Shown: positions 1 through 64,000 of the stretch, one piece after another
Numbering within the stretch: position 1 is the first letter of the stretch
How the letters are laid out: each line of letters starts with the position of its first letter
Origin: Kordiimonas sp. SCSIO 12603
GTDB lineage: Bacteria; Pseudomonadota; Alphaproteobacteria; Sphingomonadales; Kordiimonadaceae
Reading direction: 5' to 3'
Assembly (NCBI RefSeq): GCF_024398035.1
Contig: NZ_CP073748.1
Span: 3,277,001 to 3,341,000, forward strand
DNA: 64,000 nt
Translations under genes and position numbers: made by a program
Notes under the pieces: model-generated
Told to the model about the DNA's origin: nothing
The model's input: only the letters and a program-made list of their open reading frames with translations
The model's database searches: none

Positions 1-862
1 AATATAAAATCGAAAACAGGAACAGCTTCTTGTAGGCTTTTTCATTGCCGCGCCATACATAGAAGGCGAGCACAAGGAACCAAGCGCTAAGTACCGATGT
101 AACCACACCGTATACAGGGCCAGCGAAGCCCATAAAGTAAGGCGCTATAGCACAAGGCACCATCAAAAGGCTGTATAGAAGAATTTGCTTTCTGGTTTCC
201 TTTTCCCCAGCCACGACCGGTAACATAGGCACCCCCACCTTCTCATAATCCTTGTGGATAAAGAGAGAGAGCGCCCAGAAGTGAGGCGGTGTCCAGAGGA
301 AAATAATACCGAAAAGCACAATGCTTTCGATTGTTACGCTATCAGTTACAGCAGCCCAACCAATCATCGGAGGGAATGCACCTGCAGCACCACCAATCAC
401 AATATTCTGTGGGGTACGGCGCTTCAGCCACATTGTGTAAATAACAGCATAAAAGAAAATCGTAAGCGCAAGAAGAATGGCGGATGTTACATTAACAAGC
501 AGCCCCAGAAGAATTACTGAAGCCACTGAAAGTGTAAGACCAAACCCAAGGGCATCACCCGGGGTTACTCTTCCTGCAGGGATTGGGCGCTTAGCTGTCC
601 TATCCATCACCGCATCAATATCGGCATCATACCACATATTGAGGGCGCCAGAGGCTCCCGCACCAATGGCAATCAGCACAATAGCAGCGATTGCGATAAC
701 CGGGTTCATAGAACCAGGAGCCGCAATCAATCCTACAAATGCGGTGAAGATCACAAGTGACATAACACGAGGCTTCAACAATGCGATGAAGTCCCCTGCT
801 TCCGCTTCCTGCCCTGAGGCAGGAAGATCACTTTTAATCGTGGATGTTAGACTATCAGCCAA
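1..862 (-). CDS. ctaB: Protoheme IX farnesyltransferase (heme O synthase), 3' end cut by window
   Basis: Membrane prenyltransferase that adds a farnesyl group to heme b to make heme O, the precursor of heme a for the oxidase encoded upstream. About 287 residues are visible of a family usually near 300, so only the C-terminus is missing. The prenyl-donor motif [15 protein letters not shown] lies near residues 75-89 and several hydrophobic helices follow. No ATG is available: an in-frame TGA sits just upstream, and the best start is TTG at 860-862, preceded by AGGA about nine bases away. It follows coxA by about 20 bases on the same strand, the usual alphaproteobacterial order. Recognised with high confidence; the start is inferred. 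Confidence 0.93.
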
Positions 863-882
863 CGTTCCAATTCCTACTCAAC

Positions 883-2484
883 TTACTTGATTTTTGGTAG
901 TTCGTTGAACTGGTGGAATGGAGGAGGTGAAGATAGTGTCCACTCAAGCGTAGTAGCACCTTCGCCCCACTGGTTATCCGCCACAGTCTTCTTACGAGAC
1001 AGTGTGATACCCATAACAACCATGAACAATACAACACCAGCAAGCGTTACCAGATAACCGATAGACGAAATGTAGTTCCAGTATGCATACGCATCTGGAT
1101 AATCAACATAACGGCGTGGCATACCCTGCAGACCTAGGAAGTGCTGCGGGAAGAAGATCAGGTTCACACCTACGAATGTTACCCAGAACTGAAGCTTCGC
1201 AAGGAAGTTCGGGTATTCACGACCAGACATTTTACCAACCCAGTAATAGAGGCCAGCGAAGATCGCAAACACTGCACCAAGCGATAGTACATAGTGGAAG
1301 TGAGCAACCACATAGTAAGTATCGTGAAGAACAATATCAGCACCAGCGTTTGAAAGTACAACGCCTGTCACACCACCAACTGTAAACAGAAGGATGAAGG
1401 CAATAGCGTACATCATTGGTACTTCGAAGGTGATGGAACCACCCCACATTGTTGCAATCCAAGAGAAGATTTTCACACCTGTCGGAACCGCAATAACCAT
1501 TGTCGCAGCTACGAAGTAAGCTTTTGTATCTACATCAAGGCCAACTGTGTACATGTGGTGCGCCCACACTACGAAGCCGATGAAACCGATCGCTGCCATC
1601 GCATACGCCATTCCAAGGTAACCGAAAATCGGCTTACGAGAGAATGTAGAAATGATGTGGCTCACGATTCCAAATGCAGGCAGGATCATGATGTATACTT
1701 CAGGGTGACCAAAGAACCAGAACAGGTGCTGGAACAGAATTGGATCACCGCCACCAGCAGGATCAAAGAATGTTGTGCCGAAGTTACGGTCAGTCAGCAA
1801 CATTGTGATCGCGCCTGCTAGTACAGGCAGAGACAGAAGAAGCAAGAATGCAGTGATCAGTACTGACCAAGCAAACAGCGGCATCTTGTGAATTGTCATG
1901 CCCGGAGCACGCATATTGAAAATAGTTGTGATGTAGTTAATCGCACCCATAATCGAAGAAGCACCAGCCACGTGAAGCGAGAAGATCGCTAAGTCCATTG
2001 AAGGACCAGGGTGACCAGTTGTTGATAGTGGTGCATATGCGGTCCAGCCGCCACCGAAACCAGCAGCACCCGGCGCACCTTCTACAACAGTAGAAAGAAG
2101 CAGCAGAATAAACGCTGGAGGCATAAGCCAGAAAGAAATGTTATTCATGCGAGGAAACGCCATATCTGGCGCACCAATCATTAGCGGTACGAAATAGTTA
2201 CCAAAGCCACCAATCAGAGCAGGCATAACCATGAAGAATACCATGATAAGGCCGTGACCAGTTGTCAGCACGTTAAACATGTGACGCGCTTCTTCTTCAG
2301 AGATGCCTAGAACGCTAGGAAGGAACTGAACGCCCGGCTCCATAAGCTCCATACGCATCAGACCGGACATAGCAAAGCCGATCACGCCCGCAAAAAATGC
2401 GAACCATAGATACATCACACCGATGTCTTTGTGGTTGGTGGAAAGTACCCACCGCTTCCACCCAGTTGGGTCTGCGTGTGCCAT
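883..2484 (-). CDS. coxA: Cytochrome c oxidase subunit I (aa3 type)
   Basis: Catalytic subunit of the terminal oxidase: takes electrons from subunit II, reduces oxygen to water and pumps protons across the inner membrane. The 533-residue length and about twelve membrane helices are typical. Ligand residues are readable: His77 and His397 for the low-spin heme, His395 for heme a3, and His260, His309 and His310 for CuB, with the cross-linked Tyr264 in HPEVY. Glu262 of the D-channel is present. It lies 12 bases after coxB and just before ctaB, so all three are probably one transcript. Nothing unusual was seen. Confidence 0.98.
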
Positions 2485-2496
2485 TACTTTCTCTCC

Positions 2497-3387
2497 TTAG
2501 CGACCAAGCTGTGTAGTAGCAGCGTCAGCATAGTTTAGCTTCGCTAGCTCTACCCACTTGGCAAAATCTTCTTTTGAAACAACTTCTACTGCGATCGGCA
2601 TGTAAGCGTGGTCTTTACCACATAGCTCTGAACACTGACCGTAGTATGTACCAACATGGTCTACTTCGAACCAAGTTTCGTTCAAACGGCCTGGTACAGC
2701 ATCAAGCTTCACACCAAACGCTGGAACAGTCCAAGCGTGGATCACATCAGAACCGGTAAGCTGAACCTTGATCTTCGTATTCACAGGAACAACCAGACGG
2801 TTATCTGTATCAAGAAGACGTGCGTTCAGTTTTGCTGGACGGCCTAGGAATGCAGAAAGATCTCGTTCGTATGTTGCGCGCTCATCAGCATTTTTAAATG
2901 CACTGTCAGGCACAAGTAGAGATGTGAACTCAATATCGCCATGATCCGGGTAAGAATAAGTCCAGTTCCACTGGTTACCTGTCACCTTGATCGCAAACTC
3001 TGTCTCAGGAACAACGTCCTGATAATAAAGAAGCGGTAGTGAAGTTGCACCGATCACCGCAAGGATAATGATTGGAACGCCAGTCCAGATAATTTCAATC
3101 ACTGTGTTGTGACTTACTTTAGATGGATTTGGGTTCGCTTTCGCACGGTAACGGAACATTACATAGAACATCAGCGCAAACACAAAGATTGTGATTACAG
3201 TGATGATCCAAAGAAGTTCCATGTTAAACGCACCAACCTTAGCGGCCTGCTCGTTTGCAGCTTCCTGAAGCCACAGCCCCTTCTCGTGAGGTTGACCAAG
3301 CGGCCCCTCAGCCAAGGCGCTAACCGTAAAACCGATCATAGCTGTGAATGCAGCCATCAAACCGGCGGTAAGCCTTTTAACGCTCAT
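2497..3387 (-). CDS. coxB: Cytochrome c oxidase subunit II
   Basis: Carries the CuA centre that accepts electrons from cytochrome c and passes them to subunit I. Residues 1-27 form a signal peptide ending in ALA; two membrane helices follow near 55-77 and 98-120, then the periplasmic cupredoxin domain. The CuA ligands are visible: His217, Cys252, Glu254, Cys256, His260 and Met263. The aromatic patch QWNWTYSY near 139-146 is the expected electron entry region. First gene of the cox cluster, divergent from tldD. No C-terminal cytochrome c domain is present. Confidence 0.98.
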   Translation of the reverse strand: MSVKRLTAGLMAAFTAMIGFTVSALAEGPLGQPHEKGLWLQEAANEQAAKVGAFNMELLWIITVITIFVFALMFYVMFRYRAKANPNPSKVSHNTVIEIIWTGVPIIILAVIGATSLPLLYYQDVVPETEFAIKVTGNQWNWTYSYPDHGDIEFTSLLVPDSAFKNADERATYERDLSAFLGRPAKLNARLLDTDNRLVVPVNTKIKVQLTGSDVIHAWTVPAFGVKLDAVPGRLNETWFEVDHVGTYYGQCSELCGKDHAYMPIAVEVVSKEDFAKWVELAKLNYADAATTQLGR

Positions 3388-3709
3388 AGTTCTGCTTTCC
3401 TTTTATTTCCTACCCCTAACACGGGCACCCTGCAGACAACCTACCCTGAAGTCTACCGGGGACCAGCTGCTCTGACAAAACCCCTAAAGGTCCTCACAGC
3501 TGGCATAATGAACCGTCGTTATAACGACACGTTGTCGCAGGCTCAAGCCTGAGAGCACTGTTACGGACATTTTTCTGCCAAAAATGTTAAAATTTCTATT
3601 CAAACGCTTGTTTTGTATGCGCAAGAGTACCATGCTTACGTATAGATAACAGCTTGGTTTGCGTCTTTTTGTCGCACAAAAGCTTGTAAAAAGATCACGG
3701 AGTACAGCC
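3388..3709. other. Divergent intergenic region coxB/tldD
   Basis: This 322-base gap must hold the promoters of the leftward cox genes and the rightward tldD. The clearest element is an inverted repeat at 3567-3587 (annotated separately). A second short one, CAGGCT-CA-AGCCTG, lies near 3539-3552. No RNA gene or convincing small ORF was seen. Confidence 0.6.
3567..3587. promoter_or_regulatory. Inverted repeat in the cox/tldD divergent promoter
   Basis: Perfect 8-base arms ACATTTTT (3567-3574) and AAAAATGT (3580-3587) around CTGCC. It has the size of a dimeric repressor or activator site. There are no more than three T residues after either arm, so a terminator is less likely. The function is inferred only. 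Confidence 0.35.
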
Positions 3710-5143
3710 ATGACCGATGCCCCTGCATCGCTTAATTTCTTTTTTGAGCAATCAGAACTTGATGAAAAACGTACAGAATCTCTCGTTTCTGAAGCTTTAT
3801 CCGGTATGGATGACGGGGAAATTTATCTCGAATCCACTCAATCAGAATCATTTTCATACGATGATGGGCGCCTGAAGGCGGCTTCTTTTGATTCGAGTCA
3901 AGGATTTGGGCTTAGGGCCGTAGCAGACGAATCAACTGGCTATGCACATTCAAATGAACTTTCGGAAGCCGCTATTAAACGTGCGGCAAACACTGTTCGT
4001 GCAGTAAAAAGCGGCCATGATGGCAGTATGAGCCTTGCTCCAGCGCGTACTAACAAACAGCTTTACACAGACGAAAACCCGCTTGGCGGCATTTCGTTTG
4101 ACCGTAAAGTAAAACTTCTTGAAGAAATTGATGAATATGCTCGCGCACAAGATGACCGGATCAGACAGGTAAGTGCCTCTATTCTTGGTAGCTGGCAAGC
4201 TGTAGAAATCATCCGTGCCGATGGTCACCGCGTCAGAGATATCCGCCCACTGGTACGGTTGAACGTCTCTGTAGTGCTTGGTGAAGGCGATAGACAAGAA
4301 GCCGGTAATGAAGGTGCCGGTGGCAGACAATCTTATGATTTCCTTTTTGATGAAGCGCACTGGCAGGCACAAGTGAACGAGGCTATTCGCCAAGCTAATG
4401 TAAACCTTGAAAGCGTTGACGCACCCGCTGGTGAAATGACTGTTGTTCTTGGCCCTGGCTGGCCCGGCGTGCTTCTTCATGAAGCTGTAGGCCATGGCCT
4501 TGAAGGTGATTTCAATAGAAAGAAGACATCCGCATTCGCTGGTCTTATGGGTGAACGTGTTGCAGCCCCCGGTATCACTGTTGTTGATGACGGTACTATT
4601 GATAGCCGCAGAGGTTCACTGTCAGTTGATGATGAAGGCACACCAACGGAACGTACTGTTCTGATCGAAGACGGCATTCTAAAAGGCTACATGCAGGACC
4701 GCCTGAACGCACGCCTCATGGGCATGACCCCAACTGGTAATGGCCGCAGGCAGAGTTTCGCGCATGCGCCAATGCCTCGTATGACGAACACCTTCATGAT
4801 GGCAGGCGATAAAGACCCAGCTGAAATTTTGGCTAGTGTAGATGACGGTCTTTACGCAGTGAATTTTGGTGGCGGCCAAGTTGATATCACATCAGGTAAG
4901 TTTGTATTCAGCTGTACGGAAGCATACCGTGTACGTGGCGGCAAAATTGCCGAACCTGTAAAAGGTGCCACGCTTATTGGCAGTGGCCCTGAGGTACTAA
5001 AACATGTTTCCATGATCGGTAATGATCTGAAACTGGATAATGGCGTTGGCACTTGTGGTAAGGGCGGACAAACAGTCCCTGCTGGTGTGGGGCAACCTAC
5101 CCTGAAAATTGACGGCCTAACTGTAGGCGGCACTGCAGGTTAA
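3710..5143 (+). CDS. tldD: Metalloprotease TldD
   Basis: TldD works with TldE/PmbA as a heterodimeric zinc protease that degrades unfolded peptides and matures some modified peptides and toxin/antitoxin proteins. The zinc motif HEAVGH is seen at His257-Glu258...His262, matching the family's HExxxH. With ATG 3710 the protein is 477 residues, close to the usual 480. An upstream in-frame start at 3659 would add 17 basic residues, but ATG 3710 has a better ribosome site (ACGGAG about six bases away) and fits family length. It lies divergent to coxB, a common alphaproteobacterial neighbourhood. The partner gene is not in the window. Confidence 0.95.
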   Translation: MTDAPASLNFFFEQSELDEKRTESLVSEALSGMDDGEIYLESTQSESFSYDDGRLKAASFDSSQGFGLRAVADESTGYAHSNELSEAAIKRAANTVRAVKSGHDGSMSLAPARTNKQLYTDENPLGGISFDRKVKLLEEIDEYARAQDDRIRQVSASILGSWQAVEIIRADGHRVRDIRPLVRLNVSVVLGEGDRQEAGNEGAGGRQSYDFLFDEAHWQAQVNEAIRQANVNLESVDAPAGEMTVVLGPGWPGVLLHEAVGHGLEGDFNRKKTSAFAGLMGERVAAPGITVVDDGTIDSRRGSLSVDDEGTPTERTVLIEDGILKGYMQDRLNARLMGMTPTGNGRRQSFAHAPMPRMTNTFMMAGDKDPAEILASVDDGLYAVNFGGGQVDITSGKFVFSCTEAYRVRGGKIAEPVKGATLIGSGPEVLKHVSMIGNDLKLDNGVGTCGKGGQTVPAGVGQPTLKIDGLTVGGTAG

Positions 5144-5198
5144 CAAAAACTAAGCCTGATGTGCTTTTCCCGCGCATCAGGCCCCTCTGCCAACTGCT

Positions 5199-5777
5199 TC
5201 AATCCGGTTGTGGCACCCCTGCACCGATATCCACATATTCATGTAAGTTCGCAAGCGCAACGGTGTGTTTAGGCTGCTCAAAGAAGGCAGGCCTCTGCCC
5301 CATAGCGGGGGTAACGCATATTGTCATCACTTGCATTGGCTTCGATCCATCTTCACTTGCCATGATGGGCAGTGAGATACCAATAGCATAATCCTGAAAT
5401 GTATTTTGCTTGCGGTTAGTCCACAGCTGCACATCTTGAGTAGTCCATACTGCAGCACAAGGCTTATTAGCGATATTCATGAAACGTTTAGCGCGCAATT
5501 CTCTAAGCTTGGCTTCTGTTACATCAAGGTAATTTTGCCCTGTGTAATCAGCGCCCAGAAAATCCATGTATAAACTGGGGAAATATCTAATACGAACTTC
5601 TTCATAAGAAATAACGTCAAGCAATAGAAGACAATCAAGATACTGGCTGATATCTCTTAAGTTCACGTTTTTTCTCAACGGCAGCAACTCATTACCTGCC
5701 CACTTTCTCCAAGTAGACAATATATGACGAAGTTCTGTACTTTCTGCGAATGCAGGTAATCCTATCTGAAGTTCCAT
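5199..5777 (-). CDS. PAS_5-like sensory/hypothetical protein, first copy
   Basis: A 192-residue soluble protein resembling the alphaproteobacterial PAS_5 (DUF1457) family: a helix with LRHILSTWRKW, then NLRDISQYLDCLLLLDV, a YTGQNYL turn, and a core ending in CAAVWTT. PAS_5 proteins are thought to sense small ligands, but their roles are mostly unknown. A GTG at 5801 would add eight residues, but ATG 5777 has GGTGAG nine bases upstream and lines up with the start of the neighbouring paralogue (5861-6424). The two are clearly homologous along their whole length. No output domain is attached. Confidence 0.75.
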   Translation of the reverse strand: MELQIGLPAFAESTELRHILSTWRKWAGNELLPLRKNVNLRDISQYLDCLLLLDVISYEEVRIRYFPSLYMDFLGADYTGQNYLDVTEAKLRELRAKRFMNIANKPCAAVWTTQDVQLWTNRKQNTFQDYAIGISLPIMASEDGSKPMQVMTICVTPAMGQRPAFFEQPKHTVALANLHEYVDIGAGVPQPD

Positions 5778-5860
5778 TGCAATACGCTCACCGCTTTTCA
5801 CTTTTGTCTTTAAAGTATATAAATCAAATCTCTTTTTAAGCGTGTCTTATCTTCCATCAC

Positions 5861-6424
5861 TCAAGATACAGTCTGGGGCACACCAGCGCCAATATCCACA
5901 TACATATGATTATTTGCTACTGTAACATTTGCAATTGGCTGATCCGAAAAAGATGGTCGTTCACGACCAGCAAGAGGGAAGCATACCTGCAACATTTGCA
6001 TAGGCTTCAATCCCTTTTCACAAGCGATGATTGGAACCGATAAGCCTACCGTATACTCTTGCATCTTTCCTTCATGCTTACCAAGAGTAGTCCAAACGGC
6101 AGCACATGGGTGTGACACAACATTCATCATACGCGCTGCACGCATTTCCCTTAGAGCTGGCTCGGTTACTTCCAGATAATTTCTGCCCGTATAATCGGCA
6201 CCGAAATAATCCATATATAAACTGGCAAAATACCGAATATTAATCTCGGCATGGGAAATCACGTCAAACAACATGACACAATCAAGATACTTACTAATAT
6301 CCCTGAGGTTCATCTGCTCCCGGTTGGGAACAGTTTTTCCGTCTGCCCACTTATACCAAATAGCGAGCAATTCTCTGATTTCATCTCGATCTGCAAATGC
6401 TGGTAGGTCTGCCTGAAACCCCAT
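5861..6424 (-). CDS. PAS_5-like sensory/hypothetical protein, second copy
   Basis: A 187-residue protein colinear with the preceding 5199-5777 product; shared blocks include NLRDIS.YLDC, RYF.SLYMD, GADYTG.NYLEVTE and HPCAAVWTT/KPCAAVWTT. It belongs to the same PAS_5-like family. Start ATG 6424 is chosen because GGGGAG lies eight bases upstream; the GTG at 6433 has the purine run directly against it. The 83-base gap between the copies suggests a tandem duplication in one transcription unit. Ligand and partner are unknown. Confidence 0.75.
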   Translation of the reverse strand: MGFQADLPAFADRDEIRELLAIWYKWADGKTVPNREQMNLRDISKYLDCVMLFDVISHAEINIRYFASLYMDYFGADYTGRNYLEVTEPALREMRAARMMNVVSHPCAAVWTTLGKHEGKMQEYTVGLSVPIIACEKGLKPMQMLQVCFPLAGRERPSFSDQPIANVTVANNHMYVDIGAGVPQTVS

Positions 6425-6510
6425 TGCCTGCACTCCCCCTGACGTAACGTCTTAAACCGTACAAAAAGCTAAGTAAGGCATCAAAGGAATTTTGCAAACT
6501 TTGCTAATAA

Positions 6511-6533
6511 AAAAGCAGCCCGAAGGCTGCTTT
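6511..6533 (-). terminator. Rho-independent terminator of scoAB
   Basis: Stem GCAGCC (6515-6520) / GGCTGC (6525-6530) with a four-base loop. Read on the minus strand it is followed by TTTTTTATTAG, directly downstream of the scoB stop. Confidence 0.85.
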
Positions 6534-6558
6534 CTTCATTCAGAAGCATATTACAAAG

Positions 6559-7185
6559 TTAAACGATAGTCGCTTCGGTCGCGGCTTTAACTTCATCCAG
6601 CGTTACCTCTGGAGCAAGCTCAACAACTTTAAGGCCACCTTCAACCACATCAAAGACACCAAAGTTTGTAATGATACGGTCTACAACACCTGTACCTGTG
6701 AGCGGCAGTGAACATGCCTTCAGCAGTTTGGTTTCACCTTTTTTGTTGGTGTGATCCATAATCACAACAACACGCTTCACACCGGCAACAAGATCCATGG
6801 CACCACCCATGCCCTTCACCATTTTGCCTGGGATCATCCAGTTTGCGAGGTCGCCATTTTCAGCAACTTCCATCGCACCAAGGATAGAGAGGTCGATATG
6901 GCCACCGCGGATCATTGCAAAACTATCCGCAGATGAAAAATAGCTAGAAGTATCAAGCTCGGTAATTGTTTGCTTCCCTGCGTTAATCAGGTCGGCATCC
7001 ACTTCATCTTCATATGGGAATGGTCCCATACCCAGCATACCGTTTTCCGATTGAAGCGTTACATTCACACCTGCAGGAATATAGTTCGCTACGAGCGTTG
7101 GAATACCAATACCCAGATTCACATAAAAGCCGTCCTGCAGTTCCTGTGCAGCCCGAGCAGCCATTTGGTTACGATCCCAAGCCAT
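6559..7185 (-). CDS. scoB: 3-oxoacid CoA-transferase subunit B
   Basis: Beta subunit of a succinyl-CoA:3-ketoacid (or acetoacetate) CoA-transferase, which activates acetoacetate for catabolism to acetyl-CoA. The catalytic glutamate is in the SENG motif, Glu47, followed by GMLGMGPFP. Length 208 is typical. The ATG overlaps the scoA stop by one base (TAATG), so the two are translationally coupled, and a terminator follows at 6511-6533. The exact acyl donor cannot be told from sequence. Confidence 0.95.
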
Positions 7186-7889
7186 TATGCTGTCTCCCTC
7201 TCGCGAACGGTGCGCTGTTCAATACGCTTTTCGTGGTTCCCCTTGATAAGACGCTGCACGTAAATACCTGGCGTGTGGATATGATTCGGATCAAGCTCAC
7301 CCGCTTCCACAATCTCTTCCACCTCAACAACAGTGATTTTACCAGCTGTTGCCATCATTGGGTTAAAGTTACGAGCCGTTTTCCGGTAAACAAGGTTACC
7401 TTCCGTATCTGCTTTCCAGGCCTTCACAATAGAAACATCGGCAACAAGACCTGTTTCCATGATGAATGTTTCACCACCAAAATCCCGGTGGTCTTTACCT
7501 TCGGCAATCACAGTACCTACACCCGTTTTTGTATAAAAACCGGGGATACCTGCACCGCCAGCACGAATACGCTCTGCAAGCGTACCCTGCGGGTTAAACT
7601 CAAGCTCAAGTTCACCTTCCAGATACTGGCGTTCAAATTCTTTGTTTTCGCCCACATACGAGCTGATCATTTTCTTGATCTGTTTGGCATCAAGCAACAC
7701 GCCAAGACCAAAACCGTCCACACCACAGTTATTTGAAATAACTGTAAGATCTTTGGCACCATCTTTATGAATTGCCGTAATCAGGTTTTCCGGAATACCG
7801 CACAGGCCAAAACCACCTGCCATTATAGTCATGCCATCAAAAAGCAGACCTTCAAGTGCACTTTCTGCACTATCGTAAATCTTCCGCAT
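7185..7889 (-). CDS. scoA: 3-oxoacid CoA-transferase subunit A
   Basis: Alpha subunit that pairs with the scoB product. The glycine-rich CoA-binding segment [10 protein letters not shown] lies near residues 25-34, and 234 residues is the normal length. First gene of a two-gene operon; a palindromic operator candidate is centred about 78 bases upstream of the ATG at 7958-7975. Confidence 0.95.
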
Positions 7890-7957
7890 TGGTGTCTCCC
7901 AATCAAATGAGCCGAAAACACACGCTCACACGCGCTGAAGGTTGAAATATCGATTAA

Positions 7958-7975
7958 TAGTTACATGTGCAACTA
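7958..7975. promoter_or_regulatory. Palindromic operator candidate upstream of scoAB
   Basis: TAGTTACATGTGCAACTA is an 18-base palindrome with seven of nine base pairs symmetric, and its arms read TAGTT(A/G)CA. Its size and TTGCA-type arms resemble MarR-family operators. It sits between scoA and the rightward gene at 8090, so it could control either. The family assignment is inference. Confidence 0.4.
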
Positions 7976-8089
7976 ATATTTCTGTGTTCGATATAGATTA
8001 CCTTTTATGTTGCCCTGTTGAAGCCACAATATGTGCATACTATATATAGAAGATATCTATAATAAAATGACTGCGACAGGAGAAACCCC

Positions 8090-8359
8090 ATGATGCGCAT
8101 TATGTGCCGAATAATCGGTGGAGCGCTCTGCTTTTTCGGTGTGATTGGTATGTTAACACCAATCCCATTTGGTTTGATTTTATTTGTTATCGGCCTAATG
8201 TTCCTGATCCCGAGCACCCCCTCTGCTGCACGTGGTGTTCGCTGGGCGCGCACAAAAGTGGGCATCTTTGACCGCGCAATGACTGCGATCACTAATCGAG
8301 CGCCTATGCCGTACCGCCGGGTTCTTCGCCAAACAGAAATCAATAGCTACGATTGGTAG
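8090..8359 (+). CDS. Small two-helix membrane protein (PGPGW-like)
   Basis: An 89-residue protein with two adjacent membrane helices (about 5-22 and 26-44) linked by a short PIPFG turn, then a basic cytoplasmic tail. The layout resembles the PGPGW family of small transmembrane proteins, whose function is unknown. A similar protein is encoded at 16089-16382, sharing P.P.GLIL.V.G and the tail P..R..LR.T(E/D). AGGAGA seven bases before ATG supports the start. Confidence 0.7.
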   Translation: MMRIMCRIIGGALCFFGVIGMLTPIPFGLILFVIGLMFLIPSTPSAARGVRWARTKVGIFDRAMTAITNRAPMPYRRVLRQTEINSYDW

Positions 8360-8375
8360 CCCAAATCCGGGCTAC
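8356..8375. terminator. Hairpin between convergent genes
   Basis: GTAGCCC (8356-8362) / GGGCTAC (8369-8375) with a six-base loop; the left arm contains the TAG stop of the upstream gene. The U-tract is weak, so it may act in both directions for the genes ending at 8359 and 8382. Confidence 0.5.
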
Positions 8376-8381
8376 TAGAAT

Positions 8382-9656
8382 TTACTTAAGAGCTGCCAGC
8401 TTTTCTTGCAGTTCGTTTAAGCGTTCGTCTTTTTTATCTTTGGCTAGATCAACTGCACGTTCATACATTTTCTTTGCCTGCCCTGTGCGCTCAGCCGCGG
8501 CATAGGCCTCCCCCAAGCCAGCATAAGCGCCAACTGAAGATGGGAAGCGTGCAACAAGCCTTTCATACATTTTCACAGCAGCTCTAGCTTTGCCGTGTTT
8601 CAGATAGAATTGTGCATAGGCATTGATCCAATATGCCCGTTGGCGTGCAAAATACCGATCAAAGTTCGCACGCAGGCGGTCCATCAAGGCTACATCATCA
8701 TTCTGCATAGCAATACGTGCCATCCAGAAAATTCCATCCTCTGATACATCTTTTGAAACGCCGTATTTGTCACCACGAGCTCGGTAAAAACGTTTCACGC
8801 CTTCAAGACCACCAAACGCCTTAAATTCTTCCATGGTTTTGAAAATAGGGTCGCCATAATCAGCAAAGCGCTTTCTAAGGCCAGAGTATAAAAGCACATG
8901 CGGCGTTGTAATGTGCTCTTCTCCTGTCGTTTCGGTAAAGTGCCATTCAAGATTTGAAGGTGCACTCTCTTCCAAAACTCCAGCAAGAGCTTGGGTACCT
9001 TCAATCACAGGGCTTTCGGTCGTATCCGCACCAAACGAAAGGAATTTATTTTGCTCAAATGCTTCAAGTTCAGCAAGTAATTGAGCCGATGTTTTACCTG
9101 TATAAGATTCGTAATTTGCCACAGGGAACGGGCTTGAGGTAATCGCTGCCTCAAAGGTATCAGGCGCCTTAAGAAGAGCATGAATGGCAAAGCCACCTGT
9201 ATATGCCCATCCTGCAAGCGTGTTACCTCCTCGAGTTCGGTAATTACTTTCCACATAGGGAACCGCCGTTTCTTTCAGAAAAGCCAATACATTTTCTGAA
9301 GTTTCCGAGCCCGCAAAATAACGGCTGTTTTGCTGATCTGAATGCGGCACGCCTACAATAATAAGCTCAGGAATAAACCCCTTTGAAGAAAGCCTGTTTA
9401 CAAAACTTACGGCGTGCTGGAACTGCCACTGCCCATCAAGCACATAGAGTACAGGATAGCTTCTTTCTTCTTCCTGTTCATAACTTGCTGGTAATGCAAT
9501 TTGCAAAGCCTGCTCTTTTTCAAGATACGGTGACTGAAACATATATTGCTGCCCAATCACAATATCCTGTGCTGTTACACTAGTAGCCTCTTGAGCTTGT
9601 ACTCCACATGTCATTATCGCCACTGCACACACTGCGCTTTTAAGACAGAATTTCAT
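8382..9656 (-). CDS. Secreted esterase-like alpha/beta hydrolase with C-terminal TPR repeats, nucleophile missing
   Basis: A 424-residue protein with a signal peptide (cleavage after VQAQ near 22), an alpha/beta-hydrolase domain of the putative esterase (PF00756) type with PVLYVLDG near 68-75, and about two TPR-like helical repeats after residue 330. In active members the nucleophile elbow is GxSxGG. Here the matching stretch is GWAYTGG at 149-155, with no serine at the expected place, so the domain may be inactive or use another residue. It is a single gene convergent with the small membrane protein at 8090. Substrate unknown. Confidence 0.8.
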   Translation of the reverse strand: MKFCLKSAVCAVAIMTCGVQAQEATSVTAQDIVIGQQYMFQSPYLEKEQALQIALPASYEQEEERSYPVLYVLDGQWQFQHAVSFVNRLSSKGFIPELIIVGVPHSDQQNSRYFAGSETSENVLAFLKETAVPYVESNYRTRGGNTLAGWAYTGGFAIHALLKAPDTFEAAITSSPFPVANYESYTGKTSAQLLAELEAFEQNKFLSFGADTTESPVIEGTQALAGVLEESAPSNLEWHFTETTGEEHITTPHVLLYSGLRKRFADYGDPIFKTMEEFKAFGGLEGVKRFYRARGDKYGVSKDVSEDGIFWMARIAMQNDDVALMDRLRANFDRYFARQRAYWINAYAQFYLKHGKARAAVKMYERLVARFPSSVGAYAGLGEAYAAAERTGQAKKMYERAVDLAKDKKDERLNELQEKLAALK

Positions 9657-9852
9657 CGGTTTCTCCCCCTAAAGAATGGGAAGGAACCTATGATATCCTC
9701 CGGAGTACCGCAATTAATCTGCGGCAAAATGAATAAACGCACGTTTCACCGCAATATATACCTATCGTTTAAGGGTATAAACCATGCCCATACTGACATT
9801 TTTTGTCATCTTCACGTTTTATGACATAGTGCATCAAGGCGAGGAGATGACA

Positions 9853-10575
9853 ATGACTGACAAACTAACATTACTGCAATTTCGAACCACCGAAGAGGTG
9901 CCAAACTTCAGCCCTTTCTGTGTAAAAGCGGAAGTACTGCTAAAAATGGCAGGAATACCATATAATATTGAAGATATTGATGATCCGCGCGGCATGCCAA
10001 AAGGCAAAGCCCCTGTAGTACGGGATGGAAACGAGCTAATTGCAGATTCAGAATTCATTAAAAGACATATAGAGACAGCCAGAGGCTTTACTTTTGACGC
10101 GCACCTAAGTGCCGAAGAAAAAGCTCAGTGCCATGCCTTCACCAAGCTAATTGATGAACGACTTTACTGGGCGCTGGTATATGATCGCTGGATCGACGAA
10201 GATAATTGGCCTCACACCAAGGAATTCTGGTTCGGAAGCATGCCGTTCCCACTTAAATATATTATCCCCGGTGTTGCCCTTAAATCCGTAAAACAGAACT
10301 TAAATGGCCATGGGATTGGTCGCCATACCCATGATGAGATTCATACGCTCGCAAAATCCGACCTTGATGCGATAGCGGCACAACTTGGTGACAAACCTTT
10401 CCTGTTTGGAGATAAACCTTCAACAGCTGATGCTTCTGCCTATGGTGTGCTGGTAAATTTGGCTCAAACCACAGCACTGCCAGCGAAGCTAGCCGATACG
10501 ATCAAGGAATATCCATCACTTCTGGAATATGTAAAGCGGTGTAACGAGCATTGGTATCCAAGCAAATACCACTAA
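9853..10575 (+). CDS. Glutathione S-transferase-like protein of the FAXC/metaxin type
   Basis: A 240-residue soluble protein with an N-terminal thioredoxin-like domain (SPFCVKAEVLLKMAGIPY near 18-35, GKAPVV near 51-56) and a helical C-terminal domain with FLFGDKPSTADA. The order and motifs resemble Faxc/metaxin-related GSTs rather than the classical detoxifying enzymes; the SPFC motif offers a possible catalytic cysteine. The in-frame ORF extends upstream to 9784, but ATG 9853 has GAGGAG six bases before it and matches the family N-terminus. A bidirectional terminator follows. The substrate is not predictable. Confidence 0.8.
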   Translation: MTDKLTLLQFRTTEEVPNFSPFCVKAEVLLKMAGIPYNIEDIDDPRGMPKGKAPVVRDGNELIADSEFIKRHIETARGFTFDAHLSAEEKAQCHAFTKLIDERLYWALVYDRWIDEDNWPHTKEFWFGSMPFPLKYIIPGVALKSVKQNLNGHGIGRHTHDEIHTLAKSDLDAIAAQLGDKPFLFGDKPSTADASAYGVLVNLAQTTALPAKLADTIKEYPSLLEYVKRCNEHWYPSKYH

Positions 10576-10580
10576 ACAAA

Positions 10581-10605
10581 AAAGGGCCTCAACCTGAGGC
10601 CCTTT
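10581..10605. terminator. Bidirectional terminator between gst-like gene and ppa
   Basis: GGGCCTCA (10584-10591) / TGAGGCCC (10595-10602), flanked by an A-run on the left and TTT on the right, between two convergent genes. Confidence 0.9.
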
Positions 10606-10630
10606 CCGTATTCTTAATGGCAAAAGAAAT

Positions 10631-11158
10631 TTACTTCTTCGCAGCTTCAATAGATTTTGTGATTAGTTCAGCTGCTTTTTCCGGGCCATCCCAACCAACA
10701 ATCTTAACCCACTTGCCTTTTTCAAGGTCTTTATAGTGCTCAAAGAAGTGACCAATCTGGTCCAGGAAGATCTTTGGAAGTTCTTCATAGCTTTGAACAT
10801 CGCTGTGGAATGGGTGTAGTTTATCAACAGGCACCATAAGAAGCTTTTCATCCATGCCAGCTTCATCTTCCATAATCAGCACACCAAGTGGGCGACAACG
10901 TACAACAGCGCCAGGCATAATTGGTGTGTGGTTCGCAAGGATTACATCTGCAGGGTCACCATCATCAGCAAGTGTGTGAGGGATAAAGCCATAGTTACAA
11001 GGGTAACGCATAGATGTGTGCATAATGCGATCTACAAACAGCGCACCGGAATCTTTATCCAGCTCATATTTCACTGGCTCTGTGCCAGCAGGTACTTCGA
11101 TAATTACGTTAACGTCCCACGGAGCGTTTTCGCCAATAGAAATCTTGCTGATATCCAT
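10631..11158 (-). CDS. ppa: Inorganic pyrophosphatase, family I
   Basis: Hydrolyses pyrophosphate released by biosynthetic reactions. The family signature DDGDPADV lies near residues 65-72, with the PCNYGF block just before and metal-binding acidic residues later. Its 175 residues are typical of bacterial soluble family I enzymes. It is transcribed leftward, 33 bases after ubiA, and ends at a strong bidirectional terminator. Confidence 0.97.
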   Translation of the reverse strand: MDISKISIGENAPWDVNVIIEVPAGTEPVKYELDKDSGALFVDRIMHTSMRYPCNYGFIPHTLADDGDPADVILANHTPIMPGAVVRCRPLGVLIMEDEAGMDEKLLMVPVDKLHPFHSDVQSYEELPKIFLDQIGHFFEHYKDLEKGKWVKIVGWDGPEKAAELITKSIEAAKK

Positions 11159-11191
11159 AAGGAAAATCCTAAGAAAAATTAATTACACCAA

Positions 11192-12154
11192 TCACCCGAG
11201 AATTTCCTGAAAGCGCGGTAAAAACTGCCCCGCAAGCAGGCTGGCAAATACGATCCAGCCAAAAGAAATATTCGAACGAAAAACTTCAAGACAAACATCC
11301 GGGGCATTTATATCCACACGAACAATCTGCCTCCAAAGCTGCACAGCAGCAAAGGTGATGCCGATGTAATAGAATTCTCCAAGGTTTGCAAGGTATCCCG
11401 CAGCTATTAACGCAAAAATAAAAATACTGTAAAAAACCTTAAGGGCAGAACCAGTTTTCTCGCCAAGTGCCAGAGCTGTAGATTTCACACCTACAAGAGC
11501 ATCATCCTCCCTGTCCTGATGCGCATAAATAGTATCGTAACCCAGCGTCCAGAAAATGGTACCTGCATACATAACTATTGGTGCGGCAGTCAGATTTCCC
11601 TGCATAGCAGCCCAACCAACAAGCGCTCCCCAATTAAAGGTCAGGCCCAGCCAAGCTTGCGGCCAATAGGTAATCCGCTTCATGAAGGGATACCCTGCCA
11701 CAAGAAGAAGAGATGAAGCACCAACAACAATTGCAAAGCTGTTTAACTGCAGCAATACAAGCAAACCAAGCAAGCACTGGACCCCCAGAAAGGCTGCCGC
11801 CTGCTTCATACTTACTTCACCAGCGGGAATCGGCCGGCTCTTAGTTCGGTCAACCTGAGCATCAAAATCGCGGTCCACCATATCATTGTAGGTACACCCA
11901 GCCCCGCGCATAGCAAGCGCACCAATGGCAAACAGCACCACATAATAAAAAGGCTCAACACTCACTTCACCACCAAGTGCTAAAGCCACTGACCACCAGC
12001 AAGGCCATAATAGAAGCCATGTACCAACAGGCCGATCCATACGTGCAAGCTTAAGGTATGGCCGCATCCGCTTTGGCGCGTTTCTGTAAACCCAACTACC
12101 TTCAACAGCATCAGCAGTTACAACAACATCTGGTGTATTTTGTTTCTGTGTCAT
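11192..12154 (-). CDS. ubiA: 4-hydroxybenzoate polyprenyltransferase
   Basis: Inner-membrane enzyme that attaches the polyprenyl tail to 4-hydroxybenzoate in ubiquinone synthesis. Both aspartate-rich motifs are visible: NDMVDRDFDAQVDRT near 109-123 and DTIYAHQDREDD near 213-224. The 320 residues include roughly eight helices and a longer hydrophilic N-terminus than in E. coli. It is divergent from rsmE across a 92-base gap that contains an inverted repeat. Confidence 0.95.
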   Translation of the reverse strand: MTQKQNTPDVVVTADAVEGSWVYRNAPKRMRPYLKLARMDRPVGTWLLLWPCWWSVALALGGEVSVEPFYYVVLFAIGALAMRGAGCTYNDMVDRDFDAQVDRTKSRPIPAGEVSMKQAAAFLGVQCLLGLLVLLQLNSFAIVVGASSLLLVAGYPFMKRITYWPQAWLGLTFNWGALVGWAAMQGNLTAAPIVMYAGTIFWTLGYDTIYAHQDREDDALVGVKSTALALGEKTGSALKVFYSIFIFALIAAGYLANLGEFYYIGITFAAVQLWRQIVRVDINAPDVCLEVFRSNISFGWIVFASLLAGQFLPRFQEILG

Positions 12155-12183
12155 GCCCTGTCGCTACGATGGTCCTGCCATAG

Positions 12184-12202
12184 TGTCAAGGAATGCTTGA
12201 CA
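12184..12202. promoter_or_regulatory. Inverted repeat in the ubiA/rsmE divergent region
   Basis: TGTCAAG (12184-12190) and CTTGACA (12196-12202) around GAATG form a perfect 7-base inverted repeat. The right arm contains TTGACA, which could double as the -35 element of rsmE. Candidate operator only. Confidence 0.35.
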
Positions 12203-12246
12203 GAAGTTCTACTTGTCGCGATTTTCACCACAATCGGAGATGCAGA

Positions 12247-12987
12247 ATGCGCAACAAAATTGATATCAGATTGTTTATTGAAACAAGCCTTCCCGGTGAT
12301 GGTTTTATCACGCTTGAGCAAGATCAAAGCCACTACCTTGCGAATGTTATGCGCTTAAAGGCAGGTGCGGGCCTCGCGCTATTCAACGGGAAAGACGGTG
12401 AATGGGCTGCAGAAATATCCGACATTAAAAAACGCGCCGTTACTGTGCGCATCACTGAGAGGGTGAAAGAACAAATAGAAGAGCCTGATGTATGGCTGGT
12501 ATTCGCCCCTATTAAAAAAGCGCGTATCGATTTTATCGCCCAAAAAGCAACCGAACTAGGTGTAGGACATCTGTATCCTGTCTATACACGCCGTACGATT
12601 GTAGACCGTGTAAAAACTGAGCGCCTGCACGCTAACGCCGTAGAAGCTGCTGAACAGTGTGAACGCCTAACTGTACCAACGGTTGCTGAACCGGGAAAAC
12701 TGGACAAACTACTTGATAATTGGCCTGAAGACCGCCGTATCATGTTCTGTGACGAAGATTTGAGCGGCAAGTCAGCACATGAGGCACTCGCAATACTCAG
12801 CAACGCTACAAATGAACCATGGGCAATTATCATCGGACCAGAAGGTGGTTTCGATGAAAACGAGCGTAATCGCATCAAATCAATGCCCCAAACAACAGTC
12901 GTTTCTCTCGGCCCTCGCGTTTTACGAGCAGACACTGCCGCAATGGCCGCACTAACCCTGTGGCAATCCGCAGTTGGTGATTGGTAA
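12247..12987 (+). CDS. rsmE: 16S rRNA (uracil-1498-N3)-methyltransferase
   Basis: SPOUT-fold methyltransferase that modifies U1498 in the decoding centre of the small ribosomal subunit, using S-adenosylmethionine. The N-terminal PUA-like part carries HYLANVMRLKAG; the C-terminal knot carries IIGPEGGF and LGPRVLRADTAAMAAL. Its 246 residues match the family. The ORF opens upstream to 12193, but ATG 12247 with CGGAG nearby gives the family start. gshA lies about 120 bases downstream on the same strand, an order common in alphaproteobacteria. Confidence 0.95.
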   Translation: MRNKIDIRLFIETSLPGDGFITLEQDQSHYLANVMRLKAGAGLALFNGKDGEWAAEISDIKKRAVTVRITERVKEQIEEPDVWLVFAPIKKARIDFIAQKATELGVGHLYPVYTRRTIVDRVKTERLHANAVEAAEQCERLTVPTVAEPGKLDKLLDNWPEDRRIMFCDEDLSGKSAHEALAILSNATNEPWAIIIGPEGGFDENERNRIKSMPQTTVVSLGPRVLRADTAAMAALTLWQSAVGDW

Positions 12988-13109
12988 TTCTGCCAACTTT
13001 AGTAGGAAAAATGCTCACTTACGCGTGAAGCTAATTTACTTTTCTTGAAACAACGCTATCCAGCACCTAAATTCTGGACTTGCTTAAGGTTTTAGGGAAC
13101 CATTTATTT

Positions 13110-14474
13110 ATGTCTTCTTCACAGAAAGTTATCACGGCGAAAGCTGATCTTGTTGAGTATCTGGAAACAGGGTCAAAGCCTGATCGGTCCACATGGCGGA
13201 TTGGTTCAGAGCATGAGAAGTTTATCTTTTATCGCCCTGACAACAGCCCCCTTGCTTATGAAGCACAAGGCGATAAGCCTGGCATCAAAGATGTTATTCA
13301 AGCATTTGTTGACCACGGTTGGGCCCCCTACGAAGAAAATGGTTACTTAATTGCCGCCAAAAAAGATGGTGCATCAATCACATTAGAACCTGGTGGGCAG
13401 TTTGAGCTGTCAGGCGCCCCGCTTGAAACTATTCACCAAACCTGCAACGAAACATCTTCTCATTTGAAGTGTACACAAGAGATTGGCGAAAAGCTGAATA
13501 TAGGCTTCTTGGGCCTTGGCTTTCACCCCACTCTGAAGCGTGAAGAAATCCCGGTAATGCCAAAAGCACGTTACGACATTATGCGTGCCTATATGCCAAC
13601 CGTTGGCACCATGGGCCTTGATATGATGCTGCGCACATGCACGGTCCAGGTGAACCTTGATTTCGCAAGTGAAGCAGACATGGTTGAGAAATTCCGCATC
13701 AGCCTCGCTCTACAACCCCTTGCAACAGCATTGTTTGCCAACTCCCCTATGAAAGAAGGCAAACTGAACGGCTTCAAGAGTCTTCGCAGCCACGTGTGGA
13801 CAGACACCGACCCTGACCGCTGCGGCATGCTGCCATTTGTTTTTGAAGACGGCATGGGCTTTGAGCGCTGGGCAGATCACCTACTTGATACGCCAATGTA
13901 TTTCGTACGCCGCGGCGATAAATATATGAATGCAGCAGGCCAATCTTTCCGTGACTTCATGAAAGGTGAGCTTCCTGCTCTGCCCGGTGAACTTCCAACT
14001 ATGGTAGATTTTGAAGACCATATGACTACTCTATTCCCGGAAGTGCGCCTTAAGACATTCCTTGAGATGCGCGGCGCTGATGGCGGTCCATGGTCTCGCC
14101 TGTGTGCTCTTCCTGCATTCTGGGTTGGCCTTCTGTATGATACAGAAGCGCAATCGGCCGCATGGGATCTTGTTAAAAACTGGTCTATCGAAGAAATGGC
14201 GGCTATGCGCGATAATGCGCCACAGCATGGCCTGCAAACTGAAGTAAATGGACGCACATTCCAAGATCTAGCTAAGGAAGTTTTGAAAATTTCAGACCTT
14301 GGTCTTAAGAACCGTGCTCGCTTCTCCACCAGCGGTGAAACCGAACAAGGTTTCCTCAAATCACTCTGGGATAGCGCCGATTCTGGCAAAACACCTGCCG
14401 ACAGCATCAAAGATATGATGGAAAGTGACTGGCAAGGCAACACAGCTAAGCTCTTCACAGAATTGAGCTATTAA
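13110..14474 (+). CDS. gshA: Glutamate-cysteine ligase (GCS2/plant-like type)
   Basis: Makes gamma-glutamylcysteine, the first step of glutathione synthesis. The protein has the alphaproteobacterial/plant-type signature: RIGSEHEKF near 32-40, LEPGGQFELSGAP near 94-106, and MLRTCTVQVNLDF in the middle. Length with ATG 13110 is 454 residues, typical of this group. An upstream TTG at 13080 would add ten residues; ATG is preferred because AGGGAA lies ten bases upstream. It follows rsmE. No glutathione synthetase gene is in the window. Confidence 0.95.
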   Translation: MSSSQKVITAKADLVEYLETGSKPDRSTWRIGSEHEKFIFYRPDNSPLAYEAQGDKPGIKDVIQAFVDHGWAPYEENGYLIAAKKDGASITLEPGGQFELSGAPLETIHQTCNETSSHLKCTQEIGEKLNIGFLGLGFHPTLKREEIPVMPKARYDIMRAYMPTVGTMGLDMMLRTCTVQVNLDFASEADMVEKFRISLALQPLATALFANSPMKEGKLNGFKSLRSHVWTDTDPDRCGMLPFVFEDGMGFERWADHLLDTPMYFVRRGDKYMNAAGQSFRDFMKGELPALPGELPTMVDFEDHMTTLFPEVRLKTFLEMRGADGGPWSRLCALPAFWVGLLYDTEAQSAAWDLVKNWSIEEMAAMRDNAPQHGLQTEVNGRTFQDLAKEVLKISDLGLKNRARFSTSGETEQGFLKSLWDSADSGKTPADSIKDMMESDWQGNTAKLFTELSY

Positions 14475-14580
14475 TCTTTTACGATTATTTACAAACCTAA
14501 AGATTGATTCTTATCCCCGCTTCTGTTCAACTCTTCGCGCAAATAGTAGGCGCTATTTGAGCATGAAGCGGGGGAATATC

Positions 14581-14859
14581 ATGGATTTTAAAGTCGAGAC
14601 TATCGACAAGGAAACCCACATCCATCTGGAGGGGGACCTTACATTCGATTACCATCTTGGTTTTCGAAAAGTTCTGGAAGCCATTACTCCCAACACACCC
14701 CGCACCACAATCTCTCTGAAAAATTTACAGTCGATGGACTCAACAGGTGTCGGCATGCTCAAACTTGCACAAGATCAAGCCCGTAAGTTTGGAAGCGAAC
14801 TACACATCACCAATATCCCGGATGACCTACAAGTGTTTGTAAAACTACTTAAAGAATAA
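14581..14859 (+). CDS. STAS-domain protein (anti-sigma factor antagonist-like)
   Basis: A 92-residue single STAS domain. The conserved loop reads MDSTGVGML, where the serine is the usual phosphorylation site in SpoIIAA-type proteins. Such proteins relay phosphorylation switches to sigma-factor or chemoreceptor pathways, but no kinase or sigma factor is adjacent here. ATG 14581 is chosen over 14557 because GCGGGGGA lies just upstream at the right distance. A second STAS protein is encoded at 54255-54557. Confidence 0.85.
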   Translation: MDFKVETIDKETHIHLEGDLTFDYHLGFRKVLEAITPNTPRTTISLKNLQSMDSTGVGMLKLAQDQARKFGSELHITNIPDDLQVFVKLLKE

Positions 14860-14860
14860 G

Positions 14861-15376
14861 CTAAAGCCACCGTAGCCAATCAATAATCATATAGAGCGCA
14901 ATGGAAAAGCCACCAAGCGCACCACCCCATGCAAACGCAATCGGCATACCAGAAAAACGAGAACGTTCTTCCCTGTAATGGCTATCACACTGTAAGCAGT
15001 GAAACCATTTGTCCGATTTTTTTGCTGCTATCCTAATCCCGGGAATAAAGGTTGGCACTTCCCCTTCAAAAGGGTGAACGCGCACAGAACCACAGTGTTT
15101 ACATGCATACTCTTCGCCGTCATCATCACGCCTTATAGGGATGGCACAGCGGGGCATAGTGACGATCTTTTCAAGAAGCTTAGAAGCTTCAGCATGATCA
15201 GTCGATTTAACCATCACATCTACGACCGAGCGGTAACCCGCTGCACGCATACCATTATCTGATACAAAAGTCTGGATACTCTCACCTTCCAACACAGATT
15301 TCAGTAAATCTGCATCACTAGGATCAAGGCCTGATCTAAGCATTACCAACTGGTCAATGTTGCTCTGCTGCTGCAC
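14861..15376 (-). CDS. DUF2007-like domain, zinc ribbon and one membrane helix
   Basis: A 171-residue protein. The N-terminal part (about 5-75) resembles DUF2007, a small ferredoxin-like putative signal-transducing domain: LRSGLDPSDADLLKSVLEGE, later SVVDVMVKSTDHAEA. Next comes a zinc ribbon with CKHC and, about 35 residues later, CLQC. A hydrophobic helix ends the chain near 150-170. It converges on the STAS gene with one base between. Possibly a redox or metal-responsive membrane protein; the role is not known. Confidence 0.7.
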   Translation of the reverse strand: MQQQSNIDQLVMLRSGLDPSDADLLKSVLEGESIQTFVSDNGMRAAGYRSVVDVMVKSTDHAEASKLLEKIVTMPRCAIPIRRDDDGEEYACKHCGSVRVHPFEGEVPTFIPGIRIAAKKSDKWFHCLQCDSHYREERSRFSGMPIAFAWGGALGGFSIALYMIIDWLRWL

Positions 15377-15390
15377 AATAAACCTTCACT

Positions 15391-15933
15391 CTAATCATTC
15401 AGTCCAGTATCCAAACCATCTATGGATACAACATTTTTTTCCTGTTGATAGGCGAGAACACCTTCTTCGCCCTTGCTTTCAGCCCACCGAACCATTGTCG
15501 GACGTTCAGCCTTCACCTCCATTTCAGGCACACCGTAACCACAACTGGTTTGAACGCTTTCTACTTCAATTAAAATAATCTGCCGTACACCTGGGATTTC
15601 CGGGAATTCGGAAGCATATGTCTGATATTCAGCACTACCGACCCGCGCGACCCGACCTCGCCCATATATGCGGTAGATCAAGGGATTACGAGTAAAGCTA
15701 TTGAACATAATTGTGATACGCCCATCATGCTTTAGATGGGTACTGGTTTCATTACCGCTACCAGTTACATCCAGATACCCCACCAGATTAGCGTTCAGAA
15801 CACGGAAACTATCCATACCCTTAGGGCTCAGGTTAATGCGCCCCTCTGAACAGGCTGTAGCAGTAAAAAACATCGGTTGCTGTGCGATGAAATCCGCATG
15901 TTTATCGAGAATATGATCAAAAAAATCGGCCAT
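15391..15933 (-). CDS. Pyridoxamine 5'-phosphate oxidase-family (FMN split-barrel) protein
   Basis: A 180-residue flavin split-barrel protein. Visible family blocks are MFFTATACSEGRINLSPKG near 22-40, a core HLKHDGRITIMFNSFTRNP near 66-84, and IYGRGRVARV. Members bind FMN or F420 and reduce or sense small molecules. This type is not the biosynthetic PdxH, which is longer. It probably shares a leftward transcript with the 14861-15376 gene, 14 bases away. The substrate is unknown. Confidence 0.8.
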   Translation of the reverse strand: MADFFDHILDKHADFIAQQPMFFTATACSEGRINLSPKGMDSFRVLNANLVGYLDVTGSGNETSTHLKHDGRITIMFNSFTRNPLIYRIYGRGRVARVGSAEYQTYASEFPEIPGVRQIILIEVESVQTSCGYGVPEMEVKAERPTMVRWAESKGEEGVLAYQQEKNVVSIDGLDTGLND

Positions 15934-16088
15934 CTAAACGTTCACTTTCATTAACAGCAAATTGATAAGAAGTCTCAGGTTATACTAACCATATAAGTAT
16001 AAGAATGCCCCAATAGTTTCACAAAATTGTGGCAATTGGTTTTTATATGTAGGTGCTTAACTCAAGAATATAAGGCTAAGATCTTTTT

Positions 16089-16382
16089 GTGACACGGCAA
16101 CCAATAAAGAAATTACTTCGATGGGCCGCGCTGCCCGTAGGTGGCTTGGTTTTTATCGTCGGTGCAATTACATTCCCGCTACCACTACCAACGGGGCTGA
16201 TCTTAATGGTGGTAGGCATTGCGATCGCTTGTATAAATCCGCTTGTTTTGCGCTGGGTAAAACGCAAACGTAAAAACTTTCCCGAAACCAATGAAAAACT
16301 ACGTAAAGCAGAACCTCATCTTCCCGCCTTTTTAAGACGCTTCTTAAGGCGCACAGATACCCGAAACAAAAGGGATATCTAA
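16089..16382 (+). CDS. Small two-helix membrane protein, relative of the 8090-8359 product
   Basis: A 97-residue protein with two helices (about 11-30 and 35-54) around PLPLPTG, followed by a highly basic tail. It shares the P(L/I)P.GLIL.V.G hairpin and the terminal LRR.LRRTD pattern with the protein at 8090-8359. It starts at GTG 16089; the ribosome site is weak (AAGG about 15 bases away), so the exact start is uncertain. Its stop overlaps the convergent next gene by four bases. Function unknown. Confidence 0.6.
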   Translation: MTRQPIKKLLRWAALPVGGLVFIVGAITFPLPLPTGLILMVVGIAIACINPLVLRWVKRKRKNFPETNEKLRKAEPHLPAFLRRFLRRTDTRNKRDI

Positions 16383-16732
16383 AGTCCTAATTCTGTACGC
16401 AACTTTTTAGTAAGCTTACCCGCAATAATCTCGTGGGCCTCTTCGATATAGCTTTTTATATCATCATCAGATAGAGCGCCGTCTTCCTGCACCTGCACCC
16501 ATTTAGCACGCGCCAGATACGGCGCTGGTACAACGCCCTCCAATTCACAGAGTATCTGGTAACTGAGCTCACTACATTTGAAGCTCACCTTGGTATGCGC
16601 ACCCTCGCCCCAAATACCAGCAATGGCAAATATCTTACCGCCTACCTTCCAAACAGAACTATCACCCCACTGGATTACATTAGTAGTTGCTTTTAGTGAT
16701 GCGCAAAAAGCATCGAATTCATCGCGTGTCAT
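16379..16732 (-). CDS. MmcQ/YjbR-family protein
   Basis: A 117-residue protein of the MmcQ/YjbR fold, a DNA-binding-like alpha/beta family without an established function. Typical blocks are WGDSSVWKVGGKIFAI near 22-37, VSFKCSELSYQIL near 49-61 and the YLARAKWVQV stretch. It lies nine bases after uvrB on the same strand, so the two may be co-transcribed. No catalytic residues are suggested. Confidence 0.85.
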   Translation of the reverse strand: MTRDEFDAFCASLKATTNVIQWGDSSVWKVGGKIFAIAGIWGEGAHTKVSFKCSELSYQILCELEGVVPAPYLARAKWVQVQEDGALSDDDIKSYIEEAHEIIAGKLTKKLRTELGL

Positions 16733-16741
16733 GCATTCCCC

Positions 16742-18886
16742 CTAATACATTTTCCGGTGGCTTTTAGCCTTCTTGGTTCGTGTTCCCGGTTTACCGCCTA
16801 AGGAACGTCCCTTTGGTTTACCGTGTGATGTACCGATGCCCAGCTCGCCAGCCTCAAGTTTTTTCACTTCATCCCGCAGACGTGCAGCTTCTTCAAACTC
16901 AAGGTTCTCAGCAGCCTCTTTCATTTTCGCCATAAGCGTTTCGATATGCTTCTTAAGGTTAGAGCCAACCAAATGCTCGGCATCATCGCCAATATCCACG
17001 GTCACGTAATCGCCCGAAGAAACATGCTCCAGAATATCGCCTACATTCTTCTTCACTGTAGTTGGTGTAATGCCGTGCTCAATATTATATTCAGTCTGTT
17101 TCTTACGCCTGCGTTCTGTCTCTGCGATCGCCTTTTCAAGCGAACCTGTAATTTTATCTGCATACAAAATAACACGACCCTCTGCGTTCCGCGCCGCGCG
17201 ACCAATGGTCTGAACAAGCGATCGTTCAGAACGGAGGAATCCTTCTTTGTCTGCATCTAAGATAGCCACAAGTCCACATTCAGGAATATCCAGCCCCTCA
17301 CGCAGAAGGTTAATCCCCACGAGCACATCAAAGGCACCAAGGCGAAGATCACGAATAATTTCAATCCGCTCAAGTGTATCGATATCAGAGTGCATGTAGC
17401 GCACCTTGATACCGTTTTCATGGAGATATTCTGTAAGATCTTCCGCCATGCGTTTGGTCAGTGTCGTTGCCAGTACCCTCAGGCCTTTCTCCGCCATCTT
17501 ACGGGCTTCATGCATCAGGTCATCCACCTGACTTTCCACCGGACGCACGTCAATTTCAGGGTCGGTCAGACCAGTAGGCCGAATAACCTGCTCCGCGAAC
17601 ACGCCATCTGTGCGTTCAAGCTCCCAATCACCCGGTGTTGCAGATACATAAACCGTTTGCGGGCGCATCGCGTCCCATTCATCAAACTTGAGCGGTCGGT
17701 TATCAACACAGCTTGGCAAGCGGAAGCCAAATTCTGCAAGTGTACCTTTCCGCTTAGCATCTCCTCGGCTCATACCGTTAATTTGCCCCACAGCAACATG
17801 GCTTTCATCCACAAACAGCAGTGCATTTTCAGGAATATATTCAAACAGCGTTGGTGGTGGATCACCTGGATTACGGCCTGTTAAGTATCGGCTATAGTTC
17901 TCAATACCCGCACAGGCGCCTGTTGCTTCCATCATTTCCAGATCAAAGGTGGTGCGCTGATCAATCCGCTGGGCCTCAAGGAAACGGTCGTGGTCCTGAT
18001 AATACTTCAATCGCTCTTTAAGCTCTGACTTAATTCCCTTAATAGCCTGATCAAGGGTTGGGCGCGGGGTTACATAGTGGCTGTTCGCGTATATTTTAAT
18101 TGCTTCTAGCGACTGCATCTTCTCGCCAGTGAGCGGGTCAAACTCAACAATCTCCTCCACTTCATCACCAAACATCATGAGGCGCCATGCCCGGTCTTCA
18201 TAGTGACTTGGGAAAATATCGATCGTGTCCCCGCGCACCCGGAAGGTACCACGCTGGAAGGCTGCATCATTGCGGGTATACTGCATGGCTACAAGACGGC
18301 GCAGCAAATCCCGGTTATCAATCTCATCACCAGCTTTGATACCAAAGGTCATCGCGGTATAGGTTTCAACCGAGCCAATACCATAAATGCAGGACACTGA
18401 TGCCACGATGATCACGTCATCTCGCTCGAGGATTGCCCGCGTCGCTGAGTGGCGCATCCTGTCAATCTGCTCGTTGATGGTGGCTTCTTTTTCTACAAAC
18501 GTATCGGTGCGCGGCACGTAGGCCTCCGGCTGATAATAATCATAGTAAGAAACGAAATATTCCACAGCGTTGTTTGGGAAGAAGCTTTTAAACTCGCCAT
18601 AAAGCTGCGCAGCCAGTGTTTTATTGGGGGCCAAAATAAGTGCTGGGCGCTGCGTTTCTTCAATAATCTTTGCAACTGTGAAGGTCTTACCTGACCCAGT
18701 TACACCGAGCAGCACCTGATCCTGCTCCCCTTCTTTAATACCATCTACCAATTCACCGATTGCTGTGGGCTGATCACCCGCCGGTGTGAACTCAGAAACC
18801 ACCTCAAACCGCCTGCCGCCTTCGGTTTTTTCGGGGCGTTCAGGACGGTGCGGAACAAAAATATTCTGGTTCACAGGCTGCGACAT
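16742..18886 (-). CDS. uvrB: Excinuclease ABC subunit B
   Basis: DNA damage recognition helicase of nucleotide excision repair, loaded by UvrA and required for UvrC incision. Walker A GVTGSGKT lies near 61-68, the beta-hairpin region [10 protein letters not shown] follows, DESHV is the Walker B box, and the C-terminal UVR domain has [18 protein letters not shown] basic tail of about 25 residues ends the protein. ATG 18886 (714 residues) is preferred to TTG 18898. No LexA box was recognised in its upstream region. Confidence 0.98.
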
Positions 18887-19127
18887 AGAGCTTTCCAAAC
18901 AGGTACAGAGAGAATCGTTTCCATAATGTGCCTTGTTCGCTTTTTGTTTTCAAGAAAGGCGCCTGCATATCAGGTACACTTACTGACAGAAAGTGTCATT
19001 TGAAACTTTATTGCCTTGAATGCACACAATTTAATCAATGGTTATTATTTAATCATTTTTAAATTATAAAAATTACTATATTTAAACTTTATCATTTAAA
19101 ATCAATTACTTATTTATTTAAAAAAAC

Positions 19128-19143
19128 TGGCACACCCCATGCA
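19128..19143 (+). promoter_or_regulatory. Sigma-54-type -24/-12 promoter
   Basis: TGGCACACCCCATGCA has the invariant GG and GC separated by exactly ten bases and matches the consensus TGGCACG-N4-TTGCA at all but two positions. A start site about 12 bases downstream would leave a 20-base leader with CGGAG before the ATG at 19175. The flanking DNA is very A+T rich. No NtrC-type enhancer palindrome was recognised upstream. Confidence 0.65.
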
Positions 19144-19174
19144 AAGAAGGAGACAACAATAACGGAGAAACTAA

Positions 19175-19891
19175 ATGTCCATCAGGAAACGTTCACTTAA
19201 AGGCGCAGCTTTTTTTAGCGCCAGTTTATTTATTACTACCGCACTATTTTCAGTAGAAGCCAGCGCACAAGATACCTCTTCCCCTTTTAGCTTTTCAGGC
19301 AGCGCTACTTTAACAAGTGATTACCGTTTCCGAGGCCTTTCCCTTTCCGATAAAGATTTCGCCATTCAAGGTGGCTTTAACCTCAACCACGAAAGCGGCT
19401 TTTATTTGAGCACATGGGGTTCCTCAATTGAAAGCTTCAATGGTTCTGAGCTTGAGCTAGACCTGTATGGCGGGTATGCGGGTAACATTAACAGCAATCT
19501 ATCCTACAACGTTGGCTTCATCGCCTATCTGTATCCCGGCTCATCCGGTGGTACTGATTACTATGAAACATACGCCTCCATAAGCGGGTCCGCTGACAAG
19601 TTCAGCTGGACATTAGGGACCGCTTACGCGTTTGATCAGGATAATATTGGCGGCACCGATAATATCTACATATACGGTAATGCCAGTTACCCGCTCACCA
19701 ATTCACTCTCCGCTTCAGCCAGCCTTGGCTTTGAAGATGGAGCATTTGGTAACGAAAAATGGGATTGGTCTTTGGGCCTTTCCTACAGTTTCAGCAAATA
19801 CTCACTATCCGTAAGTTATATCGACACAGCAAATTCAGGCTCGAACTTGGGCGATGCGGGAGTGATCGCGAGCCTGTCAGCATCATTTTAA
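19175..19891 (+). CDS. TorF-family putative outer-membrane porin
   Basis: A 238-residue beta-barrel protein with a signal peptide cleaved after ASA (near 32). The mature start GSATLTSDYRFRGLSLSD is the hallmark of the TorF family (TIGR02001); alternating amphipathic strands continue to a C-terminal SLSASF ending in aromatic Phe, as expected for BAM-dependent insertion. Family members are often linked with nitrogen or transport regulation, and a sigma-54-type promoter lies directly upstream. The solute is unknown. Confidence 0.88.
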   Translation: MSIRKRSLKGAAFFSASLFITTALFSVEASAQDTSSPFSFSGSATLTSDYRFRGLSLSDKDFAIQGGFNLNHESGFYLSTWGSSIESFNGSELELDLYGGYAGNINSNLSYNVGFIAYLYPGSSGGTDYYETYASISGSADKFSWTLGTAYAFDQDNIGGTDNIYIYGNASYPLTNSLSASASLGFEDGAFGNEKWDWSLGLSYSFSKYSLSVSYIDTANSGSNLGDAGVIASLSASF

Positions 19892-21427
<1,536 letters not shown>

Positions 21428-21437
21428 AGGAAAAATA

Positions 21438-22385
21438 ATGAGACATATTTGGGGGGTATTGTTCTCAATTATCGCAGTAACCGGTAATGCAAGAGGCGTC
21501 GATTTTGACGCCTCAATGCTTTCGCAGTGTCTGGCGCTCGCGAACGACCCAACAAATGCAGAACTTCGAGAAAAGTTTGAGACACACCCAAACAATCTAT
21601 TAATGAAAGAAGGCTTACCTGACCGCTTTCAAATCTCATACGAACAAATCAGCCAGCAGCGCGAACGTTTGCAAAACTATTCTGATACACTGCCTTCTCT
21701 GAAGAAGCAGTTGGCAACACTATCTGCCGAAGCAACCGAATTTCTAGGCCCTAACGCCATACCAGAAAATTTCAGCATCCGCATTGTATGCGGCGCTCGC
21801 TACGACGGATTTGGTTTTGCAAGCGAGGGCAAACAATATTTGTTTATGAACCTTCCCGTGATTTCCGCTGACTTCTTCCCGCATCTATTACGCCACGAAC
21901 TCTGGCATGTGGGATACCGCAATCAAAATGAAGAAACCGCAAACGTTTATGAAGGTTCGCCCAGTTCCCTTAAAAACCTGAGCTATATTATGCTTAATGA
22001 GGGGGTTGGGCATTATTATTCCCTACGCCGCAGGTTGGAGCCCAAAATCGTTTATGATAACTGGCCTGAACGCACAAAAGCATTATTCACTAAGTTTCAC
22101 GACAAATTCGATCAACTGGTAAACGCCGAAGATACAGAAACGAAAGATGAGCTTCTTTGGACATCTACAGCCGGAGGGCGTTTTTGGGATAAGTGGGGAG
22201 CAGTTACCGGCGCCGTAATTACCTACCGCCTGAAACAGAAACTGGGCGTAGAGGTTCTACGCTCATTAATAGCGTCCGGCCCTTGTGATTTTTTAAGTAA
22301 ATATCATGAAGAGGCTAAACAGATAGAAAATTGGGAGAACATTCCCGATACCCTTGTGCAAACAACCTGTTCGGTCTCAAATTAA
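21438..22385 (+). CDS. Putative zinc-dependent peptidase (HExxH)
   Basis: A 315-residue exported protein: residues 1-20 look like a signal peptide. The motif RHELWHVGY places His153, Glu154 and His157 as a zinc site, and a second conserved-looking segment MLNEGVGHYYS provides Glu188 (possible third ligand) and His192. This layout resembles the DUF5700-type putative zinc peptidases, an assignment I cannot test here. It lies in a tight run after the aminotransferase and abuts the transporter gene with no spacer, suggesting co-expression. Substrate unknown. Confidence 0.65.
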   Translation: MRHIWGVLFSIIAVTGNARGVDFDASMLSQCLALANDPTNAELREKFETHPNNLLMKEGLPDRFQISYEQISQQRERLQNYSDTLPSLKKQLATLSAEATEFLGPNAIPENFSIRIVCGARYDGFGFASEGKQYLFMNLPVISADFFPHLLRHELWHVGYRNQNEETANVYEGSPSSLKNLSYIMLNEGVGHYYSLRRRLEPKIVYDNWPERTKALFTKFHDKFDQLVNAEDTETKDELLWTSTAGGRFWDKWGAVTGAVITYRLKQKLGVEVLRSLIASGPCDFLSKYHEEAKQIENWENIPDTLVQTTCSVSN

Positions 22386-23243
22386 ATGGCGGCTTCAGAT
22401 TTCTGGGCTGATCATTTTTCAACTATACTAATCCTGATCTCCGCCCTGTTTCATGCAGGGTGGAGTGCTGCGGTTAAATCAACATCCGACAAATTCTCCA
22501 TCACATTTATGATGTGTGCCGGAGGCGGTATTCTCTGCCTCCCACTAACGTTTTTTGTACCTTTCCCAACTTCTGAACTGTGGTTTTGGTTAATCATCTC
22601 GCTCATCCTTCATGGAGGATATCAAGCAGTACTCCTTAAAACGCTTGAGGCAGGAGACCTAACACATGTTTACCCAATCGCCCGTGGTACGGGACCACTT
22701 TTTGTAGCTTTTATAAGTTTCTTCCTGCTTGCCGAAAAACTGACACTGCCAGAATATTTAGCCATCGCTATCATTGTTGGAGGGATATTTCTAACCGGCA
22801 GTTTTCGCTTCACCCCGGAAACTCGCAAAGCCACCATACTTGCACTATTCACCGGAATTTTTATCGCAGGCTATTCTGTGATTGATGCAATAGGCGTTAA
22901 AACGGCCAACAACCCATTTAGTTTCATTATTTGGTCGAATGTTATTTTTGCCCCTGTCTTCATTGCCGCAGGTCTTAAATCGAGAGGCATAAGAATATTC
23001 CAAGACACACTTGCCAACTGGCATATAGGGGTACCTGTCATGATTATCGCTTATACAGGTTATGCACTAGCCCTTCTTGCATATAGACATGGCTCTATTG
23101 CCGAAGTTGCCGCCCTTAGAGAAACAAGCATCATATTTGCAACCCTGATCGGATTGATTATCCTCAAAGAATCCTTTTCAAAAAGACGTACCCTCGCTGC
23201 AATAATTATTGCCTTTGGTGCCATCATTCTGAAAATTAATTAA
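22386..23243 (+). CDS. EamA-family (DMT) transporter
   Basis: A 285-residue inner-membrane protein with about ten helices and the two-repeat EamA layout. Typical segments are LEAGDLTHVYPIARGTGPLFV in the first repeat and SIAEVAALRETSIIFATLIG in the second; these resemble the drug/metabolite transporter group that exports small metabolites or amino acids. The ATG follows the preceding stop directly, so translation is probably coupled. Substrate unknown. Confidence 0.85.
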   Translation: MAASDFWADHFSTILILISALFHAGWSAAVKSTSDKFSITFMMCAGGGILCLPLTFFVPFPTSELWFWLIISLILHGGYQAVLLKTLEAGDLTHVYPIARGTGPLFVAFISFFLLAEKLTLPEYLAIAIIVGGIFLTGSFRFTPETRKATILALFTGIFIAGYSVIDAIGVKTANNPFSFIIWSNVIFAPVFIAAGLKSRGIRIFQDTLANWHIGVPVMIIAYTGYALALLAYRHGSIAEVAALRETSIIFATLIGLIILKESFSKRRTLAAIIIAFGAIILKIN

Positions 23244-23253
23244 TAGCGTATCC

Positions 23254-23299
23254 TTGACATTTTGATCCACGCTCATTATTTCGTTTATTAGCGAAATAA
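23254..23299 (+). promoter_or_regulatory. Promoter and operator of the sdpR/sdpI-like pair
   Basis: A TTGACA -35 element (23254-23259) is followed at the right distance by an A+T-rich -10 region, which overlaps a perfect inverted repeat TTATTTCG (23276-23283) / CGAAATAA (23292-23299). The position suits autorepression by the ArsR-type protein encoded 20 bases downstream. Confidence 0.65.
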
Positions 23300-23318
23300 C
23301 AAATTATAGGCATACAAT

Positions 23319-23600
23319 ATGTCAGACGTATTCAATGCACTTTCCTCTCCTGTTCGCAGGGAAATACTGGAAATGCTAAAGGCCCAAGACATGACAGCGG
23401 GCGAAATTGCAGACCAATTGGATGTTGGGAAATCAACCCTATCCGGCCACTTCAATGTACTGAAAGCCGCAGATTTGGTTTCCACATCTCGTAGCGGCAC
23501 CACCATCACCTACAGCCTCAACACAAGCGTGGTGGAAGATTTGCTCACATCTATCGTTGGCCTGCTTTCAAAGAACAAAGAGGGGAAAGAAAATGCTTAA
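23319..23600 (+). CDS. ArsR-family (SdpR-like) transcriptional repressor
   Basis: A 93-residue winged-helix protein. The DNA-recognition region reads GEIADQLDVGKSTLSGHFNVLKAADLV near 28-54, and the wing is SRSGTTITYSLN. There are no clustered cysteines for metal sensing, which fits the SdpR-type subgroup that is paired with an SdpI-like membrane protein. In Bacillus, SdpI sequesters SdpR at the membrane when the toxin is present. Here the repressor overlaps its SdpI-like partner by eight bases and has an inverted repeat in its promoter. Confidence 0.88.
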   Translation: MSDVFNALSSPVRREILEMLKAQDMTAGEIADQLDVGKSTLSGHFNVLKAADLVSTSRSGTTITYSLNTSVVEDLLTSIVGLLSKNKEGKENA

Positions 23601-24252
23601 ATTACTTAAATGGCCATGGACAATTGCTATCATCACGCTGGCTGCAGGCCTCTATAGCTATTTCCAACTAGATCCATCAATTGAAATTCCAGTCCACTGG
23701 AATATCAACGGAGAAGTTGACCGTACAGCAAGTCCTCTTGGTGCTCTGCTCGGTGTACCAGGCACCTTCATCATTGTTTTGCTAATTCTTTCCTTCCTGA
23801 AACAGCTTGAGCCCAGACGAGAGCATCTGGAACAATCTGGCAAAGCCTTTCAGGCCATTACTATTGGTGTCTCAATCGTTATTCTTATTGCTCAAGGTAT
23901 GATTATCAGTGCAGCCTTTGGATACGCGACGATCACCATCAATACACTTGTAGGCGGTATCGGCCTGATGTTTGCTGTAATGGGCAACTATCTGGGCAAA
24001 TTGAAATCAACCTTCTTTGTCGGGATCAGAACACCTTGGACCCTGTCCAGTGAAACGGTGTGGAAGAAAACCCACCGCCTTGCAGGTAAGCTCTATGTAG
24101 TTATCGGGCTTATCGTTATCGCTCTATCTTTCATAGTAGCAGCCCAAGATCTAAGCTATGTACTTATTGCTTTACTTATGCCAGCGGCCTTCTTCCCACT
24201 TGGTTATAGCTGGTACATCTGGAAACAAGAGCAAAACGAATTAATCGAATAA
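23593..24252 (+). CDS. SdpI-family membrane protein
   Basis: A 219-residue protein with about six helices. An N-terminal DUF1648-type segment contains IPVHWNINGEVDR near 33-45, and the C-terminal SdpI part contains GIRTPWTLSS and the signature KTHRLAGKLY. In Bacillus subtilis SdpI confers immunity to the SdpC toxin and signals to SdpR. No SdpC-like toxin gene is visible here, so the role may be in envelope stress or immunity to foreign toxins. ATG 23593 follows GAGGGGAAAG. Confidence 0.85.
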   Translation: MLKLLKWPWTIAIITLAAGLYSYFQLDPSIEIPVHWNINGEVDRTASPLGALLGVPGTFIIVLLILSFLKQLEPRREHLEQSGKAFQAITIGVSIVILIAQGMIISAAFGYATITINTLVGGIGLMFAVMGNYLGKLKSTFFVGIRTPWTLSSETVWKKTHRLAGKLYVVIGLIVIALSFIVAAQDLSYVLIALLMPAAFFPLGYSWYIWKQEQNELIE

Positions 24253-24342
24253 AACGATTAATTTCACAAAAATATGTAATTTTACAAATATGTTGGTAGT
24301 GGCTATATTTATTTTCAAGGAAACAACGCCGAGGAAATTGAA

Positions 24343-24789
24343 ATGACAAACGCTACCAACATTATCGCAGATGCACTAAAGCCAGTTCTCGCAGAATCTG
24401 TACAGCTTTATGTTTTAACTCAGAATGTGCATTGGAACGTTGTGGGCCCACTATTCCAACCAGTTCATGCCCTAACAGAAGAGCAGTATCTTGAGTTAGC
24501 GCCAGCGATTGATGAAATCGCAGAACGTATCAGAACTCTTGGCTCAAAAGCACCAGCGGGTCTCGCGGCTTTCCAGAGCCTTGGCAACATCGCTGATGGT
24601 GATGAAGACGCAGCAGCCGAAGCAATGGTAAAAACACTTTCAGCGGCGCACCACCAACTTGCAGAACGTATTCGCCCAATCATTGGTCAAGCTGCTGAAG
24701 CTGGGGATGAAGTATCTGCTGGCCTCTTAACAGACCGCCTGACAGTACACGAAAAAGCTCAGTGGATGCTGAACGCAATGGTTGCCTAA
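24343..24789 (+). CDS. dps: Dps-family DNA-protecting ferritin-like protein
   Basis: A 148-residue four-helix protein that forms a dodecameric shell, oxidises iron with peroxide and shields DNA in stress. The ferroxidase segment VHWNVVGPLFQPVHALTEEQY lies near 30-50, and the partner helix DEIAERIRTLG near 64-74. The canonical aspartate of the H-x-W...D site appears replaced by glutamate, still a possible ligand. No long basic tail for DNA binding is present. GAGGAAA precedes the ATG and a clear terminator follows. Confidence 0.92.
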   Translation: MTNATNIIADALKPVLAESVQLYVLTQNVHWNVVGPLFQPVHALTEEQYLELAPAIDEIAERIRTLGSKAPAGLAAFQSLGNIADGDEDAAAEAMVKTLSAAHHQLAERIRPIIGQAAEAGDEVSAGLLTDRLTVHEKAQWMLNAMVA

Positions 24790-24820
24790 ACTAATTCCCC
24801 TCCCTAACTCCCTAGCCCTA

Positions 24821-24847
24821 AGCCGCCTCTCTCCAAGGCGGCTTTTT
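24821..24847 (+). terminator. Rho-independent terminator of dps
   Basis: AGCCGCCT (24821-24828) / AGGCGGCT (24836-24843), loop of seven bases, then TTTTTC. Confidence 0.92.
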
Positions 24848-24925
24848 CTTTGCTAAGTCTTGCGAGCGCCACATTTATCAGGTAGCGATAAAGGCAATCA
24901 AATTCAGTTCTAGGGGGAGCTTATT

Positions 24926-26128
24926 ATGAAAGCCTTAGTAGCAGGCGTTTCAATGCTTGCACTTGCCGCATGTGGCGGAAGCGAGACATCAGAACAAAAC
25001 CAAAAAACTGAAGCCAAACGGATCGCATTGGAAACTATCGTTATTGATACACATATTGATGTGCCCTATCGGCTTGATAGAAAATGGGAAGACGTATCCC
25101 ATAGCACCCACGGTGGAGATTTCGACTATAACCGGGCGGTAGAAGGCGGCTTAAACGCACCTTTCATGTCAATCTATACACCCGCAGCCCATGATGGTAC
25201 TCCAAAAGCCAAAGAACATGCTCTTGAAATGATTGCAATCGTGAACCGCATGGTGTCAGAAGCCCCTGGAAAATATATCGTTGCCAAAACCGTTGCAGAT
25301 GTAGAGCAGGCCTTCAAAGATGGTAAAATTGCTCTACCTCTCGGCATGGAAAACGGCTCTCCGGTGTCAGGAGATCTGAATAACCTAGATTATTTCTATG
25401 AACTCGGCATTCGTTACATCACACTGGCTCATTCGAAAGCTAATCATATCTCGGATAGCTCTTATGACGTAAACCGTCCAAACGACGGCCTTTCCGACTT
25501 TGGTAAAGAGGCCGTAAAACGCATGAATGAATTAGGTATTATGGTGGATATCAGCCATGTATCTGACAAAGCCTTTTGGGATGTAATGGAGATCACAAAA
25601 ACTCCTGTAATTGCTTCACATTCTTCAGCACGGAAATTCACGCCGGGCTTCGAGCGCAATATGAGCGACGAAATGATCAAAGCACTGACCACAAACGGCA
25701 GTGTTATCATGATCAATTATGGGTCCGCTTTCATCACCGAAGAGGCTAATCAGTACGGCCCTAAGCGCACTGAGGCATACACAAAATATCTAGCCGAAAA
25801 CGGCATGACTGCTTCATCGGACCTTCAAGCCGAATTCAATAAAAAGTATGCCGAGGACAATCCGTATCCTTTCGCCACACTTGATGATGTACTTGATCAT
25901 ATCGATCATGTAGTTGAAATCGCAGGTATTGATTATGTAGGAATTGGCTCTGATTATGACGGTGTAGGTGATAGCCTGCCAGAAGGTCTCAAAGATGTTT
26001 CTACCTATCCAAACTTGGTCGAAGGCTTACTAAAGCGCGGCTACACAGAAGAAAACATCAAGAAAATCCTGTCTGGTAACCTTCTTCGTGTTTGGCGCAC
26101 TGTAGAAGCATACGCTGCAGCTAACTAA
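24926..26128 (+). CDS. Membrane dipeptidase, peptidase family M19, lipoprotein
   Basis: A 400-residue zinc dipeptidase of the renal dipeptidase family, which cleaves dipeptides including some with D-residues. The lipobox LAAC places the lipidated cysteine at 16, so it is membrane anchored. Metal ligands are readable as His43 and Asp45 in DTHIDVPY, a Glu in GMENGSP, then SHSSARKF and GIGSDYDGVG. GGGGGAGC precedes the ATG. The neighbouring HAD gene starts 24 bases later. Confidence 0.93.
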   Translation: MKALVAGVSMLALAACGGSETSEQNQKTEAKRIALETIVIDTHIDVPYRLDRKWEDVSHSTHGGDFDYNRAVEGGLNAPFMSIYTPAAHDGTPKAKEHALEMIAIVNRMVSEAPGKYIVAKTVADVEQAFKDGKIALPLGMENGSPVSGDLNNLDYFYELGIRYITLAHSKANHISDSSYDVNRPNDGLSDFGKEAVKRMNELGIMVDISHVSDKAFWDVMEITKTPVIASHSSARKFTPGFERNMSDEMIKALTTNGSVIMINYGSAFITEEANQYGPKRTEAYTKYLAENGMTASSDLQAEFNKKYAEDNPYPFATLDDVLDHIDHVVEIAGIDYVGIGSDYDGVGDSLPEGLKDVSTYPNLVEGLLKRGYTEENIKKILSGNLLRVWRTVEAYAAAN

Positions 26129-26152
26129 AACGTATTAAGTAAGGGCGAGTAA

Positions 26153-26581
26153 TTGTTTTTTATCTTTGACTTAGATGGCACCCTCGCCCTTATTGAACAC
26201 CGCAGGCATTATGTAGAAGGTAAAAAGAAAAACTGGCCCGCCTTCTTTCGCGCCTGCATCCACGATACTCCCAATGATCCGGTTATTGCTACCTTTAAAG
26301 CCTTGGTTACTGCTGGCCACCGCGTAGAAATATGGTCGGGCAGATCAGATATAGTCCGCGCAGAAACTGAAACTTGGCTTGAAAAACACGGTATTGCAGC
26401 GTCCTTTCTCAAACATATGCGTGCTGACAGAGATTATACACCAGATGATATTCTCAAGCGCAAATGGCTGTTAGCTGAAAAGGAAAAGCCTTCCGCCATT
26501 TTTGATGATCGAGACAAGGTTGTAAATATGTGGCGCGAGGAAGGCTTACCTTGCTTTCAAGTAGCGCCTGGCAGCTTCTAA
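26153..26581 (+). CDS. HAD-superfamily phosphatase, polynucleotide-kinase 3'-phosphatase-like
   Basis: A 142-residue HAD phosphatase without a large cap. Motif I is FDLDGTL with Asp6 and Asp8, motif II is WSGRSD, and motif IV is FDDRDKVV. The combination with VRAETETWL resembles the phosphatase domain of phage T4 polynucleotide kinase, suggesting a nucleotide or nucleic-acid 3'-phosphate substrate, but this is inference. The only good start is TTG 26153, three bases after GGGCGAG. Confidence 0.75.
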   Translation: MFFIFDLDGTLALIEHRRHYVEGKKKNWPAFFRACIHDTPNDPVIATFKALVTAGHRVEIWSGRSDIVRAETETWLEKHGIAASFLKHMRADRDYTPDDILKRKWLLAEKEKPSAIFDDRDKVVNMWREEGLPCFQVAPGSF

Positions 26582-26670
26582 ATTACTAAGCCATAGTTTA
26601 GGTACATAGTATCTAGCATCTCACCATAGAATTGATAAGGTACTCCCCTAAAATAAGGTAAGGGGATGCT

Positions 26671-29600
26671 ATGAAAACGCATATTTCAAAGGCACTGCTA
26701 GTTGCCGGGCTTCTTGGATGTACAAGCCTCAGCGCGACAGCGGCACCAAATAACGATTGGTTTCCGCAGGCGTCAATTTCGCCAGACGGAAAAACCATTC
26801 TGTTTACGTATCAGGGGGATATCTACAAAACATCGGTAAAAGGTGGCACTGCCGTTCCTCTTACGGTGAACGAAGCTTGGGAAGGCTATCCAATCTGGTC
26901 AAACGACGGCAAAACAATTGCTTTCGCTTCTACCCGCAATGGTGGCTATGATATTTATACAATGCCAGCTTCTGGCGGCACAGCAAAACGCCTGACGTTC
27001 CATAGTTCAGGTGACGTACCAATGGATTTTGCACCTAATGATGAATCCATAACATTCCGCTCAACGCGTACAGATGCTGCAAGCAGCAGCTTGTTCCCGC
27101 GCGGTTCACTCAGTGAAGTTTATACTGTTTCAGTAAATGGTGGCACACCTGAGATGGTACTGACAACTCCTGCTTCTGAAGCTCAGTGGAACAAAGATGG
27201 CTCTAAGCTCCTGTACCGTGAAGAAAAATCACTTGAGAGCGATCTTCGTAAACATGATATATCTGCATTCGCGCGTGATATTTGGGTGTACGACGCCAAA
27301 TCTGGCGCGCATACGCAGCTGACTGATTTCGTTGGCGGTGATCACAACCCAGTTTGGGGTAAAGGTGGTAAGGTTTATTTCACCTCTGAAGCTAATGACA
27401 GCACTTTCAATATCTGGAGCATGAATGAAGATGGCTCTAACAAAAAAGCTGTTACAAATTTCAAACAGCACCCTGTTCGCAGCCTAAGCATTGCCAAAGA
27501 TGGTACAATGGCCTTTGTGCACCATGGTTCTGTGTACACAGTAAAAGATGGCAAAAGCCCTAAGCGAGTAAAAATTAATATCGCAACGGATGGTCATGGC
27601 CGCGATACAGAAACAATCACAGTTTCAAATCGTATCAACGGCTTTTCTCCATCTCCAAACAGTAAAGAAGTAGCTTTTGTCGCTCGCGGTGAAGTCTTTG
27701 TAACATCAACAGACTTCCGCACCACGAAACGCATTACCAACACACCGGCGCAAGAACGTTCAGTTGATTTCCATCCGGATGGCAAAAAGCTTGTGTATGC
27801 GGCTGAGCGTGACGGCAAGTGGAAACTTGTTGAAGCTTCAATTGCTTCTGAAGACGAGAAATACTTCTTCGCCAGCACAACTATAGACGAAAAAGTATTA
27901 TTCGATAGCGATAATGAAGCCTTCCAACCGCAGTATTCACCTGATGGTAAGAAGGTTGCTTTCATTTCAGACCGTGATGCTGTGAAAGTTCTGGATATAG
28001 AATCTGGTGAAGCAGTTACTGTGCTTAGTGCAGAGCATAACTATAGCTACGCTGACGGTGATATCACCTTCGCATGGTCACCAGACAGTAAATGGCTAAC
28101 AGTTGATTTCGCAGCCCGCAACCGCATCTTCGTAACCAACATCGCCGTGGTTCCAGCCGATGGCTCTGCAGCACCGCGTGATATCAGTCTTTCAGGTTAT
28201 CAAGACGGCAGCCCTAGCTGGCACTCAGGCGGTAATGCTGTTCTTTGGTACTCTGCACGCTACGGTCAGCGCGACCATGGTAGCTGGGGCCGTGAATTTG
28301 ACATTATGGCAGCTTTCCTGAACCAGGATGCTTACGACAAATTCACCATGTCCAAAGAAGAATATGAGCTGATGAAAGAGCTCGATAAAGATAAGAAGAA
28401 AAAGGAAGACAAAAAGAAGAAAGAGGAAAAAGAAAAAGCCAAATCTGAAGCGAAAGACGGCGATAAAGCTGCAGATAAGAAAGACGAGAAGAAAAAAGAT
28501 AAAAAAGACGATGTTAAACCAATTGAAATCGATTGGGATGGCATCGAAGATCGCACGCTTCGCCTGACAGTGCATTCAAGCGATCTGGCAGATGCTGTTC
28601 TTACAAAAGATGGCAGCAAGCTTTATTATCTCTCTCGCTTTGAAAAAGGCTTTGATCTCTGGCTTCATGATTTCCGTGAGCGTTCAACAAAGCTGATAAC
28701 CAAACTTGGTGCAGGGAACGCTTCTATTGAGCTATCGAAAGATGAAAAATCTCTCTTCGTCCTCGCGAATGGTAGTCTTGCTAAGTTCAGCCTGAATGGC
28801 GGCGGCGCAAAACGCAAAGGCATCAGCCTGAACGCGACCATGGAACTGAAAGGCGATAAAGAGCGCGAATATTTCTTCGAGCATATCTGGCGTCAGGTTA
28901 AGGGTAAATTCTATAACCCGAACATGCACGGCGTTGATTGGGATACAATGAAGGAAGAGTATGCTGCCAAGCTATCGAGCATTGGCAACAACAAAGACTT
29001 CGCTCGCATGATGGAAGAATTGCTTGGTGAGCTGAATGCATCACATACAGGTGCATATTATCGTGGTCGTACCGACAATGCAGATAACTCAGCTACACTT
29101 GGTCTACTCTTTGATATGACAGATACATCTGGCGCATTGAAGATCACTGAAGTGCTTGAAAAAGGTCCATTTGCAAAAGCATCAAGCGATGTAGAGGCAG
29201 GCATGAGCCTTTCTGCGATTAATGGTGTGGCCTTAGGTAATGGTAAAAACCTTCATGAACTACTCAACCATAAATCTGGTGAGCGCGTACGCCTAACATT
29301 TACCAAGGCTGACGGTTCAAACTTTGATGAGGTCGTTAAACCAATTCAACGCTGGCAAGAAAACGAACTGATGTATCAACGCTGGACTAAAAAGCGCGCT
29401 GCTCTTGTTGAAGAATTATCCGGCGGTCGCCTTGGCTACGTGCATGTCCGTGGCATGAATGATCCTAGCTTCCGTGAAGTATACTCCAATGTACTTGGCA
29501 AGAATTTCGACAAAGAAGCAATCATCGTTGATACCCGTTGGAATGGTGGCGGCTGGCTCCATAACGACCTGGCTAAATTCCTGTCGGGCAAGCAGTATCT

Positions 29601-29988
29601 GAAGATGAAACCACGCGGCAACAAAGTTTGGGAAGGCGACCCACTTGATCAGTGGTTCAAGCCATCCATTGTTGTTATGGGCGAAGGTAACTATTCTGAC
29701 GCACACGCATTCCCATATACATACAAAGCTCTGGATATTGGTGAAACTGTTGGTATGCCAGTACCAGGCACTATGACAGCGGTATGGTGGGAAACACTGC
29801 ATTCTGGCGATATCACCTTTGGTATCCCTCAGGTTGGCCAGCTTGATCTCAACGGTAATTACCTTGAGAACCAGCAGCTTGAGCCTGATCATAAAGTGAA
29901 GAATGACCCCGTTTCTTCAGCAAACGGTAAAGACCTACAGATTGAAAAAGCTGTAGAAGTTATGTTGAAGCAACTGGATGCCAGATAG
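26671..29988 (+). CDS. Tricorn-like protease: beta-propeller, PDZ and S41 domains
   Basis: A 1105-residue exported protein: signal peptide (1-25), WD40-like/TolB propeller repeats with SPDGKTI and SNDGKTIAF, a second propeller part to about 700, a C1-type helical region, a PDZ domain near 800-890, and an S41 peptidase core. The likely nucleophile is Ser1009 in EGNYSDAHAF, with DTRWNGGGWL as the oxyanion segment. A lysine-rich low-complexity insertion (571-614) splits the second propeller. Tricorn homologues cut peptides from larger proteases. It is probably periplasmic. A terminator follows. Confidence 0.9.
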   Translation: MKTHISKALLVAGLLGCTSLSATAAPNNDWFPQASISPDGKTILFTYQGDIYKTSVKGGTAVPLTVNEAWEGYPIWSNDGKTIAFASTRNGGYDIYTMPASGGTAKRLTFHSSGDVPMDFAPNDESITFRSTRTDAASSSLFPRGSLSEVYTVSVNGGTPEMVLTTPASEAQWNKDGSKLLYREEKSLESDLRKHDISAFARDIWVYDAKSGAHTQLTDFVGGDHNPVWGKGGKVYFTSEANDSTFNIWSMNEDGSNKKAVTNFKQHPVRSLSIAKDGTMAFVHHGSVYTVKDGKSPKRVKINIATDGHGRDTETITVSNRINGFSPSPNSKEVAFVARGEVFVTSTDFRTTKRITNTPAQERSVDFHPDGKKLVYAAERDGKWKLVEASIASEDEKYFFASTTIDEKVLFDSDNEAFQPQYSPDGKKVAFISDRDAVKVLDIESGEAVTVLSAEHNYSYADGDITFAWSPDSKWLTVDFAARNRIFVTNIAVVPADGSAAPRDISLSGYQDGSPSWHSGGNAVLWYSARYGQRDHGSWGREFDIMAAFLNQDAYDKFTMSKEEYELMKELDKDKKKKEDKKKKEEKEKAKSEAKDGDKAADKKDEKKKDKKDDVKPIEIDWDGIEDRTLRLTVHSSDLADAVLTKDGSKLYYLSRFEKGFDLWLHDFRERSTKLITKLGAGNASIELSKDEKSLFVLANGSLAKFSLNGGGAKRKGISLNATMELKGDKEREYFFEHIWRQVKGKFYNPNMHGVDWDTMKEEYAAKLSSIGNNKDFARMMEELLGELNASHTGAYYRGRTDNADNSATLGLLFDMTDTSGALKITEVLEKGPFAKASSDVEAGMSLSAINGVALGNGKNLHELLNHKSGERVRLTFTKADGSNFDEVVKPIQRWQENELMYQRWTKKRAALVEELSGGRLGYVHVRGMNDPSFREVYSNVLGKNFDKEAIIVDTRWNGGGWLHNDLAKFLSGKQYLKMKPRGNKVWEGDPLDQWFKPSIVVMGEGNYSDAHAFPYTYKALDIGETVGMPVPGTMTAVWWETLHSGDITFGIPQVGQLDLNGNYLENQQLEPDHKVKNDPVSSANGKDLQIEKAVEVMLKQLDAR

Positions 29989-30008
29989 GTATCAATTAAG
30001 GTAACGAC

Positions 30009-30039
30009 AAAGGCGCCCGCTCATGCTGGCGCCTTTTTT
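30009..30039 (+). terminator. Rho-independent terminator after the tricorn-like gene
   Basis: AAAGGCGCC (30009-30017) / GGCGCCTTT (30028-30036), ten-base loop, followed by further T residues. Confidence 0.9.
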
Positions 30040-30148
30040 ATTGCCGCTACGGCTGCTTATTTCTTGCCTGCATGAAGAAAGGCCCTATCGTCACTTAAAG
30101 CCTGGGGAGGCATAGGACTGCATTTGTGCAGCTATGATGGGAGGATTT

Positions 30149-31501
30149 ATGTCGGACACGACTGCAAGCTCACAGCCGAAGATGCTGTCGAGCCGAATGA
30201 AATATTATACGCTGGCCATTCTTACGATTGTCTATGCTTTCAATTTTATTGACCGTCAAATTCTCGTCATCTTACAGCCTCTTATTAAAGCAGACCTTGA
30301 TCTGTCCGATACACAACTTGGTCTTCTTTCAGGCATCGCATTTGCCGCTTTTTACACATTTATGGGCATCCCCATTGCTCGACTGGCCGACAAGAAAAAC
30401 CGCCGTAATATCATCGCGATTTCCTTAACTATCTGGAGCGGGATGACGGCTATTTCGGGCCTTGCTCAGAATTATATGCAGCTTTTGCTAGCGCGCCTTG
30501 GGGTTGGCATTGGTGAAGCTGGTGGTAGCCCACCAGCACACTCTATGATCAGTGATATGTTCAGTCCCAAGAAGCGGGCAACAGCGCTCGCAATATATTC
30601 TGCGGGGCTCTACCTCGGCGTAGTAATTGGTTACTCATTCGGTGGTGTTTTAGGTGTAACGTACGGCTGGCGCACAACTTTCATGATTGTTGGTCTGCCA
30701 GGTATTCTCTTGGCACTTATTCTTTGGATAACAGTTAAAGAACCTCCCAGAGGGCAATATGACAAAATTGGCGCAGAAGCCCCGCCTTCCTTTATCAATA
30801 CTCTCCGTTTTGTATTGAAACTAAAAGCTTTTCCATATTTAGCAGTAGGAAGCGCGCTATCTGCCTTTGTCAGCTACGGTGTAAGCAACTTTATGCCAAG
30901 TTTTTTATTTCGTTACCACCTATCCGACCTAGCTGCTATGGGCTCTTCCCTTGGCTTCAGTGGTAGCTCAGAGTATGAGATAGCCTATTCCATGATAGGT
31001 ATCACCCTCGGCCTCGTGGGTGGTGGCGCTGGCATTATTGGTACTTTCCTTGGTGGATACCTCACCGATAAAATCGGGCAAAACGATGCACGTTGGTATA
31101 TGTGGCTTCCAGGTTTAACGGCTGTGTGCGCTATCCCATTTGCCATCTATGCATTTCACACAAGCAGTGTAGAACTCGTTCTAATCCTAATCTTCATTGT
31201 AAACGTTCTAGGTACTCTGTACCTACCACCTGCTATTGCAGTTACCCACCGGTTGGTTACACCAAGGATGCGCGCCCTAAGCTCTGCTATACTCTTCTTC
31301 ATTCTAAATCTTATCGGCTTAGGCCTTGGGCCGCTGTTCATTGGTATGCTGTCTGATTTTCTTACGAAGATTAACGGTTACGAAAGCCTTCACTGGGCAA
31401 TGACGATCGGTGCCTGCATCGCTCTCATCAAAGGATTATTATTCTGGATTGCCGGTAGAAATCTCAAACATGACCTACAGCGCATAGAAGGTGGAACTTA
31501 A
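30149..31501 (+). CDS. MFS transporter, spinster type
   Basis: A 450-residue permease with twelve helices. The helix-1 motif FNFIDRQILVILQPLIK and the GLLSGIAFAAFYTFMGIPIARLADKKNRR block are typical of spinster-like major facilitator proteins, found widely in alphaproteobacteria. Substrates in this group range from lipids to aromatic compounds and cannot be told here. ATG 30149 is preceded by GGGAGGATTT; an in-frame ATG at 30134 is less likely. It is a single gene. Confidence 0.9.
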   Translation: MSDTTASSQPKMLSSRMKYYTLAILTIVYAFNFIDRQILVILQPLIKADLDLSDTQLGLLSGIAFAAFYTFMGIPIARLADKKNRRNIIAISLTIWSGMTAISGLAQNYMQLLLARLGVGIGEAGGSPPAHSMISDMFSPKKRATALAIYSAGLYLGVVIGYSFGGVLGVTYGWRTTFMIVGLPGILLALILWITVKEPPRGQYDKIGAEAPPSFINTLRFVLKLKAFPYLAVGSALSAFVSYGVSNFMPSFLFRYHLSDLAAMGSSLGFSGSSEYEIAYSMIGITLGLVGGGAGIIGTFLGGYLTDKIGQNDARWYMWLPGLTAVCAIPFAIYAFHTSSVELVLILIFIVNVLGTLYLPPAIAVTHRLVTPRMRALSSAILFFILNLIGLGLGPLFIGMLSDFLTKINGYESLHWAMTIGACIALIKGLLFWIAGRNLKHDLQRIEGGT

Positions 31502-31598
31502 AGGTAGCTTCGGAAATACAGGTTGACGTATTCTTCAACTAGGGGCAAAGCTTTTATAGAACAATAAATTAGCAGTTAGCCTCTGGTTTAGGATCATT

Positions 31599-33272
31599 AT
31601 GCCGCGCGAGAAAAGACAACACAGCTACTTTGAATTTATCATCATTAGCTTGTTGATTTTCATTGCTTCAATGCAAGCTTTTGAATGGTCACTCGCGGGT
31701 ATAATACCTATTCTCCACTCAGTGTTTTTATTATCAAGCTACCTGCTTGTTCGGCTTGTATTAGGCCGCCTTCATCCCTTTATAGGCTCAAGTATTTTTG
31801 CTGTCTCTGTTTTGCTTCTAATCACTGAGATATCAATCTATCAGTTCACAGGTCTGCATCTAAACAGGTTTGTTCTGTCACTCCTGTTTCAACCCGATGC
31901 CAGCAATCAAACCGGCATTTCAGGGAACTTACTCTTTTTAGGAATTTCCATCATTTTCCTGATATGCCTTTGGCTCAGCCGAAAATTACTTAAACCCTCT
32001 TTTGTTCTGAAAGGCCGACTATTAGCAATATCGACAGTCATTTCACTGGCGTCTGCTCAATTCACTTTTGGCATTTTGTTTTTCCATGGGCAATCCGACG
32101 CTATGGAGGTGAAACGGGAACTCCCCTTTTTCGCGGTCACACCTTCTTATTACACCAGAAAATTTTTTGGCCTGTTTTGGGAACAAACACCGGAAACACC
32201 GTTTGGTTATAAGCCCCAAAATTTTGCGAAACGAGATAACTCACCTGGCGTGTCAATCACCTTCAAACGCCGCAAAAACATCCTCTTAATAGTCACCGAT
32301 AGCCTTCGTGCTAAAGATATTAAGCAGGACCCGACCCTAACACCAAACCTTAACCACTTCTTTGAAAATGGCTTCACTTCCTATGACCATCTAGCAACTG
32401 CAAACTGCACCCATTTCAGTTTCTACAGTATGCTATCAGGAAAACTTGCTACCAGCTTTGGCAACGCCAGACGGAGTGGTGGATCAAACAGCCTCATCAA
32501 AACTTTCGCAAACAACGGTTATAAAACCTCATCGAGTGAAGCCACTTCTCTTGATTGGTATGATGTTTCTTCCATTATATTCGCGGAGGATACCAATAGG
32601 GTAACTTGGGATGAAGATACTGATGACCTACGTAATGATACTCAGGTTACCAAGAACACGATAAAAACACTGAAGGAATATGCGAAAGACAATACACCTT
32701 TCTTTCATCTCTCCTATTACTACGGCAATCATTTTCCTTATCTTAGTGAAACAGACACTACAGATTTAACGCTCAAGGAACGTTACCTCGCAAGCATCCG
32801 GACATTTGATACTCAGATAGGTGAGATACTCTCATATATAAACACCAGCGGACTTGCAGATGACACAGTTGTCATTGTTACTTCGGACCATGGGGAAGAG
32901 TTGCGAGAAGGTGGTATTATGGGGCATTCGGGGCGTCTATCAGACGAACAGGTTTATGTACCATTTTGGCTCTCAGGCTTACCTCAAAATTACTTTCAAA
33001 ATATCAAAAGTCACATTGATCTACATTCCACTATTTCAACTTTCATGGAAGGTAGAGACGCCAGAGTGAATAACAGCCCAATCATACTTACTAACTGCGA
33101 TTATGATTTCCCAAGCGCTTTCGCCGTATTACGTAAAGATAGCCGCAATGATTTTCTGTATGACCACGGGTACCTAAGCCCCATGCAGAAAAGAAATACC
33201 GAAATAACAAAAAAGCAACAGATTGAAGATGCCAATCTGTTGCTTGGAATAATTAAGGGTTCAGAAAACTAG
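31599..33272 (+). CDS. Membrane-anchored alkaline-phosphatase-superfamily protein, YejM/PbgA-like
   Basis: A 557-residue protein with five predicted helices (within 1-165) and a periplasmic sulfatase-type domain. Asp234 in LLIVTDSL, Cys270-Thr271 in ANCTHFSFYSMLSG, Asp430-His431 in SDHGEE and His443 in MGHSG form a plausible metal and nucleophile site. The layout of five helices, a juxtamembrane segment containing LHLNRFVLSLLFQPD, then the hydrolase domain recalls E. coli YejM (PbgA), which controls lipopolysaccharide synthesis, but here metal-site residues look more complete. A phosphoethanolamine transferase or LTA-synthase-like role is an alternative. Its stop overlaps that of the convergent regulator. 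Confidence 0.75.
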   Translation: MPREKRQHSYFEFIIISLLIFIASMQAFEWSLAGIIPILHSVFLLSSYLLVRLVLGRLHPFIGSSIFAVSVLLLITEISIYQFTGLHLNRFVLSLLFQPDASNQTGISGNLLFLGISIIFLICLWLSRKLLKPSFVLKGRLLAISTVISLASAQFTFGILFFHGQSDAMEVKRELPFFAVTPSYYTRKFFGLFWEQTPETPFGYKPQNFAKRDNSPGVSITFKRRKNILLIVTDSLRAKDIKQDPTLTPNLNHFFENGFTSYDHLATANCTHFSFYSMLSGKLATSFGNARRSGGSNSLIKTFANNGYKTSSSEATSLDWYDVSSIIFAEDTNRVTWDEDTDDLRNDTQVTKNTIKTLKEYAKDNTPFFHLSYYYGNHFPYLSETDTTDLTLKERYLASIRTFDTQIGEILSYINTSGLADDTVVIVTSDHGEELREGGIMGHSGRLSDEQVYVPFWLSGLPQNYFQNIKSHIDLHSTISTFMEGRDARVNNSPIILTNCDYDFPSAFAVLRKDSRNDFLYDHGYLSPMQKRNTEITKKQQIEDANLLLGIIKGSEN

Positions 33273-33910
33273 CCAGCAGTTTTCAAGCTGTTTGCCACGA
33301 TAGAGATGACGGTTTTCTTGGCATCTTCAAACATATCGTCAGTAAGTGGCTCGCCATCGTTCATAGCATTAATCTGTGCTTCGAAATCCGCATAATGCTG
33401 GGTGCTACCCCAAATCATGAAGAACAAGTATCTGGCATTGATTGATGCCATTTTGCCTTCAGCAATCCAGTTTTGGATAATACTTTCTCTACTATCCAAC
33501 CAAGGCTTCACTATCTTGGTAAGATAGTCCTGCAAGAATGGGGCACCACTGGCTATCTCAATAGCGAACAAACGTGAACCATGAGGCCGTTTTCTAGCCA
33601 AATCCATTTTTGATGAAATATATTTTTCAAAAGCGACTAAAGGTTCTACTTCTTCATCAAATAAATCAGCAGCATGAAGCCACATCGAGCACACTTCTTC
33701 GATGACTCTTCTATATAGATCTTCTTTTGCACCAAAATAATAGTAGATGTTTGGTTTTGGTACGCCGGCTCGTTCCGCAATCAGGCCAACACTTGCACCC
33801 TTAAATCCTTTTTCCGCAAACACCGTTTCTGCAGCGGCTAAAATTTTTGCTTCGTTTTCTCTGCGAATATTCGCTTTATGGCCTGTCCCTTGGCCTTTTT
33901 TAACACTCAT
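33269..33910 (-). CDS. TetR-family regulator, RutR-like
   Basis: A 213-residue regulator. The N-terminal helix-turn-helix is NEAKILAAAETVFAEKGFKGASVGLIAERAGVPKPNIYYYF in outline (near 17-57), and the C-terminal part has SRLFAIEIASGAPFL and WGSTQHYADFEAQI, the pattern of RutR (TetR_C_3) proteins. RutR in E. coli binds uracil and controls pyrimidine genes. ATG 33910 follows GAGAGGA; an upstream TTG at 33961 is weaker. Palindromes resembling the RutR box lie before the receptor, ABC importer/upp and deoC genes in this window, so I propose it controls nucleoside use. Confidence 0.88.
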   Translation of the reverse strand: MSVKKGQGTGHKANIRRENEAKILAAAETVFAEKGFKGASVGLIAERAGVPKPNIYYYFGAKEDLYRRVIEEVCSMWLHAADLFDEEVEPLVAFEKYISSKMDLARKRPHGSRLFAIEIASGAPFLQDYLTKIVKPWLDSRESIIQNWIAEGKMASINARYLFFMIWGSTQHYADFEAQINAMNDGEPLTDDMFEDAKKTVISIVANSLKTAG

Positions 33911-33968
33911 ATCGTCCTCTCGCCGTATCCCTTCGGCATTCGGTAACTGATGTTTCCCCAAAACAAGC

Positions 33969-33994
33969 GCGCCCGAGACGATAATCTCGGGCGC
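33969..33994 (-). terminator. Terminator of the TonB-dependent receptor gene
   Basis: Ten-base perfect stem GCGCCCGAGA (33969-33978) / TCTCGGGCGC (33985-33994). On the minus strand GCTTGTTTT follows; on the plus strand a T-rich run ACATTTTTT also follows. It lies between the receptor stop and the TetR gene. Confidence 0.85.
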
Positions 33995-34024
33995 ACATTT
34001 TTTGTAATTAACTACGAGCTCAAA

Positions 34025-37000
34025 TTAGAACTTGTACTTAACGCCTACTTGAATGCGCCATAGTGTATCTTGTACGTCGTTAAACTGACGAGGAGCTTCA
34101 AAGTTGCTGTACACATACTGGCCTTGATCATTGATCTCAGCTGCAACAAGAGGAATACCCTCAGAACTATCAGTATTGATAAAGCGTTGAGCGCCATTAC
34201 CGATAAAGTTCAGGAAGTTTTCAAAGTTAACGAACACTTCAACTTTGTCTGTGGCGAAGAAGCCCGGAAGCTCCTGAGAGATGCGTAGATCGAGATCTGT
34301 ATTCCACGGCTGGCTTACTGAACTACGATCGATGATTGAACCGCCTTCAAGACCTTCAGCAGCGATGAAATTCAAGAATGCTGTTTCTGTCTCTGCATCA
34401 GCATATGTCACTAGAGGATCATCTGCACCTGTAGGGATATAAAGTAGGCTACGCGCTACATCATCAGAGTCACCAAATGCATCAGTAGATGTATCTGCAT
34501 CAAACACATAAGATAGTGGGCGACCAGAATTAACACGGAAGAACGCACCAACTTTAGTCTGCAGGTCATCGAAGAACTCGTTAGAGTATGTCGCACGAAC
34601 TACAAAGTTATGTCTGTTGCTGTTCACAGAACGACCAAGACCAACATTGTTAAAGTTAGATGTTGCAACTTGCTCGAAGTTAGAGCCTGCAGTCGAAGAA
34701 CCACCAGCGTTACCAACAACAGAGTCGTTGTATGCGTAACCAAAGCGGAAATCTAGAGTAGAACGATCTGTCAGATCGAATGTTTTACCGAACTGAGCTG
34801 AAAGCGAGAAGCTATGTCCACCACCGTTAACAGCATTGGTAAGAACGATGTTTTGCGCGCCGCTGCTAATACGATCACTGAAGCATGCGTCGGTTGCGTT
34901 AGTGAAACCCTCACGGATACCAGCAAATGTCGCATTACAACCATCTGCAAAACCTGGGTTACTCAGGTCAAGCTGAGAGAAGATCGGACGACCATCTGGA
35001 GCTGTATCAGTTTGAACAAGAGACAGATCAACAAAATCTACGCCGTTAACAATATCGCTATAGATCGCGTCTAACTGAATTGTCCAGTCATCGAAGAAAT
35101 TCGAACCAGTATTCTCAGTAATATGCGTTACACCAAGGCTGAAACGGTTTTGAGTTGGTAATTTGAAGTCTGGGTCAACAGCTGCAACTGTAGCAAGGTT
35201 GCCCTGAGCTTCTGCTTGACCAGCATCACGTACACACTGAGGAATACCAGAGAAAGTACCACCAGCAAGTACGTTCAGATCTTCAGCAGTACAAGAACTG
35301 TTTCTTGAATCGCCAAGGCCAATAGCACCACCAAAGTTCTGGAATGAGTTCGCAAACCATACGGTTGGGTCACCACCAGAGAATTTACCAAAGCCACCTG
35401 TGAATGTCGTATTACCAAGACCTTCAGGTGTCCATGTGAAACCGATACGTGGCTGAAGCACATCAAGACCAGAGAATGCTTGAGTATTTGCGAAACCAAA
35501 ACGGTCCTGGAACACTGGGTTCAGGTTAGGAGCATCACCAGACTTATAGAAGTCATAACGTAGACCAACAACAAGTTCGAAGTTGCTGTTAACCTGCCAT
35601 TTATCCTGAAGATAAAGAGTGTGAATGTTACGAGTAAACTCAGCAGCAGCGTCTGTTGGGTTACCAGTGAATGTCTCGTTGATACGGATAAATTGAGCCT
35701 GACCAGCTTCTAGAGCATCGATATCTTCAAAGAACACTGTACCAGTAGCGTTAATGATGAAGAGGTTGAATACGTCTAGGTTATCAAGTTCGTAACCCGC
35801 TGTGAACAGGTGATCACCAGCTACATAATCAGCTTTAAATTTGATCTGATCGATACGAACGTCAAGCTGGTTAGCGGAACGGAATACGCCAGGGCCAGAT
35901 GCGAAATCTTGATCAAAGAATTCGTTAGAGAACGAACGGCCACCGATTGCGATACGCGGAGTATTTTCAGCCTGAGCTTCACCACCGAATGCAGGATCCT
36001 GAATATCGCTAATGTCGTTACGAGACATACGGAATTCAGTAGATAGGTTATCTGACCAGTCTGAGAACACGCGTAGAGCGTATGTATCAGATACAGAACC
36101 ACGGTTGTGGAAGTTATCCTGGAATGTGAACTCACCACGGCCAGAACCAAAATCATCATTCGCAAGACGGTTTTCTTCTAGACGACCGTATGTTGCTTCT
36201 AGACGGTGGTCATCGTTGATGTTCCAGTCAATACGACCGAAGAAACGACGGCTTGTATTTGGAAGTGTAGAAACAATATCACCAACTGTACGACCATATT
36301 GGCTTTCAAGAATGCTGCGCACACGATTAATGTCGTCTGTGCGAAGGTCGTTAATAGTGTTAGCACCGCTTGCGTTGGCGTTAATGAAGTCACCGCTTAC
36401 TGTACCGTAGTTAGGAATATCACCTTCATCTGTTTCTTCGTAAGAACCATAGAAGAAAAGCTTATCTTGGATGATTGGACCACCAAGTTCAGCACCCCAG
36501 TTATAGCGATCGAACTCAGCTCCACCAAGCGCATCTTCACCATCAATAGTTGAACCGGTAATTTTGTCGCCGTTATATAGGAAGAATGCAGAACCGTGGA
36601 ATTCGTTAGAACCAGATTTTGTAACAACGTTAATGTTACAGCCAGTAAACTGACCATATTCAACGTCTACTGGAGAGAATTCTACAGAAGCAGCTGCAAT
36701 TGTATCGAATGGAATTGGGAACGTGCTACGAGCAAGGTTACCTGAAGAGTTCAGGCCGAATGCATCAGCTGCGCGTACACCATCAATTGTAAAGGAGTTC
36801 ACACGTGGAGAACCACCGTTACAAGAAACACCAAAACCACCACCGTTGTTTGAACGACCAATGTTTACACGTGGGTCAACACGGATGATGTCACGAACCT
36901 GACGGCTGATTGAAGGCGCTGTTTCAATATCTGTCAGTGTGAAAGAAGAGCTTGGGCCAACTGCTACTGTAGAGCTTACAATTGCAGAAGCTGTAATTAC

Positions 37001-37369
37001 GATTTCTTCAACACCGTCTTGAGAAGCCTGAAGCTGGATGTCGAAGTTAGGTGTAGATGATAGGTTTGTGAAAACGTCAGTTACAAGTGCGTCTTCGTAG
37101 TTACCACCTTCAACACGAATAGTGTAAGGACCACCAACTTGAAGGGAGCGAACATTAAACGCACCGTTTGAGTTAGTTGTTGTACGGCTAACGCTGCCAG
37201 TACGTGTATCAGTAACAATTACTGTAACACCAGATAGTGTATCACCAGCTGGTGAGTAAATAGTACCACGGACACCCGCAGTAATTTCCTGCGATACCGC
37301 AGGAACACTTGCGGCCATGGCGGCAAGTGCAACGCTGCTACAAAGAGCAGTCTTAAATAGGCGATTCAT
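34025..37369 (-). CDS. TonB-dependent receptor, Oar-like with N-terminal carboxypeptidase-regulatory-like domain
   Basis: A 1114-residue outer-membrane receptor. Signal peptide 1-27; a carboxypeptidase-regulatory-like domain (about 30-115, GVRGTIYSPAGDTLSGVTV); then a plug with SISRQVRDIIRVDPRVNIG and a large barrel ending in IQVGVKYKF with terminal Phe. Oar-type receptors import large or poorly known ligands with TonB energy. The gene is followed by a RutR-like regulator and preceded by the nuclease/deo operon, and two RutR-type boxes lie in its promoter, so nucleosides or nucleic-acid fragments are a reasonable but unproven ligand. Confidence 0.92.
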   Translation of the reverse strand: MNRLFKTALCSSVALAAMAASVPAVSQEITAGVRGTIYSPAGDTLSGVTVIVTDTRTGSVSRTTTNSNGAFNVRSLQVGGPYTIRVEGGNYEDALVTDVFTNLSSTPNFDIQLQASQDGVEEIVITASAIVSSTVAVGPSSSFTLTDIETAPSISRQVRDIIRVDPRVNIGRSNNGGGFGVSCNGGSPRVNSFTIDGVRAADAFGLNSSGNLARSTFPIPFDTIAAASVEFSPVDVEYGQFTGCNINVVTKSGSNEFHGSAFFLYNGDKITGSTIDGEDALGGAEFDRYNWGAELGGPIIQDKLFFYGSYEETDEGDIPNYGTVSGDFINANASGANTINDLRTDDINRVRSILESQYGRTVGDIVSTLPNTSRRFFGRIDWNINDDHRLEATYGRLEENRLANDDFGSGRGEFTFQDNFHNRGSVSDTYALRVFSDWSDNLSTEFRMSRNDISDIQDPAFGGEAQAENTPRIAIGGRSFSNEFFDQDFASGPGVFRSANQLDVRIDQIKFKADYVAGDHLFTAGYELDNLDVFNLFIINATGTVFFEDIDALEAGQAQFIRINETFTGNPTDAAAEFTRNIHTLYLQDKWQVNSNFELVVGLRYDFYKSGDAPNLNPVFQDRFGFANTQAFSGLDVLQPRIGFTWTPEGLGNTTFTGGFGKFSGGDPTVWFANSFQNFGGAIGLGDSRNSSCTAEDLNVLAGGTFSGIPQCVRDAGQAEAQGNLATVAAVDPDFKLPTQNRFSLGVTHITENTGSNFFDDWTIQLDAIYSDIVNGVDFVDLSLVQTDTAPDGRPIFSQLDLSNPGFADGCNATFAGIREGFTNATDACFSDRISSGAQNIVLTNAVNGGGHSFSLSAQFGKTFDLTDRSTLDFRFGYAYNDSVVGNAGGSSTAGSNFEQVATSNFNNVGLGRSVNSNRHNFVVRATYSNEFFDDLQTKVGAFFRVNSGRPLSYVFDADTSTDAFGDSDDVARSLLYIPTGADDPLVTYADAETETAFLNFIAAEGLEGGSIIDRSSVSQPWNTDLDLRISQELPGFFATDKVEVFVNFENFLNFIGNGAQRFINTDSSEGIPLVAAEINDQGQYVYSNFEAPRQFNDVQDTLWRIQVGVKYKF

Positions 37370-37489
37370 TCCCTAAGCTCCATTAAGTACGAACACCCAC
37401 ATTACTTATACCCAAGGGTGTCCCTTTGGACTTCCGTCCATTCGTACAAAAAGTTTCCCACACAAAACTAGGCGTAAGAAAACCAAAAA

Positions 37490-37505
37490 TTGACCGTTTA
37501 GTCAA
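37490..37505. promoter_or_regulatory. RutR-type box 1 upstream of the TonB-dependent receptor
   Basis: TTGACCGTTTAGTCAA matches the E. coli RutR consensus TTGACCANNTGGTCAA at 12 of 14 fixed positions. It is centred about 128 bases before the receptor ATG. Confidence 0.6.
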
Positions 37506-37568
37506 ATTGGTAAAAGAAACACCTACCTCATGCGTGAGGCTCTTTTATGCGCCGTTTCTTTCAGTTTT

Positions 37569-37584
37569 TTGACGAAAGTGTCAA
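37569..37584. promoter_or_regulatory. RutR-type box 2 upstream of the TonB-dependent receptor
   Basis: TTGACGAAAGTGTCAA keeps the TTGAC-N6-GTCAA arms and matches 11 of 14 fixed consensus positions. It lies 79 bases upstream of box 1, centre to centre. Confidence 0.5.
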
Positions 37585-37782
37585 CAATCATGATTAGAAG
37601 ATAAAATATCGGTGGATAACTTATTTTTCCGATAGTGCCTCTTTTACAACACAAGCCCTAAAAACAGCCTAAAGCCGTTGATTTACAAGCCTTACAGCTC
37701 TCAAAAAGAACACCACGGCTCCTTCACAAAGGGCGGAAAACTGCCGTGTTACAAAAAACACACAGTTAGAAAATAAGAAAAA

Positions 37783-37810
37783 AGGGATTCGCTCTTTCGA
37801 ACGAATCCCT
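37783..37810 (-). terminator. Terminator of the nucleoside catabolism operon
   Basis: AGGGATTCG (37783-37791) / CGAATCCCT (37802-37810), ten-base loop; on the minus strand TTTTTTCTTATTT follows, just downstream of the S1/P1 nuclease stop. Confidence 0.92.
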
Positions 37811-37832
37811 CCTCTAGAAGCTGTTTTAACGA

Positions 37833-38615
37833 TTATTTTTTGAACATTTCGTTCAAATAACCAGCCAAACGAATCCCCCCCTTGGAAAGTTGGCTTTTTA
37901 CTAGCGGTGTATATTTGTAGACATAGTCCCAAGAAAGAATACCATTTTCGGCGCTTTTATAAATATCGCCGCGATAAGAGATCAGCTCACGCACCCAGTC
38001 AATCGGCTCAGACCGTTGCCATTCAGTAATGTGGTTAGCTTTAATTTTAGGATCCAAGAAGTTCGTCCACTCGGTAAAAGATAGATCCTTGTGATCGATC
38101 AAATCCTCATCCCATACTTTGTGAAGATTAGACATCTCACCAAACCAAGCTACATCAATGCGGTTTCCACCACGATCTTCTGAGCGTCCAGCATGCAGCG
38201 GCTGATGTAGATCACCAACAATGTGGATAATGAACCTAAGAGCGAGCGCTTTGTCTTCTTTCGAAGCATTCTCGTCTTTCACTACCTTGGTGAAATTTTC
38301 AAGAGCTGTGAGAGCATCGCCGCCTGGGTTCTTTTCGCTTTCTTCGTAAGTCACGCCATCAGGCAAATTGATATAGTGATATACATTTGCGGTACGGCGG
38401 AAAAACTCCTCCGGGCTTGAACGCATTTCATCAGGCCATGTTGATGCCTCTGCCATCAATTCATCGCCAAGAATAGCTTCAACGGCTGCCCGTGCATCTG
38501 GCGACAAATGACGAAATGCAAGTTCAGCAATCACTCTGTGCCCTGTTGGGCCATAGGCAGTCGCCGCAGATGTCATCAACATTAGCGCTGCGAAAATTCC
38601 GGTAAATAGACGCAT
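37833..38615 (-). CDS. Secreted S1/P1-type nuclease
   Basis: A 260-residue zinc-dependent nuclease that degrades single-stranded DNA and RNA and removes 3'-phosphates. Signal peptide 1-20 (ATA end), then YGPTGHRVIAELA with His26, STWPDEM, VYHYINLP, DLHQPLHAG and GGNRI, giving the trinuclear zinc ligands. The mature N-terminus would be Tyr21; most family members have Trp, whose backbone binds zinc. ATG 38615 follows GAGGGG; the longer frame to 38678 is not needed. It is last in the deo operon, consistent with extracellular nucleic-acid use. Confidence 0.9.
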   Translation of the reverse strand: MRLFTGIFAALMLMTSAATAYGPTGHRVIAELAFRHLSPDARAAVEAILGDELMAEASTWPDEMRSSPEEFFRRTANVYHYINLPDGVTYEESEKNPGGDALTALENFTKVVKDENASKEDKALALRFIIHIVGDLHQPLHAGRSEDRGGNRIDVAWFGEMSNLHKVWDEDLIDHKDLSFTEWTNFLDPKIKANHITEWQRSEPIDWVRELISYRGDIYKSAENGILSWDYVYKYTPLVKSQLSKGGIRLAGYLNEMFKK

Positions 38616-38652
38616 AATCCCCTCTCTGATTACCTTAGTAAAAAAGCGCGAA

Positions 38653-39870
38653 CTAAATCGCGCTTTCACCATCCTCAAGTGCCGCTATGCCAAGGTGTGT
38701 TGCAATCGTTTGCCCGATATCGGCAAATGAACGGCGCACTCCTGCACTACCAGCTTTTAACTTCGGCCCATAAGCAATAAACGGCACATGCTCACGTGTA
38801 TGATCTGTCCCCGGCCATGTTGGGTCACAGCCGTGGTCCGCTGTCAGGATAACAATATCATCCTCTTGCATGCGGCCAGTGAACTCTGGCAAGCGTGTAT
38901 CGAAATACTCAAGCGCAGCCGCATAACCACCCACGTTACGGCGGTGCCCGTATGTCTGGTCAAAGTCCACAAAGTTCACAAATGTGAGCGAGCCATCCTT
39001 GGCTTCATCTTGCATCTTCATGGAAAGATCAAACAAGCCTTCAAGGCCGTTTGCTTTCACCTTTTTAGTCAATCCTTTATGGGCAAAGATGTCAGCGATT
39101 TTACCAACACTAATCACTTCGCGGCCTTCTGCTTCCAGTTTTTCAAGAAGTGTTGGCTTGTGTGGTGGCGTTGCATAATCGCGGCGGTTCCCTGTACGCT
39201 CAAAGCTACCCTCGTCACCAAGGAATGGACGCGCAATCACCCGGCCAATTTCATATTTATCCACAAGTTTGCGAGCAACTTCACACACCTCGTAAAGACG
39301 CTCGAGACCGAAAGTCTCTTCATGAGCAGCCACCTGGAACACGCTGTCAGCTGATGTGTAAACAATCGGCTTACCGCTCTCCATATGCTCTTTACCAAGT
39401 TCATCAAGTACTACAGTGCCAGATGCCGCTTTATTTCCGAGTACGCCTGGAAGGTTACATCGCTCGCAAAGCTCATTAATTAGCTCTTCCGGGAAACTTG
39501 GGAATTCTTGTGGGAAATAACCCCAATCAAACATCACCGGTACACCGGCCATTTCCCAGTGGCCCGACGGCGTATCTTTACCAAATGAAAGCTCTTCACA
39601 CGCGGCATACATGCCAGTGATATCACCGCTAAACTCTAGCCCAGCTGGTTCTTTACCTGTAGCCAATTCCGCAGCTTTACCAAGACCAAGCTGCGCCATA
39701 TTTGGAAGGTTCAGTTTACCCGCTGCCGGTCGGTCATCAGATGTATTACCAGCCGCACACCAATCAGCGATATGGCCCAGAGTGTCTGAACCTACATCCC
39801 CAAATTTATCGGCATCCGGCGCAGCACCAATACCAAAACTATCTAGAACAAGAATGAAAGCACGTGCCAT
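38653..39870 (-). CDS. deoB: Phosphopentomutase
   Basis: Interconverts (deoxy)ribose-1-phosphate and -5-phosphate, linking nucleoside phosphorylases to the pentose pools. An alkaline-phosphatase-superfamily enzyme of 405 residues: [16 protein letters not shown] at the N-terminus carries the first metal Asp, [11 protein letters not shown] holds the phosphorylated Thr, and [12 protein letters not shown] with DHTREHVP supplies the second metal site. It lies four bases after deoA and is followed by the nuclease gene. Confidence 0.97.
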
Positions 39871-39874
39871 GTCT

Positions 39875-41218
39875 CTACCCCTGAATGATTTCAGCTGTCA
39901 CAGGTGTGATTGCAGGTGCTTCATCAGTAATTTTAATAGAAGCCTGAACCTGTGCAATTGCAGCATCTGCCGCTGCTTCTGTTCGAGCATACACCATCGC
40001 AAGCGGCTGGTCTTTCTCAATACGGTCGCCAAGCTGACAAATTTCAGTGAGGCCAACTGAATGATCTACCTTTGCTGCAGGGTCCGTACGGCCACCACCA
40101 AGAGCAACAACAGCCATACCAACTTCACGAGCATCCATTTTGGAAACAAAACCAGATGCTGTTGTCGGTACAGGTTTTACAACTGGTGCATAAGAAAGAT
40201 ATTTTCCGTGGTTTTCTACGATATCAGCTGGGCCGCCATGTGCAGCTGCCATTTTACCGAATATCTCAGCAGCTTTACCGTTATTCAGCGCTTCTTCAGA
40301 TTTCGCACGTGCTGTCGCTACATCTGGCTGCGCGCCAGAAATCGCAAGCATATGAGCTGCCAGATCAAGCGTTACATCAAGTAGACGCTGGTCTGCATTC
40401 GCAGAATCTGTCAAAAACTCGATTGTTTCCAACACCTCAACGGCATTACCTGCTGTGCGGCCCAGAACCTGGTTCATATCTGTAAGCAGCGCTGTTGTTG
40501 GTGTATCAGCCGCTCCCGCTACACGCACGATGTTCTCAGCCAATACTTTCGCTTTATCAAAGCTATCCATGAAAGCGCCAGAACCAAACTTCACATCCAT
40601 CACCAGCGAACCAAGGCCAGCTGACAATTTTTTGGAAAGGATAGACGCTGTAATTAATGGTACAGATTCGACAGTCGATGTTACATCACGGATACCGTAA
40701 AAACGCTTGTCAGCAGGTGCCAAATCACCTGTTTGACCAATGATGGAACAACCAACTATTTTCACAATCTCAGCAAAACGGTCAATGCTTGGGTACGGAT
40801 CATACCCCGGGATCGCTTCAAACTTATCAAGCGTACCACCGGTATGACCAAGGCCACGGCCAGAAATCATCGGCACCAAGCCACCACACGCAGCCACAAT
40901 TGGCGCAAGCATCAAGCTTACCTTATCGCCGACACCGCCCGTAGAGTGCTTATCTGTGATTGGGGCATCTGCATCAAAACCGAACTTCTGCCAATCAATC
41001 ACATCACCGCTATCACGCATAGCAAGAGTAAGAGCTGCACCTTCTTTTGGTGTCATACCGTTAAAGAAAACAGCCATGCCAAGCGCCGCGATCTGGCCCT
41101 CCGTTACAGCACCGCTAGTGATACCCGCTACAAACGCTTTGATATCATTTTCAGAAATTTCACCACCATCGCGTTTAACGCGGATTGCTTCCTGGGGCAG
41201 GAACACGCTCTCAGTCAT
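39875..41218 (-). CDS. deoA: Thymidine phosphorylase
   Basis: Splits thymidine or deoxyuridine to base and deoxyribose-1-phosphate. Its 447 residues show the helical domain, the signature [20 protein letters not shown] near 118-137, [13 protein letters not shown] near 88-100 and the phosphate-site [20 protein letters not shown]. The start is three bases from the cdd stop. Product flows to DeoB encoded next. Confidence 0.97.
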
Positions 41219-41221
41219 CTG

Positions 41222-41644
41222 TTAGCCTTTTACTTTATCAATATTTTCTGGACCAAACGAATGCGGCAACAAATCCGCACTGTGTGTTTCCAACAAGATG
41301 TTCCCCCGATTATCGCATATGGTTACAGGCGCCCCCGTTTGGCCTGCAAACTCACGAATTTTCTGGCGGCAACCACCACACGGCGTACACTCGTGCACGC
41401 CCGGGCCAACCACCACAACATGTTTGATGGTATTGCTACCACCCCCAAGTACCATGTTACCGATTGCTGTTGCTTCAGCGCATTGCCCAAGTGGATATGC
41501 TGCATTTTCAACATTACAGCCCGCATAAATTTTACCATCGCCAGTTAAAAGCGCAGCTCCTACTGGATGGTTTGAATATGGGGCATAAGCTTTTTGAAGC
41601 GCGCCAACAGCCGCTTCAATAAGGTCTGCTTTTACGTCAGACAT
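41222..41644 (-). CDS. cdd: Cytidine deaminase (tetrameric type)
   Basis: Converts cytidine and deoxycytidine to uridine and deoxyuridine. At 140 residues it is the short tetrameric form. The zinc site is Cys55-Ala56-Glu57 with Cys89 and Cys92 in PCGGC; Glu57 is the proton shuttle. It sits between the nucleoside transporter and deoA, so imported cytidine can be fed to the phosphorylase. Confidence 0.97.
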   Translation of the reverse strand: MSDVKADLIEAAVGALQKAYAPYSNHPVGAALLTGDGKIYAGCNVENAAYPLGQCAEATAIGNMVLGGGSNTIKHVVVVGPGVHECTPCGGCRQKIREFAGQTGAPVTICDNRGNILLETHSADLLPHSFGPENIDKVKG

Positions 41645-41645
41645 T

Positions 41646-42617
41646 CTAGTGATCCTTCTCGTAAGGAATACCGCTTGCTCTTGGCGCCTGAATTTTTCCT
41701 ACAAAACCCGCAAGGATAATAACAGTCAGCACATAAGGTAGCATAATTGTAAATTGAACAGGGATCTCACCAATGAGCGGTAAAGCAACACCTTGTAGGC
41801 GGCCCTGAAGAGCATCAACAAAACCAAAGAGTAAGCAAGCAAGAAGTGTTGGAACAGGTTTCCATTTTCCGAAGATCATCGCCGCAAGTGCTAAATAGCC
41901 CTTGCCCGCCGACATATCGCGGATGAAACCAGCACCAAGACCTGTTGAAAGCACAGTACCAGCAAGGCCACATAATACACCAGCAATCACCATCGCCTGA
42001 TAGCGAAGAAGAGTTACTGAGATACCAGCCGTATCAACTGCCTCTGGGTTTTCACCCACCGCGCGAAGGCGAAGACCGAAGCGCGTTTTATAAAGCATCC
42101 ACGCCACTAGCGGTACAATCACGATAGTCATATAAGTGATAATATTATGACCTGATAAAATCTCGCTATAGAGCGCACCAATTACAGGCACATCAGCCAA
42201 ACTGTCTGCGAACGGGAAAGTGATGGTGCTGAAACGTGCCTCATCACCCAGAAGCGGTGTCTGCCCACCTTTCTCGAACCAGAAATTTGCAAGAGTTGGC
42301 GCAAGACCAGCCACTGCGATATTTATCGCCATGCCGGATACAATCTGATTACCGCGCTGGCTGATAGAAACATAACCATGGAGTAACGCAAGAAGAATGG
42401 AAGCACCAATGCCCGCAGCCATACCAGCCCAAGGTGAACCAGTTACTGCTGCGGACGCTGCTGCCGCGAATGCAGATGCAAGCATCTTGCCTTCAAGACC
42501 AATATCAACCACACCACCACGTTCACAAACAAGGCCAGCAAGAGCTGTCAAAACAAGAGGTGTTGCAATCCGGAAAGTAGAATCCGTGAGCAGCACTAAA
42601 TCAGCGAAAAACTCCAT
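41646..42617 (-). CDS. Nucleoside ABC transporter permease (second)
   Basis: A 323-residue inner-membrane permease of the BMP-type purine/pyrimidine nucleoside importer (NupQ-like). The family block RLRAVGENPEAVDTAGISV is near 178-196, with about eight to ten helices. Its start overlaps the previous permease stop (TAATG), and cdd follows with one base between. The partner subunits are encoded upstream. Confidence 0.93.
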   Translation of the reverse strand: MEFFADLVLLTDSTFRIATPLVLTALAGLVCERGGVVDIGLEGKMLASAFAAAASAAVTGSPWAGMAAGIGASILLALLHGYVSISQRGNQIVSGMAINIAVAGLAPTLANFWFEKGGQTPLLGDEARFSTITFPFADSLADVPVIGALYSEILSGHNIITYMTIVIVPLVAWMLYKTRFGLRLRAVGENPEAVDTAGISVTLLRYQAMVIAGVLCGLAGTVLSTGLGAGFIRDMSAGKGYLALAAMIFGKWKPVPTLLACLLFGFVDALQGRLQGVALPLIGEIPVQFTIMLPYVLTVIILAGFVGKIQAPRASGIPYEKDH

Positions 42618-43732
42618 TAGGCTGCTCCCTCTTTGGCGGTTTGAATTTTAGTGAAAATCCTAGTTACCGGATCACGGAACAGATGCTCAAGCGCGCCGGC
42701 GAACAAAATTACCAAGCCCTGGATCATGATGATCAGGTCACGTGTAATCGTCGGCATCTCAAACGCTAACTCCGCACCACCTTGATAAAGAGCACCAAAT
42801 AGAAGCGCCGCAAGAATAATACCAACTGGGTGGTTACGCCCCATAAAGGCAACAGCAATACCAACAAAACCGTACCCAAGCGTGAATCCACCAAGCAGAC
42901 GGTGCTGCTGACCTAGAAGTTCATTAAGCCCCATCATGCCAGCAAGTGCACCCGAGATCATCATGGCAATGATCGTCATCTTCGACACTGAAACACCTGC
43001 AAATGCAGCAGCATTCGGGTTTTGGCCAACCACACGAAGTTCATAGCCAAAGCGAGTACGCCACAGAAGGAACCAAACTCCAACCGCACATAAAAGCGCG
43101 ATGATAAGTGATACGTTCATCGGCCCATCTTCAAATGTCTTACCAAACATGCCAAAGATTTCATGAAGCGGCATTAAGCTCGCACCTTCAGGAAAATCCG
43201 CACTTTCAGGCATCTGTCCACCAGGGCGCTGAAGCGGCCCAACAAGCAGATATGCCAGCAGCGAAGATGCAATAAAGTTGAACATGATTGTAGTGATCAC
43301 AATGTGGCTACCACGCTTCGCTTGAAGATAAGCAGGAACGTAAGCCCATGCCGCACCAAACAGTGCTGCACCTATAATTGCCATAATCACAGCAAGGAAT
43401 GGCGACAAACCAGAGAACAAGAACACCGCAAGCGTTAACCCAAGCCCGCCAAGCATCGCCTGCCCTTCACCACCAATATTAAAGTGCCCCGCATGAAACG
43501 CAATTGAGACAGCAAGGCCCGTGAAGATAAAGTTGGTCGCGTAATAGAAGGTGTAGCTGATGGCTTCTTCAAAGCCAAAAGCACCATCAATCAATAGCGA
43601 TAGCGCGAGGAAGGGATCTTCACCCAGCGCCCAAATAACAATTCCAGAAACCAAAAACGCCGCCAGCAGATTCAGTGCCGGAAGCAAAATAGCATCCGCC
43701 CAAAATGGTAATTTCTTTGCGCCTGCAGCCAT
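42617..43732 (-). CDS. Nucleoside ABC transporter permease (first)
   Basis: A 371-residue permease (NupP-like) pairing with the 41646-42617 product. Conserved segments are FNIGGEGQAMLGGLG near 85-99, AHWAYVPAYL-like AAWAYVPAYLQAKRGSHIV and RVVGQNPNAAAFAGVSV. Both ends use one-base TAATG overlaps, so the transporter genes are translationally coupled. Confidence 0.93.
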   Translation of the reverse strand: MAAGAKKLPFWADAILLPALNLLAAFLVSGIVIWALGEDPFLALSLLIDGAFGFEEAISYTFYYATNFIFTGLAVSIAFHAGHFNIGGEGQAMLGGLGLTLAVFLFSGLSPFLAVIMAIIGAALFGAAWAYVPAYLQAKRGSHIVITTIMFNFIASSLLAYLLVGPLQRPGGQMPESADFPEGASLMPLHEIFGMFGKTFEDGPMNVSLIIALLCAVGVWFLLWRTRFGYELRVVGQNPNAAAFAGVSVSKMTIIAMMISGALAGMMGLNELLGQQHRLLGGFTLGYGFVGIAVAFMGRNHPVGIILAALLFGALYQGGAELAFEMPTITRDLIIMIQGLVILFAGALEHLFRDPVTRIFTKIQTAKEGAA

Positions 43733-45285
43733 TATTCTTCTTCCTTTGCAGTCACATTATCCAGAGAACCACCCGCCATCAGGAGGCCGAGAGTTTTCTC
43801 GTCAGCTTCTTCCACAGGAAGCACACCCGTAATTTCACCTTCACACATCACTGCGATACGGTCAGAAATCGCTAGAAGTTCATCAAGATCAGCGGATACA
43901 ACAAGCATCGCTTTACCAGCGTTTCTAAGCTCTGTGATCTGGTCGTGAATTTTCGTTACGGCGCCGATATCAACACCGCGTGTAGGCTGGCCAATAACCA
44001 TCAACTGCGGATCACGTGCAATTTCACGCGCGATCACAACTTTCTGCTGGTTACCACCAGAGAAGGAACCAATTTCCAGATTAGGATTGCGCGGGCGCAC
44101 ATCCTGGCTTTCAAAATATTCAGCCGCCTTTTGTGCAATATGCTTTAGCTTCAGAACGCCACGAGAAACAAAATCAGGTTCACGCTGATAACCAAGGATA
44201 ATGTTTTCCTTGGCTGACATGCTTTCAACCACACCTGTTTTCAGGCGATCTTCAGCTACATGCGCCATACCCATACGGCGCAGTGTGATTGGATCAGTAG
44301 TGATACTGTCCGTCGCCACAACATCACCAGAAAAACTAACGCTACCTGAGACGACACCGCGAAGCCCGGTTACCACTTCAAGAAGCTCCGTCTGGCCGTT
44401 TCCTGCTACACCAGCAATTCCCAGTACTTCACCATCATGTACATCAAGCGAAACATTCTTTAGCGCGGCATGCCCTTGGTCATTACTCGCATTCACCTGA
44501 TGGAGCGAAAGGCGAGCAGCAGTTGCGCCGTGGCTTTCACGAGCCACTTCCCGCACCACTTTCGCGCCAACCATCAACTCAGCCAGTTCTTCACAGGATG
44601 TTTCTGATGTTTTACGGCGCGCGACAACTTTACCAGCCCGAATAACGGTTACATCATCCGTCGTTGCCATAATTTCGTGTAGCTTATGAGTTACGAAAAG
44701 AACGGTTTTACCCTGCTCTCTGAGAAGCTTCACAAGCTCAAACAATTGCTCACATTCTTGAGGAGTGAGTACTGCTGTTGGCTCATCTAAAATGAGTATT
44801 TCCGCGCCTTTATAAAGAGCTTTCAAAATCTCAGCGCGTTGGCGCACACCCACAGCCAAATTCTCAACAGGTTCATCCAGCGGTAGGTCAAAGCCGAATT
44901 TTTCTTCAAGCTCTAAAAGAGCCTTGCGGGCATCTTCTTTCGCTTCCTCAAGCTTGCTGGAAGTTTCAGCGCCCAGAATAATATTCTCTAGCACTGTGAA
45001 AGGCTCAACCAGCATAAAGTGCTGATGCACCATGCCTACGCCCCGTGCCATGGCGTCAGCTGGGTTTACAAAACTTACGTGCTCCCCCTGCACCAAAACA
45101 TCACCAGAATCTGGCGTGTAAAATCCAAACAGCATTTTAAGCAGTGTTGATTTACCAGCACCATTTTCCCCCACAATACCGTGGACAGTGCCTTTACCAA
45201 CCTGCAAGCTAATACCATCATTCGCGCGAACTGCTCCAAAACGCTTGGAAAGCTCGCGCGTTTCAATTGCTAAAACTTCAGACAT
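43732..45285 (-). CDS. Nucleoside ABC transporter ATP-binding protein
   Basis: A 517-residue ATPase with two fused nucleotide-binding domains, as in sugar and nucleoside importers (NupO-like). Domain 1 has GENGAGKSTLLKML near 38-51, LAVGVRQRAEILKAL and LILDEPTAVL; domain 2 has a degenerate Walker A GVAGNGQTELL, FSGGNQQKVVIAREI and GQPTRGVDIGA. It energises the two adjacent permeases. It follows the binding-protein gene by about 30 bases. Confidence 0.95.
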   Translation of the reverse strand: MSEVLAIETRELSKRFGAVRANDGISLQVGKGTVHGIVGENGAGKSTLLKMLFGFYTPDSGDVLVQGEHVSFVNPADAMARGVGMVHQHFMLVEPFTVLENIILGAETSSKLEEAKEDARKALLELEEKFGFDLPLDEPVENLAVGVRQRAEILKALYKGAEILILDEPTAVLTPQECEQLFELVKLLREQGKTVLFVTHKLHEIMATTDDVTVIRAGKVVARRKTSETSCEELAELMVGAKVVREVARESHGATAARLSLHQVNASNDQGHAALKNVSLDVHDGEVLGIAGVAGNGQTELLEVVTGLRGVVSGSVSFSGDVVATDSITTDPITLRRMGMAHVAEDRLKTGVVESMSAKENIILGYQREPDFVSRGVLKLKHIAQKAAEYFESQDVRPRNPNLEIGSFSGGNQQKVVIAREIARDPQLMVIGQPTRGVDIGAVTKIHDQITELRNAGKAMLVVSADLDELLAISDRIAVMCEGEITGVLPVEEADEKTLGLLMAGGSLDNVTAKEEE

Positions 45286-45316
45286 ACTGTTTTCAGTATC
45301 CCGCTTTCACTTCTTC

Positions 45317-46318
45317 TTAGTGACCAGAGTTGCTACCAGCAACATCACCTACAACGATTTCACCGCTGATGATTTTGCTTTTAGCGTCTTCAAGCTTCGT
45401 TTTCATGTCAGCTGTAATAAGGCCGTCATTATGCTCATCAAGTGCAAAATCCACACCGCCTTCTTTAAGGCCCATTACTCGGTGCCCAGATTTCCAGTTA
45501 CCTTCTTTAGCTTCTTTCATCGCCTGATAAACAGCCAGATCAACACGCTTCATCATGCTTGTTAGAACGCTACCCGGCGCAACGTGGTTCTGATTACTGT
45601 CCACACCGATAGCCAATTTGCCATTATCTTTCGCGGCCTGGATAACACCAAGGCCAGAAGGGCCAGCAGCTGAGAAAATAACATCTACACCACGTGAATA
45701 CTGCGAGCGCGCCATTTCAGATGCTTTAATTGGGTCATTCCATGCAGCTGGTGTTGTACCCACATAGTTTTCAACGAAGTTCAAATCATCGCGAATATAT
45801 TTCGCACCTTCAACATATCCCTGTTCGAAACGACGAATCAGTGGAATATCCATACCGCCAATGAAGCCAATATTCTTTGATTCGGTTTTCATAGCAGCAA
45901 TCATGCCCACCAGAAACGAACCTTCGTTTTCCTTGAATGTAATCGACTGAACATTCGGCAAATCGATGATGGCGTCAATCACTGTGAACTTCACATTCGG
46001 ATATCTTTTAGCTACATTTTTTACAGCGACAGAATAACCCACACCAACAGCTACGATTACATCCGCTTTACGGCGCGCAAAACGTTTCAACGCTTGCTCA
46101 TACTGGGTTTCGCTATTTGGCTCAAAGTCGCGGTACGCATCGCCAAATTCGTTTTTGAATTGCTCAGCGCCGTTATGCGCAGCTTCATTGAATGACTTAT
46201 CGAATTTACCGCCAATATCGTAAAGTAGAACTGGCTTAAAATCCTGTGCTGCAGCTACAGCCGTCGCTGTTACAGTAAGGGCGAGGGCAACACCCATCTG
46301 CTTCAAAATTTTTTTCAT
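45317..46318 (-). CDS. BMP-family nucleoside-binding protein (PnrA-like)
   Basis: A 333-residue periplasmic solute receptor of the basic-membrane-protein family. Signal peptide 1-23 ends AVAAAQ with no lipobox cysteine, so unlike most BMP proteins it should be soluble. Motifs are YDIGGKFDKSFNEAAHNG near 34-51, GFIGGMDIPLIRRFEQGY near 150-167 and ADVIFSAAGPSGLGV-like VDVIFSAAGPSGLGV. ATG 46318 is chosen for its signal peptide; the longer frame to 46438 overlaps the RutR-type box. First gene of the operon to 37833. Confidence 0.93.
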   Translation of the reverse strand: MKKILKQMGVALALTVTATAVAAAQDFKPVLLYDIGGKFDKSFNEAAHNGAEQFKNEFGDAYRDFEPNSETQYEQALKRFARRKADVIVAVGVGYSVAVKNVAKRYPNVKFTVIDAIIDLPNVQSITFKENEGSFLVGMIAAMKTESKNIGFIGGMDIPLIRRFEQGYVEGAKYIRDDLNFVENYVGTTPAAWNDPIKASEMARSQYSRGVDVIFSAAGPSGLGVIQAAKDNGKLAIGVDSNQNHVAPGSVLTSMMKRVDLAVYQAMKEAKEGNWKSGHRVMGLKEGGVDFALDEHNDGLITADMKTKLEDAKSKIISGEIVVGDVAGSNSGH

Positions 46319-46400
46319 GACTTTTAACTCCGCGGAGGCACAATATTGTATATGGTTATATATGCCCCGAAATCGATCGAAGGCGCAAGGGAACCAGAGC

Positions 46401-46416
46401 AGGACCGCTTGGTCAA
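46401..46416. promoter_or_regulatory. Weaker RutR-type site in the ABC importer/upp region
   Basis: AGGACCGCTTGGTCAA matches the RutR consensus at 11 of 14 fixed positions, with a perfect right arm TGGTCAA. It is 22 bases from the stronger palindrome at 46423-46438. Confidence 0.4.
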
Positions 46417-46422
46417 CCATTT

Positions 46423-46438
46423 TTGACACAACTGTCAA
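46423..46438. promoter_or_regulatory. RutR-type box in the ABC importer/upp divergent promoter
   Basis: TTGACACAACTGTCAA is a near-perfect palindrome with TTGACA/TGTCAA arms and 10 of 14 fixed RutR-consensus positions. It lies between the leftward BMP-transporter operon (about 105 bases before its ATG) and upp (about 70 bases before its ATG), so one site may control both. Confidence 0.55.
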
Positions 46439-46507
46439 GATTCAGTCGACAATTGGAGGCGAAAGTCTTATGAACAGTGCAATTTCAGTTCCAACGAGGT
46501 TCACACT

Positions 46508-47146
46508 ATGACCGAACAAGTAACAGTAGTTGACCATCCGCTTGTTCAGCACAAGCTAACATTGTTGCGCCGTAAAGAGGCCAGCACATCCGAATTCCGC
46601 AAACTCCTGCGAGAGATTGGCCTGTTCCTTGGCTATGAAGCCCTGCGCGACCTGCCACTTGGTAAAATCCAGATTGAAACGCCAGTTTGCCCAACAGAAG
46701 CACCAGTTCTTGCAGGTAAGAAACTTACCTTCATCTCTGTGCTTCGCGCCGGTGATGGCCTGCTTGGCCCTATGCTGGACCTAGTTCCTTCTGCGCGTGT
46801 TGGCCAAATTGGCTTGGCCCGCGATGAAGAAACTCTTCAGCCAACCAAATATTTCTTCAAAGTCCCAAAGGACACAAGCTCTCGCGTAAATGTAGTGCTT
46901 GATCCAATGCTGGCAACAGGCCACTCAGCGGTGCGTGCTGTGCAAGAGATGAAAGACATTGGCGCGAAAGACATTCGTTTTGTTTGCTTGCTGGCTGCTC
47001 CAGAAGGCATTAAAACTTTTGTTGAAGCGCATCCTGACGTGCCTGTAATTACTGCAAGCATTGATGAGCGTCTGGACGAAAATGCGTATATTGTGCCGGG
47101 TCTTGGCGACGCTGGCGACAGACTATTTGGAACTAAAGGGGCCTAA
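46508..47146 (+). CDS. upp: Uracil phosphoribosyltransferase
   Basis: Salvages uracil to UMP with PRPP. The 212 residues carry [16 protein letters not shown] near 76-91, the PRPP loop [13 protein letters not shown] near 128-140 and the C-terminal uracil-binding [16 protein letters not shown]. It starts a three-gene rightward set (upp, hpt-like, punA) divergent from the nucleoside importer. Confidence 0.97.
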
Positions 47147-47151
47147 GCCAA

Positions 47152-47706
47152 ATGAGTGTTGTAAAAAAATATGTAACTGCGCAGGAACTGTTGGACGATT
47201 CGTTCCAGCTTGGTCTGCAAATTCTGAAAAGTGATTTCCGCCCGAAATTTATCGTTGGTGTTTGGCGTGGTGGAACCCCAACAGGTATCGCTGTTCAAGA
47301 AATCCTCGATTACTACGGTGTGGATACAGATCATATCGCCATCCGTACTTCCAGCTACATTGGCATGCAGCAACAAAAAGAAGTAAAGGTACACGGCCTT
47401 GAATATATCATCGCCAACATCAATCATGATGACAGCCTTCTAATCGTTGATGATGTATTTGATAGCGGCCGTTCCATTGATGCCATCATCAAACACCTGC
47501 ACGAAAAATGTCGCCGCAACACACCAGAGACAATCAAAATTGCCACTGTGTTCTACAAGCCAGCACGTAATGTGACTGAGCTAACACCTGATTTCTACTG
47601 TCATGAAACCGATGACTGGCTCGTGTTCCCACACGAACTGTCTGACATGTCAAAAGACGAAATCCGTGAACATAAAGGCATTGATCTTCCTGAGATTGAC
47701 GTTTAA
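47152..47706 (+). CDS. Hypoxanthine-type phosphoribosyltransferase
   Basis: A 184-residue type I phosphoribosyltransferase. The PRPP loop is LLIVDDVFDSGRSIDAI near 98-114, and IVGVWRGGTPTGIAVQE near 29-45 is the first phosphate loop. It probably converts hypoxanthine or guanine to the nucleotide, but it differs from the usual Hpt and could prefer xanthine. It starts five bases after upp, and punA follows, supporting purine base salvage. Confidence 0.82.
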   Translation: MSVVKKYVTAQELLDDSFQLGLQILKSDFRPKFIVGVWRGGTPTGIAVQEILDYYGVDTDHIAIRTSSYIGMQQQKEVKVHGLEYIIANINHDDSLLIVDDVFDSGRSIDAIIKHLHEKCRRNTPETIKIATVFYKPARNVTELTPDFYCHETDDWLVFPHELSDMSKDEIREHKGIDLPEIDV

Positions 47707-47747
47707 CCCATTGACCATTTGTGTCTGAGATATAGCGAGAATCCCCC

Positions 47748-48569
47748 ATGAGCTACGAAGACGTACAAACCTGTGCTTCCTTTATCCGTGAAAAACTTGA
47801 TGGCCCTGTGCCAGCAGTTGCCATGGTTCTAGGTAGCGGCCTGAATGATCTGGCAGACAGCATCGAAAACCCAACCATCCTTTCGTATGCAGACCTTCCG
47901 GGCTTCCCGAAGCCGACAGTGGAAGGCCACGCTGGTCGCATGCTTATTGGCAAGCTAGGCGGAAAAGGTGTGATCTGTATGCAGGGCCGTGCCCATGCCT
48001 ACGAAGGCCACGATAATTATAAGCTTGCGTTTTCAACACGTGTTCTATGGGCTCTTGGGGTGGAAATCCTTGTTCTTACAAACGCTGCCGGTAGCCTAGA
48101 TGAAGAAGCAGGTCCAGGTAGCTTGATGGCGATTACTGATCACATCAACTTCTCTGGTGTTAACCCACTTGTTGGTATCAATGATGAACGCTTCGGCCCT
48201 CGTTTCAGCGACATGACTGCTGCATGGGACAAGGAGCTTACAGATGATCTGCGCAAATGTGCAGAACAACTGAGCATCAAGCTTCATGAAGGTACATACC
48301 TGATGGCAAAAGGCCCTAACTTTGAAACACCGGCAGAAATTAAAGCCTTCCGTGTTTGGGGTGCAAATGCTGTTGGCATGTCTACTGTTCCTGAATGTCT
48401 CGTTGCACGCCACTGTGGTATGCGTGTGTGCGGTGTAAGCTCTATCACCAACTATGCTGCTGGCATGACAGGTAATGAACTGACACACGATGAAACAATG
48501 GAATTCGGCGCAATTGCTGCTGTAAACTTAGGAAAACTACTGAAGGCATTTGCTGAAAAAGTAGCTTGA
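47748..48569 (+). CDS. punA: Purine nucleoside phosphorylase
   Basis: Cleaves inosine and guanosine (and deoxy forms) with phosphate. A 273-residue trimeric-type PNP: VLGSGLNDLAD near 27-37, VEGHAGRMLIG near 60-70, MQGRAHAYEGH near 79-89, LTNAAGSLDEEAGPG and GVSSITNYAAGM near the end. It supplies bases to the preceding phosphoribosyltransferase and (deoxy)ribose-1-phosphate to DeoB. A half RutR-like site TTGACCA lies 32 bases before its start. A strong terminator follows. Confidence 0.96.
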   Translation: MSYEDVQTCASFIREKLDGPVPAVAMVLGSGLNDLADSIENPTILSYADLPGFPKPTVEGHAGRMLIGKLGGKGVICMQGRAHAYEGHDNYKLAFSTRVLWALGVEILVLTNAAGSLDEEAGPGSLMAITDHINFSGVNPLVGINDERFGPRFSDMTAAWDKELTDDLRKCAEQLSIKLHEGTYLMAKGPNFETPAEIKAFRVWGANAVGMSTVPECLVARHCGMRVCGVSSITNYAAGMTGNELTHDETMEFGAIAAVNLGKLLKAFAEKVA

Positions 48570-48591
48570 GCTTAATTACTGTCTATGACGG

Positions 48592-48624
48592 AAAAGCCCG
48601 ATAGCATTATCGGGCTTTTTTTTC
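48592..48624. terminator. Bidirectional terminator after punA
   Basis: AAAAGCCCGATA (48592-48603) / TATCGGGCTTTT (48608-48619), loop GCAT, T-run on the plus strand and A-run on the other side. Its right part also encodes the last codons and stop of the convergent gene. Confidence 0.93.
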
Positions 48625-49155
48625 GCCTAGAGCTTCCATAACAAAAGTATAGATTCCTAATTCGTACCTGCGATCAAGATCAATACGGGTGATATCATCG
48701 ATATTTAGATACGTACGATGTATCTCAGGATAATCGTATGTCCCAAAACTTCGCAATTCAACCACATCATCAATTATAGCTGCTACCTGTCCAACCCAAC
48801 ACATAGAACTATCAACATTTTCACAGTGGATAGACACCACATTGTCACTTTCCTTCAAAGACTGTAAAATGCCCCTCCAGCATGCGAAGTCGATCCTCGG
48901 CATACTAGGCAGTTTTTGGTCCGCTAAAACTTGCATTTGATTTTTCAGAGCATTTGTTTCAGCACGCACCCGAAAAACATTTGAGAGTTCAATTATTGTG
49001 CCTCCATCATACAGCCCCTCCTCTGCCACGCGCTGTAGCAAAACAAAATCGCCTGATTGTGTGACTAGTATCCCAACAAGAGTGTCATCGCCGTTGTAAG
49101 TATCAACATCTACTACTTCTTGTTTCTGGATTAGCTGTTTAATAATACCTTCCAT
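48607..49155 (-). CDS. Hypothetical protein with duplicated Sm-like barrel segments
   Basis: A 182-residue acidic soluble protein I do not recognise. It appears to contain two related beta-rich units: VGILVTQSGDFVLLQRV...IIELSNVFRV near 27-66 and VGQVAAIIDDVVELRSF...YLNIDDITRI near 118-158, each resembling an Sm or WYL-type small barrel. ATG 49155 is plausible. The stop codon TAA and the two preceding codons lie inside the bidirectional terminator hairpin. No neighbouring gene indicates its role. Confidence 0.65.
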   Translation of the reverse strand: MEGIIKQLIQKQEVVDVDTYNGDDTLVGILVTQSGDFVLLQRVAEEGLYDGGTIIELSNVFRVRAETNALKNQMQVLADQKLPSMPRIDFACWRGILQSLKESDNVVSIHCENVDSSMCWVGQVAAIIDDVVELRSFGTYDYPEIHRTYLNIDDITRIDLDRRYELGIYTFVMEALGEKKAR

Positions 49156-49277
49156 TGGGCCCCCATTCCATCATCTCATCAACTGCTTAAACTTCTTTAA
49201 CTCGAATAATTTATTTTTCAACCAAAGGAAGTCATTCTAAAAAGAATTGTTTTCGTAGATTGGTTTGGGAGGGCTTG

Positions 49278-50189
49278 ATGAAATCAATCGTAATTGGTTC
49301 AGTGTTTTTGTTAGGTACAGCGCTACCTTCATCAGCACATGCGGATATGACAGTTGTTCTACTAGGCACTGGGACCCCGAACCCTGTTCCCGAACGCGCC
49401 GGTGCTGCAACCGCTGTGATTGTTGACGGAAAACCCTGGATCATTGATGCGGGGCCTGGTGTTGTAAGGCGCATCTCCGCTGCGGAAAGAAACGGTATAA
49501 AAGCGCTGGCGCAGCCGAATTTATCCCGAGCCCTGCTCACTCACCTGCACTCTGATCACACACTCGGTTTGCCTGATCTTATCTATTCACCATGGACATT
49601 AGAGCGTACAGAACCGCTTAAAATTTATGGCCCCAAGGGCACAGCCCAAATGGTAGATTTTATCCAAAAGGCATACAGTGAGGATGTTAACATTCGCATT
49701 GAGGGAGCTGAGCCAGCAAACACGACCGGGTGGCAAGTAGATGCTTCAGATGCCACACCCGGTATTATATATAAAGACAATGCTCTTACGGTAGAGGCCA
49801 TCCCTGTTTGCCACGGTGATTGGAAGGAAGCGTACGGCTTCAAATTTACTCATGAAGGAAAATCAGTCGTTATTTCTGGCGACACTACTTATTGCCCTGC
49901 TCTTGAAGAAGCAGCAAAAGATGCAGATCTGTTGATTCATGAAGTATATGATGCTGAGGCGCTCGCCAAACGCACCGAGGACTGGCAAGTATACCACAAA
50001 GCTGCTCATACCTCTGGCCCAGACTTGGGAAAACTCGCTAGCAACGCCAACGTTAAGCATTTAGTGCTTCATCACCAGCTGGTTTGGAGTGGCAGCAAAG
50101 ATGCTGTAATAAATCAGATCCGGCAGACCTATATTGGCGACCTGACATGGGGGGAGGATTTAATGGTGTTTGAACTTGGGAAAGAATAA
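49278..50189 (+). CDS. Exported metallo-beta-lactamase-fold hydrolase (RNase Z/arylsulfatase-like)
   Basis: A 303-residue protein with a signal peptide ending AHA (near 22). The MBL zinc motif is THLHSDHTLGLPD near 93-105, with later ligands in IPVCHGDW, SGDTTY and LVLHHQL. The start VLLGTGTPNPVPER is typical of the RNase Z/AtsA-like branch. Because it is exported, RNA processing is unlikely and a periplasmic ester, sulfate or phosphodiester hydrolase is favoured. GGGAGGGC precedes ATG 49278; the 49260 TTG is rejected. Confidence 0.88.
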   Translation: MKSIVIGSVFLLGTALPSSAHADMTVVLLGTGTPNPVPERAGAATAVIVDGKPWIIDAGPGVVRRISAAERNGIKALAQPNLSRALLTHLHSDHTLGLPDLIYSPWTLERTEPLKIYGPKGTAQMVDFIQKAYSEDVNIRIEGAEPANTTGWQVDASDATPGIIYKDNALTVEAIPVCHGDWKEAYGFKFTHEGKSVVISGDTTYCPALEEAAKDADLLIHEVYDAEALAKRTEDWQVYHKAAHTSGPDLGKLASNANVKHLVLHHQLVWSGSKDAVINQIRQTYIGDLTWGEDLMVFELGKE

Positions 50190-50209
50190 GCGGCCAAAGC
50201 CGCTTATTA

Positions 50210-50698
50210 TCAAGCTGCCTGATAAAATCGCCTTTCAGGGCTATAGGACAAGCAGTCATTTTTACCAAACTCAAACAGCATGAACAGATCGTCAGTCGGT
50301 TCAAAACCGTAGAAGTCTGGATCAATATTTAGGTGAAAACCACCCGTGAAGTGCAGTTCAAAACAGTCATCATGCTCATCATACTCAAACGCGGTTAGAT
50401 ACTCACCTTCAAGCTGGCTGAGAACTGCGCCCGCCAAAGCGTTATCACTTTCCCGGCGCCATAGGATACGTGATCCATTTTTGTGCAAGTCCCAATCACA
50501 CATATATATCCAGAAGTGCCAATCGAATTGGGCTTGTTCAGTAATCGCGTCCTTACCTCGAACGTTTCCAAGATCAAGAGTAATAAAACCACCAACGCCT
50601 CTGCGAGCTTGTGCTACCTTTTGCGGCAGTACAGCTTTAAAGGCCTCATAACGGTCCAGCGCTCGAGCTGGAGTAGGTAAGTAATGGATCGCACTCAT
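50210..50698 (-). CDS. Hypothetical acidic protein
   Basis: A 162-residue protein not recognised. It is rich in acidic and aromatic residues (DWHFWIYMCDWDLHKNG, FHLNIDPDFYGFEPTDDLF) with no signal peptide or membrane segment. The spaced Asp/His residues could be metal-binding, but no standard motif is present. It lies 28 bases downstream of the NADAR gene on the same strand, so co-transcription is possible. Confidence 0.65.
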   Translation of the reverse strand: MSAIHYLPTPARALDRYEAFKAVLPQKVAQARRGVGGFITLDLGNVRGKDAITEQAQFDWHFWIYMCDWDLHKNGSRILWRRESDNALAGAVLSQLEGEYLTAFEYDEHDDCFELHFTGGFHLNIDPDFYGFEPTDDLFMLFEFGKNDCLSYSPERRFYQAA

Positions 50699-50726
50699 GG
50701 CTATATCCTACACTAAATCTCTTCGA

Positions 50727-51182
50727 CTATCCACCGAGCGAGGGTAACGGTTCCCTAAGCTCATCACGGATTTTCATCAATATTTCACCAAGCCTATTAC
50801 GGCCCAAACCATCAGCGCCTGCGCCCCAATAACGGCTCATAGGGGAGGCTTCGATCAGTTCCTCATCTTCGGTTTCTTTCAGTTTTTCAGCCAACTGCTT
50901 GTGCTTTGAAAACTTTGCACGATTTGCGATTTCCATGATCTCATCGCGCACATCTTCCCAATCATGCCTTAAGGCGTCAGGGCGTGTACGTGCCAGAGAT
51001 TTTGCTTCGAACGCATAGTCAGCTGTTCTGATTTCCTCACGCGTTGTTTCACATTTGAATCGCTGTGCCTGAACATAATGTTCAACGCTGCGCCAATGTG
51101 TACCATCCAGTTCAACAGCATGCTCTGAAGTTGTTCTAAAACCTTCGTAACTGTCTAAACGCGTATTGAAAAAGATTGCCAT
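50727..51182 (-). CDS. NADAR-family protein (YbiA-like N-glycosidase fold)
   Basis: A 151-residue protein of the NADAR superfamily, whose members act on ADP-ribose-type or riboflavin-intermediate N-glycosidic bonds. Blocks are HWRSVEHYVQAQRF near 34-47, the MSRYWGAGADGLGRNRLGEIL region near 121-141, and acidic residues between. The start ATG 51182 has an excellent AGGAGG site six bases away; the longer frame to 51254 does not. It may remove reactive riboflavin intermediates or ADP-ribose marks. Confidence 0.85.
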   Translation of the reverse strand: MAIFFNTRLDSYEGFRTTSEHAVELDGTHWRSVEHYVQAQRFKCETTREEIRTADYAFEAKSLARTRPDALRHDWEDVRDEIMEIANRAKFSKHKQLAEKLKETEDEELIEASPMSRYWGAGADGLGRNRLGEILMKIRDELREPLPSLGG

Positions 51183-51391
51183 TTTTTCCTCCTGTTCCTT
51201 CGGCAAATGAGAAACTCTGCTTTGCAATGATCGTGAACATAATTTTGTATTCACATTTTATATCGCCCGTAGGCATGGTAAAACTTTGTTCAGTATGTGC
51301 CCCTTTTAGGGCGGTTAAAGTGGTGAGCAGATTGAGCATGATTCCGACGTCAATATCATTCTGCTCACCACACTGGAGCCAGTAGCTCCGC

Positions 51392-51601
51392 CTATCCTCT
51401 TGTGTACTCGGATTGCTGTTTTTCAGAGAGCGCTGCAAGCCCGACCATCAGGCCACCAGTTCCCATGGCCGCCCGGTAGCGGGCTGAGATATCAGCGACC
51501 ATACCGCCAAAATCTGCAGCCCGCTTGGGGGAGCGCACACCATTCTCGCCAAAAAATGGGTGCCTAGGGGAAAACTGATTTTCAAAAACTTGCGCGTTCA
51601 T
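51392..51601 (-). CDS. Possible small protein of 69 residues
   Basis: Frame beginning MNAQVFENQFSPRHPFFGENG and ending KQQSEYTRG, with a helical middle (VADISARYRAAMGTGGLMVGLAAL). The ribosome site is weak (GAGAAG). It lies about 160 bases downstream of the 46-residue ORF and after a terminator hairpin, and 210 bases before the NADAR gene. It may be a real small protein; no family is recognised. Confidence 0.4.
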   Translation of the reverse strand: MNAQVFENQFSPRHPFFGENGVRSPKRAADFGGMVADISARYRAAMGTGGLMVGLAALSEKQQSEYTRG

Positions 51602-51691
51602 TTTTCTTCTCGCTTCTTTTGCAGGGTTCCTATTCCTGCGGTCATTAAATCTGGTTGCGTTAGAGGTTAATTTCTGGGCTCAGGTAACAAA

Positions 51692-51726
51692 AAACCCTCT
51701 GGGACTTATCTGGTCCGAGAGGGTTT
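51692..51726 (-). terminator. Terminator of the small transcription unit
   Basis: AAACCCTCT (51692-51700) / AGAGGGTTT (51718-51726) with an inner GGAC/GTCC stem (51702-51705, 51713-51716). The minus strand continues TTTTTTGTT. Confidence 0.88.
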
Positions 51727-51762
51727 CAATTCATTTCAGCTATTTTAACTTTTCACCAAGTT

Positions 51763-51903
51763 TTAGCTGCTCCCTCCTCGGACACACGTAATGACTAGTG
51801 CTGAGCGCATAAAGGCCTGCGCGCACTTTGTCAGTTGTGGTTTATATGTCCAAGTATGGGTCATTAATTCAAATCCGTTTACGGCATCTTTAGCCCGCAC
51901 CAT
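51763..51903 (-). CDS. Small ORF of 46 residues
   Basis: Starts at ATG 51903, preceded by AAAGGA six bases away; reads MVRAKDAVNGFELMTHTWTY at the start and ends ALVITCVRGGSS. It sits between a good sigma-70 promoter (51929-51958) and a terminator (51692-51726), so the transcript would be about 230 bases. It could be a small protein, a leader peptide for the downstream gene, or part of a regulatory RNA. No family recognised; the internal ATG for MTHTW is another possible start. Confidence 0.5.
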   Translation of the reverse strand: MVRAKDAVNGFELMTHTWTYKPQLTKCAQAFMRSALVITCVRGGSS

Positions 51904-51928
51904 GCGAGTTCCTTTGCCGAATGATTGC

Positions 51929-51958
51929 TGTATAGGCTGAAGCTGATCCAGCTGTCAA
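51929..51958 (-). promoter_or_regulatory. Sigma-70-type promoter
   Basis: On the minus strand TTGACA (51953-51958) and TATACA (51929-51934) are separated by 18 bases. Transcription would start near 51922 and run through the 46-residue ORF to the terminator at 51692-51726. Confidence 0.7.
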
Positions 51959-52137
51959 CACCCTTCATGAAACTTTCATAAAGTTTTTTAGTTACAAAGA
52001 AAACTTTTATTTCAAGCATAATATTGAACGGGTGCACATGCAGGCATGCGCGCGCTCACGCGGGTATTATATATACTCGCATAACACTGCATTATTCGAC
52101 GGCCAGGTAAACTTCGAGTTTGGTGAAGGTCAATCGA

Positions 52138-52178
52138 ATCAAAAAAAGAAGGAGATACCACAAGGCATCTCCTTCTTT
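52138..52178 (-). terminator. Terminator of the methyl-accepting protein gene
   Basis: AAAGAAGGAGAT (52145-52156) / ATCTCCTTCTTT (52167-52178), ten-base loop; a run of seven T residues follows on the minus strand. Confidence 0.93.
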
Positions 52179-52199
52179 CGAATACTCTGAGAACAAATG

Positions 52200-53741
52200 T
52201 TACGCACGAATGGTGGCGATAAACTCATCCGCTTTTTGCGATAATTGCTCAGTTTTTTCAGAAAGAGTATGAACAGCATTCACCGTGGTTTCAGCTACCA
52301 CAGCAATGCGTCCACCAACCTCACTAAGGCGCTTCACGCTATGATTGGCCTCACTTGTTTCACCTGCTGCCGCTTGAGCTGCACGAGCGATTTCTTCCGT
52401 CGCGGCTGATTGTTCTTCGACAGCGGCTGCGATACCTGCAGAGTTTTCGCTTATCTCACCAACAACGGATACGATTTTTTGATTTACTGACACCGCTTCC
52501 TCAGTGGCATCACGAATACCTGCAAGCAAATTTCCAATTTCCTCTGTGGCATTAGCTGATTGATTTGCAAGTGATTTCACTTCACTTGCCACAACAGCAA
52601 AACCTTTACCCGCATCACCAGCACGCGCTGCCTCAATCGTAGCATTCAGAGCCAGCAAGTTGGTTTGCTCGGCGATATCGCCGATCATCTTCAATGCTTC
52701 GTTGATACGGTTTGCTCGTTCAGAGAGTGTAGAGATGGTTTTCTCACTCTGGTTAGCGTAGGTAAGCGCCTGATCAGCCACTGTTGAACTACCGCTAACC
52801 TGACGGGCAATTTCATTCACAGACGCTGACATTTCTTCAGAACTAGATGCTACAGAGTTCACATTACCAGAAACATTTTCTGTGGCACGCGATGCTGCAC
52901 TCATCGACTCGCTTGTTTCAGATGATATTTGATTAAGGTTTTCAGCCTCACTTTCAAGCTGGGTCATAACCACTGACAATTCTTGCAGCATACCAGAAAG
53001 GCTTTGATCAAATTCTTCCGCTAGTTGTATTCGCGCTTCCGCAGCCTGCCTTTCCATTTGCTCACGTTGATGAGCATTTTCTTCCGCCATCTTTTCAACT
53101 TCTGCCTGCGCTTCTTTCGCAACAGCCATGTTCGCCTCTGCAGCTTCAGTTGCTTCCTCAGCTGCTACAGCCTTTTCTTTCGCAACTTCTGCTTCCTCAG
53201 AAGCTCTTTTTTCAGCTTGTTCTGCCCCCTCGAAAGCTGCAACGATCTGAACTGCAAGCCATGTTAAAACAGCAGTTTCAAAGACCACAATAACAGCATG
53301 GAGAACGACCCGCCCGAAGTCACCACCTTCTGGGAAAACCCAGCTCGGGATAACCGTGTTAAAGAGCAAATGATGTACCGCAATGACAGCGGCCGAAACG
53401 AGGATAGCCCTTGCATCACAAAGCGCAGCCAACATCGCCAGTACTGCAAAAAAGTACATGTGGATATCAATTTGCCAAGGATGTCCCCTGAAGACAAACA
53501 CGAGAATAGCTGCCATCAATACAAGAGAAACAGCAACAAGTGACCGCTGCATTTCCTCCGCTATTCCCATGCGCATTGCTACCGTAGGAACGGCTGCAAC
53601 AACCACGGTTAAGATAGTTGTGGTAACAAGGCTTTCCTGCCCAATCATCAGTACTGCAATCAACACCACAGGGATATGCACCCACAAAGCCATAGAGAGG
53701 TATCTGGTAACAGATAGCTGAATATTTTCGAGATGGTTCAT
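52200..53741 (-). CDS. Methyl-accepting chemotaxis-type protein
   Basis: A 513-residue receptor. The first 175 residues hold about six membrane helices with conserved histidines ([24 protein letters not shown]) rather than a periplasmic ligand domain, so it probably senses within the membrane or the energy state. A long coiled coil (about 175-250) leads to the signalling domain with [18 protein letters not shown] near the hairpin tip. The nearby 115-residue membrane protein and STAS gene may belong to the same pathway. No chemotaxis kinase genes are in the window. Confidence 0.92.
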
Positions 53742-53750
53742 GAATTTCCC

Positions 53751-54098
53751 CTATTTTTCGGAAAGCGTTGCCGCAAATGCCATATCAGCTTTGGAACGTG
53801 GTTGCTCCTTCGCTCCGCACCCATAAATGGGAGCAGCATTTAACACCAGAAACGCGCCATTCTGGTATAGCTGGCTAACCAATTTGTTGCCTGTATTTTC
53901 GATAATATATCTATGATCAGAGACCTTGGAGATAAGGCGGGCATCTGTGCCATCTAAAATCCCATAAATATTTGTGCCTGTGGATTTTGACGGCGTAATA
54001 ATCATCAATTTATCAGATGACCCTGGCACCATTAGAATGGCGATCAAAGTAAGAAAAACGAATCCTACATACAGAGAAATATCTAGTATAGATTTCAA
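53751..54098 (-). CDS. Hypothetical protein with one membrane helix
   Basis: A 115-residue protein: an N-terminal helix near 5-25 (signal anchor), then an extracytoplasmic part with two cysteine-free beta-like segments and a single Cys in IYGCGAKEQ. No family recognised. It is nine bases upstream of the methyl-accepting protein on the same strand, so it may act with it. Confidence 0.55.
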   Translation of the reverse strand: MKSILDISLYVGFVFLTLIAILMVPGSSDKLMIITPSKSTGTNIYGILDGTDARLISKVSDHRYIIENTGNKLVSQLYQNGAFLVLNAAPIYGCGAKEQPRSKADMAFAATLSEK

Positions 54099-54254
54099 AA
54101 TGCACCCACCTAATAGCGAAAGAAAATCACCAAGTCTCGGTCTAGATACGATTAAAATCTAAAATGGTTTCGAAATGTTAAAGATATATAATTTACGAAC
54201 TCTTTTTACTGACAGAAGGGCTGTGTAAGATATAAAAACACAACTTCATAACGG

Positions 54255-54557
54255 TTACGCAATGATCCAATCTTCAAACTTTGCCAAGCGTATCATGTTA
54301 CCAGACACACTTTCATCCGCCAGCTTAATACCTACTGTTTTCTGCTTCCCCTCTGCCCAGTCCCGCATATTCAACATCATGCCAAGACCTGCAGAATCTA
54401 TAGACTCCAGAGCCGTAAGGTCTAAAACATACCTCGCGACATCAATCTTGAGTACTGCTTCCACTAACTTGCGCCACTCCCTGCAATCTTCAAAGGAAAG
54501 TGAACCGGAAACGATCATATTCACGACGTCTCCATCCCGCTTGGTTTCAAAACGCAT
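54255..54557 (-). CDS. STAS-domain protein
   Basis: A 100-residue single STAS domain with the loop SIDSAGLGMM; the Ser in IDSAG is the likely phosphorylation position. The layout is close to anti-sigma factor antagonists. It lies upstream of the 115-residue protein and chemoreceptor genes on the same strand, with a 156-base gap. A second STAS protein is at 14581-14859. The partner kinase is not visible. Confidence 0.82.
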   Translation of the reverse strand: MRFETKRDGDVVNMIVSGSLSFEDCREWRKLVEAVLKIDVARYVLDLTALESIDSAGLGMMLNMRDWAEGKQKTVGIKLADESVSGNMIRLAKFEDWIIA

Positions 54558-55021
54558 CTTTTTGCCCCATTATCCCCATAAAGAGAGTAATGCGTACAAA
54601 TGATGACAGGTATCATTATTGAGTGAGTTCAGGGCTTTACTTAAATCTTATATATAGAATTTATCTAAAACCTGAAATATTCACTATTCGAGCGGGTTTT
54701 TATTTTATTTATTACCATTTTTGTCACATTTATACTGTGCATTACTATGTTTCTCGCTGCGGAGACTAAGCGATGATTTCATCATATTTCAAGAAGAAAA
54801 CCTTGGTTTCTTTAAGTTGTGATTAGCCACATCGCATATATATTAAACACTTTCATATTTCAACTTTATGCAATGAAGGTATCAACCATTTGTTTTCATT
54901 GGCAAAACCATGGAACTCTCCCGATTAAACCACCTAACAGCTTTAATGAAATTCATCGTCATTGAATTTCTATATTTTTACTATATAAATATTTATATAG
55001 ATATTTAATAGGAGCCATATA
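54558..55021. other. Intergenic region, A+T rich
   Basis: 464 bases with no convincing gene. A short hairpin AAACC-TT-GGTTT lies near 54801-54812, and a perfect inverted repeat at 54948-54970 stands before the rightward gene (annotated separately). Short ORFs were not supported by ribosome sites. Confidence 0.5.
54948..54970. promoter_or_regulatory. Inverted repeat upstream of the membrane protein/PadR operon
   Basis: GAAATTCA (54948-54955) / TGAATTTC (54963-54970) around a seven-base spacer, about 50 bases before the ATG at 55022. A plausible operator for the PadR regulator encoded second in that operon, though it does not match the classical PadR ATGT-N8-ACAT site. Confidence 0.4.
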
Positions 55022-55783
55022 ATGATGCCTCTAATGATTGAAAGCTTAAGGTGGATACATATCCTTGCTGGTGGTGTCGGGCTTATCGCATTCTGGATAC
55101 CGGTCTTTCTAAAGAAAGGTTCTATCAACCATAAAAAGATAGGTAAGGTATTTGTGAATGCAGGATATGTGGTGGTGATTGCAGGATCACTGGTTCTGCT
55201 TCTTAAACTCATCGCACTTTACGGAAATGGTAACAGTTTTCGGGAAAACAAAAACTCAATCGCCCTTGTTATGTTCCTTGGCTATCTATGCCTAACCACC
55301 GCAGCTATCCTCAGGCACGGCATGCTGGTGCTATCGCATAAAAAAGAACAAACGATACACGGTACTCTTCTCAATTACATATTCAGTTATGGTTGCCTGA
55401 TAGCAAGCGCAGTATTGGTACTTTTCGGGTTAGTTGCCCAACCTGATAGCTCTATTCTACTTTACGCTATGTCACCGGTTGGCATTGTAACCTATCTGCA
55501 GATCAACGCTTATATCTCAGGCAAAAAAAGGTCTAAAAAACAGTGGTGGTATGAACATCTTTCAGCCATGCTTATTGCAGGCATTGCTTTCCATACAGCC
55601 TTTCTGGTTTTCGGATCTGCTCGATTTATTGATTTGGGTTTATCTGGCATGCTTGCTATTGTGCCTTGGCTTGCCCCAACCTTCATCGGCGTTCCAGCGA
55701 TCGCCATTTGGGAACGGCACTACCGAAAGAAATTTAACGACCCTCTTCCCTCAAGGAAGTCTAAAACTGAAGCAACTGTATGA
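55022..55783 (+). CDS. Integral membrane protein, DUF2306-like
   Basis: A 253-residue protein with about seven or eight helices. The start IESLRWIHILAGGVGLIAFWIPV followed by INHKKIGKVFV resembles the DUF2306 type, whose function is unknown. It overlaps its PadR regulator by ATGA. A transport or electron-transfer role cannot be concluded. Confidence 0.7.
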   Translation: MMPLMIESLRWIHILAGGVGLIAFWIPVFLKKGSINHKKIGKVFVNAGYVVVIAGSLVLLLKLIALYGNGNSFRENKNSIALVMFLGYLCLTTAAILRHGMLVLSHKKEQTIHGTLLNYIFSYGCLIASAVLVLFGLVAQPDSSILLYAMSPVGIVTYLQINAYISGKKRSKKQWWYEHLSAMLIAGIAFHTAFLVFGSARFIDLGLSGMLAIVPWLAPTFIGVPAIAIWERHYRKKFNDPLPSRKSKTEATV

Positions 55784-56337
55784 GCCTGCCACATATTTTA
55801 CTTGGACTAACCGCAACGCCAACCAGTGGCTACGAACTAAAACAAAAATTCGACACTACCCTTAGGCACTTCTGGTTTGCGGAGCTTTCACAGCTCTACC
55901 CTGCCCTAAAAAAACTCGTAAATGAAGGCTTGGCGGAAGTAGAAACAATGCCTTCTGAGAAAGGGCCGGACAAAAAACTTTATCTCCGAACCGCAGCAGG
56001 CCGGGAAGAGCTTTTAAAGTGGTTGTCAACAGGCCCTGGTACAGCACCGCTACGTCATCCGTACCTTGCTCAGGTCTTTTTCCTGAATGAACATCAAAGC
56101 CCTGAACAAGCTATCAAGTTCATGGAAGATTTGCTTACCCGCATTAAAGGAACCTGCCAAACACTTCAGTCTATTGAAGATGGATGGAAAGACGAGGATG
56201 ATGGTTATCCCGATCAGCTAAGTGATGATGACTTCTTCACCCAACTCACCCTCGATGCGGGACTAAGAGTAAACAAAGCATACATTGAATGGTGCGAAAC
56301 ATCGCTGGAGAGACTTAGAGCCAGAGCCGCGAGATAG
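55780..56337 (+). CDS. PadR-family transcriptional regulator
   Basis: A 185-residue regulator: winged helix at 1-85 with SGYELKQKFD and QLYPALKKLVNEGLAEVE, then a helical C-terminal dimer domain. PadR repressors often control a neighbouring membrane protein and respond to aromatic compounds. The ATGA overlap with the 55022 gene supports an operon, and the inverted repeat at 54948-54970 may be its site. It abuts the convergent MFS gene. Confidence 0.88.
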   Translation: MSLPHILLGLTATPTSGYELKQKFDTTLRHFWFAELSQLYPALKKLVNEGLAEVETMPSEKGPDKKLYLRTAAGREELLKWLSTGPGTAPLRHPYLAQVFFLNEHQSPEQAIKFMEDLLTRIKGTCQTLQSIEDGWKDEDDGYPDQLSDDDFFTQLTLDAGLRVNKAYIEWCETSLERLRARAAR

Positions 56338-57534
56338 TTATACAGCTATCTTGCGCCCTATTCTTCTAATCCGCTGTACCTGTATAACGCCTATGATGGC
56401 AGCTATTGCCCCCAAGCCATATGTGATACTAAGGCTATATGTCGCTACATAGCCCCCAAGTACACTGATTACAGCCTGAGACATACAGAAGCTGGATGTC
56501 AGGCTACCCATTACGGCGCCCTGTTCTAAATCTTGCGTCTCCCGGCTCATAAAAGCGGGAATAGCCGCATTCAAGATGCTTACAGCCACACCAATTACCG
56601 TGGCGATTACAATTGCCATCACATAGTTCTCTGACAACAAGATCACCATCATAAAGATCGCCAATACAGTGCCAGCAATGATGAGGTTATGACCAAGGGT
56701 CATCATTTTCTCGATCTTTGGCACTCCCACGAACGCAAATAAAATCATCGTTCCAGTGAAGAAGGCATTAATAAACGCAATTTCTTCAGGCCCAGCCCCC
56801 CAACGGGTATTAAGAAGCAGTGGATAGAACTGGTAAAAAGTATTGATACACATAGTAAGCATGAACTGTGCAAACAGCAGCTGTCTGAACATTGCATGAG
56901 AGGCCAGCATTTTGATCACACCCGGGCGTTTAGCTGTTTTATTTACACCAAACTGCAATACCTGCTCATTAGTTTCAGGCAACCACAGAACAGCCATAAC
57001 AAAGGCAATACCGCTGGCAATACCAGCCACAAGAAATGGCATATCGTTTGAGTATGTAGCAAGCAATCCGCCGAGCACCGGACCAAATAAATAACCGCCA
57101 TAGCCACCGATACTCAGGAAGGCGAAAGATGAGGCTTTAGCACCATCTTTTTCTCGGTCGATAAGCATGGCACGAGCTATACTGCTGTTGGCTTCAAAGT
57201 ATCCTGTTACCATGCGGCTTATCACTAACTGCCAGAAATCTTCCTGAATAATAGCAAAGCCAGACCAAACAGTTCCAAGTGTAGTTAAGAAGAGCGACCC
57301 AAGTAAAACCGGACGCCGACCATACTTATCCGAGAGCGAACCGAGTGTACCGCCACCAAAGAAAAGCCCCAATGGGTATACGGCAAGAGCAATTCCGAGT
57401 GCAACTTCAGGAGAAAGCCCACTTTCAATATGACCATCCAAAAACAAGGGGGTAAAAACAGGATACGGTAGTGCAATTCCCAAGAATGCAAGGAAATACA
57501 CAAAAAACACTACTATTCTACTACGCCTATCCAT
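56338..57534 (-). CDS. MFS exporter, TetA-like group
   Basis: A 398-residue twelve-helix permease. The helix 2-3 loop motif GSLSDKYGRRPVLLGSLF (near 64-81) and helix-1 Asn/Pro-rich FLGIALPYPVFTPLF suggest a drug-type antiporter. It is convergent with the PadR gene, with no space between their stops. The compound exported is unknown. Confidence 0.88.
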   Translation of the reverse strand: MDRRSRIVVFFVYFLAFLGIALPYPVFTPLFLDGHIESGLSPEVALGIALAVYPLGLFFGGGTLGSLSDKYGRRPVLLGSLFLTTLGTVWSGFAIIQEDFWQLVISRMVTGYFEANSSIARAMLIDREKDGAKASSFAFLSIGGYGGYLFGPVLGGLLATYSNDMPFLVAGIASGIAFVMAVLWLPETNEQVLQFGVNKTAKRPGVIKMLASHAMFRQLLFAQFMLTMCINTFYQFYPLLLNTRWGAGPEEIAFINAFFTGTMILFAFVGVPKIEKMMTLGHNLIIAGTVLAIFMMVILLSENYVMAIVIATVIGVAVSILNAAIPAFMSRETQDLEQGAVMGSLTSSFCMSQAVISVLGGYVATYSLSITYGLGAIAAIIGVIQVQRIRRIGRKIAV

Positions 57535-57663
57535 GGCTTTTCCCCACTACCAAACTATCTTTCCCACAATGTGTTCTTTGATTGTTATTTTTTCAAGTTT
57601 TTTCTTTATTTAAAAAAATCTATCACTCTGTATACTAAAATAAATCAGTCGATGGAGGGTTAG

Positions 57664-58212
57664 ATGACCACAGAACCTGCGACACTTATGGTAAGTAATC
57701 TCGTTCAACCGGATAAAATTCCGGCCTTTGAGCAATGGCTTAAAGAGTTACACCAATTGATGCGCGGTCAACCTGATTTTATATCCGTCGATATCATCAG
57801 GCACCTACAGCAGGAAAAGCCCGAATATATATCACTGATAAAATTCCGTACAGTTGAAGCCCTGGAAGCTTGGAATACCTCACCAGCGCTTGAGCAGCAA
57901 TTGGAAGTACTTAAACCACTTGTTATTCGCAAATCACTTAGAAAAGAAGCAATTGGGCTTGAACAGTGGTTTGATAGTGCCAATACTGTTGGCAACCGTG
58001 TTCCTCCGTACTGGAAACGCCTAACACTCAGTGTATCCGCGGTTTTCCCGCTACTCTACCTTATTCAAACATTGCTACCGCCGGAAATCACCAGCCTACC
58101 AAAGCCAATTTCTATGCTTATTGGGGTTATAATCCTCTCGAGTATTTTAACATGGCCAGTGATGCCCTATCTGAGCAAACTACTGAAACCTTGGCTTTAT
58201 AGAGGTTTATAG
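57664..58212 (+). CDS. ABM-domain protein with two C-terminal membrane helices
   Basis: A 182-residue protein. Residues 5-95 form a monooxygenase/ABM-like ferredoxin fold (ATLMVSNLVQPDKIPAFEQW, YISLIKFRTVEALEAWNTSP), a fold used for antibiotic biosynthesis monooxygenases and heme oxygenases, and two helices follow near 120-172. Such membrane-anchored ABM proteins are common and uncharacterised. A GGAGGGTTAG sequence precedes the ATG. Confidence 0.78.
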   Translation: MTTEPATLMVSNLVQPDKIPAFEQWLKELHQLMRGQPDFISVDIIRHLQQEKPEYISLIKFRTVEALEAWNTSPALEQQLEVLKPLVIRKSLRKEAIGLEQWFDSANTVGNRVPPYWKRLTLSVSAVFPLLYLIQTLLPPEITSLPKPISMLIGVIILSSILTWPVMPYLSKLLKPWLYRGL

Positions 58213-58226
58213 GGATAATAGAGCTA

Positions 58227-58320
58227 CCGTGTGCACCTCTTACGGGTAGAGTGCGATTGAAGAGGCACACACGGCTGTCTAACCAAGAGATCAGAAGCGG
58301 GAATGTTCCTTGGTTAGACA
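58227..58320. other. Two consecutive strong RNA hairpins
   Basis: Hairpin 1: CCGTGTG..CCTCTT (58227-58241) pairs with AAGAGG..CACACGG (58260-58274), with a 2x2 internal loop. Hairpin 2: TGTCTAACCAAG (58276-58287) pairs with CTTGGTTAGACA (58309-58320), 12 perfect bases. Only one base separates the two. There is no poly-T afterwards, so this is not a simple terminator. It could be a small RNA, an mRNA 3'-UTR structure or a repetitive palindromic element. Confidence 0.6.
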
Positions 58321-58424
58321 CCTACCATATAAGCGAGATTTCAGGATTTCAAAGTAAAAACCTTACTGATCGGTACACGTTCACGCACATGTGAAACAGA
58401 TCTGTCTACCTAAGGCAATTTTCC

Positions 58425-58454
58425 AAAAAAAAGGGCTGAGAAAACTCAGCCCTT
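58425..58454 (-). terminator. Terminator of the ALDH/deoC operon
   Basis: AAGGGCTGAG (58431-58440) / CTCAGCCCTT (58445-58454), loop AAAA; on the minus strand a run of T residues follows, just downstream of the ALDH stop. Confidence 0.93.
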
Positions 58455-58477
58455 CCATAAATTATTTCAGATAAATC

Positions 58478-60886
58478 TTAGTAAGATTTACCGCCTTCGT
58501 TGGCATCACCGTAAGGCACCCAGATATTCTTCACTTCAGTACCGCGTTCCATCAATGCTTTAGGGTTCATATGATCGGAGTTTGTCCAGTCATACGCTTT
58601 ACCGTAATTAAGCCATGTGCGTTTCATGTTATCGGCAGCTAGCGCTTCAACATCTGCACAGCCTTCACGGCTACCAAAGTACCAAATACCGTCGATACCA
58701 AAGTGCTTGGCAAGCGGCGCAGCCATCGCATCACGCGGGCCTGTTACAATGTTCACTACGCCAGCTGGAACATCTGATGTTTCCAGAATTTGGTAGAAAT
58801 CAGTTGCAAGAAGCGGATAGCGCTCAGACGGAATAATCACACTTGTATTGCCTGTCGCCATTGCAAACGCCATCAGCGTTACAAACGCAAGAAGCGGGCT
58901 TTCATCTGGGCATACAATACCAAGTGTTCCTACTGCTTCGTTCATTGCCAGTGCAACACCGCGCATTGGAGGCTCATGTACACGGCCTTCGTGCTTATCA
59001 GCATAAGCAGCAGCAGTGAACAGACGCTGGATTGATAGCTCAACCTCTTTCTCAGCAGCTTTCTGCGTAACACCTGTTAGAGACACAAGGCGCTCTTCAA
59101 ACTCAGTGGCGCGAGAGCTTAGGTTCTCAGCGATATAGAAAAGGATCTGCGCACGCAGGTGACTTGTCTTACCAGCCCAACCAGAAGCTTTAGTCGCAGC
59201 TTCAACAGCATTACGGATATCTTTGTAGTTACCCGCACTCACAAGGCCAGCGTAAGCACCTTTGGACGTCGCAACGGCAACACTGTCACCGCCATCAGGA
59301 CGCGCCTGCTTACCTCCGATATACATTTTCGCTGTTTGGTCGATACCGCTCAGCCCAGAACCAGCTTTTGGCTTAGCAACAGTTTCTGGCTTCGCAATCG
59401 GCTTCCACTCTTTGAGAGTTTTCTCAAAGCGGTGCTTCATATATGCAAGCATACCTTCGCGACCACCTTCACGGCCAAAGCCACTTTCACGGTAACCACC
59501 AAAGCCAACAGCTGCGTCCATCATGTTCGTGCCATTAATCCATACGATACCTGATTTCAGCGCTGGAGCCACTTCGAGAGCACGGCTAATGCTTTCAGAC
59601 CAAACTGTCGCTGCAAGCCCGTATCGTGAGTTGTTAGCAAGGCCAACAGCTTCTGATTGCGTACGGAAAGTCACGGCCGTTAGAACCGGACCAAATACTT
59701 CTTCGCGGTAAAGCGTGTTATCTGTACCAACGCCTGTCACGAGTGTTGGTGGGAAGAACACACCTTCAGTTGGCATAACACACGGTGCCTGATAAACTTC
59801 CGCACCTTCTTCTTCACCTTTTTTGATGAGTGCTTCGATACGGTCTTTCTGAACGCTATCTACAACCGCACCCATATCGATACATTTATCAAGGCTGTTA
59901 CCAACACGAAGGTTGCCCATACGTGTTTTCAGCTTCGCGAAGAAACGATCTGCGATACCTTCTTGCACAAGAAGACGAGAACCAGCGCAGCACACTTGCC
60001 CCTGATTGAACCAGATGGCATCAACAACACCTTCAACAGCGCCGTCGATATCTGCATCTTCAAACACGATGAATGGAGATTTACCGCCAAGCTCAAGTGT
60101 TAGTTTCTTGCCTGTACCAGCAATTGCGCGGCGAATAATCTTACCAACATCTGTTGAGCCGGTGAATGCCACTTTGTCAACGTCAGCGTCCACAATCATA
60201 GCACCAACATCGCCTTCACCGGTTACGATGTTTACAACACCTTTTGGAAGGCCAGCTTCTTCACAAAGTTCAGCAAACTTAAGTGCTGTAAGAGATGTAA
60301 ACTCAGCAGGCTTCAGAACAACTGTGTTACCAGCTGCAAGCGCTGGAGCTACCTTCCAGGCAAGCATCAGGAACGGGAAGTTCCACGGAATAACCTGCCC
60401 TGCAACACCAACAGCTTCATACTCTGGAAACTCTTCGTCCATAAGCTGAGCCCAGCCAGCATGGTGATAGAAATGACGCGCAACCAGCGGCACATCAATG
60501 TCACGGCTTTCACGGATTGGCTTACCGTTATCAAGGCTTTCAAGTACCGCTAAAACACGGGAGTGTTTCTGAACAAGGCGTGCAAGCGCATACATATAGC
60601 GCGCACGGCCGTGGCCACCAAGTGCTGCCCACTTGCCTTGTGCTGTACGAGCTGCAAGAACCGCTGCATCAACATCTTCCTGGCGAGCTGCAGTAATATC
60701 AGCAAGCTTTTCACCAGTGGATGGTGCGTATGTTGCGAATGTTTTAGCGCCCTCAGGCTTTACCCATTCGCCACCAATAAACATGCCAAAGGATTTATCA
60801 TTTTCCGCAAGCCAGCTATCCGCGGCAGAACGGCTTTCAAGTGCTGGAGCGTAATCCATGCTTTCAAACTTTTCTTTAACGTTCAT
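58478..60886 (-). CDS. ALDH16-type aldehyde dehydrogenase (two ALDH domains)
   Basis: An 802-residue fusion of two aldehyde dehydrogenase domains. The first has the catalytic residues: Asn169 in IPWNFP, Glu265 in LELGGKSP and Cys299 in GQVCCAG. The second, from about 510, keeps the fold (PAGVVNIVTG, YFGSREG) but lacks the catalytic cysteine, as in the ALDH16 family. Downstream of deoC on the same transcript, it could oxidise acetaldehyde from deoxyribose-5-phosphate to acetate. Other aldehydes are possible. Confidence 0.9.
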   Translation of the reverse strand: MNVKEKFESMDYAPALESRSAADSWLAENDKSFGMFIGGEWVKPEGAKTFATYAPSTGEKLADITAARQEDVDAAVLAARTAQGKWAALGGHGRARYMYALARLVQKHSRVLAVLESLDNGKPIRESRDIDVPLVARHFYHHAGWAQLMDEEFPEYEAVGVAGQVIPWNFPFLMLAWKVAPALAAGNTVVLKPAEFTSLTALKFAELCEEAGLPKGVVNIVTGEGDVGAMIVDADVDKVAFTGSTDVGKIIRRAIAGTGKKLTLELGGKSPFIVFEDADIDGAVEGVVDAIWFNQGQVCCAGSRLLVQEGIADRFFAKLKTRMGNLRVGNSLDKCIDMGAVVDSVQKDRIEALIKKGEEEGAEVYQAPCVMPTEGVFFPPTLVTGVGTDNTLYREEVFGPVLTAVTFRTQSEAVGLANNSRYGLAATVWSESISRALEVAPALKSGIVWINGTNMMDAAVGFGGYRESGFGREGGREGMLAYMKHRFEKTLKEWKPIAKPETVAKPKAGSGLSGIDQTAKMYIGGKQARPDGGDSVAVATSKGAYAGLVSAGNYKDIRNAVEAATKASGWAGKTSHLRAQILFYIAENLSSRATEFEERLVSLTGVTQKAAEKEVELSIQRLFTAAAYADKHEGRVHEPPMRGVALAMNEAVGTLGIVCPDESPLLAFVTLMAFAMATGNTSVIIPSERYPLLATDFYQILETSDVPAGVVNIVTGPRDAMAAPLAKHFGIDGIWYFGSREGCADVEALAADNMKRTWLNYGKAYDWTNSDHMNPKALMERGTEVKNIWVPYGDANEGGKSY

Positions 60887-60898
60887 GATGACTTTCCC

Positions 60899-61858
60899 TT
60901 AACCCATTGGGTGACGATAAGAAGCAGAGTAACCACCTGTTGCATGATACTCTAATTGACGTTCAAGATCACCAAGAAGGCTTGATGCACCAAAGCGGAA
61001 CAGTTCTGGCTCCAGCCAGTCACGGCCAAGTTCTTCTTTAATCAGTGTAAGGTATGTCACAGCATCTTTCGCTGTTTTTATACCGCCCGCTGGCTTGTAA
61101 CCAACTTTCTGGCCTGTACGCTCATAGAAATCACGGATCTGGCGGATCATCACTAGGGATACCGGAAGCGTTGCATTCACACCTTCCATACCAGTGGATG
61201 TTTTGATGAAATCAGAACCAGCCATCATCGCAACCATAGAAGCTTTACCAACCTGTGTAAGGTTGCCGTGCTCGCCTGTCGCCAGAATAGTTTTCATCAG
61301 CGCCGGGCCACATGCTTCTTTAAACGCTTTCACTTCATCATAAAGCGCCTGCCAGTTCCCTGTAAGAACGTGTGCACGTGTTACCACGATATCAATCTCG
61401 CCAGCACCTGCTTCAACAGAACGGCGAATTTCCTCTAGCCTTGTTTCCATCGGCGCAAGACCAGCTGGAAAGCCTGTAGATACAGCAGCCACCGGAACAC
61501 CGGAACCTTTAAGGCCTGCAACGGCTTCTGGCACCATTTCATGGTACACACACACAGCGCCAGTTGTGATACGCATATCACCAACACCAAGTGCTTCCAT
61601 AATATCATGGCGCACTGGGCTTGCTGCCTTTTGTGCCAAACGTTTCACACGGCCTAGTGTGTCATCACCGGCTAGTGTGGTCAAATCAATACAGCTGATT
61701 GCTTTCAGCATATATGCAATTTGAGAATCTTTCTTCACAGACCGGCGGGTACCGATTGTGCTCGTGCGGCGCTCAACAGCGCTTTTGTTCACACGGATAC
61801 CTTCCAGCCACTCAGCGTGGAAGGCTGTTCCTCTATTTACAAGGCTCTCAGATGACAT
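60899..61858 (-). CDS. deoC: Deoxyribose-phosphate aldolase, long eukaryote-like form
   Basis: Splits 2-deoxyribose-5-phosphate into glyceraldehyde-3-phosphate and acetaldehyde. The Schiff-base lysine is Lys219 in DFIKTSTG; GFPAG and KPAGGI are the other phosphate-binding blocks. At 319 residues it has an N-terminal extension with VNKSAVERR and RRSVKKDSQ, much like human DERA and unlike the shorter E. coli enzyme. ATG 61858 follows GGGACG; the 61870 ATG lacks a ribosome site. It lies 12 bases upstream of the ALDH16 gene and has a RutR-type box before it. Confidence 0.95.
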   Translation of the reverse strand: MSSESLVNRGTAFHAEWLEGIRVNKSAVERRTSTIGTRRSVKKDSQIAYMLKAISCIDLTTLAGDDTLGRVKRLAQKAASPVRHDIMEALGVGDMRITTGAVCVYHEMVPEAVAGLKGSGVPVAAVSTGFPAGLAPMETRLEEIRRSVEAGAGEIDIVVTRAHVLTGNWQALYDEVKAFKEACGPALMKTILATGEHGNLTQVGKASMVAMMAGSDFIKTSTGMEGVNATLPVSLVMIRQIRDFYERTGQKVGYKPAGGIKTAKDAVTYLTLIKEELGRDWLEPELFRFGASSLLGDLERQLEYHATGGYSASYRHPMG

Positions 61859-61928
61859 GTTACGTCCCATGTTTGGTGGCCAAATTTATACATCCGCGCA
61901 AAACGGATTGCGCGTAAAAAGCCAAATC

Positions 61929-61944
61929 TTGACCCGTTGGTCAA
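61929..61944. promoter_or_regulatory. RutR-type box upstream of deoC
   Basis: TTGACCCGTTGGTCAA matches the RutR consensus at 13 of 14 fixed positions, the best match in the window. It overlaps the stop codon of the permease gene and lies about 80 bases before the deoC start. Confidence 0.65.
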
Positions 61945-63557
61945 GAAATGTTTGCTTTATCGTCGTTACTTTTCACTCGGCTAAACAGTAAAAGCATAAT
62001 ACCAGCAATAAGATACCCTGTCGCTAACCTATGCGGCAAAACCTCAAAACCACCCATTTCCGGGATAGCCCAAGGCAAATACATGCCCGCAGATGGTAAA
62101 ACCGAGTGGATGATTCCAAATTCAGTAAACAGAGCTGCAGCAAATGCAGCACCTGCAGCACGTACCAGTTTACGGTCAACGACCCAAACCAGCAGTGCCC
62201 CCCAAATCAAGCTCGTGAGAATATACCCACGTGCCATCACGCCAAGCAGCACAAAGCCAGGATACCAATCGGTCATCAAAGCTTGTTGGGCTGCTTCCCC
62301 AATACGTCCGTATAGATCATTAACCTTCGTGTGCGCATAGTTCAGGATTGCCGGAACAATCGCAAACAGCAGCCCTGGTGCATGAGCTACTGAACCGCCA
62401 GCAAAAGCAAGGCGCAAAATATCGCTGGCAACAACCACGAGAATTGGCTTCAAAACCGCAGATGGGATCATCTGTGAAGCCAGTGCAATCAAGCCAACAA
62501 AACCGATAACAGTAAGAGCAATGGAGGCACCCAGCGCATAATTGGTGCGTGCGCCCATACGCTTGTATGTAGTGTGCCCGAAATATGGTGTTGTTTGCAC
62601 GATACCACCAAACAATGCGGAAATTGCTGTCGCGGCACTATCCATACGGATAACTTTGGCCGGATCATAATCATCGCCGACCACCTTCGCGCCTGTTACT
62701 ACATTCACAGAACTCGCTGCGATCAAAAGAGCAAACGGGAAGATGATGCCGATATAATTGGTAACATCACCAAACACACCGCCAAAGCCTGCGAATGTAA
62801 TTGAAGGTAGCGTTACAGCAAGATCAGGTGCTTGCTTGATAACGTAATCGTCCCCAGCACCTACAACCGCCAGAACATAATAAAGGAAGGTACCAGCAAC
62901 AATCGCTAGAATAGCCCCGGGCATACCAAACGGCATACGATGTCCCGCGATAAGTGAGAAAATCATGATGGAAAAGGCAACAATGCCAACTTCCGGCAAC
63001 TCGAAGATACCGTAGATAGCTTCTGCACCCAGCCACACTGTTGCAATACCAGCCATCGCACCAATAAGCGCCATTTGCGGCATCTGTGTTTGCATTGCGC
63101 GACTGAAGAACGAAAGGACAAACTTGATAACAGCCATCCAGATTGTGCTGGCCATACCAACGACCCAGGCTTTATCGGCTGCCGCATCCACACCCAGCGC
63201 TTCTACACTTCCAGCATATGTTGGCCCTACAATGAAGAAACACATACCAAATACGGTCGGCAGATCCATACCAAGCGGAATACTGGTCAGCTTTTCATTG
63301 CCAGTTTCTTTAGTGGTTTTCTTTGCAAGCCAGATAAACGCCAAATTACCAAGCAAAATGCCTGTGATCGTGCCCGGGATAATTTTACCAAACATATGTT
63401 CAGCAGGAAAACCAAAGACCCCCATCAACACGCCCGCGAGCACAAAAATATTCACAGATACATCTAGAAAGAATGCAACACCGGCATTCATATCACATGC
63501 AAACTGCGAGGTAGATGCTGCACTTCCCCCGAGCACATTCGTATTTTCTTCAGCCAT
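61941..63557 (-). CDS. NCS2/AzgA-like nucleobase permease
   Basis: A 538-residue inner-membrane transporter with about twelve to fourteen helices, resembling xanthine/uracil and AzgA-type purine permeases: FFLDVSVNIFVLAGVLMG near 30-47, PLGMDLPTVFGMCFFIVGP and QTTPYFGHTTYKRMGAR. The last motif is a family-type conserved segment in the middle. It lies between an adenosine-deaminase-like gene and deoC on the same strand, so purine base or nucleoside uptake is likely. GGATTTAGT precedes the ATG. Confidence 0.85.
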   Translation of the reverse strand: MAEENTNVLGGSAASTSQFACDMNAGVAFFLDVSVNIFVLAGVLMGVFGFPAEHMFGKIIPGTITGILLGNLAFIWLAKKTTKETGNEKLTSIPLGMDLPTVFGMCFFIVGPTYAGSVEALGVDAAADKAWVVGMASTIWMAVIKFVLSFFSRAMQTQMPQMALIGAMAGIATVWLGAEAIYGIFELPEVGIVAFSIMIFSLIAGHRMPFGMPGAILAIVAGTFLYYVLAVVGAGDDYVIKQAPDLAVTLPSITFAGFGGVFGDVTNYIGIIFPFALLIAASSVNVVTGAKVVGDDYDPAKVIRMDSAATAISALFGGIVQTTPYFGHTTYKRMGARTNYALGASIALTVIGFVGLIALASQMIPSAVLKPILVVVASDILRLAFAGGSVAHAPGLLFAIVPAILNYAHTKVNDLYGRIGEAAQQALMTDWYPGFVLLGVMARGYILTSLIWGALLVWVVDRKLVRAAGAAFAAALFTEFGIIHSVLPSAGMYLPWAIPEMGGFEVLPHRLATGYLIAGIMLLLFSRVKSNDDKANIS

Positions 63558-63599
63558 ACTAAATCCTATGTCTCACCCATTCGGGGGATATTATAATTT

Positions 63600-64000
63600 T
63601 TATTGAAAGCTCGTTTTTCTGCGTTTTGGAATGCGAAGAGTTTTTTCATACTCTCTAAACCGCATCTCCAGCTCCCACTGCAGTTTTGCCTTCTTATTTT
63701 TTTCTATGAATGCTGCACATACATCATTGAGGGCACTTCCTGAAAGCACATTTTCACGACACGCCTCATTTTCCCACAGGCTTTCACCGGGCAGGAAGCT
63801 GTATGTTAGTGAATTTCTGGATGCATGGCGCAGTTCAAAATACGGCACATCATAATCCCTGAAATAGCGCATATACTCGTGCGTCAGATCGATACGGGAT
63901 ACGCCTTCATCATCGGTACTTAGCGCATAAGGTACTTCAAGGTCGCGGTACAGCACAATCGGATGGTCATTTCCTTTTACACCAAGGATTACATCATTAC
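63600..64000 (-). CDS. Adenosine deaminase-like protein, C-terminal part
   Basis: The visible 133 codons are open through the window edge. The stretch NDHPIVLYRDLEVPYALSTDDEGVSRIDLTHEY in outline (from about 63985) matches the C-terminal catalytic segment of adenosine deaminases: STDDEGVSR carries the two aspartates, with SLTYSFLPGE following. The sequence looks closer to the ADGF/extracellular deaminase branch than to bacterial Add. N-terminal metal motif and signal peptide are outside the window. It converts (deoxy)adenosine to (deoxy)inosine, which suits the punA and permease genes. Confidence 0.82.
   Translation of the reverse strand, partial: NDVILGVKGNDHPIVLYRDLEVPYALSTDDEGVSRIDLTHEYMRYFRDYDVPYFELRHASRNSLTYSFLPGESLWENEACRENVLSGSALNDVCAAFIEKNKKAKLQWELEMRFREYEKTLRIPKRRKTSFQ

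Follow-up and report, generated by a model that had tools for sequence, protein, structure and literature searches.

The arrangement of nucleoside genes around a TetR-type regulator in Kordiimonas sp. SCSIO 12603 raises the question of whether one RutR-like protein governs them through a shared palindrome, and to which signal it would respond. The stretch of DNA analysed, referred to here as the window, comprises 64,000 nucleotides (GCF_024398035.1, contig NZ_CP073748.1, positions 3,277,001 to 3,341,000 of the forward strand). An original prediction, made from these letters, was of an expanded RutR regulon in which uracil or a nucleoside controls nucleoside genes. We consider it probable (about 0.82) that this TetR protein is a member of the RutR superfamily that responds to uracil and acts as the repressor of a nucleoside-scavenging regulon. 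The features concerned are as follows.

33269 to 33910, minus strand: gene for the RutR-like TetR regulator of 213 aa (reading frame open as far as 33961; PF08362 and PF00440)
33966 to 33997, minus strand: strong hairpin between the receptor and regulator genes
34025 to 37369, minus strand: outer membrane receptor, TonB-dependent, with the double box upstream (OMP_b-brl_4, CarboxypepD_reg, Plug)
37490 to 37505, minus strand: proximal receptor-promoter box, exact palindrome, gene sense TTGACTAAACGGTCAA
37569 to 37584, minus strand: distal receptor-promoter box, exact palindrome, gene sense TTGACACTTTCGTCAA, at a distance of 79 bp from its proximal partner
37833 to 38678, minus strand: S1/P1 nuclease (PF02265, E 6.8e-60; N terminus signal-peptide-like, judged by eye)
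38653 to 39870, minus strand: deoB, phosphopentomutase (TIGR01696 above cut-off)
39875 to 41218, minus strand: deoA, thymidine phosphorylase (TIGR02643 above cut-off)
41222 to 41644, minus strand: cdd, cytidine deaminase (TIGR01354 above cut-off)
41646 to 43732, minus strand: two ABC permease genes (BPD_transp_2)
43732 to 45285, minus strand: ABC importer ATPase with two ABC stretches (domain matches)
45317 to 46318, minus strand: importer substrate-binding protein, BMP/PnrA-type (PF02608 at E 1.9e-67, measured on the longer frame; start inferred)
46411 to 46416, no strand assigned: conserved half-site GGTCAA, 22 bp from the full box (right half of the weak variant at 46401-46416)
46423 to 46438, plus strand: full box in the gap separating upp from the importer operon, exact palindrome
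46508 to 47146, plus strand: upp, uracil phosphoribosyltransferase (TIGR01091 above cut-off)
47152 to 47706, plus strand: phosphoribosyltransferase, presumably of hypoxanthine type (PF00156; no NCBIfam match at E 1e-30)
47748 to 48569, plus strand: purine nucleoside phosphorylase (TIGR01700 above cut-off)
58478 to 60886, minus strand: large aldehyde dehydrogenase protein behind deoC (PF00171, two stretches)
60899 to 61870, minus strand: deoC, deoxyribose-phosphate aldolase (TIGR00126, 140.2 bits, cut-off 117.3)
61929 to 61944, minus strand: box before deoC, exact palindrome, gene sense TTGACCAACGGGTCAA
61941 to 63557, minus strand: 538-aa protein upstream of deoC (many hydrophobic segments, permease-like by eye; no family match)

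All four TTGAC-N6-GTCAA palindromes that had been predicted are present, with positions correct to the base, and the gene map bears out their placement ahead of the TonB receptor, the BMP importer/upp pair and deoC. Dinucleotide shuffling of the window gave a mean of 0.12 exact boxes, and none of 100 shuffles reached four. The chance rate that had been claimed, about one per megabase, is too low: the 3.85 Mb genome contains 11 exact matches, or about three per Mb. Enrichment of the plain motif across the genome is ruled out, since the reversed pattern occurs 13 times, and matches to TTGACCN4GGTCAA with up to two mismatches are rarer than those to the control (159 versus 272). The objection foreseen in the original prediction, that the motif might be equally frequent elsewhere, therefore holds for the bare motif but leaves the cluster and its conservation unexplained. 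For a window picked after the fact, the binomial probability that at least four of the 11 genome matches fall within 64 kb is 2e-5. Loci of 20 relatives contain 30 exact boxes against one reversed control, and 88 against 19 when one mismatch is permitted; at the latter threshold the window itself has nine against six. Across 19 genomes of the genus there are 64 stringent sites compared with 26 for the control, and since 30 of the 64 lie outside all recognised targets, many isolated matches are noise; among 36 stringent sites with surroundings inspected, many fall inside reading frames. The evidence for the boxes is thus clustering and conservation rather than genome-wide abundance, and in the Kordiimonadaceae the boxes do recur before the receptor gene, in the gap from upp to the importer or cdd, and before deoC.

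The TetR gene is likewise confirmed on the minus strand. Its product matches PF08362 (TetR_C_3, YcdC-like; 146.7 bits) and PF00440 (TetR_N; 59.2 bits), both above cut-offs, a domain combination that places it in the RutR superfamily in the broad sense. It matches RutR chains in the PDB at E 2e-44, and is the only PF08362 match in the genome at E <= 0.001. The “RutR-family features” ascribed to it hold at the level of the broad superfamily, in domains and contacts, but not for RutR in the strict sense, as the protein scores 182.5 bits against the TIGR03613 equivalog cut-off of 368, and 169.5 bits against the NF011584 cut-off of 230. In a midpoint-rooted tree, where E. coli RutR occupies a long branch, the latter clusters with G007b, G135 and five second copies of tandem pairs (split from the rest with support of 100/97), and the window regulator falls in the sister clade, outside the strict-RutR grouping. 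Five of eight loci in this sister clade from other Alphaproteobacterial families sit in pyrimidine-degradation clusters. The box at the target promoters has the 16-bp form of the known RutR-type palindrome. The available text of PMC10891134 describes the E. coli RutR site as a palindrome of approximately 16 bp, and lists W77, Y97, W167, Q171 and Q179 as uracil contacts and K52 and K62 as DNA-contacting lysines. All seven residues so listed are identical in the window regulator and in 23 of 23 orthologs, and also in most alphaproteobacterial relatives (the L223 relative has Phe at position 167); position 77 is instead Leu or Ile in the Gammaproteobacterial relatives that were compared. None of the 31-odd kept contacts is specific to nucleosides.

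The receptor promoter contains at least one box (up to one mismatch) in 21 of 22 relatives, a count that takes in G017 and has G008 as the miss, the receptor/regulator gap of G008 containing 2-mismatch matches only. Paired boxes, 79 to 83 bp apart, occur in 17 of 23 genomes (16 relatives and the window). The regulator gene is set apart from the receptor gene by the strong hairpin, which is probably the terminator of the receptor mRNA; a strong hairpin occurs in this gap in each of the 13 genomes folded. There is no box with 0-1 mismatches directly ahead of the regulator gene, and one 2-mismatch match lies at 34008-34023.

In the gap that separates upp from the importer or cdd, a box with up to one mismatch is found in 16 of 17 relatives, and the exception, G002, has one with two mismatches; L117, L119, L120, L128 and L132 contain no upp promoter and are omitted from this count. 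The weaker variant proposed at 46401-46416 is present with two mismatches, but what has been kept is not the full palindrome but its right half, GTCAA, found in all 18 aligned upp promoters; in G003 this half is part of that genome's only full box. The deoA loci of five genomes without any RutR-like ortholog have no box at up to one mismatch; four of these loci reach the divergent gap and the G006 contig ends before it.

At the deoC promoter, presence of the box goes with presence of the protein. All 23 genomes that encode this type of TetR have a box there and none of the five that lack it does, the best match in those five having three to four mismatches; G028 has no orthologous deoC and is left out. 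In 26 of the 28 loci the genes on either side are both retained, and the other two loci are truncated at contig ends. On the deoC/aldehyde dehydrogenase tree, box and TetR type each change three times and occur together in all sampled pairs, and no significance is claimed for this co-change because there is only one well-supported independent pair (three on all branches). Conserved boxes that track the protein at deoC support the core of the predicted expanded regulon for nucleoside genes, though under a regulator that is not strict RutR. Look-alike palindromes do exist, for example TTGACAGCGCTGTCAA between the glucokinase and symporter genes (987825), which presumably resembles a LacI-type operator, and the boxes could by analogy be the sites of a different regulator that uses a similar palindrome, the adjoining TetR being a bystander. 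The agreement of deoC box and TetR type in all 28 genomes, the known RutR-type shape of the box and the kept DNA-contact lysines make this very improbable.

Several other matches in the genome were set aside. The fifth lies 1.5 kb beyond the window end, inside the thymidine kinase (tdk) coding sequence, and was rejected as an operator, being probably due to chance. A second TonB receptor with a box, at 2837762, is found at E <= 1e-100 in this genome and G011 only, of 19, so its box is not assessable by conservation; a dcd box at 776568 is likewise confined to these two genomes. A TonB_C gene at 3821 kb has a perfect box and is kept as a candidate, and no such box precedes its homologs in other genomes among 24 loci examined. 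A Peripla_BP_2 gene at 1241 kb also carries a box.

In relatives, the box heads further operons. It is present at seven of seven intact heads of pyrimidine-degradation operons, of which six come from genomes that encode this TetR type and the seventh from G007 (the count omits L193 and L195, where contigs end inside the operon, and the loci of 4 of 13 genomes), and it precedes the guanine deaminase gene (guaD) in six genomes. Occurrence of the box extends beyond this TetR clade: G007 lacks a TetR of this type, encodes two other RutR-like proteins, and nevertheless carries the box both in its upp/cdd gap and ahead of its degradation operon. In the Kordiimonas genome itself, searches for RutA and dihydropyrimidinase gave neither above cut-off, so no pyrimidine-ring degradation operon is seen under the regulator's control, and the regulator has apparently outlived its usual target. 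The degradation operon appears to have been lost while the rest of the regulon was kept.

For the same reason, no uracil-using enzyme other than Upp is seen in this genome, and the targets handle nucleosides and deoxyribose phosphate, not uracil itself. The boxes might then be true operators of this TetR with a nucleoside, nucleotide or thymine as ligand. We think this unlikely, given that the uracil contacts listed in the available text of PMC10891134 are kept in all 23 orthologs, while position 77 differs in the Gammaproteobacterial relatives compared, and that uracil-degradation operons of relatives have the box at their head too. Of the two signals originally offered, uracil or a nucleoside, uracil is accordingly favoured, because the E. 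coli RutR contacts are kept.

From the computed box positions, their conservation, the co-occurrence at deoC and the kept contacts we infer binding, repression, uracil as ligand, the direction of control and the substrate of the TonB receptor, in a mechanism that would run as follows. A TetR dimer would occupy TTGACC-N4-GGTCAA-type boxes ahead of the receptor gene (two boxes, about eight helical turns apart), in the gap separating upp from the ABC importer/cdd/deoA/deoB/nuclease operon, and in front of deoC, and would block transcription. On entry of nucleosides, cytidine deaminase and thymidine phosphorylase would set free uracil and thymine; uracil in the conserved pocket would take the protein off the DNA, and receptor, nuclease, importer, phosphorylases and aldolase would be produced together. 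In relatives the same box also precedes the operon for reductive pyrimidine degradation, and in part of them the guanine deaminase gene.

The geometry of the boxes also bears on the direction of control. The distance from box centre to start codon downstream is 66 to 208 bp, and most boxes are followed downstream by an asymmetric GATT extension, conserved and directional (the 85-site box table leaves out the near-duplicate genome G011 and has the G017 deoC row one base out of register). These features would suit an activator or dual regulator for which the double receptor box and GATT extension position RNA polymerase, a reading that we judge improbable. Read in gene sense, the boxes contain TTGAC, the usual -35 core, and this points to direct occlusion. 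No consensus sigma-70 promoter was found overlapping the boxes in that sense, the sole overlapping match being antisense at the distal receptor box. According to the available text of PMC10891134, E. coli RutR indirectly activates carAB, which would favour activation, but represses rutA-G.

Compared with E. coli RutR (TIGR03613; PDB 3loc, 4jyk, 6z1b), the proposed repressor shares domain build, uracil contacts, DNA-contact lysines and the 16-bp palindrome, but differs in its clade and score, in the absence of RutA from its genome and in its targets: where E. coli RutR acts on rutA-G and carAB, those proposed here are the receptor, nuclease, nucleoside importer, phosphorylases and deoC. RutR-like regulators of other Alphaproteobacteria (L252-L256) share its clade and uracil contacts and have boxes in or near most of their reductive pyrimidine-degradation clusters; their genes lie within those clusters, whereas here the gene lies behind the TonB receptor and beside the nucleoside operon. 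In E. coli, the deo and nup genes are under DeoR and CytR, which respond to deoxyribose 5-phosphate and cytidine. Those systems govern similar catabolic genes (deoA, deoB, deoC, cdd), but the regulator families are unrelated and the signals differ. Comparative genomics of RutR regulons for pyrimidine catabolism in 68 Proteobacteria genomes of 13 taxa, with taxon-specific changes of the motif, is described in the available text of Leyn et al. 2016 (PMC5343134), which does not name Kordiimonas. Among the matches listed in open-access literature, none describes a RutR regulon that includes TonB, nuclease or deo genes.

It is conceivable, and we offer it as a tentative proposal, that a uracil sensor has shifted from base degradation to the outer membrane, such that uracil from imported nucleosides would signal external DNA or RNA and one repressor would then turn on four things: a TonB receptor dedicated to pieces of nucleic acid, a nuclease or phosphatase that is exported, the ABC importer for nucleosides, and the route for deoxyribose. 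The genome itself would by then have become unable to degrade uracil. The regulon is well bounded in this marine alphaproteobacterial family, where relatives without the regulator, which also lack the deoC box, provide a natural control. If the interpretation is correct, it would identify what signals nucleic-acid scavenging, suggest that a TonB receptor takes up nucleosides or nucleic acids, and provide an example of a regulator outliving its usual pathway.

The four palindromes TTGAC-N6-GTCAA on which the original prediction was built are exact and lie at 37490-37505 and 37569-37584 (the proximal and distal boxes before the TonB receptor gene), 46423-46438 and 61929-61944, whereas shuffles of the window give 0.12. 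The genes concerned are arranged as follows:

46.3 to 37.8 kb, minus strand: BMP-type binding protein, ABC ATPase, two permeases, cdd, deoA, deoB and an S1/P1 nuclease
divergent from this importer operon: upp, a phosphoribosyltransferase and a purine nucleoside phosphorylase
34025-37369, minus strand: TonB receptor gene, followed behind a hairpin by the regulator gene (33269-33910, minus strand)
58.5-61.9 kb: deoC and a large aldehyde dehydrogenase gene

The motif is not enriched genome-wide, since the single 3.85 Mb contig, on which the window spans positions 3277001-3341000, contains 11 matches compared with 13 for the reversed control pattern; four of the 11 fall in the window (binomial P 2e-5, for a window picked after the fact). 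In loci from 20 relatives, on the other hand, 30 exact matches were observed versus 1 for the reversed control. A stringent scan of 19 genus genomes with YTGACC-N4-GGTCAR returned 64 sites versus 26 for the control, of which we assigned 17 to deoC, 9 to the receptor, 2 to a pyrimidine degradation operon and 6 to guanine deaminase, leaving 30 unassigned. Profile searches identified two of these six proteins as guanine deaminase, and the other four cluster with those two; the sites before their genes make guanine deaminase a likely further target in some relatives.

Conservation was assessed in 29 genomes of the same family, including the window genome. With up to one mismatch allowed, the receptor promoter carries a box in 21 of 22 relatives that encode this TetR type, the sole exception being G008, where the regulator gene diverges from the receptor gene and only 2-mismatch matches occur between them. 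Two receptor boxes are spaced 79-83 bp apart in 17 of 23 genomes (16 relatives plus the window genome). In 17 relatives the locus includes the gap that separates upp from the importer or cdd; 16 of them carry a box there, and in the remaining one, G002, the box has two mismatches. Of the weaker variant also proposed at 46401-46416, what survives comparison is the half-site GTCAA, which is kept in 18/18 aligned sequences. Further conserved blocks are present in these regions. One, GCGCAAGGGAACCAGAGCA (46383-46401), sits between the boxes and the start of the importer gene; its conservation is strong in most relatives, and it is perhaps a promoter or leader element. In most relatives the distal receptor box is followed by another, AAAAACTGAAA (37558-37568, gene sense). 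A third, GGAGCTTAGGGAATG (37367-37381), is strongly conserved at the start codon of the receptor gene and exceeds a plain ribosome-binding site in length.

Most of 85 aligned sites, chosen at no more than one mismatch, are extended asymmetrically, on the regulated-gene side, by (A/G)GATT (G in 57, A in 79, T in 58 and T in 61 at the four positions). Distal receptor boxes lack this extension, which may be a promoter element. No consensus sigma-70 promoter in gene sense was found to coincide with the boxes, and one antisense sigma-70 match overlaps the distal receptor box. Only in the window genome and in G011, a genome of the same genus, was a perfect box with a GAT extension seen before a TonB C-terminal-domain gene (L074 5765-5780). 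Between a glucokinase and a sodium symporter gene (L069 4326-4341), TTGACAGCGCTGTCAA bears what we take to be a resemblance to a LacI-type operator, and is probably bound by another regulator of that type rather than by this TetR.

The box before deoC is present in 23/23 genomes with the TetR protein at 56% identity or more, and in 0/5 genomes without this TetR type (G004, G005, G006, G007 and G027), in which even the closest match differs at 3-4 positions despite retention of both deoC neighbours; G028, having no orthologous deoC, was left out. Five genomes encode no RutR-like ortholog at all (G004, G005, G006, G027 and G028); at their deoA loci no box with up to one mismatch was found, the G006 contig stopping short of the gap. 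G007, with two more distant RutR-like proteins, retains boxes at two places, in the upp-cdd gap and before its degradation operon. On the tree the deoC box and the TetR type each change three times, in step, but we claim no significance for this because only one independent pair lies on supported branches.

Among proteins of named organisms, that of Kordiimonas laminariae is closest to the TetR protein (97% identical). The TetR protein of the window itself matches RutR chains in the PDB with E 2e-44. The residues that a structure paper on RutR describes as contacting uracil (W77, Y97, W167, Q171 and Q179 of the partner) and DNA (K52 and K62) (PMC10891134) are all identical at the mapped positions. 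This pattern is common to most alphaproteobacterial relatives; it thus favours uracil as the ligand while being nothing special to this clade. A tree of 68 proteins places E. coli RutR together with G007b, G135 and five proteins that are second copies in tandem pairs, and the Kordiimonas protein falls in the other part, whose members occur in pyrimidine-degradation clusters at five of eight loci fetched from other families (no such genes were seen in L251, L257 and L258). The protein is thus best described as a RutR-like member of the superfamily that probably works as RutR does, and not as RutR in the strict sense. In four loci of other Alphaproteobacteria (L253, L254, L255 and L256) two adjacent RutR-like genes, one per tree clade, are located inside pyrimidine-degradation clusters.

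RutA scored above cut-off in 0/29 family genomes and dihydropyrimidinase in 13/29; the window genome, searched with these two profiles, has neither above cut-off. Nine of the 13 degradation loci were examined, two of them cut at a contig end and hence outside the count of intact heads. In G021 the operon encodes an oxidoreductase that appears preT-like, preA, an omega-aminotransferase, a semialdehyde dehydrogenase, an amidase presumably of the beta-ureidopropionase kind, an NCS1 permease and dihydropyrimidinase. A box at no more than one mismatch precedes the first gene in 7/7 loci with an intact head; six of the genomes concerned encode this TetR type, and the seventh is G007.

Other features of the neighbourhood deserve mention. 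By eye, the nuclease N terminus is a signal-peptide-like segment. A PhoD-like phosphatase lies between the nuclease (or deoB) and the receptor in some relatives; the proteins were identified in L122 and L123, and frames of similar size occupy the gap in L119, L124 and L126. The strong hairpin between the receptor and regulator genes (33966-33997), which has a strong counterpart in 13/13 genomes folded, may reduce how much transcription continues into the regulator gene. The aldehyde dehydrogenase behind deoC (58478-60886) has 802 aa, far longer than a single domain, with two matched stretches. Upstream of deoC, a conserved 538-aa protein (61941-63557) with many hydrophobic segments gave no Pfam or NCBIfam match at the thresholds applied, and by eye looks like a nucleobase permease. 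Just beyond the window end, a 539-aa protein beside thymidine kinase (L072 5601-7220) has an adenosine-deaminase-like part scoring 76.7 bits, far under the equivalog cut-off of 216.6.

In the scheme that we consider most likely, repressor dimers on the boxes would hold the scavenging genes low; cytidine deaminase together with phosphorylase activity would free uracil, which would lift repression. The doubled, evenly spaced receptor boxes suggest tighter or looped control of the receptor gene, whose putative role in nucleoside or nucleic-acid uptake is judged from where the gene lies in the cluster. RutR regulons of more than 10 genes per genome have been reported for other Proteobacteria (PMC5343134), so that the regulon in the window genome varies a known theme. 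Its union with a TonB receptor, an exported nuclease and deoC, of which we found no description in the open-access literature, seems to be new, as does the regulon's apparent persistence once ring degradation had been lost.
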